A DNA stretch of 40,530 nucleotides. It comes from Acaryochloris sp. IP29b_bin.137. Its GTDB lineage: Bacteria; Cyanobacteriota; Cyanobacteriia; Thermosynechococcales; Thermosynechococcaceae. Positions 1 through 40,530 of this stretch are shown piece after piece. The stretch lies in contig NZ_JANQOP010000071.1 in the NCBI RefSeq assembly GCF_028285745.1, positions 1 through 40,530 of the forward strand, written 5' to 3'. Both the position numbers and the translations under genes were made by a program. The notes below the pieces were generated by a model, which made no database searches, had not been told where the DNA came from, and worked only from the letters and a program-made list of their open reading frames with translations. Position 1 is the first letter of the stretch; the number at the start of each line of letters is the position of its first letter.

Positions 1-978
1 AGCGGAGATGCCACTCCCAGCCATAGACGGACTCACAAAAGCCCCCACATCCGCATAAATTTGGGTGACCACCCCATCGAAGGGAGCCAGGATTTTGGCA
101 TCCCACAGCTGAGATTGAATCGTTGCGAGTGACCCTTGGGCCGATAAGACCTGGGCACGAGCCTGGGCTATATCTTCTGTTCGGTTCCCCGCCTGGAGGA
201 CTGCAAGGGTTTGTTCTTGCTGCGTGTCTCGGGCCCCTGCCTGAGTCACTTCTTCAGCACGAGGTCCTGCCTGCTGCAAAGCTAGAGCTTGTTCCGCTTC
301 TCGCACCTGATTCTTAGTAACATCTCGATCCGTCCGTTTTTGATCGCGACTTTCTCGGGAGACTGCACCTGCTTGATAAAGCTGCTGGTAACGCTGCCAA
401 TCCGTTTCTCTTAGCTTTAACGTAGCTTGGGCTTGCTGTAGACGGGCCTCCGCCTGGGCAACTTCCTGGGGACGGCTTCCCGTCTGCAATTGCTGTAATT
501 GGGCACGGGCTTCCGTGAGCTGAGCTTTGGCTTTAGCGATATCCTCTCGACGATTTCCAGCCAGTAGTCGTTGGAGGTTTGCTTCTTGCTGGGCAAGCTG
601 GCCCTGCATCTGAGTCAGTTGCCCTCGCAGATTAGAATCATCCATATTCGCCACCAACTGCCCTTGACGAACGCGATCCCCCTCCTGCACTAATAGCTGT
701 TCAATCACCCCAGCCGATTTAGGACTGAGATTGATCGACCGCGCTGCATAAACTGTTCCATTGGCGGTAATCGTCACGGGTAGCGTTTTCCGTTCCACAG
801 ATTGCGTCAGCGGTTGTGTACTGAAGGCCGTTCTGCTACTGATTAAAAATTGGACACCTATTCGCCCCGGACCCAACATCAGCATCAACACCAAGACCCC
901 CCATCGGAGCCGATGCCACGAAGAATAGTGTTTTGACGGTTGACGGGTCTCTGGTGTTGGTATTTGACTCGAAACCAC
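1..978 (-). CDS. HlyD-family membrane-fusion efflux protein (3' end outside the window)
   Basis: Periplasmic adaptor that links an inner-membrane exporter to the outer membrane. The reading frame stays open for 326 codons from a GTG at 978 to the window edge. The GTG is preceded by GGAGG (985-989 on the opposite strand) at good spacing. Visible order: one N-terminal membrane helix (about residues 25-47), a first lipoyl half with 'QEGDRVRQGQLVA', a long Gln/Ala/Arg-rich coiled-coil hairpin, then the second lipoyl half with 'APFDGVVTQIYADVG'. The hairpin contains four repeats of the form G-x-R-x-E-(D/E)-(I/V). It lies downstream of the tetR gene on the same strand, so the two are probably co-transcribed and the pump partner should lie beyond the left edge. 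The exported substrate cannot be deduced. Confidence 0.88.
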   Translation of the reverse strand, partial: MVSSQIPTPETRQPSKHYSSWHRLRWGVLVLMLMLGPGRIGVQFLISSRTAFSTQPLTQSVERKTLPVTITANGTVYAARSINLSPKSAGVIEQLLVQEGDRVRQGQLVANMDDSNLRGQLTQMQGQLAQQEANLQRLLAGNRREDIAKAKAQLTEARAQLQQLQTGSRPQEVAQAEARLQQAQATLKLRETDWQRYQQLYQAGAVSRESRDQKRTDRDVTKNQVREAEQALALQQAGPRAEEVTQAGARDTQQEQTLAVLQAGNRTEDIAQARAQVLSAQGSLATIQSQLWDAKILAPFDGVVTQIYADVGAFVSPSMAGSGISA

Positions 979-1010
979 TATTGGCCTCCAAGATATTCAA
1001 AAGAGGAATT

Positions 1011-1022
1011 GTAAGTACTTAC
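1011..1022. promoter_or_regulatory. Perfect 12-bp palindrome between tetR and the efflux gene (candidate operator)
   Basis: GTAAGTACTTAC is its own reverse complement. It sits in the 65-bp gap between the stop of the TetR gene and the start of the efflux adaptor. It shares AAGTA/TACTT words with the imperfect palindrome in front of tetR. The likely ligand is the TetR-family protein encoded next to it. This is inferred from position and symmetry only. Confidence 0.5.
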
Positions 1023-1043
1023 TTATAAATTAAATAAAAAAAT

Positions 1044-1652
1044 TTATGAATCAGGTGCAATCCCAACCCATAAGGTTTCAATCAAATTTTGGATAAGTGT
1101 TTCCGATGGTGGAAGAACAAAATTTTGCATAGCTGGTTGGATAGATAATTTGTGGATCATATGTTGGGTAACAACGGTATTGATAATGGTGCCAATAATT
1201 ATCTGTGCAACGGTCTGCGTATCACAGATTCGTAGATGACCTGCTTGCACTGCTCGATCAAGAAAGCCAACTAGGAGTTTTCGATCGCGAATGGGCGGCG
1301 GCACTATTGACGGTGGATCGGGCAATTTGCCTTGGGTCATCAACATCAACATACGGGGCATTACGTCTTGATAAAACGCCAGCATTTGTTCACAAATATC
1401 GGTAAGTTCCGATTTAATATTAGCTGTAGGTTCATAATTCGCTAAGACCTTTACCCATTGAGGCTTCTCCAAGATACCCATGGCTGCCACAAATAAAGCT
1501 TGCTTGGTCGAGAACCGCTTAAAGATGGATGCTTCAGAAATTCCAGCCCGCTCAGCAATATCGAGCGTTGAAGCCCCCATCCCTTGTTCTAGAAAGACTT
1601 GTCGGGCTGCAGCCAAGATATCTTCATTTGAAATTTTAGGAGGACGAGCCAT
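1044..1652 (-). CDS. TetR/AcrR-family transcriptional regulator
   Basis: One-component repressor of 202 residues, a normal family length. The N-terminal 50 residues carry the TetR helix-turn-helix: 'ARPPKISNEDILAAARQVF', then a helix with 'TLDIAERAGISEASIFKRF' and the closing 'STKQALF'. The remaining 150 residues are the helical ligand-binding and dimerisation half, which is variable, so the inducer is unknown. It is upstream of and co-oriented with a HlyD-type efflux adaptor. The usual arrangement is a drug- or metabolite-sensing repressor that controls its own operon. An imperfect palindrome overlaps its promoter region and a perfect one lies between the two genes. ATG start at 1652. Confidence 0.9.
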   Translation of the reverse strand: MARPPKISNEDILAAARQVFLEQGMGASTLDIAERAGISEASIFKRFSTKQALFVAAMGILEKPQWVKVLANYEPTANIKSELTDICEQMLAFYQDVMPRMLMLMTQGKLPDPPSIVPPPIRDRKLLVGFLDRAVQAGHLRICDTQTVAQIIIGTIINTVVTQHMIHKLSIQPAMQNFVLPPSETLIQNLIETLWVGIAPDS

Positions 1653-1658
1653 TAATTA

Positions 1659-1678
1659 TTAAGCAATTACTTACTTAA
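1659..1678. promoter_or_regulatory. Imperfect palindrome in front of tetR (candidate TetR operator)
   Basis: TTAAGCAATTACTTACTTAA matches its own reverse complement at 16 of 20 positions. It ends 6 bp upstream of the tetR ATG, where a bound repressor would block transcription. It shares the ACTTAC core with the perfect palindrome at 1011-1022. Autoregulation is inferred. Confidence 0.5.
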
Positions 1679-2264
1679 TAATATACTCTAAAGCATCTCA
1701 ACCTGTCGACTCAATGTTCCAAAAAGAACTCTCAAAGTAAGATTCTGAGATTAATGATCGCTGCAAGACTAAAGAATGGTTGCTCATTAGCGAAATAAAC
1801 ATCATGGCGCCAACTGGCATCCTCAGCAAATCTAACCAGGGTGTAATGCCACCGCTATAGAAGGCTGAGTAGAGCTATACGCAGAAAGGGGGATCAATCA
1901 CCAGACAGGACCATACCAGGGCAGGGAGGCAATTAAGCACATGTTCGCAATAAGTTCGGTTAAGTACCTATGGTTTGCCTTGAAAAGACCTTATTTGGGG
2001 TTCCTGGCTTAGTCAAAGCCCAGCTAGGCACAGCTACTCCTCTCTATGTGGGTGCGTGCATGAGAAAATTTGCCATCCGTTTGGGTATCATTGCAAAAAT
2101 CTTACTCCCTTGACCAGCCATCTTCAGAGATTCAAAGTGGCCTGTTTGACAGCTGAGATGTATAAGGATGCGGGAAAAACCAACCTACAGGCCAGCGTCT
2201 ATAGGGTCTAATCATAATAATGGGAGTAAGTTGTATTCCAACTGCATTGGATAGGGGGAGATGA
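1679..2264. other. Gene-free stretch with a doubtful transposase remnant
   Basis: About 585 bp separate the tetR promoter from putA and hold no credible full gene. On the + strand 1970-2113 an open 47-codon stretch ends in 'LYVGACMRKFAIRLGI' and a TGA. The ACMRK core recalls the C-terminal tail of IS110-family transposases. The match is short and the rest of such a gene is absent, so it is at most decayed transposon debris. Nothing else is recognised here beyond presumed promoter sequence for putA. Confidence 0.3.
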
Positions 2265-5200
2265 TTGATCACCAATACCTGCGAACTCCTTGAGCCGGAG
2301 ACCCAACGTATTGCTCGCCTGTTGATGAATGAGATGAGTCGCCCATCATCTTTTGCGACAGAACTGTGGATGCAACCTCACTGGGATGATCGACTACTGG
2401 CTTGGGCCATGACGAATCCGGCATTGCAAGTCCAGATCTTTCGCCTAATTGATGTGTTGCCCTCTCTTACGGACAACGCCGATATTACTCGTCACTTACA
2501 GGAATATCTATCACTCCCTGAACTCAAATTATCTACAGGGCTAAACACACTACTGTCTTGGGCTCAACCCCACTCGATCTTGGGGAAGGTGGCAGCAGTG
2601 ACTTTCAAATCAGTGGTCTCCACCTTGGCCCGTCGCTACATTGTGGGGGAAACTTTACCGCAAACGTTGCCGCGTTTGGTGCAACTGCGACAACGTCGTT
2701 TGGCTTTTACCCTCGACCGACTGGGGGAAGCAGTAATCACGGAAGTAGAAGCAACTGCTTATCTTCAGGGGTATCTGCACCTGATGACCCAGCTCGCCCA
2801 GGCAGCGCAAGCCTGGCCAGACATTGCCCCCATCGATAGGGCTGAGGGAGTGGCCTTGCCCAAAGTTCAGGTTTCCGTTAAACTGACTGCCTTTTACTCT
2901 CAATTTGATCCGCTTGATGCCCAAGGGAGTCAGGAAATAGTCAGTCAGCACCTCCGCACCCTTCTGCGTCACGCCCAAAAGCTGGGGGTCGCGGTTCACT
3001 TTGATATGGAGCAGTATGTCTATAAGGATCTGACGCTTACCATTCTGAAAGACCTGCTGTTAGAGCCGGAATTTAGAGACCGAACGGATGTGGGTCTTAC
3101 ACTCCAAGCCTATCTGCGCGATAGCCAGCAGGATTTGCAAGCGTTGATCGACTGGGCGCAGGAGCGGGGCGCACCGATCACGATTCGCCTGGTGAAAGGA
3201 GCCTATTGGGATCAAGAAACAATTAAGGCGATTCAAAACCATTGGCCTCAGCCCGTCTTTAATGACAAAGCGGAGACGGATGCCAACTTTGAAGCCATGA
3301 CTTTGACATTATTGGAGAACCATAAGGTTGTAACCGCTGCCATTGGTAGCCACAATGTGAGATCGCAAGCCCATGCCATTGCAATTGCAAACCACCTGCA
3401 AATCCCCAAGCATCACTATGAACTCCAGGTCCTCTACGGGATGGCCGATCCACTGACCACAGCGATAGCTAATCTTGGGCATCGGGTCCGAGTGTATTGT
3501 CCCTATGGCCCACTCCTCCCAGGTATGGCCTACCTGATCCGACGATTATTGGAAAACACTGCTAATACCTCATTTCTCCGGCAACGGGTTGAGAGTCCAG
3601 ATCCAGCAACCCTTATAGCGCCGCCACAGGTCAGGCATGAGGATCAGCAACACTCAGTTATTCAGCACCCTACCCCGCTCGATCTGTCTGACAATACTCC
3701 CTTTCACAACATTGCCAACACAGATTATTCTCAAGCCACAGCCCGAGAGCAGGCCCAGCAAGCTTTACAACAGGTTCGTCAGGAATTAGGGAAAACCTAC
3801 TGGCCTTGGATTGCAGGACAGGCAGTGATTACAGACCAAATTCAGCCTTCCGTCAATCCTTCTCAACCCACCCAGATGATTGGTCAGGTCGGACAGGCTA
3901 TGATTCCGCAGGCTGAACAAGCAATAAAAGCGGCGACCATTGCGATGGCCCATTGGCAAAAAACCTCTACCCAGGAGCGGGTCAGACTTCTCCGTCGAGC
4001 CGCCGACTTAATGGAACAGCGTCGCCACAAGCTGGCTGCCTGGATTGTGCTGGAAGTAGGCAAAGTGTTACCGGAAGCCGATGCAGAAGTTTCAGAAGCA
4101 ATTGATTTCTGTCGGTACTATGCCGATGAAATGGAACGGTTAGCGGCAGGCTACAGTCGAGATTTACCGGGTGAGACCAATCGCTATGCCTATCGGGGAC
4201 GGGGCTTGGCGGTGGTTATTGCTCCCTGGAATTTTCCTCTAGCGATTGCCACAGGTATGACCGTGGCGGCATTGGTGGCGGGGAATTGTACGATTCTTAA
4301 GCCTGCGGCTCCAGCGACTGTGGTGGCGGCTAAGTTAACCGAGATCCTGATAGAGGCAGGTTTTCCCGCCGGGGTCTATCAGTACTTGCCGGGGCCTGGA
4401 GCTGAGATTGGCCCCTATCTTATCCAACATTCACGGGTCCATTTGATTGCCTTTACCGGCTCACAAGCTGTGGGCAGCCAAATTTATGCGGACGCTGCGG
4501 TTCTGCGTCCAGGCCAAACCCATCTGAAGCGGGTGATTGCAGAGATGGGAGGCAAAAATGCGATCATTATTGACCACAGTGCCGATTTAGATCAGGCGAT
4601 CGCAGGGGTGATACGATCCGCCTTTGGCTATAGTGGCCAGAAATGTTCGGCCTGCTCCCGCGTTATTGTCCTCGACCGTATTTATGACCCTTTCTTGAAG
4701 CGGTTGGTCGAGGCCGCCCAATCCTTGAATATCGGAGCCACTGATCGAGCCGGTACCACGGTGGGGCCAGTCACCATGGCAGAGGCGCAAGCTAAGATTC
4801 GCGACTATATTGCTCTAGGCAAAACCGAGGCAAAAGTGGTCTTAGAGCGGACTGCTCCAGAGCCTGGTTACTTTGTGGGGCCTGTCATTTTTAGTGAGGT
4901 GCCGCCGCAAGCCCAAATTGCTCAGCAGGAAATCTTTGGTCCAGTCCTTTCCGTAATTCGTGTGCAGACGTTTGAGGATGCGATCGCAGTCGCAAACAAC
5001 ACTCCCTATGCCCTAACGGGTGGCCTGTACTCCCGCACACCGTCTCATATTGAGTTCGCCAAAGCCAACGTTGAGGTGGGGAATTTATACATCAATCGCA
5101 GTATTACTGGAGCCATCGTAGATCGGCAACCCTTCGGTGGGTTCAAATGCTCTGGTGTTGGGTCCAAAGCTGGAGGAAGGGATTACCTACTGCAATTTAT

Positions 5201-5270
5201 GGAGCCAAGAGTGGTGACTGAAAATATTCAACGTCAGGGCTTTGCCCCTGTTGGGGACCTCTTCACCTAA
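2265..5270 (+). CDS. putA: Bifunctional proline dehydrogenase / delta-1-pyrroline-5-carboxylate dehydrogenase (PutA)
   Basis: Oxidises proline to glutamate in two steps: an FAD-dependent proline dehydrogenase, then an NAD-dependent aldehyde dehydrogenase. It has 1001 residues, right for the short PutA form without a DNA-binding domain. The PRODH barrel spans roughly residues 130-440, with 'RLVKGAYWDQE', 'YCPYGPLLPGMAYLIRRLLE' and the substrate-binding R-R-x-x-E pattern. The aldehyde dehydrogenase domain follows (about 500-990), with 'IAPWNFPLAI', the general base region 'IAEMGGKNA' and the nucleophile in 'GYSGQKCSACSR'. The start is a TTG at 2265 just after a GGGGGAG ribosome site; the ATG at 2261 is out of frame and a stop precedes the TTG. 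Its 3' end overlaps the convergent sua5-like gene by 4 bp. Confidence 0.95.
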   Translation: MITNTCELLEPETQRIARLLMNEMSRPSSFATELWMQPHWDDRLLAWAMTNPALQVQIFRLIDVLPSLTDNADITRHLQEYLSLPELKLSTGLNTLLSWAQPHSILGKVAAVTFKSVVSTLARRYIVGETLPQTLPRLVQLRQRRLAFTLDRLGEAVITEVEATAYLQGYLHLMTQLAQAAQAWPDIAPIDRAEGVALPKVQVSVKLTAFYSQFDPLDAQGSQEIVSQHLRTLLRHAQKLGVAVHFDMEQYVYKDLTLTILKDLLLEPEFRDRTDVGLTLQAYLRDSQQDLQALIDWAQERGAPITIRLVKGAYWDQETIKAIQNHWPQPVFNDKAETDANFEAMTLTLLENHKVVTAAIGSHNVRSQAHAIAIANHLQIPKHHYELQVLYGMADPLTTAIANLGHRVRVYCPYGPLLPGMAYLIRRLLENTANTSFLRQRVESPDPATLIAPPQVRHEDQQHSVIQHPTPLDLSDNTPFHNIANTDYSQATAREQAQQALQQVRQELGKTYWPWIAGQAVITDQIQPSVNPSQPTQMIGQVGQAMIPQAEQAIKAATIAMAHWQKTSTQERVRLLRRAADLMEQRRHKLAAWIVLEVGKVLPEADAEVSEAIDFCRYYADEMERLAAGYSRDLPGETNRYAYRGRGLAVVIAPWNFPLAIATGMTVAALVAGNCTILKPAAPATVVAAKLTEILIEAGFPAGVYQYLPGPGAEIGPYLIQHSRVHLIAFTGSQAVGSQIYADAAVLRPGQTHLKRVIAEMGGKNAIIIDHSADLDQAIAGVIRSAFGYSGQKCSACSRVIVLDRIYDPFLKRLVEAAQSLNIGATDRAGTTVGPVTMAEAQAKIRDYIALGKTEAKVVLERTAPEPGYFVGPVIFSEVPPQAQIAQQEIFGPVLSVIRVQTFEDAIAVANNTPYALTGGLYSRTPSHIEFAKANVEVGNLYINRSITGAIVDRQPFGGFKCSGVGSKAGGRDYLLQFMEPRVVTENIQRQGFAPVGDLFT

Positions 5271-5851
5271 ATCTGGACAGCTCCCTGACGCAATACCTCC
5301 CAACCTTGCCCCGTCCATTTGGTAACCGTCGAGGGCAGTGGATCTGACGATTGAGGTTCGGGCCAAAGGTTCGCTAGAGGAGTGAATACCTCAGGAAAGT
5401 GTTGATTGATGTCCTGAACATTGGTTAATGCAGGCTGCCCGGAGCGATTGATGCTGGTGGTGGCTAAGGGGCCGGTCTGCTGCAAAATCATTTGCGCCAC
5501 CTTGGAATTAGGTACCCGAATCCCAATACTATCGGGATTGAGTGGATTCATGGCTGGAGGGACGCGATCGCAGGCCGGTAACACTAACGTCAACGCCCCT
5601 GGCCAATAGTCAGCCGCCATCTGTTGCCATTGCCTAGTCTCCTGCTCATTCCCACGCACATAAGGCCAAAGCGCCTCTGGAGAAGCTCCCATCAAGATTA
5701 GAGGTTTATCCGGCTGTCGTTGCTTGGCTGCAAAGATTTGCGAAGCTTGGTCGGGACGAGCGGCCAAAGCCGGAACCGTATCGGTGGGGAAACTAATCAG
5801 CCGACCGGAACGAGCAGCAGCAATAAAGGCAGCAATGGGCAGTTGAGTCAT
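5267..5851 (-). CDS. Sua5/YciO/YrdC-family protein, probable threonylcarbamoyl-AMP synthase
   Basis: YrdC-fold protein of 194 residues. Family members make L-threonylcarbamoyl-AMP from threonine, bicarbonate and ATP for the t6A modification at position 37 of ANN-decoding tRNAs. Diagnostic segments are 'RLISFPTDTVPALAARPD' near the N-terminus, 'IFAAKQRQPDKPLILM' (the K-x-R active-site region), 'WPGALTLVLPA' and 'DSIGIRVPNS'. The extra C-terminal Sua5 domain is absent, so it is the single-domain TsaC type. It overlaps the 3' end of putA tail to tail and diverges from thiO across about 100 bp. Whether it is the essential t6A enzyme or a YciO paralogue cannot be told from sequence alone. Confidence 0.88.
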   Translation of the reverse strand: MTQLPIAAFIAAARSGRLISFPTDTVPALAARPDQASQIFAAKQRQPDKPLILMGASPEALWPYVRGNEQETRQWQQMAADYWPGALTLVLPACDRVPPAMNPLNPDSIGIRVPNSKVAQMILQQTGPLATTSINRSGQPALTNVQDINQHFPEVFTPLANLWPEPQSSDPLPSTVTKWTGQGWEVLRQGAVQI

Positions 5852-5951
5852 GTCAAACGCGGATTAGAATAGGGTTCGGGGAAAGTTTAGTCGTCTGTTT
5901 TTGTGCAGCTAGACCGCTAACGTATCTTCTCACCCCCTACCTCAGAAATAA

Positions 5952-7052
5952 ATGAATTCCAGTTCCGATGTCTTAGTGATTGGCGGTGGCGCGATGGGTT
6001 TAGCCACAGCCATCGAACTCACTCGCCAAGGGGCACAAGTCACGATCCTCAGCCGTAATTTCCAAGAAGCGGCCCTCCACGCCGCCGCAGGAATGCTAGC
6101 CCCTCAAGCAGAAGGCTTAGAGCCGGGTCCCATGCTAGATCTGTGTCTGCAAAGTCGAGACCTCTATCCCGAGTGGACCAGCCAACTGACGGACCTCACA
6201 GGCTTAGAAACGGGATACTGGCCCTGCGGGATTTTAGCACCGACCTATGCGGATGCCCCGCCGCGATTTACGGGGGATGCAGAATGGTGCGATCGCACCA
6301 CCATCCACCAGTATCAATCCAACCTTAGTCCAGACATCATTGGGGGTTGGTGGTTTCCCCAAGATGCCCAGGTCAATAACCAGCGATTGGCCCAGGTGTT
6401 ACTCCAAGCCGCCCAACAGCTCGGGGTCACGCTAGAAGAAGGGGTGAATGTCACAGGATTTGAGACGAAAAACCACCAAATCCAACAGGTGCAAACCACC
6501 ATCGGACCTTGGCAAGCTCAAACCTATCTGTTGGCAACGGGATCTTGGTCCCAGGAACTGCTGCCTATCCCCGTCACCCCCCGCAAAGGCCAGTTATTTG
6601 CGGTACAGGCGCCCAGGCAAACCTTAAACAAAGTTCTATTTGGGCCAGGGACCTATATCGTCCCGCGCCACAATGGACGCATCGTCGTGGGGGCAACCAG
6701 CGAAGAGGTGGGGTTTGCCGCTTACAACACCCCAGGCGGACTCCAATCCCTCCTGGCAACCGCCCTTCGTCTCTATCCCCCCCTGGCGGATTATCCCTTG
6801 GAAAAGTGTTGGTGGGGCTTTCGACCCGCGACCCCGGATGAATGGCCTATCTTAGGGCATAGTCCCTATGACAACCTGATTTTGGCGACCGGACATTACC
6901 GGAATGGCATTCTGTTAACCCCCATCACGGCCCATCTGATCACGGATCTGATCATGACGGGCCAGGCGGATCCTTGTCTGGCCAATTTTAGCTGGCAGCG
7001 GTTTACCCCCTCCTCTCCAGCTACAGAACGTCTAGCGTTAGCCCATTCCTAA
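5952..7052 (+). CDS. thiO: Glycine oxidase ThiO (FAD-dependent D-amino-acid-oxidase family)
   Basis: Oxidises glycine to iminoglycine (dehydroglycine), which is used to build the thiazole ring of thiamine. The N-terminal dinucleotide fold reads 'VLVIGGGAMGLATAIELTRQ'. Further family segments are 'AAAGMLAPQAEG', 'TPRKGQLFAV', 'YIVPRHNGRIVVGATSEEVGF' and the C-terminal FAD-contacting 'GHYRNGILLTPITA'. At 366 residues it is a stand-alone ThiO; in some cyanobacteria this protein is fused to the thiazole synthase ThiG, and no thiG follows here. Its stop overlaps by 4 bp the stop of the convergent phytol-kinase-like gene. Confidence 0.9.
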   Translation: MNSSSDVLVIGGGAMGLATAIELTRQGAQVTILSRNFQEAALHAAAGMLAPQAEGLEPGPMLDLCLQSRDLYPEWTSQLTDLTGLETGYWPCGILAPTYADAPPRFTGDAEWCDRTTIHQYQSNLSPDIIGGWWFPQDAQVNNQRLAQVLLQAAQQLGVTLEEGVNVTGFETKNHQIQQVQTTIGPWQAQTYLLATGSWSQELLPIPVTPRKGQLFAVQAPRQTLNKVLFGPGTYIVPRHNGRIVVGATSEEVGFAAYNTPGGLQSLLATALRLYPPLADYPLEKCWWGFRPATPDEWPILGHSPYDNLILATGHYRNGILLTPITAHLITDLIMTGQADPCLANFSWQRFTPSSPATERLALAHS

Positions 7053-7783
7053 AACCACCAGAGGCCCAAGGCCACAGCCACACCAGTCAGGGTGAGGTTA
7101 TCAATATCTCGGAAGGGTAAGGCTTCGACGAGGGTCACGATCAAGGCAATCGCTGCCACAATGCTGGCCGGGCCAGCCAAGGGAGGCTGAAAATAGTTCA
7201 AGCGGTTGAACAAGCTGAGGAAACTCAAGGCAAAGAGAAAGCTACCCGCAAACATCGCCGCAGATCCTGCCCAGCTTTTCTCGGGACTAAAGGGCAGTTT
7301 GTGAACCCCCAACCGTCGCCCCACAATATCGGCCAAGCCATCTCCCCCGCACATCATCATTAAGGCCAGAATTCCAACGGGGGAAGTGCGCCAAAATCCA
7401 AGGGTACAAGCTACAAATACCAGGCCATAAAACAGTGGGCCTTTGAGAATTTCTTGGGGATCGCCATTACGGGTCATGGCCTGGACGGCCTCGGGGTCTT
7501 GAATCCAGCCCATGCCAATGCCAATAAATTGGAGGGTAATGGCTAGGGGCACCAGGGCAGCAAAGTAGCGGGCGCTGGGCTGAGGACTGAAAAAGGGCCA
7601 GCAAAGAACAAACAGTGGCCCCGTGCCGATATGAATAATCTTGCGGCTAAGTTTTTGCTCCAATCCATGATGGGCTGCCAGGGCATCCATCATTCGCAAC
7701 CAGCCTAGGGCTAGCAGCAGGGTAATCACCATAACGACGCTATCCTGAAGCATTGGATGAGTCGTCAATTGTTCCCAAAGCAT
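7049..7783 (-). CDS. VTE5/dolichol-kinase-family membrane protein, probable phytol kinase
   Basis: Integral membrane protein of 244 residues with about six or seven hydrophobic helices. The signature 'CGGDGLADIVGRRLG' followed by 'FSPEKSWAGSAAMF' is the CTP-binding region of the polyprenol/phytol kinase family. In cyanobacteria and plastids these enzymes phosphorylate phytol released from chlorophyll, recycling it for tocopherol or chlorophyll synthesis. The N-terminal 'KLSRKIIHIGTGPLFVL' is also conserved in the family. The specific substrate (phytol, geranylgeraniol or farnesol) cannot be fixed from sequence. It is convergent with thiO, overlapping by 4 bp. Confidence 0.85.
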   Translation of the reverse strand: MLWEQLTTHPMLQDSVVMVITLLLALGWLRMMDALAAHHGLEQKLSRKIIHIGTGPLFVLCWPFFSPQPSARYFAALVPLAITLQFIGIGMGWIQDPEAVQAMTRNGDPQEILKGPLFYGLVFVACTLGFWRTSPVGILALMMMCGGDGLADIVGRRLGVHKLPFSPEKSWAGSAAMFAGSFLFALSFLSLFNRLNYFQPPLAGPASIVAAIALIVTLVEALPFRDIDNLTLTGVAVALGLWWF

Positions 7784-7963
7784 TCCGACTGTATTTGTGG
7801 ACTTTTATATCCTTAACTTACTTGGATTGAGGGACCGATTAAAAATGGGGCCAGCCCTAAGCAATTCACCCGACATCGATACAACGCTTTTGCAACCTAG
7901 CAGTGTCGCAAGATAGGGGCGCGGACGGCAATCGGCTAGCCCATTGAGGATACTGGGGATGGT

Positions 7964-8719
7964 TTAAGTCGCAGCTTGATAGCGTGCTTCTACTTCCGCC
8001 CAGTTGACGACATTCCACCAGGCATCCAAATAGTCCCCGCGTCGATTTTGATATTTCAGATAGTAGGCATGTTCCCAAACATCATTGCCTAACAGGGGAA
8101 TATTGCCCTCTAGGAGGGGGCTGTCTTGGTTGGGGGTGCTGGTGACGGCGAGTTTGCCATCTTGAGTCAGAACCAGCCAGGCCCAGCCGCTCCCAAACTG
8201 AGTTAAGCCTGCTTTTTTAAACGCTTCTTGGAAGGCGACAAAACTGCCGAAGGTCTCCTCAATCGCTTCCCCAACTTTGCCTATCGGTTTACCCTCAGAA
8301 TCGGGCGTCATGCTGGCCCAAAATAAGGTGTGATTGGCATGCCCCCCTCCATTGTTGCGCACAGCGGTCCGGATATCTTCGGGCACCGTATTGAGATTGG
8401 TGAGCAGCTTTTCGACGGACTGACCCGTTAGGTTGGGGTGTTTTGCGATCGCAGCATTCAAATTTTTCACATACCCCGCATGATGCAGGTCATGATGGAT
8501 TCTCATGGTTTTGGTGTCAATGTATTTCTCCAGTGCAAAGTAGCTATAGGGTAGATCTGGCACAGTGAATTCTTCACCTGCATTAGCCTGAGCAATGAGA
8601 TTGCTAGAGGGCGTATCCGTTATCGCCTGGGACCATGCTGCCGGTTGAATGGCATTCCACGTCACAACGCTGACAAACATAACGATAATCAGAAGCGTAT
8701 TGGAGAATCGAAACCGCAT
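7964..8719 (-). CDS. sodA: Exported or membrane-tethered Fe/Mn superoxide dismutase
   Basis: Dismutates superoxide to oxygen and hydrogen peroxide. The first ~32 residues form a signal peptide or N-terminal anchor (hydrophobic stretch '[12 protein letters not shown]', then 'AAWSQA'), so the enzyme works in the periplasm or thylakoid lumen. The mature part has the complete metal-binding set: His75 in '[13 protein letters not shown]', His130 in 'HANHTLFW', Asp213 and His217 in 'DVWEHAYY'. The '[10 protein letters not shown]' strand is present. The motifs suit the manganese type, as in membrane-bound cyanobacterial SodA, but metal choice is not proven. ATG start at 8719; about 180 bp separate its stop from the upstream end of the phytol-kinase gene. 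Confidence 0.93.
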
Positions 8720-8883
8720 AAACTTGCACCCAAGAAAGTCCTTGATTCTTGCATTAAATCAGATAGGGGTGGCCTAGGACTACTCTTTTTTGCAGGAGTG
8801 CCCAGATGAAAACAACCGTTAAATTATCTTATGAAAAATGAAAAATATGGATGCAATTTTAGGCTAGGAATAGAGCGAGCAAA

Positions 8884-9750
8884 CTAGCCTTTGACCGCTC
8901 CTGCTGTGAGACCTTGAATAATCTTGCGTTGAAAAAAAAGGACTAGCAAAACGAGAGGGATGGTGCCTAACACGGTGGCGGCGGCAATTGGACCGTAGGG
9001 AATTTCAAAGACTGATGAACCGCCGATTTGCGCTGCAGCCACAGGAATGGTCTTCATACTTTCGCGCGTAATAAACGTCAGGGCAAAGATAAACTCATTC
9101 CAGGCAAAAATAAAGGCCAGAATGCCGGTGGTAACCAGAGCGGGCAATGTGGTGGGCAATACGATTTGCCAGAGCATCTGCACCGTGTTGTAGCCATCGA
9201 CTTTGGCCGCATCTTCTAAATCTCTGGGTAACTGTTGAAAGAAGCTGCGCATCACCAAAATAGTCAAGGGTAAATTGATAGCGGTATAAGGAATAATCAG
9301 CGCTAGATAGTTGTTGGCGAGGTGCAAAACTTGGACGATTTCTAGTAGTCCGAGAAATAGCAGAATGTAAGGAAACAATGTAACAATTAATACGGCAGCA
9401 AGAATAATCTGCTCTCCCGGTAGCCGCAGTCGGGCTAAGGCATAGGCGGCAGGAGAGCCAATGCCCAGACACAACAGGGTAGAGGTGATGGCAACTAAGC
9501 TGCTGTTAAATAGATAGCTGGCAAAAGGGCGACGACTGAGCAGTTCTGCATAATGCTGCAGAGTATATCGCAGGGGAATATAGATATTGGGAACCTGGGA
9601 AATATCCTCATTCACTTTTAATGAGGTCAAGAGCTGCCACAAGACGGGGGCTAGACTAAATAGAATCACCAAGAAAACGGAGCCAGCCAAAAGCAGCCCT
9701 TTGAGAGAGCCAGACGATTGAGCTGGCGTGGACGGTGAGTCGGTCGTCAT
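8884..9750 (-). CDS. Sugar ABC transporter permease, MalG type
   Basis: Inner-membrane permease of 288 residues with six predicted helices. The cytoplasmic EAA loop that docks the ATPase is 'DLEDAAKVDGYNTVQMLWQI'. The N-terminal helix 'GLLLAGSVFLVILFSLAP' and the segment 'LPLTILVMRSFFQQLP' are typical of carbohydrate-uptake (CUT1) permeases. It lies 3 bp downstream of the MalF-type gene, so the two form an operon and a heterodimeric channel. The binding protein is encoded at 12857-14164 on the same strand beyond a kinase gene; no ATPase is in the window, so a shared MalK-type ATPase is expected elsewhere. The sugar is not identifiable; compatible solutes such as glucosylglycerol, trehalose or sucrose are possible. 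Confidence 0.9.
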   Translation of the reverse strand: MTTDSPSTPAQSSGSLKGLLLAGSVFLVILFSLAPVLWQLLTSLKVNEDISQVPNIYIPLRYTLQHYAELLSRRPFASYLFNSSLVAITSTLLCLGIGSPAAYALARLRLPGEQIILAAVLIVTLFPYILLFLGLLEIVQVLHLANNYLALIIPYTAINLPLTILVMRSFFQQLPRDLEDAAKVDGYNTVQMLWQIVLPTTLPALVTTGILAFIFAWNEFIFALTFITRESMKTIPVAAAQIGGSSVFEIPYGPIAAATVLGTIPLVLLVLFFQRKIIQGLTAGAVKG

Positions 9751-9753
9751 TGG

Positions 9754-10764
9754 TTACTGGGCTCCTGAAATATGGGTGCGGAGTTTGGAGAGCAGGAAGG
9801 TTGCGATCGCAACCGCCACAATCAAGACTAAAAAGGTGACGACCACTAACGCTGCCCCATAGCCAAAGTCAAGGTAGCGCATGACGGTCGCGTAAATATA
9901 AATAGATACCATTTCCGTCGCCCCGGCAGGTCCCCCTTCCGTCATCACTTTAATCAGATCAAAGACGCCAAAGGACTGGGCAAACCGGAACAAGACGGCA
10001 ATCAAGATTTGCGGCATCAACAGAGGTAGGGTGATTTGGCGAAAGCTCTGGAAAGGTGTCGCCCCATCAATGGCATGGGCTTCGTAGAGATCCTCAGGAA
10101 TGGACTGTAATCCTGCCAGTAGCAAGATGGCGACAAACGAGGTGGTTTTCCAAATATCAGCAGCGATGGTGGCAAACATCGCCAGGGTGGGATCTCCCAA
10201 CCAATTAAAGGGGGGTACTGGTATCGAGTTTGGGAAAATCCAACGCAGGAGTATAGGAAACCATCTCAGAAACCTTGGAAGACTCAAGGTACCACTACGC
10301 AGTTGCTCCAACCATTCTAATATAGGCAGCCGAAGCAACATATCGTTCAATACCCCGTACTGGTCGTTAAAAATCCAGGTCCAGGTCAAGCCAATCAGAG
10401 CGGTGGGTAAGGCCCAGGGCAAAATGGCAATGGTTCTGGCCAGTCCTCGCCCCCGAAAGGTTTGGTTGAGGACGAGGGCAACACCCATGCCCAGAATCAT
10501 TTCGATGCTGACTGCGATCGCAGTAAAAAACGTGGTATTCCAAATACTTTGCCAAAACCGACCATCACCCATCATCCGGCTGTAATTCCCGGCCCCCGCA
10601 AATACAGGCTGTAAATTTGTGCCAAGATTTTTAGTAAATAAACTTAACCAAAAGGCTCGGCCAATGGGATAAGCAAAGACCAATAACAAGAGAAGCAGCG
10701 CGGGGGCAATCAGGAACCAACCTGTCAACCGTTCTCGACTGCGTTCAGTGTTGAGGTTGGGCAT
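9754..10764 (-). CDS. Sugar ABC transporter permease, MalF type
   Basis: Inner-membrane permease with six or more helices and the EAA loop 'LYEAHAIDGATPFQSFRQI', the hallmark of CUT1 binding-protein-dependent permeases. 'ILPWALPTALIGLTWTWIFND' is also typical. I prefer the ATG at 10764 (336 residues) because GAGAGA lies just upstream; a GTG at 10779 would add five residues but has no ribosome site. It is followed after 3 bp by the MalG-type partner. About 215 bp of divergent promoter space separate it from the kinase gene on the other strand. Confidence 0.88.
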   Translation of the reverse strand: MPNLNTERSRERLTGWFLIAPALLLLLLVFAYPIGRAFWLSLFTKNLGTNLQPVFAGAGNYSRMMGDGRFWQSIWNTTFFTAIAVSIEMILGMGVALVLNQTFRGRGLARTIAILPWALPTALIGLTWTWIFNDQYGVLNDMLLRLPILEWLEQLRSGTLSLPRFLRWFPILLRWIFPNSIPVPPFNWLGDPTLAMFATIAADIWKTTSFVAILLLAGLQSIPEDLYEAHAIDGATPFQSFRQITLPLLMPQILIAVLFRFAQSFGVFDLIKVMTEGGPAGATEMVSIYIYATVMRYLDFGYGAALVVVTFLVLIVAVAIATFLLSKLRTHISGAQ

Positions 10765-10980
10765 AGATTCTCTCGGCACAAATAAATCGTCGAACTTCCC
10801 TCTAGAATAGTAGATGACGCCCCATCCGCCTGAAACAGTTTTGGCTACGAAAGCGATGTTCCTTGATGTTTGTGTTGTTGCAGCGAGATAAAAAAACTTT
10901 AAGCACCACCTCTCATTTTCCCTAATTCAAGGCTAAAGTGGGCTAGAAAAGGCTTTTGCTCCCTCCTCACTGGTTTTGCA

Positions 10981-12849
10981 ATGCTCTGTTGCCTTAATCC
11001 TGATTGTGAAAAGCCGCTAAACCCTGACACGCATCAGCATTGTCAGCATTGTGGTCTACGTTTAATCCCGTTGTTAAGTGATCGGTTCAAAATCCTAAAA
11101 CCTCTAGATCGGGGGGGGTTTGGCAAAATCTACTTGGCAGAAGATACCCATAATCACCATCAGCGCTGTGTGGTGAAGCAATTAGCCTATCAATCCCAAG
11201 GAACCTGGGCGATTCAGCGGGCAGAAGAACTATTTACTCAGGAAGCCCAACAGCTCCAGCAATTGGGCAAAAATCCCCAAATTCCAACCCTATATGCCTA
11301 CTTTACAGAAGGCGCCAACCTTTACTTGGCGCAGGAATTTGTGGAAGGACATACCTTGCTGAAGGAACTGCAGCAGAATGGCATTTTTGGAGAAGCCAAA
11401 ATTCGGGAACTGTTGTTAAATATTCTGCCAGTCTTGCGGGATATTCATGTTCAAGGGGTGATTCACCGGGATCTAAAACCCGAAAACATTATGCGTCGGA
11501 ATACGGATGGCAAGTTTGTGCTCATCGATTTTGGGGTGTCCCGCCGCTTTACAGAATCAATGCTGATGAAGACAGGGACGACGCTAGGCTCCCAGGGCTA
11601 TGCTGCCTTGGAGCAAATGCAAGAAGGCAAATCCATTCCAGCGAGCGATCTGTTTAGCCTGGGTGTCTCCTGTTTTCAATTGATGACCCATAAGGTTCCC
11701 TATACGTTTTTCTTACAGTACGGCTATAGCTGGATTAGCCATTGGCAGCAGCATGTTCAAATTCCCTTAAGCTCTCAATTAAGGGCCATCTTAGATAAAT
11801 TGTTGCAGAACGATTTACGACAGCGGTACGGTTCGGCAGCGGCTGTTCTGGCAGATTTACAAGCGAAGCACATTATCCAAGTATCCAGCACCCCTCCTAA
11901 AACCCTATCTCAACTGTCTGTCGCCCCCACGAAACTGGTTTCGAGTCAACCCCATAATCGGCCCGTTTCTCTGCCGCCCCAAACGGTGCTGTCGACTCAG
12001 CATCCGCTTTTGAGAACCTTCCAGTTTGAAGTGGTTACGGTTAATGACCAGGGAGAAATAGAGAAACGTCGGCAGCAGGAAGCCGAGTTTTTCCATGAAA
12101 AGCTAGGGAATGGGGTCAAGTTGGAGATGATTGCCATCCCGGGGGGGCGCTTTATGATGGGGTCGCCAAGCCAAGAACTGCACCGGGATACCAGTGAAGG
12201 GCCCTACCATGCCGTGGAGATTGCACCGTTTTTTCTGGGGAAATTTGTAGTGACGCAACTGCAGTGGCGAGCGGTTGCTGCCTTACCCAAAGTGTCCCAA
12301 GAATTGCATTATGATCCGTCTAAATTTAAGGGAGGGTCATACCCGGTCGAGCAAGTATCCTGGCGAGACGCCATCGAATTCTGTGCCCGTCTTACCCAAA
12401 AAACTGGGCGTGAATATCGATTACCCAGTGAAGCGGAGTGGGAGTATGCTTGTCGGGCTGGCACCGTAACCCCGTTTTCCTACGGTCCCACCCTAACCTC
12501 CCAACAGGCTAATTACCAAGGACAGGCCACCTATGGCAATGGTCCAAAAGGGGTTTATCGCGAATCCACAACGCCAGTGGGGCGTTTTCCACCGAATTCG
12601 TTTGGCCTTTACGATATGCATGGCAATGTCTATGAGTGGTGTCTAGATTGCTGGCATCGCAATTATGATGGAGCCCCGGTGGATGGTCGCCCTTGGATGA
12701 CCACAAAAGATAGTGATCCGAGGGTGCTCCGAGGCGGATCCTGGTACAACAAGCCGAGATACTGCCGAGCCGCCAACCGGAATCGCTATACCCCAAATAA
12801 TCGGGTGAATGATATTGGATTCCGGGTTGCGGTGACGATTCCTGTCTGA
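10981..12849 (+). CDS. Zinc-ribbon Ser/Thr protein kinase with C-terminal formylglycine-enzyme-like domain
   Basis: 622-residue signalling protein with three parts. Residues 1-28 form a small zinc ribbon (Cys4-x4-Cys9 and Cys21-x2-Cys24). Residues 35-300 are a Hanks-type kinase: glycine loop 'DRGGFGKIYLAED', Lys66 in 'VVKQ', catalytic 'HRDLKPEN' (162-169) and 'DFG' (183-185), so it should be active. Residues ~375-620 are an FGE/sulfatase-modifying-factor domain ('MIAIPGGRFMMGSPS', 'YRLPSEAEWEYACRAGT', 'DMHGNVYEWC', 'RVLRGGSW', 'NDIGFRVA'). In true formylglycine enzymes two cysteines follow GGS; here the first position is Asn ('GGSWYNKPRYC'), so this is probably a binding domain, not an oxidase. 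It converges on the sugar-binding-protein gene with a 7-bp gap. Confidence 0.92.
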   Translation: MLCCLNPDCEKPLNPDTHQHCQHCGLRLIPLLSDRFKILKPLDRGGFGKIYLAEDTHNHHQRCVVKQLAYQSQGTWAIQRAEELFTQEAQQLQQLGKNPQIPTLYAYFTEGANLYLAQEFVEGHTLLKELQQNGIFGEAKIRELLLNILPVLRDIHVQGVIHRDLKPENIMRRNTDGKFVLIDFGVSRRFTESMLMKTGTTLGSQGYAALEQMQEGKSIPASDLFSLGVSCFQLMTHKVPYTFFLQYGYSWISHWQQHVQIPLSSQLRAILDKLLQNDLRQRYGSAAAVLADLQAKHIIQVSSTPPKTLSQLSVAPTKLVSSQPHNRPVSLPPQTVLSTQHPLLRTFQFEVVTVNDQGEIEKRRQQEAEFFHEKLGNGVKLEMIAIPGGRFMMGSPSQELHRDTSEGPYHAVEIAPFFLGKFVVTQLQWRAVAALPKVSQELHYDPSKFKGGSYPVEQVSWRDAIEFCARLTQKTGREYRLPSEAEWEYACRAGTVTPFSYGPTLTSQQANYQGQATYGNGPKGVYRESTTPVGRFPPNSFGLYDMHGNVYEWCLDCWHRNYDGAPVDGRPWMTTKDSDPRVLRGGSWYNKPRYCRAANRNRYTPNNRVNDIGFRVAVTIPV

Positions 12850-12856
12850 CACTCAA

Positions 12857-14164
12857 TCAGGTTTTCAAAAGCTGTCGGGTTTCTTGGGCCGCAGCTTGCA
12901 TCGCCTGAGCGGGGGTTTGTTGTCCCGTTAAGGCGGCACTCAAATAGCGCTGCAAGATATCGGAAGCCTGAGCATACTGGGCAATCGGTGGACGGAGCAC
13001 TGAGCTTTCAATCACTTTTTGTAAGTCGGGCAAGTATTGGTACTCCGCCACTAACGCTGGATCCGTAAACAGGGCTTTACGACTGGGAACAAAGCCAGAG
13101 GCCAAAATAAACTTACGTTGGGCTTCAGTGCTGCTGAAGTATTGGACTGCTTTCCAGGCTTCATCGGGGTGGCGAGTGGTTTTAGAGATACCGACGCCCC
13201 AGCCCCCCTGACAAGCCCCACTCTTAAAGCCTGCCGCATGAACCATCGGCTTGATGCCAAATTTCCCTTGAATGCTGGAGCCAGGGTCGTTGCCAAGCTT
13301 CCAGGCATAGGGCCAGTTGCGCATAAAGACGGCGTTGCCCGTTTGAAAGAGGTTGCGGGCCACTTCTTCATCCGTGGCGGTGGTCCCGGGGGGAGAAATT
13401 TTGTCGGCGACGGTGGTTTGCAGAAATTGGACGGCTGCGATCGCGGCTTTGGTATCTAACCCCACCTCTTTTGTCTCGGGATTTACCCAATAGCCACCGA
13501 AGCCTTCCAACATTTCCACAAACATCGCTGCCGCCCCTTCATACTGCTTGCCCTGCCAGAGATAGCCCCATTCAGCTTTGCCCTGGGATTGGAGGGCTTT
13601 GGAGATTTGAAGCAGCTCGGCAGTAGTTTCGGGGGGGTCAAAGCCTGCTTCGGCGAGTAAATCCTGACGATAGTAGAGCATGCCCCCATCGGAGCGAAAG
13701 GGCATCCGATAGAGCCCCTCTTCATAGCGGCCTCCATCCACATCTCCTTGCATAAACTCTGCCAGTTCTTCCTCGGAAATTCGTTCGGAAATGTCTAACA
13801 GCCATCCCGCAGCGGCAAATTTGGGAGCCCAGACGATATCCATATAGATCAAGTCGTAGGGAGAATCGCCCAGCAGAAAAGACGTGGTATAAAGGTCTTC
13901 CCGCAGATTGGTGGCGTTAGGGCCTTCAATCAGATCAATTTTGACATTGGGGTTTTGGGCTTCAAAGTCGTCAACGATTAGTTGCCAGTTGGGAATTTCC
14001 TGGGCTTGGAGCATCATGGATAGACGAACGGGCTGCTGAGCCCAGACCCAATAGCTGCCGATCACACTCAAGCAAACGAGCAGACTCAGCAAAATAAACC
14101 GCAGTCGTTTTGACAGACGATGGAACGGATTGAGAATGCGCCAGAGTTGCGATCGCAGTTTCAT
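12857..14164 (-). CDS. ABC transporter sugar-binding protein, MalE type
   Basis: Extracytoplasmic solute-binding protein of family 1. A basic N-terminus and hydrophobic helix ('FILLSLLVCLSVIGSYWVWA') act as export signal or anchor. The fold then shows 'IVDDFEAQNPNVKIDLIEG', 'DLIYMDIVWAPKFAAAGWL', 'YRMPFRSDGGMLYYRQDLL' and 'GGWGVGISKTTRHPDEAWKA', all typical of carbohydrate-binding members. The frame is open further upstream, but that part would overlap the miaE gene. I chose ATG 14164 with GAGGGA nine bases upstream; ATG 14194 with GGGGGA nine bases upstream is nearly as good. It is co-oriented with the two permeases, from which a kinase gene on the opposite strand separates it. Confidence 0.87.
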   Translation of the reverse strand: MKLRSQLWRILNPFHRLSKRLRFILLSLLVCLSVIGSYWVWAQQPVRLSMMLQAQEIPNWQLIVDDFEAQNPNVKIDLIEGPNATNLREDLYTTSFLLGDSPYDLIYMDIVWAPKFAAAGWLLDISERISEEELAEFMQGDVDGGRYEEGLYRMPFRSDGGMLYYRQDLLAEAGFDPPETTAELLQISKALQSQGKAEWGYLWQGKQYEGAAAMFVEMLEGFGGYWVNPETKEVGLDTKAAIAAVQFLQTTVADKISPPGTTATDEEVARNLFQTGNAVFMRNWPYAWKLGNDPGSSIQGKFGIKPMVHAAGFKSGACQGGWGVGISKTTRHPDEAWKAVQYFSSTEAQRKFILASGFVPSRKALFTDPALVAEYQYLPDLQKVIESSVLRPPIAQYAQASDILQRYLSAALTGQQTPAQAMQAAAQETRQLLKT

Positions 14165-14291
14165 ATTGATGAGTCCCTCAGCAGGCGTTCTCATCACTCT
14201 AGATCCCCCGTGAGTAAAAATCAAAATCCGACAGTAGGCAAGCCGTCTGCCAGCGATTAAGGTAAAGAAGGGTAAATTCAATGCCAACACG

Positions 14292-14918
14292 ATGATTGAT
14301 TCAACGCTGCCCACTGATACGCTTGAGCGGGCGCAACCCAAAATTAAGTTTTTGCAGCAACCCACGCGCCCAGACTGGATTGACCAGGCCCTGCAGAATC
14401 TAGACACAATTTTGCTGGATCACTCCCACTGTGAGCGTAAGGCAGCGGGGGTGGCGGTCAATATGATGTTTCGGTATCCATCTTATACCAAGCTGGTACG
14501 GATGCTGACAGCGATTGCTAGGGAGGAGCTGGAGCATTTTGAGCTGGTGAATCAGTGGTTGGATCGGCGGGGCATTGCTTTAGCGCCTCTCCCAGCCCCT
14601 CCCTATGGCTCGAAACTTAGTGCCCAAGTCCGCCGAGATGAGCCAGAGCGGCTGCTAGATATGCTGCTGGTCTCAGGACTGATTGAAGCCCGTAGCCATG
14701 AGCGGTTGGGGTTGCTGGCCCAGCATTTGCCAGATCCAGAGTTGGCGAAGTTTTATCGCAGTTTAATGGCGTCGGAGGCCAGACACTATGGGGCCTACTG
14801 GGTCTTAGCAACGACTTATTTTGAAGTAGATGTGGTGACAGCCCGCCTGCAGGAGTTGGCCACGGTTGAAAGTGAGTTGCTAGCGACTCTTCACCCTCAC
14901 CCCCGGATTCATAGCTAA
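14292..14918 (+). CDS. miaE: tRNA-(2-methylthio-N6-isopentenyl-adenosine) hydroxylase MiaE
   Basis: Diiron oxygenase of the ferritin-like superfamily that hydroxylates ms2i6A37 in tRNA to ms2io6A. It has 208 residues, usual length. Iron-binding elements are visible: 'LLDHSHCERKAAGVAVNMM' with the first Glu, 'IAREELEHFELVNQWL' with the E-x-x-H motif, and a second pair in 'LIEARSHERLGLL' and 'MASEARHYGAYWVLA'. Its stop codon shares one base with the ATG of the following acetyltransferase (TAATG), implying translational coupling. It diverges from the sugar-binding-protein gene. Confidence 0.92.
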   Translation: MIDSTLPTDTLERAQPKIKFLQQPTRPDWIDQALQNLDTILLDHSHCERKAAGVAVNMMFRYPSYTKLVRMLTAIAREELEHFELVNQWLDRRGIALAPLPAPPYGSKLSAQVRRDEPERLLDMLLVSGLIEARSHERLGLLAQHLPDPELAKFYRSLMASEARHYGAYWVLATTYFEVDVVTARLQELATVESELLATLHPHPRIHS

Positions 14919-15409
14919 TGCAGGACCAATTTCGTGATTTTGTGATTCGATCCTGGCAACCCTCGGATCGGCAGGTGGCGGCGGCAGTGATTCGGTCGGT
15001 GCTGGCGGAGTACGGGATTGGTTGGGAGCCAGATGGGGCAGATCGCGATGTGTATGAGGTGGAGACGGCCTATGTTCAGGTCGGGGGGGCCTTTTGGGTA
15101 GTAGAGCAGCAGGGCCAGGTGGTGGGAACGGCGGCGTTTTACCCGGTGAGTCGAGGGGTAGGCACGGTAGAGATTCGCAAGATGTATTTGTTGCCTCAGG
15201 TCCGAGGGCAGGGTTTAGGGCGTTGGTTATTGGAGCGGTTGGAGCAGGAAATTGTGGCTCAAGGGTTTCGAGAGGTTTGGATTGAGACAGCCTCGGTGTT
15301 GAAGGAGGCGGTGAAGCTGTATGAGAGTAGCGGGTATTTGCCTGCGACAGGGATTGAGACGGAGCGCTGCGATTTGATTTATTCGAAGGTTTTGCGATTA
15401 GAAGAGTAA
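14918..15409 (+). CDS. GNAT-family N-acetyltransferase
   Basis: 163-residue acetyl-CoA-dependent transferase. The N-terminal beta-alpha unit is 'FVIRSWQPSDRQVAAAVIRSV'. The substrate-side strand is 'VEIRKMYLLPQVRGQGLGRWLLE', containing the acetyl-CoA pyrophosphate loop 'VRGQGLG'. The C-terminal 'AVKLYESSGYLPATGIET' is the usual last helix and strand. It is translationally coupled to miaE through the overlap TAATG. Substrate unknown; it could be a small molecule or a protein N-terminus. Confidence 0.88.
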   Translation: MQDQFRDFVIRSWQPSDRQVAAAVIRSVLAEYGIGWEPDGADRDVYEVETAYVQVGGAFWVVEQQGQVVGTAAFYPVSRGVGTVEIRKMYLLPQVRGQGLGRWLLERLEQEIVAQGFREVWIETASVLKEAVKLYESSGYLPATGIETERCDLIYSKVLRLEE

Positions 15410-15439
15410 GGCGAGTAACCGAATAATGTAGGCTACTTT

Positions 15440-15530
15440 CCCCTCCTGGGAGGGGTTAGGGGTGGGTTTGCGGCTGGCGCTATTCTTCTGACCCACCCCG
15501 CCCGTTGGGCACCCCTCCCGAGAGGGGATG
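15440..15530. repeat. Compound GC-rich inverted repeat between convergent genes
   Basis: Two small palindromes, CCCCTCCTGGGAGGGG (15440-15455) and CCCCTCCCGAGAGGGG (15512-15527), flank an inner inverted pair, AGGGGTGGGTTT and ACCCACCCC. The whole ~90 bp can fold as one long hairpin. Elements of this type are scattered between genes in many cyanobacterial genomes. Here it lies between the ends of the acetyltransferase and Uma2 genes, so it may act as a bidirectional terminator or be a small non-coding repeat element. Confidence 0.65.
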
Positions 15531-15574
15531 GGCTGCTGAGATGTTTGGGTGAGGTTTGGCTGGTGTTTCTGGGG

Positions 15575-16162
15575 CTAAGACTTTGCGGGTTCAAAGGTGA
15601 TGCCTTCGTAGAGGGTGGCAACTGTGAGTTCGACATCAATGGAAGCTAGGGCGATGGTATCGGAAGCAGTCTCATAGGCGCGAAACATCCAGAAATCGCT
15701 GTCGGTTTTGATGTATTGCTTTACTTCTAGGTCGTATTGATTAATCAGCAAATATTCTTGCAAGTCTGGAATGGAGCGATAGTACTTGAATTTATCTCCT
15801 TGATCATAGTCTTGGGTTGATTTGGAGAGAACCTCAATGATGAGTTTGGGGTTGGTAAGGGTGTCGGTGCGATCTTGATAGGGTTGGGGTTGACCCTGAA
15901 TCACCATCAGGTCGGGGTAGGTAAATTTATGATATTTGGCGATCCACAGGCGCACATCGCTACTAAAGGGTTCGTAGTTTTTGCCTTGAAGGGCTTGCAG
16001 TAGGTAGGCACATAGGCGGGTAATGATGCGATTGTGGTTGAAGGATGCTCCCGTCATGGGAATAATCTTGCCATTGTGATATTCGCTTTTGAAATCAGCT
16101 TGTTCTTCTAAAGCCAGGTATTCTTCGGGAGTGTATCGGGTTTTGGCTGCTGCGGTTTGCAT
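15575..16162 (-). CDS. Uma2-family (DUF820) predicted PD-(D/E)XK nuclease-fold protein
   Basis: 195-residue member of a family greatly expanded in cyanobacteria and structurally related to restriction endonucleases. It has the family start 'YTPEEYLALEEQADFKSEYHNGKI', then 'VRLWIAKYHKFTYPDLMVI' and the proposed active site 'LIIEVLSKSTQDYDQGDKFKYYR' (Asp in YPDLMV, Glu in IIEVLS, Lys in the following helix). The reading frame is intact. It sits just downstream of the ATPase/TPR two-gene module on the same strand, while a second, broken Uma2 gene lies upstream of that module. In vivo function of the family is unknown. Confidence 0.88.
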   Translation of the reverse strand: MQTAAAKTRYTPEEYLALEEQADFKSEYHNGKIIPMTGASFNHNRIITRLCAYLLQALQGKNYEPFSSDVRLWIAKYHKFTYPDLMVIQGQPQPYQDRTDTLTNPKLIIEVLSKSTQDYDQGDKFKYYRSIPDLQEYLLINQYDLEVKQYIKTDSDFWMFRAYETASDTIALASIDVELTVATLYEGITFEPAKS

Positions 16163-16241
16163 GGTAGCCCTGCTGAATGACCTGCCTCAATCATAGACGA
16201 GAGTTCAGAGGAGGGCGGTAAAAGAAGGGCGGTAATTGGGG

Positions 16242-18353
16242 TTAGGGCGTTAATAGAGCTTGAAAAGCTTCGTTGTCCCGAATAGGGTCAAAATCGGAGT
16301 CAGTTTTTGCCATTTCCCGATTCTCTTCTGGTGCTAAGGAAATGGCAATCTTTAAGTTTTCTACTGCGGCTTCAGGGTTGGCTTGTAAGGCATAGCAACA
16401 AGCTTTGTTATAAAAAGCATCATCTTTATCCGGCTTGAATTGGAGAGCTTTGTCATAGCTTGTGATCGCCTCTTCGAATCGTCCTAAATTCCCCAGGGCA
16501 ACGCCTCGGTTGTTCCAGGCTTGATCGTCATCCGGCTTGAATTGGAGGGCTTTGTCATAGCTTGCGATCGCTTCTTCGTATCGGCCTAACTTCCCCAGGG
16601 CAATGCCTCGGTTGTTCCAGGCTTCATCTTTATCTGGCTTGAATTCGAGGGCTTTGTCATAGCTTGCGATCGCTTCTTCGTATCGTCCTAAATTCTGAAG
16701 TGCATTGCCTCGGTTGTTCCAGGCTTCATCTTTATCTGGCTTGAATTGGAGGGCTTTGTCATAGCTTGCGATCGCTTCTTCGTATCGTCCTAAATTCTGA
16801 AGTGCATTGCCTCGGTTGTTCCAGGCTAAATCGTAATCCGGCTTGAATTGGAGGGCTTTGTCATAGCTTGCGATCGCTTCTTCGTATCGGCCTAAATTCC
16901 CCAGGGCAACGCCTCGGTTGTTCCAGGCTTCATCTTTATCTGGCTTGAATTCGAGGGCTTTGTCATAGCTTGCGATCTCCTCTTCGTATCGTCCTAAATT
17001 CTGAAGTGCATTGCCTCGGTTGTTCCAGGCTTCATCTTTATCTGGCTTGAATTCGAGGGCTTTGTCATAGCTTGCGATCTCCTCTTCGAATCGGCCTAAA
17101 TTCCCCAGGGCAACGCCTCGGTTGTACCAGGCTTGATCGTCATCCGGCTTGAATTGGAGGGCTTTATCATAGCTTGCGATCGCCTCTTCGAATCGTCCTA
17201 AATTCCCCAGGGCAACGCCTCGGTTGTTCCAGGCTTCATCTTTATCTGGCTTGAATTCGAGGGCTTTGTCATAGCTTGCGATCTCCTCTTCGAATCGTCC
17301 TAAATTCCCCAGGGCAACGCCTCGGTTGTTCCAGGCTTCATCGTCATCCGGCTTGAATTGGAGGGCTTTGTCATAGCTTGAGATCGCCTCTTCGTATCGG
17401 CCTAAATTCCCCAGGGCAACGCCTCGGTTGTTCCAGGCTAAATCGTAATCCGGCTTGAATTCGAGGGCTTTGTCATAGCTTGCGATCGCCTCTTCGTGTC
17501 GTCCTAATCTACGTAGTGAAACGCCTCGGTGGTTCCAGGCTAAATCGTAATCTGGCTTGAATTGGAGGGCTTTGTCATAGCTTGCGATCGCGGATTGATA
17601 ATCAGCTCCAGCAGCAAAAAGATTTCCTAGCTCAAAGAACAAATCTACTTGTTCTCGTGAAATAGCATGAATATCATCAATTAGTTCTTGAATTTCTATA
17701 ATTTTTTGGGTTCGCTCTAGTGGTGAGAGGGCTAAATACTTGTCAAAATCTCCTTCCTGAGTAATTCGTAATGATTCCTGTTGCAAGAGGTGTGAGTTAG
17801 TTCCAAACTCCCAAACCCCAGAACGCCAATCAAAAAAGTCAGGTGCTCGTCTTGTAAAGTATTTCAGAGCAAATAAGGGTACTAAGAAGATAAAGCAAAT
17901 ATCAAAGTCATCTCTAAAACGCTCCCGCTGTAGATTCAAATGACCAAGGATGCGGGGTAGTGTGTTGAGGTTGTAATATTCCCCCTCCCCTTGATAACCC
18001 GGCTTAATGTCAGAAATCAGTGATTTTTCAATGCCAGTAATAAATAGGACATCAATTTGGTCCTTATTAGGTAAGGCCGCAACAATTTCATAAAGGTTAT
18101 CGATGGAGGCTTGTAACCGTAAAACCTCGATTGTTTTTCCCTGAGTAGAGACAGACTGATTCCCTCCAACATCCTCTTGCACCCGTTTGATAAGCTGTTC
18201 TGCTTCCACGGGCGCGCATCGCACAAACAATAACCCAAAACCCTGGGTATATTGAATCGAACGAATCAATGCCCGATATTCTTTTTGCGGGTCTATCTTG
18301 GGTTCTTCACTCCAATCGATAGAGCTTGATGTTGTGGACTGGCTACGAGTCAT
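16242..18353 (-). CDS. TPR-repeat protein with N-terminal RRAPDF-motif domain; partner of an adjacent P-loop ATPase
   Basis: 703 residues. Residues 20-200 form an alpha/beta domain with no Walker A but with 'IDVLFITGIEKS' and 'RRAPDFFDW' (168-176). The same pattern occurs at the start of the NTPase-WD40 protein at 28117. Residues ~245-690 contain about 13 tetratricopeptide-like repeats of 34 residues. Eleven are almost identical (consensus 'AWNNRGVALGNLGRYEEAI' then 'SYDKALxFKPD'), alternating Gln/Glu before FKPD. The array should form a superhelical protein-binding surface. The ATG lies 11 bp inside the end of the upstream ATPase gene, so the two are translationally coupled and probably act together. 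Recent repeat duplication is evident at DNA level. The function is unknown; a sensor or scaffold role is inferred. Confidence 0.88.
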   Translation of the reverse strand: MTRSQSTTSSSIDWSEEPKIDPQKEYRALIRSIQYTQGFGLLFVRCAPVEAEQLIKRVQEDVGGNQSVSTQGKTIEVLRLQASIDNLYEIVAALPNKDQIDVLFITGIEKSLISDIKPGYQGEGEYYNLNTLPRILGHLNLQRERFRDDFDICFIFLVPLFALKYFTRRAPDFFDWRSGVWEFGTNSHLLQQESLRITQEGDFDKYLALSPLERTQKIIEIQELIDDIHAISREQVDLFFELGNLFAAGADYQSAIASYDKALQFKPDYDLAWNHRGVSLRRLGRHEEAIASYDKALEFKPDYDLAWNNRGVALGNLGRYEEAISSYDKALQFKPDDDEAWNNRGVALGNLGRFEEEIASYDKALEFKPDKDEAWNNRGVALGNLGRFEEAIASYDKALQFKPDDDQAWYNRGVALGNLGRFEEEIASYDKALEFKPDKDEAWNNRGNALQNLGRYEEEIASYDKALEFKPDKDEAWNNRGVALGNLGRYEEAIASYDKALQFKPDYDLAWNNRGNALQNLGRYEEAIASYDKALQFKPDKDEAWNNRGNALQNLGRYEEAIASYDKALEFKPDKDEAWNNRGIALGKLGRYEEAIASYDKALQFKPDDDQAWNNRGVALGNLGRFEEAITSYDKALQFKPDKDDAFYNKACCYALQANPEAAVENLKIAISLAPEENREMAKTDSDFDPIRDNEAFQALLTP
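16430..17590 (-). repeat. Tandem array of 102-bp TPR-coding units
   Basis: About eleven units of 102 bp follow one another with few substitutions. Each contains the stretch TTGTCATAGCTTGCGATC or a close variant on the + strand, often completing a HIP1 site GCGATCGC. Between units, differences cluster in a few codons (YEE/FEE, EAI/EEI, KPDKD/KPDDD/KPDYD). Such uniformity points to recent unequal crossing-over or gene conversion. Confidence 0.9.
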
Positions 18354-19719
18354 TCACTTGCTCACGAGAGCGTTTAGTCTGATCCTGCATTTGCTTGAAT
18401 GCCGCCTTAAATTCAGAAACGTCTTTCAACAGAGGATGAACATCATGCCAAGACTCCTCTTCACAATATTCCAACAGACAACGAGTGAATAACAAACTCC
18501 GATGAGCATCGTCATTGATAATTTGTTTAGTGGTATGAACGCCAGCCAATAGATCCCACTGATCAGAATCTACGGTGTCTCGATAGGTCTTGCGTAATTG
18601 CCGAATCGCTTGCTGGAGGGCCTCAGCATCAATGGGTAGCGACTCTTCTTCATTGTACTTAATCGCTGTTTGCACCAGCAGCACTAGATTCCGCACATGT
18701 CCTCCACTCATTTCGCAGAGCTTATTGAGCGTCTCGGCACTGTCGAACACGTCCGTTTCCAGGGCCAGTCTGTTAGCATCTTCGATGGAATCGATCCGCA
18801 TTCTAATAATTTGCTGCAGCTTTTTGATTCCATCTGCAAAGCCATCATTATTCCGAGTATGGGTCATAATCATGGGCAAAACAGGCAACGTACCATCATA
18901 GATCTCTAGTAAATCGGTAGCTCTACGCGACAACGCTAGAGAAATAGGCACCGTGTAGATGACATCACATGCCAAACCCTTTAACTGTTCAGCCCGATCA
19001 ATAAAAATCTCTTCGTGATTTGTGCGCCCTCCTTCATTCGTAATCAACGTTACCTTTTCTAGACCATCCGCAATCAAGACCAACCGCTGTTTATCAGCAG
19101 GCAGTTTCTGCTTCGCATCATCAATAAACTGATTCAGAGCGGCGATGAGTTTCTCCGTATAAGGATTCAGTGCCTTGCGTAGCTTGGCCCGCTGGGTCGG
19201 CTGAGTTTTAAAGCTGGCAGTAATTTTGCCCAGATCACCGACACCGACCTCTGCCCCCGCATTGCTCAGGTTAATTTCCGTCAACATCAAATCTTCAAAA
19301 GCCTTTTTACGCTCTTGAAACCAGCTCAGAACCGGTTTGGGGTCAGCTTCCCGGATAGTTTCTAGTAAATGCCTCGTGCACGCGATCAGAATATCGGTAT
19401 ACTCGACATCCTCTGGGTTAATGTCTTGATCTTCTGCCGAGAAATAAACGACCGTGCAGCCTTTAGTTTCCAGATCTTGTTTTAGCCGCAACAGCTCCGT
19501 TGATTTACCCCCACCTCGGTGACCAGTATAGAGCTGACAGGTCGGCTCATCTGAAAATCGTATGGTTTTTCCCAGCTCGATCAACACATTGCTGCCTCCT
19601 CGCACCTCCTTGCAATCCACATACAATTTGGAATTGGCGGGTAAAGGGGTCGGATTAAAGGCGTTGTAAATCTGACTTATAAGCACTAGATACCGAGGCC
19701 ATGAACACTCTGTCTGCAA
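18343..19719 (-). CDS. P-loop ATPase of the two-gene module (copy 1)
   Basis: Up to 458 residues. Walker A is 'GHRGGGKST' (residues ~66-74) and Walker B is 'RLVLIADGLEKV'. Further conserved segments are 'CDVIYTVPISLALS' and 'EMSGGHVRNLVLLVQ'. The same set, in the same order, appears in the ATPase at 32332 ('GHIGCGKST', 'GLVAIVDSLDRL', 'MVYTTPLVLCFS', 'LVSGGHIRNLLVLL'), so the two are paralogues. The fold looks AAA+/STAND-like. It overlaps the TPR gene by 11 bp. The start is uncertain: the frame opens at a TTG (19719), but by comparison with copy 2 a GTG at 19686 would remove an unmatched N-terminal tail. I cannot assign a named family. Confidence 0.85.
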   Translation of the reverse strand: MQTECSWPRYLVLISQIYNAFNPTPLPANSKLYVDCKEVRGGSNVLIELGKTIRFSDEPTCQLYTGHRGGGKSTELLRLKQDLETKGCTVVYFSAEDQDINPEDVEYTDILIACTRHLLETIREADPKPVLSWFQERKKAFEDLMLTEINLSNAGAEVGVGDLGKITASFKTQPTQRAKLRKALNPYTEKLIAALNQFIDDAKQKLPADKQRLVLIADGLEKVTLITNEGGRTNHEEIFIDRAEQLKGLACDVIYTVPISLALSRRATDLLEIYDGTLPVLPMIMTHTRNNDGFADGIKKLQQIIRMRIDSIEDANRLALETDVFDSAETLNKLCEMSGGHVRNLVLLVQTAIKYNEEESLPIDAEALQQAIRQLRKTYRDTVDSDQWDLLAGVHTTKQIINDDAHRSLLFTRCLLEYCEEESWHDVHPLLKDVSEFKAAFKQMQDQTKRSREQVNDS

Positions 19720-19784
19720 TTCTAGAAGGATTGTGACTCAGTTGTGTGAATTATCAAGCCTGTACGTTCACAAGCATCTGGTGG

Positions 19785-20379
19785 CTAACTGTTCAAAGCG
19801 TGTAGTTCTTGCAGAAAATCTTTCACGGCCTGCGGTTGGTCTTGGGGCTGCACAAATTGGGCCAATATCTCAAAATCCAGGTCAGAAAAAAACTGGCTAC
19901 GAGTCACAACTTCCATCCTTTCACGCAAATCAAAAAGCTGAAGCCGATCATCCTGCCAAATCAAAACCTCTGGCACCCCCAACCCCTGATACATCTCCAG
20001 CTTATCTCCCCCCCCCACTCGTCAAATTCACCTCAATCGCAAAATCAGGCAAATCCTTCAATCCCTGCACGCAATAACACTCATCCGGCTCCAGCCCTCT
20101 TGCCTTAGCTTCCAGCCGAAACGTCGTCGATCCATATCCATGCAGCGGGGTATCTACCTCTTCTGCATACCGCTCCAGCAAGCGGGCAATCACCTTCTTC
20201 AGCATTTCATGTTCAGGCGAAGGCCTAAAAATCTCTAAATTTCCCTGCAAGTACAACAAGCGCAACCCAGGATAATCCTCTAGCGTTGATAACAACCCCT
20301 CATACTGCTGCCAAGACACACTGGGGAGAATCACACGCTGATCTTCCGTTGTGGATGGCAATGGCATGAAAGTGGTCAT
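19785..20379 (-). pseudogene. Uma2-family (DUF820) gene frameshifted in a G9 run
   Basis: From ATG 20379 the protein reads normally ('PLPSTTEDQRVILPSVSW', 'LLYLQGNLEIFRPSPEHE', 'LKDLPDFAIEVNLTSGGG') and then stops at 20002. The rest of the family sequence ('DKLEMYQGLGVPEVLIWQ' and on to 19785) continues in another frame. On the coding strand the junction is a run of nine G (plus-strand C 20008-20016). Removing one G joins the two parts exactly as 'LTSGGGDKLEMYQGLGV'. The gene is therefore either inactivated by slippage, phase-variable, or miscalled in sequencing. Otherwise it has full length (~197 residues) and the putative active-site residues (PDFAIEV). It lies upstream of the ATPase/TPR module on the same strand. 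Confidence 0.85.
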
Positions 20380-20572
20380 AGTCAACAATCTCCCAAGAGC
20401 GGCCTTGATCTTGGATAGTTAATGATTGATTCAGCTCGGCATTGAGCCTAGTTCGTAATCCTGCCAGTGCTTCAGTTGCAGGCTGTCCCTGGCCTTGGTC
20501 AAATTCTTTTAGCCCTTCAAGAATTCCTTGCACTGTCTTCAAGTACTCCAAATACTCAATAGGATTCAGCAT
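20300..20572 (-). CDS. Small hypothetical protein upstream of the broken Uma2 gene
   Basis: A 90-residue frame from ATG 20572 begins 'MLNPIEYLEYLKTVQGIL' and has a predominantly helical, charged composition. I do not recognise a family. Its last ~27 codons overlap the start of the Uma2 gene at 20379 in a different frame, so either the C-terminal end is run-on sequence or the two genes are tightly coupled. The first ~60 residues look like genuine coding sequence, with soluble composition and no rare-codon clusters. It is in the same orientation as Uma2 and could be its partner. Confidence 0.5.
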   Translation of the reverse strand: MLNPIEYLEYLKTVQGILEGLKEFDQGQGQPATEALAGLRTRLNAELNQSLTIQDQGRSWEIVDYDHFHAIAIHNGRSACDSPQCVLAAV

Positions 20573-20655
20573 TGCCAATTTTCTATGTCTACAATTTAGC
20601 AATCAAGAGGTGAGAGCTGAGCGTTACCTAAGCCTAACTCCAATCATTCTAAGCC

Positions 20656-22617
20656 TCACCAATTCTTCCAGTTCAGATTAAAAATCGACATATCTGGAAA
20701 CGCCGTTGGATTTTGATTTCGATTCAAAATCGCCTGTAGCTTCTCCAACCTCGGACTTCGGCGGGGCAAATTCTCCACCAACTGATAGGGCAATACCCCC
20801 TGATCCAGCACAAACGCCGCCGTCGTTCCCGCTGCCGCCCCCGACGACCATTCAAAACTATGGACCCGATAAGTCGCCGCACTAATGTGACTCGTGGCAA
20901 TACTCTTCCCCGTCACCAGCAAATTATTGATCCGATGTGGAATCATCGCCCGCAGGGGAATTTGATAGGGATAGGTTTGCGTCGCCCCCTGACGTTCCCC
21001 TGGCCGTTCTTGATTGCCTGGCGCTTGGGGAGGACTAAGCTGCATACAGGGATGGAAATCAATCGGATAGTGACCAATACCCACACTGTCCGGATAAATG
21101 CGAGATCTGGTTCGCAGCTCCACTTCTGCTAGCGGCACGCGATCCAAAATTACATCCAGAGTTTTTAACCCCGCCATCCGGGTAATCAAATTCCGGTAGT
21201 CCGGTCCCGATAGGGTGTTGCGGTAATAGGGCAACCGGAAATCCTGCTTAGAGACATCCGTTTCCGTAATCACAAAACCTTGAGGATAGCCATAGCTGTA
21301 GCGACTAATTAAGCGCCGACTCTCCCGCATATAGGGAAACTTGGACAAACCGTGCGCCGTTCCCATCGGCGAATCTAGCCCTTTTAAGTATTTGAGATTG
21401 GGCCAAGGCTGCTTGGGAGGGTCTGCCACCTTAGAATCCGTGGTCCCGGCTACCAGCCAGTAGAAATAGCCCTGAGCTAATTCCTCACCCCCCTGCAAAC
21501 TGGCAATCCGTAAACCCCCCTGCCAATCTTGGAGCTGCCCTTCCGCCAGCAGCTGGTCTCGGGTCAAAATCAGGTTGTCTTGGGCGGTGCCAGGTCCGTA
21601 GTCATTGCCTCCACCCCAGTTCTGCATGGAGATATCGCCTACATTCACCTCCTCATCTGCGGTGCCTGGTTGGACGCTAAAAATACGGCGATAGCTAAAG
21701 ACTAGGTTGGGCGTTTGGGCATAGCGAGGTTTGTCAAAACTATAGAACGGCTCATATTCAGGGTAGAACGCAGGCGGCTGATGAACTGGCGGAGTTGCAG
21801 TGGCCTGCATGGCAAAGGTATAGGTGCTGGCCTGGGTGCAGTAAGGGTCAGCCTGTTTGCTGGAGGATGACGGCTCTAGATGGGACCGTGGATCAATGCC
21901 CAAGCGATAGGGGAGGTCTGCTAGCGCCAGCAATTCCCCCGTTTCTGTGGCCTCTACCACGATCCATTGCCCGGTGGCGGGCGGCTGGAATTGCAGAATC
22001 GTTTTGGTAAAGCGATCCGAATCTTCTTCGGTGTAGCTGTCAGCCAGAGTTTGGGAGAGGGGATAGGTATTGAGAGGGGGTGCTCCGGGGGCAGGCTGAT
22101 GCTGAATGGCTCGGACTGAGGAAATTAAATCACCACCAGAATTGGTTGCTAGAGACTTGACCACCGTATTGGGAAATAGATGGAGCTTGCCTTCACCTTC
22201 GGCTTCCGCTATTTTCAGCATGTCTAGAAGGAGGGTATGCCCCTGTTGGGGTAAAAAGCAGACCAGGCTGACCCAGCAATCGCCGGGGCGATCGCGTCCT
22301 GATACCTCAATCAATCGCTGGCGAAATTGGGCATAGCCTCTGGGGAAAATCCCGCGAGTGCGTTGGCCTACGGTTTCATCTAAGGCTGAAGTGCCCTGGG
22401 ACGAAATTTGGCCGCCCCACCAGTCTGTTAGCTCCGTCATACACACCTGACGCCCTGCCATTAAAGCTTCATAGGTGGTGGCAACCCCTGCCAGACCACC
22501 CCCCACGACTAAAATGTCGCAGTTAACCGTGCGATCAACCGGGCGTGGTGCTGCGAGAGCAGAGACACCCCCCATACTCCACAGAGCCGTAACGATTGCC
22601 CAGACAGATCGGTTCAT
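20656..22617 (-). CDS. Exported FAD-dependent oxidoreductase
   Basis: 653 residues. An N-terminal signal-like segment ('VWAIVTALWSMGGVSALAA') precedes the dinucleotide fold 'CDILVVGGGLAGVATTYEAL', the motif of the FAD_oxidored family. 'TDWWGGQISSQGTSALDE', 'WIVVEATETGELLALADLPY' and the C-terminal 'NNLLVTGKSIATSHISAATY' then 'GAAAGTTAAFVL' are typical of this group. Export implies work in the periplasm or lumen. The substrate is not identifiable. The gene stands alone, with 46 bp to the DUF4335 gene upstream on the same strand. Confidence 0.8.
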   Translation of the reverse strand: MNRSVWAIVTALWSMGGVSALAAPRPVDRTVNCDILVVGGGLAGVATTYEALMAGRQVCMTELTDWWGGQISSQGTSALDETVGQRTRGIFPRGYAQFRQRLIEVSGRDRPGDCWVSLVCFLPQQGHTLLLDMLKIAEAEGEGKLHLFPNTVVKSLATNSGGDLISSVRAIQHQPAPGAPPLNTYPLSQTLADSYTEEDSDRFTKTILQFQPPATGQWIVVEATETGELLALADLPYRLGIDPRSHLEPSSSSKQADPYCTQASTYTFAMQATATPPVHQPPAFYPEYEPFYSFDKPRYAQTPNLVFSYRRIFSVQPGTADEEVNVGDISMQNWGGGNDYGPGTAQDNLILTRDQLLAEGQLQDWQGGLRIASLQGGEELAQGYFYWLVAGTTDSKVADPPKQPWPNLKYLKGLDSPMGTAHGLSKFPYMRESRRLISRYSYGYPQGFVITETDVSKQDFRLPYYRNTLSGPDYRNLITRMAGLKTLDVILDRVPLAEVELRTRSRIYPDSVGIGHYPIDFHPCMQLSPPQAPGNQERPGERQGATQTYPYQIPLRAMIPHRINNLLVTGKSIATSHISAATYRVHSFEWSSGAAAGTTAAFVLDQGVLPYQLVENLPRRSPRLEKLQAILNRNQNPTAFPDMSIFNLNWKNW

Positions 22618-22663
22618 GACGCTCGCGAATTTTTAGGTGCAACTTGAGTTAATAGGTAGGACG

Positions 22664-23485
22664 TTAAGGAAATGCTTCCGGTTCTGGCGAAGCCTCTGGA
22701 CTCGGCGAAGCCTCTGGACTTGGAGATGCCTCAGTGCTCTCCGGGCTGGGAGATGCAGCAGGTGTTTCACCCGGTGTGGGGGATTCTCCAGAGGTAGGCG
22801 ATACCGGGATTGCAGGAGGCGAGACGCCAGGAGGGGCGGTCCCTGGGGCAGGCGTTTCGGTACTTGTGGGTGCGGCTTTTGGCGGATCTTTTGGCGGCTT
22901 GCTGGCTTGGGGAACGGGTAGAAAGTAGAAGGCTGAAGCTGCGATCGCAATACTCGCGGCCCCCAACACAGCGGGGGTAGATTTTTGCAGAGCCTGACCG
23001 GAAGCCGCTTCTGAGCGCGAGAGAGGCCGCACCGCCAAAGACAGATTAGGCAAGGTCTGCTGATCGGCCAGGAGCTGATCCAAGGCTTCGACCAGATCAA
23101 AAAGCTGCAGCGTCGTTAAGTTGACCCGAATCGGATCCTCTGCGCCGCTGGGCGTTTCGTTGAGGAGCTCCGTGGGAATGGTTAGTTCAAACCCGTCTTC
23201 TGTTTTGGGCAATAGATGCACGGCAGACTGATCTTGATTGAGCTTGGTTAGCCGACGATGGGGGACACCACTCATCCAGGACTGGGTACATTGGTTAGTG
23301 GCTTGAATCAGGCTATTCAGCAGATCTAAGCCGCCCGTGAGGGGCTGCTTTAAATCTCCAAATTGGCATTCCAGCCGCAGAAGGACATCTAAGGAGCCTC
23401 CGATGGCAGCATCGGAAACGGAATTACTGATGCCTTCTAGGTAGAGGGTACAGTTGGGCAAAATAAATTGGCGTTGAACGGTCAT
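22664..23485 (-). CDS. DUF4335-family protein with Pro/Ser/Glu-rich tail
   Basis: 273 residues. The N-terminal ~150 residues ('QRQFILPNCTLYLEGISN', 'TTLQLFDLVEALDQLLAD') match the cyanobacterial DUF4335 family as I recall it. A single hydrophobic helix ('ALQKSTPAVLGAASIAIAASAFYFLPV') follows at about residues 165-193. The last ~75 residues are low-complexity, with short repeats of the type E-A-S-P-S-P, probably extracytoplasmic. The gene starts 5 bp after the DUF3038 gene; these two families commonly neighbour each other in cyanobacteria. Function unknown. Confidence 0.75.
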   Translation of the reverse strand: MTVQRQFILPNCTLYLEGISNSVSDAAIGGSLDVLLRLECQFGDLKQPLTGGLDLLNSLIQATNQCTQSWMSGVPHRRLTKLNQDQSAVHLLPKTEDGFELTIPTELLNETPSGAEDPIRVNLTTLQLFDLVEALDQLLADQQTLPNLSLAVRPLSRSEAASGQALQKSTPAVLGAASIAIAASAFYFLPVPQASKPPKDPPKAAPTSTETPAPGTAPPGVSPPAIPVSPTSGESPTPGETPAASPSPESTEASPSPEASPSPEASPEPEAFP

Positions 23486-23490
23486 TGGGG

Positions 23491-24096
23491 TTAGGCCACT
23501 TCTCCATCAAACAGACTAGACCAAAATCGCTCCATTCCGGCAGTTCCGGTACAAAATAGCACCTGTTCTAGCAAGCTTAAAGCCAGCTCATCTAGCCGCT
23601 CATTTTCTTTGTAATCCGCAATAGCGGTCCGATTTGGATTCATCCGACTGCGAAAATGACGGCGAAATCGCTCTAAATAATTGGCTAACGGCACACTGTG
23701 ATCGGGGGTGAGCTGTTTCTCGGCGAGCTGCCGCTGGACGTTGAGGAGCTGGCGCACCTGGGCGGTTTGCCGACGAGCAATATGGCATCCCACAGCCACC
23801 AGGGCTTTGGCCTTATCTAGACTGAGGGGGTCTCGCTGGTGCGATCGCCGTAGCGGATTGGTATTGCGAGACTGCCAAAAGTCCACTCGATTTTCAATCA
23901 CATCTTGGAGCTGCAGTTCTTCCAAGCTCATCAACATCAATTCCGAGGCATAGAGGTCTAATGCTTCGATGGCCAGCAACACAAAATCGAGTTGAATCCG
24001 GGTTCGTCGAGGACAAACTTGGTTGGGAACATCTGGATCGGACAGGGTCTTGAGGATGGGAGAAACGAATTGTTCAGTGGGGCTATCGGCTTGCAT
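23491..24096 (-). CDS. DUF3038-family protein
   Basis: 201-residue, mostly helical cytoplasmic protein with 'RTRIQLDFVLLAIEALDLYASELM', a central region rich in Arg/Gln, and 'ENERLDELALSLLEQVLFCTGTAGMERFW'. I recognise it as the cyanobacteria-specific DUF3038 family, whose role is not known. It is the first gene of a two-gene unit with the DUF4335 protein (5-bp gap). It diverges from apt across ~285 bp. Confidence 0.75.
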   Translation of the reverse strand: MQADSPTEQFVSPILKTLSDPDVPNQVCPRRTRIQLDFVLLAIEALDLYASELMLMSLEELQLQDVIENRVDFWQSRNTNPLRRSHQRDPLSLDKAKALVAVGCHIARRQTAQVRQLLNVQRQLAEKQLTPDHSVPLANYLERFRRHFRSRMNPNRTAIADYKENERLDELALSLLEQVLFCTGTAGMERFWSSLFDGEVA

Positions 24097-24380
24097 TACG
24101 ATTCCATTACGACAAGAATACGAAAGATATGTTCGAACGACTGAGGAAACCTTAGCATTGGCATCCAGATCTAGACTGCCCGCAAAAGCCCCTCGACGAT
24201 GCGTTTCGCTAAAAGTTCACATCCAATCCGACCTGATTTGGCTGGGGATTAAAAGGGATTGGCAGAAGCGTCCAGATGGTCAACCACATTAGTGTACGAT
24301 TTCTGACGTACCGTCTCCTGTCCTTTAATCAGGATAAAAGGTCATCTTTCCTATTCACCTTGCGTCACATCACAACACCT

Positions 24381-24893
24381 ATGGATCTCAAGTCACTGAT
24401 TCGCAATATTCCCGATTTTCCTAAGCCTGGCATTTTGTTTCGAGACATTACGACCTTATTGCAAAATCCCGACGGTCTTCGTTACGTCATTGATCAGTTT
24501 ACGGATGATTACAGCGATCAATCCATTGATTATGTCGTAGGAATTGAGTCCAGGGGCTTTATTTTTGGCGCACCCTTGGCCTATCAACTTGGGGCTGGAT
24601 TTGTCCCCGTTCGCAAACCCGGTAAGCTTCCTGCTGCCGTCCATGCCCAGGAATATGCACTGGAGTACGGTACGGATCGCCTGGAAATTCACCAAGATGC
24701 CTGTCCCGCTGGCAGTCGGGTGCTGGTCGTAGATGACCTCCTGGCAACGGGGGGCACGGCTGCGGCTACGGCCCAACTCCTTGACCCCCTAAACTGCACT
24801 CTCGTCGGGTTTGGGTTTATTATCGAGCTGACAGGTTTAGCAGGGCGGCAAAAACTGCCCGACTGCCCCATCAATGCATTAGTGGAGTACTAG
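24381..24893 (+). CDS. apt: Adenine phosphoribosyltransferase
   Basis: Salvages adenine with PRPP to give AMP. It has 170 residues from ATG 24381, the standard length. The open frame extends 35 codons further upstream, but that part has no family similarity. Key motifs: '[19 protein letters not shown]', '[18 protein letters not shown]', '[11 protein letters not shown]' and the PRPP-binding loop '[16 protein letters not shown]'. It is followed after 38 bp by the permease gene on the same strand, so apt, permease, the small protein and tyrA may share a transcript. Confidence 0.95.
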
Positions 24894-24931
24894 TTATCGG
24901 TAGCGAACTTTTCGGATACACCGTTAGGCGG

Positions 24932-26809
24932 GTGTTTCAAGGTCTGATCACCCTGTTTTTGGCATCGCTACTGACCTTTTATATCGTCGATCTCGCACCC
25001 GGTGACTACCTCGATCGGTTTAAAAATGATCCCCAAATGTCGCCAGAACGGCTGGAAGAACTGCGACAAGAATTTGGGTTGGGCAATACCTGGGGCGATC
25101 GCAGTCCCGTTACGACCCTCAATAGTAAGAAGACCACTGCTGTAGCCATCCAGCCGGATGGTAAACAGGTGATTACAGGCGGAACAAACACCGTCACCCT
25201 CTGGGATGATAAGGGAACGGTCGTTAAGTACCTCGAAGGGCATCAAGGTCCAATTACGGCCTTAGCCTTTAGTCCCGATGGCGAATTAATTGCCTCTGGT
25301 AGTGCAGACCAAACGATTAAGCTCTGGAAAGCTGATGGCACGTTGGTTAATACCCTGAACGGTCATGAAGGGGCAGTGACGAGTTTGGCCTTCAGCAGCG
25401 ATGGGAAAACCTTTGCGTCGGGGAGTGCAGACCAAGCAGTGCGCCTGTGGAAAACTGATGGCACGCTGCAGCAAACCCTAGCAGGGCATAAAGGTTCAAT
25501 CGCAGTCCTGGCCTTTAATCCAGACGGCAGTCTTTTGGCGTCGGGGAGTGCAGACCAAACGGTACGCCTGTGGAAAACCGATGGCACGCTGCAGCAAACC
25601 CTAGCACATCAAGGGGCCGTTACGGCCCTGCAGTTTAATCAAAATTCAGCGGGGCCACTCCTCAATACCATTACCAATCATCAGACCTGGCAGCAATGGA
25701 ATTTGGACGGCACCTCTCTGAAAACTCAGGATCTTAAGCAACTACAATCCCAACTCATCACCTCGGCAGCCTTTAGCCCCGATCTCACTACCTTTGCCAC
25801 CAGCGCGGGCAAAACGGTGCGTCTGTGGTCCCAAAAGGATAACCAGCTCTTGGGCCATTTTGACGGAAAACAAGCCCCGCTGCAGGGCCTGCTGTTTACC
25901 GATAATGGGGAGCGACTTATCCTGGTTAATGCCAATCAATCAGTACAGGTTTGGCAAAAGGATCGCTCTTTGATCAAGCAGTACGGCCTCTGGCTGAGAA
26001 ATATTTTTACCTTTGATTTTTCCCAGATTTGGAAGGGTAACTGGGGACAAATCTACCAAGGCGACTTTGGTGAAAGCTTTAGCTATCAGCGACCTGTGAC
26101 AGCACTGATCTGGGAGCGGATTCCCAACACGCTGCTATTGGCGATGGCCTCCCTGGTGATTAACTGGAGCATTGCCATTCCCTTAGGGATTATTGGGGCG
26201 GTGAATCAGAATCAGTGGAGCGATCGCATCCTCCGTATCTTGAGTTATATCGGTCAGGGTTTTCCCAGCTTTATCACGGCTTTACTGCTGCTGTTTCTGG
26301 CCCAGAGTACGCCCCTATTCCCCGTGGGCGATATGACCAGCATCGATCATGCCGATCTCAACTGGCTTGGCCAGATCTTGGATGTGGGCTGGCATATGAT
26401 TCTGCCAACTGTAGCCCTGAGTATTACTGGTTTTGCAGGTCTTCAGCGGATTACCCGAGGCAATATGCTAGATGTTCTGCGTCAAAACTATATTCAAACG
26501 GCCCGTGCCAAAGGTTTACCGGAAAATAAGGTGATCTATACCCATGCCCTCCGCAATGCCGTTAATCCCCTGATTACCCTATTGGGGTTTGAATTTTCTA
26601 GCCTTTTAGGGGGAGCCTTTATTGCTGAATTCTTTTTCAACTGGCCAGGACTGGGGCAATTGTTGCTGAAAGCAGTGCAGGCCCAAGATCTCTATTTGGT
26701 GATGGCGGGGTTAATGATGGGGGCGGTGATGCTGATTGTAGGCAATTTGCTGGCGGATATTCTCCTGGCCGTCGTCGATCCGCGCATTAAGCTGAGTAAC
26801 CTGAATTAG
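24932..26809 (+). CDS. DppB-type ABC transporter permease with a WD40 beta-propeller inserted in its first periplasmic loop
   Basis: 625 residues. The start (TM1 'LITLFLASLLTFYIVDLAPGD', then 'MSPERLEELRQEFGL') and end ('GDFGESFSYQRPVTALIWERIPNTLLLAMASL', EAA loop 'YIQTARAKGLPENKVIYTHAL', 'PLITLLGFEFSSLLGGAFIAE') are a normal dipeptide/nickel-class permease. Between 'EFGL' and 'QYGLWLRNI' (about residues 55-350) lies an insert with WD40-type repeats ('LEGHQGPITALAFSPDGELIASGSADQTIKLW' class, at least four clear copies and several weaker). In DppB this loop faces the periplasm, so the propeller should be extracytoplasmic. GTG start at 24932; the frame is open further upstream, so the true N-terminus may be slightly longer. 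No binding protein or ATPase genes are nearby. Confidence 0.88.
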   Translation: MFQGLITLFLASLLTFYIVDLAPGDYLDRFKNDPQMSPERLEELRQEFGLGNTWGDRSPVTTLNSKKTTAVAIQPDGKQVITGGTNTVTLWDDKGTVVKYLEGHQGPITALAFSPDGELIASGSADQTIKLWKADGTLVNTLNGHEGAVTSLAFSSDGKTFASGSADQAVRLWKTDGTLQQTLAGHKGSIAVLAFNPDGSLLASGSADQTVRLWKTDGTLQQTLAHQGAVTALQFNQNSAGPLLNTITNHQTWQQWNLDGTSLKTQDLKQLQSQLITSAAFSPDLTTFATSAGKTVRLWSQKDNQLLGHFDGKQAPLQGLLFTDNGERLILVNANQSVQVWQKDRSLIKQYGLWLRNIFTFDFSQIWKGNWGQIYQGDFGESFSYQRPVTALIWERIPNTLLLAMASLVINWSIAIPLGIIGAVNQNQWSDRILRILSYIGQGFPSFITALLLLFLAQSTPLFPVGDMTSIDHADLNWLGQILDVGWHMILPTVALSITGFAGLQRITRGNMLDVLRQNYIQTARAKGLPENKVIYTHALRNAVNPLITLLGFEFSSLLGGAFIAEFFFNWPGLGQLLLKAVQAQDLYLVMAGLMMGAVMLIVGNLLADILLAVVDPRIKLSNLN

Positions 26810-26813
26810 GCCG

Positions 26814-27110
26814 ATGAATACTGCTCTGTACTATACGTACTATACGCTTCGCTCTCGGGCTGATGGCAATTATTTAGCCGCTCAGCCAGATCCAGACGCG
26901 ACCCAGCGCTACTTACTGCTGTTCCCTGAGCATTATGATGCCCTCAGTTACCTCAATACCCATGCCCAAGCTGCTGCGTCTAAGTTTAGCGTTGAGTCCA
27001 TTGGTAAAAGTCAAATTCGCGGCATTCTGGACCGCTGGCAATACCAAGGCATCGGTATGGTCCAAGATCCCCTGATCCCCCGCATAGAATTTATGAGTTT
27101 GGCAGGATGA
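26814..27110 (+). CDS. Small conserved hypothetical protein upstream of tyrA
   Basis: 98 residues beginning 'MNTALYYTYYTLRSRADGN', with 'QRYLLLFPEHYDALSYLN' and a C-terminal 'FSVESIGKSQIRGILDRW'. No catalytic motif or membrane helix is seen. The gene lies 4 bp after the permease stop, and its own stop overlaps the tyrA start (ATGA), so it is co-translated with both. I do not recognise its function. The tight packing and balanced composition argue that it is real. Confidence 0.75.
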   Translation: MNTALYYTYYTLRSRADGNYLAAQPDPDATQRYLLLFPEHYDALSYLNTHAQAAASKFSVESIGKSQIRGILDRWQYQGIGMVQDPLIPRIEFMSLAG

Positions 27111-27943
27111 AAATTGGCATCGTTGGCCTCGGTTTAATTGGCGGTTCTTTAGCCTATGACTTTCGAGCCCTGGGGTATAAAGTGTTGGGTGTCAGTCGCC
27201 AACCCCAAACCTGTGAAGATGCAGTTAAATTGGGGGCCGTCGATACCGCTAGTGCCGATCTCGCGTCCCTCGCGTCTGTGGATGTGGTGTTTATCTGCAC
27301 CCCGGTGAGTGTGATTGATGCGATCGCAACCCGTTTGATTCCTTATCTTTCTCCTGAGGCAATTTTGACGGATGTTGGTTCTGTGAAAGGGCCAGTCGTG
27401 AAGCGTGTCACCCCTTTATGGCCCCGTTTTTTGGGAGGGCATCCAATGGCAGGCCGGGAAGTGACCGGCATTCAAGCTGCACAATCCCACTTATTTGCGC
27501 AGAATCCCTATATCCTGACTCCTACTACTAAGACCCCACTGGATGTGATCGACGTGATGAGAAAGCTGGTGGGTGAGCTGGACGGTGATTTATATGAATG
27601 TTCTCCTGGCATTCATGATCGAGCCGTTGCGTGGATTTCCCATTTGCCCAAGATGGTGAGCGCGGCCTTAATTGCAGCCTGCGTCAGTGACGCTGATCCA
27701 GATATTGTTCAACTGGCCCAAGCTTTTGCCAGCTCTGGGTTCCGAGATACGAGTCGTGTAGGCGGCGGCGATCCAGAGCTGGGCTGTATGATGGCACAGT
27801 ACAACCGAGAAGAATTGTTGCGATCGCTCTACCAATACCGCCAAAGTCTTGATCAGCTCACCGATATCATTGAATGTTCAGACTGGTCAGCTTTAGATGC
27901 TTTGCTCCAGCAAACGCAAGCAGAACGACCAAAATTTTTGTGA
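27107..27943 (+). CDS. tyrA: Prephenate/arogenate dehydrogenase
   Basis: Oxidative step to tyrosine; cyanobacterial members usually use arogenate and NADP. 278 residues with the nucleotide fold 'IGIVGLGLIGGSLAYDF', 'VFICTPVSVIDAI', 'ILTDVGSVKGPVV', the substrate-contacting 'LGGHPMAGREVTGIQAAQ', and the helical C-terminal dimerisation half with 'ISHLPKMVSAALIAA' and 'FRDTSRVGGGDPELGCMM'. It overlaps the preceding gene by 4 bp. The last ~55 codons have a second, divergent copy at 33842-34021, so this 3' end may have been exchanged when the adjacent island arrived. Confidence 0.94.
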   Translation: MKIGIVGLGLIGGSLAYDFRALGYKVLGVSRQPQTCEDAVKLGAVDTASADLASLASVDVVFICTPVSVIDAIATRLIPYLSPEAILTDVGSVKGPVVKRVTPLWPRFLGGHPMAGREVTGIQAAQSHLFAQNPYILTPTTKTPLDVIDVMRKLVGELDGDLYECSPGIHDRAVAWISHLPKMVSAALIAACVSDADPDIVQLAQAFASSGFRDTSRVGGGDPELGCMMAQYNREELLRSLYQYRQSLDQLTDIIECSDWSALDALLQQTQAERPKFL

Positions 27944-27946
27944 AAG

Positions 27947-28009
27947 GCTCAAATTGCCCAAGCTCTCGGCATTAAACGGGCAACGGTTCAGTGCTGGGCT
28001 CAACGGTGA
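27947..28009 (+). pseudogene. Helix-turn-helix fragment, probable transposase remnant
   Basis: Immediately after tyrA, 20 codons read 'AQIAQALGIKRATVQCWAQR' and then stop. This resembles the helix-turn-helix at the start of IS630-type and related transposases. No start codon or continuation is present, so it can only be a scrap. It lies exactly at the left edge of the insert bounded by the two tyrA ends, which makes a transposition-related origin attractive but unproven. Confidence 0.4.
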
Positions 28010-28116
28010 CACGAAAAGTCCCCTAGTCATCATAATGTCGCCATAATAATGTTGTCGGGGGAGGAAGTGCTGAATAATTTTCAGCTAAACTGAGTCGATA
28101 TCCTCAAGTAAGTGTA

Positions 28117-31100
28117 ATGGGGACAGACAATTTTTCACTGAGCCTGGAACAAGACAGCAGCATTAAGCAGTTGCTGCGGGCCATCAAGCTTTCTGCGGGT
28201 GAGTTCGCTTTGCTGCTGGCCCAGTGTAATTCAGAAGATTTGCGTGATCGCCTCCTTCAAGTCTTGCAGTCCCACCTTGGTTCAGGACTCTACATGTGGC
28301 AGGCGACGCCTGAACTGGGGGCGGTGAACCTGGTGGAGGTCTTAGAGGATGCCCCCGAGGGCACTCAGGTTGCTTGCGTGACGGGCTTAGAACCCTCGCC
28401 GCATCTGAACGATATCTTGGCAATCGCTAACAATGCCCGCGAGGAATTCCGCAAGCGGTTGGCTTTTCCGGTGATCATCTGGGTGACCGATGACTCAGAA
28501 ATAGAACTGCGACGGCGCGCGCCGGACTTTACCAGTTGGGCGGCACCGCCGATTGTGTTTCAGTTGGAACCCGCTGAGCGCCAGGAGATCTTAGAGCGCA
28601 AAACCGCTGCCGTGATTGACTGGGCCTTTTCGCGGGAGGGTCGGCATGGCACCGGGGCAGAACTGAAGCGGATCTGGCAGAAGCTGGACGGCAGTGGAAC
28701 CGAGATCGCACCCGATTTAGCGGCGCGGGTGGCCCTGGTATTCGGGATTGAGGGGGGCAGCGATCCGTCCGCGCGGGAGGCGCTAGAGCGGTGCTTGGCC
28801 CTCGCCCATGAAGGGCCGCTGGCCGCCGCCGCCTGTTATCGGTTGGGTCTGTGGTGGGAGCGGCAGGGCAAACGCAATCGAGCCGAGTTTGTAAGCTGCT
28901 GCAAGCAAGCTCTAGCAATGCTACAACGGGCATGGCATTACGAGACCGGACGACGTCCTAATGTGGCACTGGCGTTGGGTGGGGTGCTGCTGGCCTTGGC
29001 GCTCCAGGAACCAGAGGATTCGCAGCCGTGGGCAGCCGTTGCGGACTTTGCAGATTCTTTAAGTTTCTTATCCGAGTTTGCCGGTGGGTTGCGGGCCGAG
29101 GTGGCGCTGGCGCGAGGAGAACCGGCGACGGCGCAACAGGAGGCGGAACAAGCCTTACAGGGGAATGAACCTGAACGGGCAGGCTTCTACCGTTTGGCCC
29201 TGGGGCGATCGCTCATAGACTCAGACCAGGCACCGGAGGCCGTCACTTCGCTGGAGCAAGCGCGGGAGGCCGTCCCACCAGAGGCCGACCCCGATTTGCA
29301 TATTCGCATCCTACGGGCGCTACACCGGGCTTATACGCTCACTGGAAATTATCGGCAAGCCTTTGCGGCTAAGTGTGATCGCGAGGCCGTGGAAACCCAA
29401 TACGGGTTCCGGGCGTTTATTGGGGCGGGTCGGTTGCGCCCGTTGCGGCAGGTGGGGGCGCTGGGGGAGGTGGTCACAGAAGAAATTGCGGCATCCGGTC
29501 GGCAAGCAGATATTGAAGCGCTGGTGGCACGGGTGAAGCGGAATGATTGTCGGCTCACGGTAATTCACGGGCCGTCGGGGGTAGGCAAAAGTTCACTGAT
29601 TCAGGCGGGGTTGGTGCCTGCCTTGCGTCGATTAATGCATCAATCTCGTTCGGTGGTGCCCATCGCTATTGAACGCTATGACAACTGGCAGGGGGAGCTA
29701 GCGCAACAGCTCCAGGGGGGATCTTCGCCAGCTCCTCTGCAGCCTGGTTCAGAAACGTATCAGATTGGAGAGCCTGAACAGAGTGGAGTCTCCTCTACTC
29801 AACTTATTGCCTTCCTGCGTGAGAATTATCGCCGCCATTTGATCACGGTGCTGATTTTTGACCAGTTTGAGGAGTTCTTTTTTCAGCATCTGGATCTACC
29901 GGGACGCCGCGAGTTTTATGGGTTTTTGCGAGACTGCCTAGATGTGTCCTATGTGTGGGTATTTTTGTCCCTGCGGGAGGACTATATTCACTATTTGTTG
30001 GAGTGGGATCGCCTCGCCAATTTAACGGCAATCGGCAATGACATTCTCAATAAGAATGTACGCTACTACTTGGGCAATTTTTCTGCGGAGCGGGCTAAGG
30101 GGGTGATTGGTGAGCTGATGGGGAAGTCGCCCTATCGGTTTGAGGTGGCCCTGGTTGATCGCTTGGTGGCCGATCTGGCGGCAGCATTAGGAGAGGGTGC
30201 GCCCCATTGAGCTACAGGTGGTGGGGGCGCAGATGGTGCAGGGGGAGAACCAGGTCACCACTTTGCAGGCTTATGAGGCTCTGGGGGCGGTGCCCAAGCA
30301 AGCCCTGGTGGAGCGATGGTTGGCGCAGGTGATTCAAGATTGCGGTCAGGACAATGAGGAGTTGGCGCAGCGGGTCCTCTATGCGCTAACGGAGGAACCA
30401 GAGAAGCGCCCAACGAAGACCCAAACGGAGCTGCGGCGGGAGGTGCGGTTGCGTGGTTCTGGCCTGACGCCGGAGGAGCAGGAGTTTTCTGTGGCAGGGG
30501 ATCTTGGCTTTGTGTTGACGGTGCTGAGGGGGTCGGGTTTGGCCTTTGAAATACTGGCGACGCCGGAGGTCAACTATCAGTTGGTGCATGACTATTGGGT
30601 AAGGCCTATTCGGCAGCAGTTTGGGGTGAAGTTGACCCAGCAGTTAGAAGCAGAGCGGCAGAGGCGCAAGCAAGCGGAAGCTGATCGAGATGCGGTGCAA
30701 GAGCAGCGGTTGAAAGAGGCTCAAGTTAGTAATCGTAGATTGAGGCGAATTTTGGGGGGTACCATTGTGGCTGCGGTTGTGGCTTTGGTTGCGGGTGGAT
30801 TTGCTACTTGGCAGCAGTGGGTGGCAGATATCAATGCCCTCAATTCGCAGGCAGTGGCTGAGAGCCTCTATTGGGAAAGTTTGATTGACGCCAATATCTT
30901 GGGTCTGAATGAACAGGTTGAGGTATTAACCAACGCCAAAGCATGGCACAGCAAACTGAAGAACCTGCGCGGTGGGAATCGCATCGATTTACTGTCAACG
31001 TTCTCTCTGGCCGAGAGCATACCCAAAGAAAAATCTCGCTTTATGGGCCACCAGGGTTCCGTCTCTAGCGTGGCCTTCTCCCCTGATGGCAACACCCTCC

Positions 31101-31936
31101 TCACGGGCAGTGGGGATAGAACCGCGAAGCTGTGGACCCGCGACGGTAAACTGCTGCACACCTTCCAAGGCCACCAGTCTGAAGTCTTGAGTGTGGCCTT
31201 CTCCCCCGATGGCAACACCCTCCTCACCGGTAGTAGGGATGCCACCGCGAAGCTGTGGACCCGCGACGGTAAACTGCTGCACACCTTCCAAGGCCACCAG
31301 AGTCTCGTCTCTAGCGTGGCCTTCTCCCCCGATGGCAACACCCTCCTCACGGGCAGTGGGGATAGAACCGCGAAGCTGTGGACCCGCGACGGTAAACTGC
31401 TACACACCCTCCAAGGCCACCAGGATGGCGTCTCTAGCGTGGCCTTCTCCCCCGATGGCAACACCCTCCTCACCGGTAGTAGGGATACCACCGCGAAGCT
31501 GTGGACCCGCGACGGTAAACTGCTGCACACCTTCCAAGGCCACCAGTCTGAAGTCTCTAGCGTGGCCTTCTCCCCCGATGGCAACACCCTCCTCACCGGC
31601 GGTTGGGATACCACCGCGAAGCTGTGGACCCGCGACGGTAAACTGCTGCACACCTTCCAAGGCCACCAGGGTTCCGTCTCTAGCGTGGCCTTCTCCCCCG
31701 ATGGCAACACCCTCCTCACCGGCAGTGAGGATGCCACCGCCAAGCTGTGGGATCTCAATCTAGATCACATTTTGTCAGCGATGTGTGACCACTTGCAGGA
31801 CTTTGTAGCGGGTCGAAACCTTCCCGATTTGCCAGAAGAAGAGCGTCAATTAAGAATGCGCGCCCACGATGCCTGTGCCGACATCCCGCCCCTCAAAGGT
31901 GCCCGCCAGCCATCAGCCAACCAACAACAAAAATAG
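28117..31936 (+). pseudogene. RRAPDF-domain / STAND-like NTPase / WD40 protein, split by a +1 frameshift
   Basis: First frame 28117-30210 (697 codons), second 30197-31936. Removing one G from GAGGGTG at 30193-30199 restores 'GEVRPIELQVVG' and a ~1272-residue protein. Order: RRAPDF domain (1-165, 'ACVTGLEPS', 'RRRAPDFTSW' at 132-141) shared with the TPR protein at 16242; helical region (170-430); NTPase with Walker A 'GPSGVGKSSL' (~485) and Walker B 'TVLIFDQFEEFF' (~578); winged-helix-like part; charged coiled coil; one membrane helix ('ILGGTIVAAVVALVAGGF'); and six WD40 repeats. This is the layout of membrane-anchored novel-STAND sensors. It is GC-richer than tyrA and petH. An ATPase paralogous to the one at 18343 follows on the same strand. 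It could be a true pseudogene, a sequencing error, or two polypeptides. Confidence 0.85.
31046..31760 (+). repeat. Array of six near-identical 123-bp WD40-coding units
   Basis: Each 41-residue unit starts GHQ, has 'VAFSPDGNTLLTG' and ends 'AKLWTRDGKLLHT'. Only a few positions vary: the two or three residues after GHQ and the residues around the GSGD/GSRD/GGWD turn. DNA identity between units is very high. The last unit departs at 'WDLNLDHIL'. Because of the uniformity, long open frames appear on the opposite strand; these are artefacts of the repeat. Confidence 0.92.
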
Positions 31937-32331
31937 GTTCGACTCAACACCCTGAACAGAGCAAAGCTTCTCGCGGCCCCCTAAATCCCCCATTCTGGGG
32001 GACTTAGAGCCTACAGCCAAGCTGAATCGTGGGGCCAACATCTCAAACATATTGCTCTCAAATCTGATTGTGAATATTCGTGCCAAAAACAGGTCAAGTC
32101 CCCCACTGGTGGGGGATTTAGGGGGAGAGTGCAAGGGTGAAAGCGATAGATTTTGAATATTCATGCCAGAAAACAGGTCAAGTCCCCCACTAGTGGGGGA
32201 TTTAGGGGGAGAGTGCAAGGGTGAAAGCGATAGACATACATTTACCCCAAATCATACCAGCGGGCCATTAAAATGCAGGTGGCGTTTATGCTTAACAGTA
32301 ACCCTACCGTCGATGTGATTGGAACGCAACC
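31937..32331. repeat. Intergenic block with an ~80-bp direct repeat and poly-C/poly-G palindromes
   Basis: Two copies of an ~80-bp unit, 32071-32150 and 32154-32234, differ at only a few positions. Each contains a hairpin, CCCCCACTGGTGGGGG or CCCCCACTAGTGGGGG, followed by ATTTAGGGGGAGAGTGCAAG. A related inverted element (CCCCCTAAATCCCCC and CTGGGGGACTT) lies at 31978-32005. The hairpins could end transcription of the WD40 gene before the ATPase gene. This kind of palindromic filler is common between cyanobacterial genes. No gene is seen in this 395-bp stretch. Confidence 0.8.
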
Positions 32332-33705
32332 ATGCCCCTCGACCCCAACCAATTTTTCAAAGCCTGTAACCCCAGCAAACCGCTCATCCTCGCAAATGAG
32401 GGAGATCGCCCCTACTACATCAACTTCACCCAGGCCCGCACCAGCCGACCGGGTTCCGTTAGCCTTATGGATGAACTCTACCGCACCATCACCCGCAACG
32501 ACGATCCCACCCACCAACTCTTTACCGGCCACATCGGCTGCGGCAAATCCACCGAACTCCGCAAACTCCAATATGATTTAGAGCAAGCCGGGTTCCACGT
32601 CGTCTATCTCGACTCCACCGAAGATCTGGTCATGACCGACGTCGATATCTCCGATCTGCTCCTCACCGTCGCCCGCCAAATTAGTAAAAGTCTGGCGACA
32701 GCCGATATCCACCTCGATCCCCAAGGCTTCCAAAACCTCCTGCAAAAAACCTGGACCCTCCTCAATAGCGACGTCGATCTGTCCGGTTCCGCCACCTTGC
32801 CCACCCCCCTGCCTGGAATTGGCTCTGTCACCGCCAGCGTTGGCCCCACCGGAGAGACCAGCATCGATCTGGGCATTGCCAAACTCAGCGCCAGACTCAA
32901 AAATAACCCCTCTGCCCGCGCCCGCCTCCGTCAACACCTCGAACCCCAAACAGACAATCTCCTAGAGTTAATCAACCAAGAACTCCTCGCCCCCGCCACC
33001 CAGGCTTTGCAAGCGCGCGGCTACAAAGGACTCGTCGCCATCGTCGATAGCCTCGATCGCCTCGAAAACACCCAAGAACGCAACCAAGCAGAATATATCT
33101 TCGTCACCCGTGGCGAAAAACTGCGGCAGCTTAACTGCCATATGGTCTACACCACTCCCCTTGTTCTCTGCTTCTCCAACTCCATTGCCCCCCTCAGCGA
33201 TCGCTTTGGCGGCGTGCCCAAAGTATTACCAATGGCGCGGGTCCAAAACCGCGACGGCATCCACCATTCCGACGGCATTGACCTGTTAAAGCAACTGATT
33301 CTCGCCCGCGCCTTCCCCAAGCTCTCCCCCGCAGAACGCCCCGAATACCTGAGCGAGATATTTGATCACCCAGAGACCTGCGATCGTCTCTGTCTGGTCA
33401 GCGGCGGCCACATTCGTAACCTACTGGTCCTCCTCTACGGCTGTCTGCAAAAGCAAGATCCCCCCCTCGATCGTGACACCCTCGAAGACGTCATCTCCGT
33501 GCAGCGGGACGCATTGGTTCGTGCCATTCAAGCCCAAGAATGGGAATTGCTTAACCAAGTTAAAGCCCAAAAAGCCGTCGTCGGGGAGGAAGGATACCAT
33601 ACACTCTTGCGGAGCCTGTTCGTCTTCGAATACCGGGACGAGAAAGGCACCTGGTTTGGACTCAATCCCATCCTGGCTGAAGCTCAACAGTTTGCGGCAT
33701 CATAA
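32332..33705 (+). CDS. P-loop ATPase of the two-gene module (copy 2)
   Basis: 457 residues from ATG 32332. Walker A 'GHIGCGKSTELRKLQYDLE' lies around residues 65-83. Walker B is 'GLVAIVDSLDRLE'. The later conserved segments 'MVYTTPLVLCFS' and 'LVSGGHIRNLLVLL' match copy 1 at 18343-19719 in content and spacing. Codon choice here is strikingly C-rich at third positions compared with petH downstream. It follows the frameshifted NTPase-WD40 gene, separated by repeats, so it is less tightly coupled than copy 1, and the gene order is reversed. Probably works with the RRAPDF-domain protein; biochemical role unknown. Confidence 0.87.
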   Translation: MPLDPNQFFKACNPSKPLILANEGDRPYYINFTQARTSRPGSVSLMDELYRTITRNDDPTHQLFTGHIGCGKSTELRKLQYDLEQAGFHVVYLDSTEDLVMTDVDISDLLLTVARQISKSLATADIHLDPQGFQNLLQKTWTLLNSDVDLSGSATLPTPLPGIGSVTASVGPTGETSIDLGIAKLSARLKNNPSARARLRQHLEPQTDNLLELINQELLAPATQALQARGYKGLVAIVDSLDRLENTQERNQAEYIFVTRGEKLRQLNCHMVYTTPLVLCFSNSIAPLSDRFGGVPKVLPMARVQNRDGIHHSDGIDLLKQLILARAFPKLSPAERPEYLSEIFDHPETCDRLCLVSGGHIRNLLVLLYGCLQKQDPPLDRDTLEDVISVQRDALVRAIQAQEWELLNQVKAQKAVVGEEGYHTLLRSLFVFEYRDEKGTWFGLNPILAEAQQFAAS

Positions 33706-33841
33706 GGCAATGTTATGACTTTTTTTGAGATTATTGAGCACGATATCAATCTCTCCCTGGTCACACACCCAATAGTCTTCAACGATGTTGTGGATAACAA
33801 CGGAGCTAAAGAGCTTGCTGGATAAGATGTAGGAAAATACA

Positions 33842-34021
33842 ATGGGCAATCTCGAACTCAGCTTCATGATGGCTCAGTACAACCGGGAAGAACTGTTGCG
33901 TTCTCTCCAACAATACCTTCAAAGCCTCGATCAGCTCACTGATATCATCGAACGCTCAGACTGGTCAGCCTTAGAAGACCTACTCAATCAAACACAGACA
34001 GAACGGCCAAAATTTTTGTAG
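33842..34021 (+). pseudogene. Duplicate of the 3' end of tyrA
   Basis: A 59-codon frame reads 'FMMAQYNREELLRSLQQY', 'QSLDQLTDIIERSDWSAL' and 'ERPKFL' before TAG. It aligns with the last ~54 codons of the complete tyrA (27780-27943) with nine amino-acid differences and many silent ones. It lacks the nucleotide-binding and catalytic parts, so it cannot work. The divergence shows it is not a fresh tandem copy but an allele of different age or origin. It marks the right-hand boundary of the ~6-kb insert that begins after tyrA. Confidence 0.85.
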
Positions 34022-34155
34022 TGGTTGCCTAACAAAGTTAAAGAATCTTGGAAAGTGTACTGTTCGTGACAATGGTGCCCAAAAGATGACCGTAGGCTGA
34101 TTGGAGTCTAAATGGATCTTTCACTTCAACAAGAAGTGTGGATTGATACACCTGA

Positions 34156-35058
<903 letters not shown>

Positions 35059-35193
35059 GGGACTCATCATTTTCTTGATATTCGCGATATCTTCACTTTT
35101 GGTTGATATCTTTAATTTCAGAGATAAGCAAACCCTTTAAACCTCATTAGCGCGCTTGGGTCGTCATCACCCAATACGTGCATTCCAACAAAT

Positions 35194-35219
35194 AAGTCCC
35201 CCATCGGGGGCTTTTTTTT
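35194..35219 (+). terminator. Rho-independent terminator downstream of petH
   Basis: A short GC stem (GTCCCCCATCGGGGGC) is followed directly by eight T. It lies about 135 bp past the petH stop and just before the end of the convergent peroxiredoxin gene, so it would stop petH transcription before it runs antisense into that gene. Confidence 0.85.
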
Positions 35220-35221
35220 GC

Positions 35222-35776
35222 TTAACTATCTGCTTGGAGTTCGTCTAATCGAGCTAGCACTTCTTCGCTATGAATAACCGGACGAACCTTAACATAGCGT
35301 TCCCGCAGAATCCCATCTGGATCAATCAGATAAGTATGCCGCAGGGAAAAGTAGCTCATCCAGGAACCATAGGCTTTACTGACCGCCCCATCCTCATCAG
35401 CTAAAAGGGGGAACCTCAGCCCTTCTGAGTCACAGAATTCAGCATGGCTATCGACAGAATCGACGCTCACCCCAATCACTTGGGCATTGCGCTCGATGTA
35501 TTTAGGTAGATCTTGTTGGAAGCGCTGGGCTTCAACCGTACATCCTGGCGTAAAGTCTTGTGGATAGAAATACAAAACGACCCACTTGCCTTGATAGTCT
35601 GTCAAAGATATCTCGCCATCCCCGCTATTGCTGGGTAATGTGAAGGTGGGTGCGGGCTGGTCTAAGGGTGGAGGCTCACCTCCGAGGGCTAATGCTGCAG
35701 GGGCAGCCATAATCAGGGAAAAAATCAATCCCAGCGTTAGGCAGAAATGCGTTAGATGGTGGCGTAGGGGTTTCAT
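35222..35776 (-). CDS. Exported peroxiredoxin, PrxQ/Bcp type
   Basis: Thiol peroxidase that removes hydrogen peroxide and organic peroxides. From ATG 35776 it has 184 residues: a signal peptide ('HFCLTLGLIFSLIMAAPAALA') and a mature peroxiredoxin with 'APTFTLPSNSGDGEISLTDY', 'WVVLYFYPQDFTPGCTVEA' and 'SLRHTYLIDPDGIL'. The peroxidatic Cys in TPGC is present. The usual PrxQ resolving Cys five residues later is absent (TPGCTVEAQRF), and the only other mature-region Cys is in 'EFCDSEG'. Export suggests the lumen or periplasm. A longer open frame to 35812 overlaps the GGDEF gene and is less likely. Confidence 0.9.
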   Translation of the reverse strand: MKPLRHHLTHFCLTLGLIFSLIMAAPAALALGGEPPPLDQPAPTFTLPSNSGDGEISLTDYQGKWVVLYFYPQDFTPGCTVEAQRFQQDLPKYIERNAQVIGVSVDSVDSHAEFCDSEGLRFPLLADEDGAVSKAYGSWMSYFSLRHTYLIDPDGILRERYVKVRPVIHSEEVLARLDELQADS

Positions 35777-35802
35777 ATTTTGGTTATACACAGAACAGAA
35801 GA

Positions 35803-36789
35803 TCACTTGCACATCACGCGATTTCGCCCGGTTGATTTGGCACGGTAGAGATAATCATCACTGCGCTGCATCCAGGACATCCAGTCTTCTCTGGGGTTTA
35901 GGGTAGCTACCCCCAGGCTGACCGTTACTGAATGATTGGGGAGAAACTGCGTTGCGCCAATTAAGTAGCGCAATTCTTCAGCAACAACATACCCACTCCC
36001 AGCATCAGTGCCGTAGAGAAGGAGGAGAAATTCTTCTCCCCCGATTCGAAATATTCTGTCAACACGTCGCAATCATTCTGTAAGCAAGTGACTGATATCG
36101 CGTAGCACCTGATCCCCAGTAGCATGGCCACAGATGTCATTAATGGATTTGAAATGGTCAATATCAAGGGAGACCAGCGTCATGGCAATGCCCAAGCGTT
36201 TACTTTGATCGATTGATCGCTCAAGGGTTTCTTGCAGCGACGTTCGGTTGAGGAGTCCAGTGAGTGAATCAGTGATTGCCTGCTGTGCGAGTTTCTGTTG
36301 CTGCTCGTTAATCACCCGGATAAAGATGGCGGAGAAAATACTGACCATCAACAGGGTGGTAACCATCCGAATGGCTAGCGCTTGCTCAAGAATGTGCCAG
36401 GCAATGGGGAGAGTTATGGTCAGCAGTGCTGTATTGGCAAACCATGCTTTCCGTTCTGGCAGCATAAAGTAGCAAGTCAGAACAGCAGGATAACACCAAA
36501 AAATACCGATAATGCCATACCTTAAAAACGTAAGGTTTATAAAGAATGTAACGATGGGGACAAGCCCCATGAGGGTAAGGGTGTCGGAGTAATAATGGCG
36601 TGTTGTGATACTCCAGATATTGAATGTAAAGATCCCATTTACTAGAAGTCCACCCAGGCCCAGTAAATACCGTCCTTGCAGGAAGTTATGGATAGCAAAG
36701 GGTGTGACCAGCACGAGACCGACAACCGCAAGTCCGAGGGATGATTTGTGTAATAACTCTTGAGCTTGCTTAGGAGATGGACTATTCAA
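35803..36789 (-). pseudogene. Membrane GGDEF protein (diguanylate cyclase) interrupted by an in-frame stop
   Basis: From TTG 36789 the gene encodes about six membrane helices (residues ~15-165), then a GGDEF domain starting 'ITDSLTGLLNRTSLQETL' and 'SLDIDHFKSINDICGHATGD'. After 'SHLLTE' a TGA (36073-36075) interrupts the frame, and the same frame continues 'LRRVDRIFRIGGEEFLLLL' to 35803. The active-site GGEEF and the product-binding RRVD (I-site, five residues before it) both lie after the stop. A one-base change explains the break, so it is a recent pseudogene, a readthrough case or a base-call error. The downstream part has a TTG immediately after the stop but would lack the front of the cyclase domain. 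Confidence 0.88.
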
Positions 36790-37018
36790 CTCAGTGGATC
36801 TTTATGAACTTCAGCAATTTTATCTGAAGGGAGGGGCCTTCTCTAGCAGGAAAGAGAGATGGCAGGTGCAAGATCGCACCTTTAACTATCCAAGGATGAG
36901 AGATGAGTGGAATATATTTAAGGTTTCTTTTGCCCATCTGGATCCGACAAGAATAACGTCCAATCTAGAATTCAGTGTTAAGATAGCAAAGCTGTACTTT
37001 TATTTCCTGGTTTAATCC

Positions 37019-37198
37019 ATGGCTGTCCCAAAGAAAAAGACGTCCAATTCTAAGCGTGATTCTCGTCGTGCCCATTGGAACCGCAAGGCAAATTTAGCTG
37101 CCCAACGAGCCCTCTCTACGGGAAAATCTATTCTCACAGGCCGAGCCAAAGGCTTTGAATATCCGACAAAGGATGATGATAACGACGATGATGAGTAA
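37019..37198 (+). CDS. rpmF: 50S ribosomal protein L32
   Basis: 59-residue basic ribosomal protein: '[20 protein letters not shown]', then '[19 protein letters not shown]' and an acidic Asp/Glu tail. L32 binds 23S rRNA in the large subunit. The N-terminal MAVPKKKTS is diagnostic. Like many cyanobacterial L32 proteins it lacks the zinc-binding Cys pairs of some bacterial versions. It stands alone, divergent from the broken GGDEF gene. No clear Shine-Dalgarno sequence precedes the ATG. Confidence 0.95.
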
Positions 37199-37545
37199 GG
37201 AGTGTGGGTAAGTTTTTTGCAAGCCCCACGCCAGAGAAAAGCAGTGCGCTCCCTCTGGGCAATTAATAGCCAATCGCTGATCAGTAAACCACTAAAAATC
37301 GCCTCCGCGGAGCGGCAACTGAAAGTCTTGTGAGACTTTGTCAAAGTGACCTTTACTCGAACAAGTGGACAGTGACTTAATCCATCTGCTATCTACCTCC
37401 CAATCAATTCACATTGTCGGGGCTTTTAGGTCTGTGGTCACCTCCATGCTGGATAGAGTGTAAGTGGTTTTATTTGTATGGCAACATCATCACTTGCTCC
37501 ACAATACAGGTACAAACAGCGGTCAATAGCGAGCTTCTGTCCTCC

Positions 37546-37687
37546 TAGCCTGCATTATTCATGATGGTTTTGGGAGTGCCTCAAACACCTCTCCAGAGAT
37601 TAATCCCAACATTGGTTTGAACTACAGGCTGTTTTGAGGAGTGTCCTTGCCATCAGTGTTTCAAGCCCTTGTGAATAATCCAGGCTA
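37546..37687. repeat. Possible MITE bounded by 17-bp imperfect inverted repeats
   Basis: TAGCCTGCATTATTCAT (37546-37562) and GTGAATAATCCAGGCTA (37671-37687) are reverse complements except for two positions. They enclose about 108 bp with no coding potential. Terminal sequences ending in TTATTCA occur on several IS families, so this may be a non-autonomous derivative. No target-site duplication is clear. Confidence 0.45.
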
Positions 37688-37697
37688 AATGACCCCA

Positions 37698-37717
37698 ATT
37701 GTCATGTAATTGACAAT
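37698..37717. repeat. Short inverted repeat ATTGTCA-N6-TGACAAT
   Basis: ATTGTCATGTAATTGACAAT has perfect 7-bp arms. A sister site with TGACA/TGTCA arms lies at 37981-37995, on the other side of the tRNA fragment. Recombinase or transposase end-binding sites can look like this, as can dimeric regulator operators. No assignment is possible. Confidence 0.4.
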
Positions 37718-37784
37718 AAAAAATGGCCTCTAGGAATACTTGGTAAACCCTGAACGCCTTTATGGTTCTTGCTTTCGCATAGAA

Positions 37785-37831
37785 TCGGAGCGGCGGGATT
37801 TGAACCCACGACCCTCACTATCCCAAAGTGG
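37785..37831 (-). pseudogene. 3' half of a tRNA-Pro (anticodon GGG)
   Basis: On the - strand the sequence runs from the anticodon arm (loop TTGGGAT, stem CACT/AGTG) through the variable loop, a T arm (GTGGG-TTCAAAT-CCCGC) and the acceptor strand CGCTCCG plus discriminator A. The 5' acceptor strand (expected CGGAGCG) and a proper D arm are absent upstream. The T-stem has a G-U pair and the anticodon stem one mismatch. A tRNA 3' half without its 5' half is the typical mark left by site-specific integration into a tRNA gene. It is not expected to be functional. Confidence 0.75.
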
Positions 37832-37980
37832 CTATTCTATAGCTCAATCCCTTTAATAGAAAGCGCCCTAGCTATTCTCAATAGTTGGCATACCAATTTT
37901 ATCTCAAAGTCAAAATTTGCTAACATTTGCCTTTCTGTCTGAGAAATAGAAATTCTGGCTGGACTTAAGCCACCATTACT

Positions 37981-37995
37981 TGACAATTAGTGTCA
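37981..37995. repeat. Short inverted repeat TGACA-N5-TGTCA
   Basis: TGACAATTAGTGTCA has perfect 5-bp arms, followed by TTAAAT. It shares the TTGACAAT core with the site at 37698-37717. Together the two sites flank the tRNA fragment about 280 bp apart. Confidence 0.35.
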
Positions 37996-38243
37996 TTAAA
38001 TATAAGGTCTCAATTATGGCTGATTCTGCCAGAATGCCGACATCTCTAGCTCTAGCAAGGGTGGTTGCCTAATCGGTGTCTCTATTGATTTTGGCTAAAA
38101 CTATTGATCTAGTATGTGGCCTATGCGGATGCCTACAGGCTAAATAATGAAACGAACAACGCCATCAACAACCATACATTCAGCCTGGATAAACCAACCT
38201 GGAATTAATTTCGGAGTTGGTCTGACGTTTGAATTCTAGGTCT

Positions 38244-39245
38244 ATGGCACTTTTTCTGAAGGCCGCAGAGTTCAGCCAGCTTTGTCAGCAAGGTCAAATG
38301 GAGTCCCCATCTAATCAGAACGGATTAGATCGCTCAACCCTGCTACCCAGAAGATTAGGCCAAGGCACTTATCGCCAGCTAAACTTGCGCGGTGGCTTAA
38401 CGATTGAAATTCGGGAGGGCATACTGCAGGAAACTCTCCGGATTGAACAAATTCATGAACCGGTGTTTCCGTTAACCTCTAAGTTTTTTCTGGCTGGATC
38501 GGCAAGGGTGGAGACACCTGGCATTCAAGGCATTCAACCAGATTATTTGGAGCAACAAGGGTTTAACTACCTGTATCACCTTCCTGACTTGGAAGAAATT
38601 GAAGAATGGCATGGGGGAGAAGCGATCCACCTGGTGATGATTTATGCCAACACAGACTACTTCCACTTTTTACGGAATGACCAGGCGCTGCCCAACCCTT
38701 TACGCAATATTTTTCAAGACCAGAAGTTACAGCAACGCTTTCACCAATCCTTAGGCCCGATCTCTCCTGCAATGGAGCAGTTGCTTCAACAGCTGGTGGA
38801 TTGTCCTTATACAGGAGCTACACAAGCCTTATATGTTGAAAGTAAGGCATTAGAGTTGTTGACTCTGCAGTTAGAAACTTGGAAGCAGCAGTATCGACAG
38901 GCACCTGCCTTACGAAAAGATGATATTGAACGTTTGCATCAGGCACGGGATCTGTTAATTCAACAATCGGATAATCCTCCTTTATTGATTGAATTAGCTC
39001 ATCAAGTAGGGTTGAACGATCGCAAACTCAAACAGGGATTTCGCCAACTGTTTGGCACGACAGTGTTTGGTTATTTACAAGACTATCGGATGGGACAAGC
39101 AAAGCAACTTTTAGAAGACACCAGTCTAACCATTGCTTCCGTGGCCCTGACCGTGGGCTACCGTAATCCTGAAGCTTTTAGCACGGCCTTTCGCCGTAAG
39201 TTTTCCATGAGCCCTAAAGCGTATCAGCTAGGTTGCCGAATTTAA
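38244..39245 (+). CDS. AraC-family transcriptional regulator (PchR-like)
   Basis: 333 residues from ATG 38244; a TTG 15 bp earlier is also in frame. The N-terminal ~220 residues are a ligand-sensing part with 'RQLNLRGGLTIEIREGIL'. The C-terminal ~100 residues hold the double helix-turn-helix: 'LIELAHQVGLNDRKLKQGF' and 'IASVALTVGYRNPEAFSTAF' followed by 'RRKFSMSPKAYQ'. Regulators of this shape next to TonB-dependent siderophore receptors usually activate the receptor gene when the ferri-siderophore is sensed, as Pseudomonas PchR does. The receptor gene follows on the same strand, and a tandem repeat lies between the two. Confidence 0.9.
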   Translation: MALFLKAAEFSQLCQQGQMESPSNQNGLDRSTLLPRRLGQGTYRQLNLRGGLTIEIREGILQETLRIEQIHEPVFPLTSKFFLAGSARVETPGIQGIQPDYLEQQGFNYLYHLPDLEEIEEWHGGEAIHLVMIYANTDYFHFLRNDQALPNPLRNIFQDQKLQQRFHQSLGPISPAMEQLLQQLVDCPYTGATQALYVESKALELLTLQLETWKQQYRQAPALRKDDIERLHQARDLLIQQSDNPPLLIELAHQVGLNDRKLKQGFRQLFGTTVFGYLQDYRMGQAKQLLEDTSLTIASVALTVGYRNPEAFSTAFRRKFSMSPKAYQLGCRI

Positions 39246-39252
39246 AAGTCTG

Positions 39253-39294
39253 AAAAAGTCCGGATCGCAAAGAAAAAAGTCCGGATCGCAAAGA
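39253..39294 (+). promoter_or_regulatory. Perfect 21-bp tandem repeat, candidate AraC-type activator site
   Basis: Two identical adjacent 21-bp units (39253-39273 and 39274-39294) share the core AAGTCCGGATCGCAAAG. A period of 21 bp puts both copies on the same face of the helix, as expected for an AraC-family protein, whose two HTH motifs or two monomers bind direct repeats. It lies between the regulator and the receptor gene, ending 20 bp before a good -10 box. Confidence 0.75.
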
Positions 39295-39314
39295 TGGTGA
39301 GAAGACAGCTCCCC

Positions 39315-39320
39315 TATGAT
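39315..39320 (+). promoter_or_regulatory. Candidate -10 box of the siderophore receptor promoter
   Basis: TATGAT closely matches the sigma-70 -10 consensus and lies about 36 bp upstream of the receptor ATG. No TTGACA-like -35 box is seen at the right distance; that position borders the 21-bp repeat, which fits an activator-dependent promoter. Confidence 0.45.
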
Positions 39321-39355
39321 TCCTAGTTAATAATGACTCTGTGGGCGAAGCAATA

Positions 39356-40530
39356 ATGTCTAAACGTAGAAAATTGATTCAGGAAACATCGCTTTCTGAA
39401 TCACTAGCCTATGGCCTTCCTGCCGTGATTGCTACTTTGGGCCTTATAGCTCCGCTTCCCCTCCGGGCTGAACAGGCTGCCGGAGTACCTGAGACTCTAG
39501 AGATTGATCTCGCGAAACTCTCTACACCCCCTTCTTCCCAACCCGCCACCAGCGTCAAGGAATGGCAGGCGCAAATTGAGGCATCCATCGTTGAGATTAC
39601 GGCTGTGCGGGTAGAACCTAGCCCAGAGGGTCTCACTATTATTTTGGAATCTGAGACAGGACAGCTTAGTATTCCCACCCCCACCACCGAGGGAAATCGT
39701 CTGAGTGCTATTATTCCCAATGCTGTATTAGTCTTGCCAGAAGGTCCCAGCTTTGAGCAAGCTAATCCAACCCCTGAGATTACGCAAATTAGCGTCACGA
39801 ACCAGGCCGATGATCAGGTGCAAGTCGTGATCAGAGGAGCCAAGGCTGCTCCCACAGCGACGGTTAGCAATGCAGACTCAGGACTCACCTTTTCTATTGC
39901 CTCAGAATCGGCACCCGATACCTTGGCAGAAGATGAAGATGTGGAAATTACCGTGACGGCTAATCCTGAAGAAGGTTATGCTCCACCTAATGCCAGCATA
40001 GGGACACGGACCGATTCGCCCATTCGAGATGTTCCCCAATCTATTCAAGTCATTCCCAAGCAGATCATTGAAGATCAGCAGGCAATTGGCGTCGAAGAGG
40101 TAGTGGAGAATGTGGGTGGCGTCACCTTTTTAGGGAATAACGATGGTCGCGGACTGAATTTTTCCATTCGCGGCTTTGATAACGTTCCTGTCTTGCAAAA
40201 TGGATTTCGGCTGTTTGGCGACAATTCAGTTGAACCTGAAATTGCCAACTTAGAGCGGGTAGAAGTTCTAAAAGGGCCTGCCTCGGTTTTGTTTGGCCAG
40301 TCAGAACCTGGTGGACTGATTAATTTGGTCCGCAAGAAACCCTTATCGGAACCATTCTATAAGCTACAAATCCAAGGCGGTAACCGAGGGTTTGTCAGTC
40401 CCAGTGTCGATCTATCCGGTCCCTTGGATAAAGACGGTAATTTGTTATACCGCCTCAACGCCCTTTATCGCCGCGAAGATAGTTTTCGGGACTATACGAC
40501 TAGTTTTGATCGTTTTTTCGTAGGGCCTTC
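39356..40530 (+). CDS. TonB-dependent siderophore receptor with AMIN domain (3' end outside the window)
   Basis: Outer-membrane gated channel for ferric siderophores; 391 residues are visible. A signal peptide ('LPAVIATLGLIAPLPLRA') is followed by an AMIN-type domain (about residues 75-190, 'ITAVRVEPSPEGLTIILE', 'VTNQADDQVQVVIRG'), a hallmark of cyanobacterial receptors. Next comes a TonB-box region ('EDVEITVTANPEEGY'), the plug domain ('TRTDSPIRDVPQSIQVIPK', 'VEEVVENVGGVTFLG', 'NLERVEVLKGPASVLFGQ', 'PGGLINLVRKKP') and the first barrel strands. ATG at 39356. Regulation by the adjacent AraC-type protein and iron status is likely. The siderophore is unknown. Confidence 0.93.
   Translation, partial: MSKRRKLIQETSLSESLAYGLPAVIATLGLIAPLPLRAEQAAGVPETLEIDLAKLSTPPSSQPATSVKEWQAQIEASIVEITAVRVEPSPEGLTIILESETGQLSIPTPTTEGNRLSAIIPNAVLVLPEGPSFEQANPTPEITQISVTNQADDQVQVVIRGAKAAPTATVSNADSGLTFSIASESAPDTLAEDEDVEITVTANPEEGYAPPNASIGTRTDSPIRDVPQSIQVIPKQIIEDQQAIGVEEVVENVGGVTFLGNNDGRGLNFSIRGFDNVPVLQNGFRLFGDNSVEPEIANLERVEVLKGPASVLFGQSEPGGLINLVRKKPLSEPFYKLQIQGGNRGFVSPSVDLSGPLDKDGNLLYRLNALYRREDSFRDYTTSFDRFFVGP

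Follow-up and report, generated by a model that had tools for sequence, protein, structure and literature searches.

What kind of system is formed by a P-loop ATPase and a repeat protein whose genes lie side by side, twice, in one cyanobacterial contig? The contig (NZ_JANQOP010000071.1 of Acaryochloris sp. IP29b_bin.137, positions 1–40,530, referred to below as the window) had been proposed to carry two copies of an unnamed bipartite system, in which a constant ATPase and the constant N-terminal domain of its partner (N-domain) are combined with swappable, rapidly expanding repeat arrays.

The two gene pairs of the window

All features of pair 1 lie on the minus strand. ATPase 1 (18343–19719) comprises 458 aa counted from a TTG start, with family homology setting in at about residue 11; motifs, an AF2 model and Foldseek matches point to an AAA+/STAND-type P-loop ATPase with a C-terminal winged-helix-like region. 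The end of its gene overlaps by 11 bases with partner 1 (16242–18353; 703 aa), predicted from profiles and a structure model to consist of an AAA+-like N-domain without a Walker A motif (17643–18317) and a TPR array, which tandem-repeat analysis resolved into 11.5 copies of a 102-bp unit (16420–17591; 90% match). Pair 2 is encoded on the plus strand and in the reverse order, partner before ATPase, with 395 bases in between. Partner 2 had been read as a single frame spanning 28117–31936, which proved incorrect: there are two ORFs in different frames, and the break falls inside an nSTAND1 region. The first ORF (28117–30210; 697 aa) contains the AAA+-like N-domain (28123–28713, by profile family), a helical region and the first part of nSTAND1 with its own P-loop, matched by Pfam; the second (30197–31936; 579 aa from a GTG) continues the nSTAND1 region and ends in WD40 repeats (31046–31750; 5.7 copies of a 123-bp unit by tandem-repeat analysis, 89% match). 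In all eight relatives compared, the two halves are collinear within one protein. Downstream follow an 84-bp repeat with a palindrome, present twice (32066–32234), and ATPase 2 (32332–33705; 457 aa), which sequence comparison placed in the family of ATPase 1. The closest relative of this pair, locus L039 (76% ATPase identity), likewise has a related WD40 tail upstream. A third pair is present in the same genome on another contig (C301), the end of which truncates the ATPase.

Both ORFs and motifs of the ATPases were recovered as originally described. The two proteins are 35% identical (E = 4.6e-57) and share Walker A (GHRGGGKST and GHIGCGKST), a YTVPISLALS/YTTPLVLCFS segment and SGGHVRNL/SGGHIRNL. 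Their partners share an N-domain of 26% identity (pairwise E = 1e-6), with TGIE/TGLE and RRAPDFFDW/RRAPDFTSW; both N-domains belong to one profile family, and thus not to unrelated folds. The claim that the partners differ completely past this domain is fair for the two in the window, since TPR matches in partner 2 were non-significant (E = 0.27–0.68), and the proposed homogenisation of the repeats is borne out by the near-identical units of both arrays. Genes scanned near the pairs encode an FAD oxidoreductase, Uma2, DUF3038, an ABC permease and prephenate dehydrogenase; MoxR, vWA, VMAP or iSTAND were not among them, and a domain scan of the pairs themselves returned no effector domain.

Paired inheritance of an ATPase and a predicted AAA+-like domain

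Across the family, Walker A was present in 155/155 ATPases and Walker B, by a pattern of our own, in 140/155. The AF2 model of ATPase 1 (pLDDT 93.6) matched ORC1/Cdc6, SSO1545, PABY2304, RdrA and resistosome structures in Foldseek. Walker A and B, the ORC-like fold and the C-terminal helical and winged-helix parts of the model together identify this subunit as a predicted AAA+/STAND ATPase. Most ATPase relatives resemble KAP/AAA P-loop NTPases at E values of up to 0.1 (PF07693 in 37, PF13401 in 45 and PF13191 in 44 of 45); one on a plasmid is annotated as a KAP family NTPase, and another, from locus L229, passes the KAP_NTPase cut-off (34.4 bits versus 20). The two window ATPases, in contrast, reached no Pfam or NCBIfam cut-off, NCBIfam matches being far below.

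The N-domain models as AAA+-like without a Walker A: the predicted structure (pLDDT 87.6) had ORC2, ORC and CbbX as top Foldseek matches (TM ~0.4), and among the 145 N-domains none contained a strict GxxxxGK[ST], while seven had the relaxed form [GA]xxxxGK. Pfam yielded no match beyond chance for 56 members, a PDB sequence search gave annexin chance matches alone (E of 0.87 and up), and profile comparison with the ATPase revealed no significant relation (probability 1–2%). The RRAPDF motif holds for both window partners but is not constant, with RR preceding APDF in 23 and HR in 42 of the 145 N-domains; its D was invariant across 56 aligned members. At least 110/145 have an arginine at either of two places before APDF, and no arginine finger was assigned in the ATPase.

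The survey of co-occurrence favoured the predicted pairing. We searched 38 hand-chosen genomes in full, 25 with an ATPase match and 13 without, and the N-domain was absent from all of the latter. After weak, partial and same-gene rows were dropped or merged (retaining 104/110 N-domain and 90/105 ATPase rows), 82 of the 90 ATPase places had an N-domain within 3 kb, invariably on the same strand and in 81 cases downstream; conversely, 84/104 N-domains were linked, as compared to 0.6 expected. The eight ATPases without a linked N-domain included three partial rows and one of the L068 type (see below). Among retrieved loci, the order was ATPase then partner in 132/132 adjacent pairs, 69 with a gap of zero or less and 37 with a 4-bp overlap; pair 2 of the window lay beyond the distance limit of this count. 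Trees of the two proteins matched closely (r = 0.90 versus a maximum of 0.15 in 1000 shuffles) for the 123 pairs left of 131 by a redundancy filter. Two N-domains occurred in just 2/156 N-domain proteins, encoded at the only 2/154 loci with two consecutive ATPase genes, and this matched doubling hints at the stoichiometry of the complex. An ORF holding both ATPase and N-domain was not found. One N-domain family in such tight neighbourhood with the ATPase upholds the idea of a two-component NTPase system.

The closest known system, set beside the pair by description only, is the predicted nSTAND2 system, which according to the accessible part of its description consists of two adjacent genes, one with an active and one with an eroded STAND module, predicted to form a hetero-oligomer (Kaur et al. 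2021, PMC8195603). The plan looks alike: adjacent co-directional genes and constant cores, one of them fused to varying modules, with the N-domain, AAA+-like by model, as a candidate for the eroded STAND module. Moreover, DAP3/mS29 appears among weak ATPase matches (2/45 members; E = 0.038), as stated for nSTAND2 (PMC8195603). The modules most commonly fused there are GT4 or HEPN effectors (PMC8195603, in the part available); partners here, among the commonest families listed, carry sensor-like TPR, nSTAND1-WD40 or NACHT regions, and GT4 or HEPN may occur among the rarer ones. Of the arginine finger conserved in both nSTAND2 modules, the arginine before APDF in the N-domain is the one candidate counterpart here. 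That the pair is simply a member of this counter-invader system seems somewhat unlikely to us.

Module types and repeat faces

A Pfam scan of the partner C-termini (126 of 127 selected regions, ~430 residues each; 25 commonest of 193 families listed) identified TPR_12 in 113/126 regions, so that at least 27 of the ~40 regions with an nSTAND1-like P-loop must carry it too. The types that emerged were TPR-only, nSTAND1 and NACHT. In a FastTree phylogeny of the 123 pairs, for which the program warned of long branches, nSTAND1-type partners formed one clade (local support 100), and the module type required two changes among 113 labelled pairs. These labels comprised 37 nSTAND1 and two NACHT assignments by phmmer and 74 TPR-only ones, 58 of which met our TPR pattern and 16 did not; ten short or truncated C-termini were omitted. 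Free swapping of C-terminal domains, one half of the original prediction, was rejected, given the two module changes.

The other half, repeat expansion, stood, joined by change of face residues. Across 332 units from 43 of the 151 partners, pN/pS was 1.10 at TPR groove positions and 0.31 elsewhere, and in the 28 proteins with unit identity of at least 80% the values were 1.71 and 0.25. The groove positions were set by us, a literature search for them having returned no paper. For the WD40 face, nine proteins gave 1.09 versus 0.27, and in the array of the window residue changes were concentrated at blade positions 4, 5, 23 and 25. What varies is hence shown to be repeat number and ligand-face residues, with the two cores staying paired. 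Control TPR arrays without an N-domain, all four that met the criteria, had the same groove signature (1.32 versus 0.36), which is therefore not special to the pair and is ruled out as evidence unique to it. The signature was also seen in two non-partner TPR and two WD40 ORFs from the loci of the pairs, ORFs that may be partner fragments.

Comparable repeat sites vary in fungal HNWD/HET-E-type NLRs, which combine near-identical WD40 or TPR repeats, ligand-face variation and length changes with an NTPase switch (PMC4986451, in the part available). We take this as an analogy; fungal NLRs are one polypeptide, unlike the two genes here. Among cyanobacteria, the WRAP protein Npun_R6612 and its kin are STAND proteins with recently amplified WD40 blades, broken propellers and a coupled TIR-STAND gene (PMC9218822). 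The resemblance to the present pairs is judged from description rather than sequence comparison; the accessible part of that paper makes no mention of an inactive AAA+-like N-domain or a small ATPase partner.

Conflict-system links and a proposed sensor-switch

The predicted STAND or conflict-type design gains direct evidence from relatives, namely from TIR fusions and from iSTAND and VMAP MoxR-vWA operons. At L037 (a Calothrix plasmid) and L050, ATPases are fused to TIR (TIR_2 E = 4.9e-33 and 1e-32); in both operons it is the second ATPase that carries TIR, and no other loci have a two-N-domain partner. The two being sister lineages, the fusion represents one event. Among 386 cyanobacterial genomes, with up to three candidates scored in each, it was seen in one alone (G024). 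At L068, one operon encodes the ATPase together with iSTAND (E = 1.4e-20), a MoxR-like AAA protein and a vWA protein of the CoxE type; at L229, a SAV_2336-type protein located behind VMAP (VMAP-C E = 1.1e-33) and MoxR has the ATPase at its C-terminus. Such operons belong to the MoxR-vWA ternary systems with VMAP and iSTAND covered in the accessible part of Kaur et al. 2020 (PMC7159879). Unlike in those systems, these components are absent from the scanned genes beside the window pairs and were found only at L068 and L229.

TIR was the sole toxic-type domain seen fused to the ATPase, most ATPase ORFs measuring ~430–520 residues with little beyond the ATPase itself. This bears on a two-gene toxin/silencer arrangement, in which the repeat partner would hold the ATPase or TIR-ATPase inactive until its loss, caused by an invader, frees it. 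Frequent translational overlap and the adjacency of TIR-ATPase and double-N-domain partner would fit; given the rarity of toxic-type fusions and the 8/90 ATPases without a linked partner, we regard it as quite improbable.

Searches for named anti-phage systems with PADLOC and NCBIfam returned no model match at cut-off for the core proteins. PADLOC models, which come without cut-offs, gave weak matches, partial in the rows seen, to the candidate PDC-S20 in 47/58 ATPases (best E = 2.5e-8) and to mad8 in 9/58 (best E = 3.3e-7). A scan of viral contigs with ATPase 1 as sole query detected no relatives. Housekeeping-like markers, six genes that we take to be cofG, ftsZ, ftsQ, gshB, grx and one unnamed, occur in the loci of 27/123 pairs, which rules out a reading as mobile islands only. 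These loci, the weak partial PADLOC matches and the repeat signature in other TPR proteins argue against a defence role, which we nevertheless infer for the pairs.

The same markers would suit an AAA+ machine with a housekeeping task, as a chaperone or in assembly, whose ATPase remodels clients recruited by the TPR or WD40 partner, with no immune role. Solo ATPases lie near a gene that is presumably aroE in four loci, co-inheritance is deep with two module changes only, and CbbX and clamp-loader folds also feature in the Foldseek list. Such a machine appears unlikely in view of the patchy distribution (ATPase matches in 67/292 cyanobacterial genomes, up to nine per genome, and nine plasmid records), the TIR fusion and VMAP/iSTAND operon placement, and the varying repeat number and face residues.

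The reading we prefer, to which we assign about even chances, is that one active and one inactive STAND protein in each pair work together as a sensor-switch, in the manner of an NLR split in two. The ATPase subunit, by its motifs and fold, would hydrolyse ATP, and the partner's AAA+-like domain without Walker A may dock onto it in a mixed oligomer. A protein ligand would be bound at the repeat face of the TPR array or, in the other subfamily, of the nSTAND1-WD40 region, and, by analogy with STAND proteins, binding might trigger ATPase switching and complex assembly. Output would come from a domain supplied by the ATPase, such as TIR in the rare relatives where it is fused, or by a partner in trans. 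The likely role would be recognition of phages, other invaders or altered self proteins. An ATPase switch with a repeat-type sensor recalls Avs and bacterial NACHTs; as far as their accessible description goes, a single Avs chain usually combines the effector with ATPase and sensor (PMC10907252), unlike the window pairs, which are split over two genes and have no effector domain.

More tentatively, at a little under even chances, the pairs may represent a family of split receptors of NLR-like type, widespread and mostly found in cyanobacteria, with up to seven pairs per genome: an active STAND ATPase and a dead AAA+ subunit, encoded by two genes, would form a mixed ring, amplified TPR or WD40 arrays would diversify at the ligand face in convergence with fungal HNWD, and TIR or ternary conflict modules could be plugged onto the ATPase. 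A paper naming the ATPase and N-domain pair was not found in searches of an open-access library. Bacterial STAND biology would gain a receptor-like plan that is common and spread over two genes, and whose division of labour can be tested: one subunit would burn ATP and a dead one carry the fast-changing sensor. Subunit pairing can be tested directly at the two loci where ATPase and N-domain are both doubled, and the resemblance to fungal NLR repeats may allow convergent receptor diversification to be tested in bacteria.

Two ATPase-partner pairs in the window

The window encodes two pairs of a P-loop AAA+/STAND-type ATPase and a partner protein, the latter starting with an AAA+-like domain (N-domain) that bears an RRAPDF-type motif and ending in repeats. 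In pair 1, on the minus strand, the ATPase gene (18343-19719) comes first and overlaps the partner gene (16242-18353) by 11 bases; in pair 2, on the plus strand, the partner (28117-31936) precedes the ATPase (32332-33705). Every motif listed in the original prediction of a two-copy bipartite system was found in the window ORFs. The ATPases are 35% identical to one another (E = 4.6e-57), and the N-domains belong to a single profile family, as proposed, despite weak pairwise similarity (26%, E = 1e-6). Partner 2, previously read as one gene, consists of two ORFs in different frames that meet at 30197-30210; its first part matches nSTAND1, and the two halves are collinear within a single protein in 8/8 relatives compared. 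Since the assembly comprises 373 contigs at 88% completeness, the break may reflect either an assembly error or a pseudogene. A third pair of this genome lies on contig C301 (L036 103-2003), where a C-terminal ATPase piece, cut on its other side by the contig end, is followed by a TPR-bearing partner whose motif reads QQAPDF.

The stretch at 32066-32234, in the gap separating partner 2 from ATPase 2, holds two direct repeats of 84 bp, each with a palindrome inside; a search of the assembly for further exact copies of their 30-base core found none. A Uma2-family gene (15575-16162, minus strand) adjoins pair 1, and its cluster is present in four pair loci. A WD40 array interrupts the N-terminal half (at about residues 96-340) of the ABC-transporter permease encoded at 24932-26809 (plus strand; BPD_transp_1 at residues 415-620).

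Genomic pairing and distribution

Both profiles were searched against 38 whole genomes, 25 picked for an ATPase match in an earlier survey and 13 for none; 15/105 ATPase rows and 6/110 N-domain rows were dropped or merged as weak, partial or same-gene. An N-domain lay within 3 kb of 82 of the 90 ATPase places, on the same strand in all and downstream in 81, and 84/104 N-domains were linked to an ATPase, against 0.6 expected by chance. The profile search of the 13 whole genomes picked for no ATPase match found no N-domain. This neighborhood survey, proposed alongside the original prediction, reveals tight co-occurrence, and the pairing of ATPase and N-domain is real. Linked pairs numbered at most seven per genome in a recount of the six richest genomes. 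Across 129 fetched loci, selected for having an ATPase, gene order was ATPase then partner in 132/132 adjacent pairs, with no gap in 69 and a 4-base overlap in 37. Pair 2 of the window departs from this order; in its nearest relative (ATPase 76% identical), a related WD40 tail likewise lies upstream.

The ATPase and N-domain trees agreed closely (r = 0.90 over 123 pairs; top of 1000 shuffles, 0.15), partly owing to common species history. Consecutive ATPase genes occurred in only 2/154 loci, the operons L037 (a Calothrix plasmid) and L050, whose partners are also the only 2/156 N-domain proteins with two N-domains. Because L037 and L050 are sister lineages, this is one event seen twice; the matched doubling suggests one N-domain per ATPase. 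Eight of the 90 ATPases in the 38 genomes had no linked partner. Four solo ATPases (L041 5741-7117; L042 5954-7312; L043 6948-8294; L045 5932-7284) lie near an aroE-like gene, which we take to be aroE, and a search within each locus found no N-domain partner. Elsewhere, two partners flank one ATPase or stand consecutively (L079, L082, L086; L174 9053-17059).

With ATPase 2 as query, matches were found in 67/292 cyanobacterial genomes, including the window's own, with up to nine per genome. Nine plasmid records carry the ATPase (Nostoc 5, Acaryochloris 2, Calothrix 1 and the acidobacterium Acidisarcina 1). When named genomes were scanned with the profile, at least 560 relatives were confirmed; from the matches listed, 79 distinct loci were kept: 76 cyanobacterial, plus single loci from Chloroflexi, Competibacteraceae and Chromatiaceae. 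These last three genomes contain N-domains too, and the ATPase adjoins a partner in L169, L175, L224 and L225. The Chromatiaceae draft genome has four family loci (L224-L227), two with a full-length ATPase beside a partner and two with ATPase pieces only.

C-terminal modules and repeat variation

Scanning up to 430 residues after each N-domain, we found a TPR_12 match in 113/126 regions; NACHT occurs on one deep branch of partners, and the pair 2 subfamily carries nSTAND1, often with WD40. The notion of swappable C-terminal modules did not hold up: only two module-type changes fall on the ATPase tree (113 labeled pairs; 16/74 'TPR-only' labels assigned by default), and nSTAND1-type pairs form a single clade (local support 100). 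Therefore, the window pairs are old sister subfamilies rather than a recent swap.

The expected homogenization was borne out, the arrays being tandem and near-identical in DNA. Amino-acid changes in the WD40 array of partner 2 cluster at blade positions 4, 5, 23 and 25. At positions presumed to line the TPR groove, pN/pS was 1.10 versus 0.31 elsewhere (43/151 partners, with 34-residue arrays; 332 units) and 1.71 versus 0.25 at ≥80% unit identity (28 proteins), the per-position profiles having been viewed before this test. WD40 repeats gave 1.09 on the face versus 0.27 elsewhere (9 proteins), with face positions picked after viewing the data. PMC4986451 describes comparable variable sites on ligand-binding faces of fungal NLRs. 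The same pattern appeared in control TPR proteins (1.32 versus 0.36; 4 passing criteria, from 20 control regions), which weakens the groove-variation argument, and in four ORFs of the same loci that lack an N-domain, two with TPR and two with WD40, although these could be partner fragments. By motif count in readable arrays, some partners being cut by contig ends, TPR number ranged from 2 to 22 among loci with a cofG-like gene; five loci with ftsQ- and ftsZ-like genes had 7 to 11 WD40 repeats.

Fold, relatives and possible function

Structural matches to the ATPase model (pLDDT 93.6) include ORC1/Cdc6, archaeal STAND-like ATPases, RdrA and a plant resistosome. By sequence, at E up to 0.1, relatives match AAA_22 (45/45), AAA_16 (44/45) and KAP_NTPase (37/45); the L229 ATPase scored above the KAP cut-off, and neither window ATPase reached the cut-off of these families. 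In the N-domain model (pLDDT 87.6), strands and helices follow one another as in P-loop NTPases, and nearly all of its best 50 PDB matches are AAA+ proteins, the top one listed being archaeal ORC2 (E = 3e-5, TM about 0.4). Walker A is present in 155/155 ATPases and, as GxxxxGK[ST], in 0/145 N-domains, seven of which have a looser GK pattern. Profile-profile comparison of N-domain and ATPase gave no significant match, so any shared ancestry of the two subunits is conjectural.

Of the two ATPases in L037 and in L050, the second carries a fused TIR_2 domain (E = 4.9e-33 and 1e-32). In a survey of 386 cyanobacterial genomes that scored at most three candidates in each, a TIR fusion appeared only in genome G024. 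In L068, the family ATPase, whose 242-residue N-terminal extension (5285-6010) matched no Pfam family, closes an operon that also encodes iSTAND (E = 1.4e-20), a MoxR-like AAA protein and a vWA protein of the CoxE type. In L229, on a Nostoc plasmid, a SAV_2336-type protein that comes after VMAP (VMAP-C, E = 1.1e-33) and MoxR has the ATPase as its C-terminal part (residues 550-971, E = 1e-49). Operons of the L068 and L229 type are predicted conflict systems according to PMC7159879. In PADLOC, the candidate system PDC-S20 and mad8 were matched weakly and in part. On the other side, against a conflict role, stand the rarity of the TIR fusion, the unlinked ATPases (8/90) and the 27/123 pairs in loci with housekeeping-like marker genes, which we take to be cofG, ftsQ, ftsZ, gshB, grx and one without a name.

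Among published designs, the nSTAND2 two-gene system comes closest; as described in PMC8195603, it combines active and eroded STAND modules, the eroded one fused to variable modules. Those are most commonly GT4 or HEPN, whereas here they are sensor-like TPR/WD40 regions. Established for the present family are the paired genes, the ATPase motifs and fold, a partner domain without Walker A, and turnover of repeat number and faces. As a possible mechanism, the N-domain would dock onto the ATPase, the two may form a mixed oligomer, a ligand would trigger an ATP switch, and the output might be immune.
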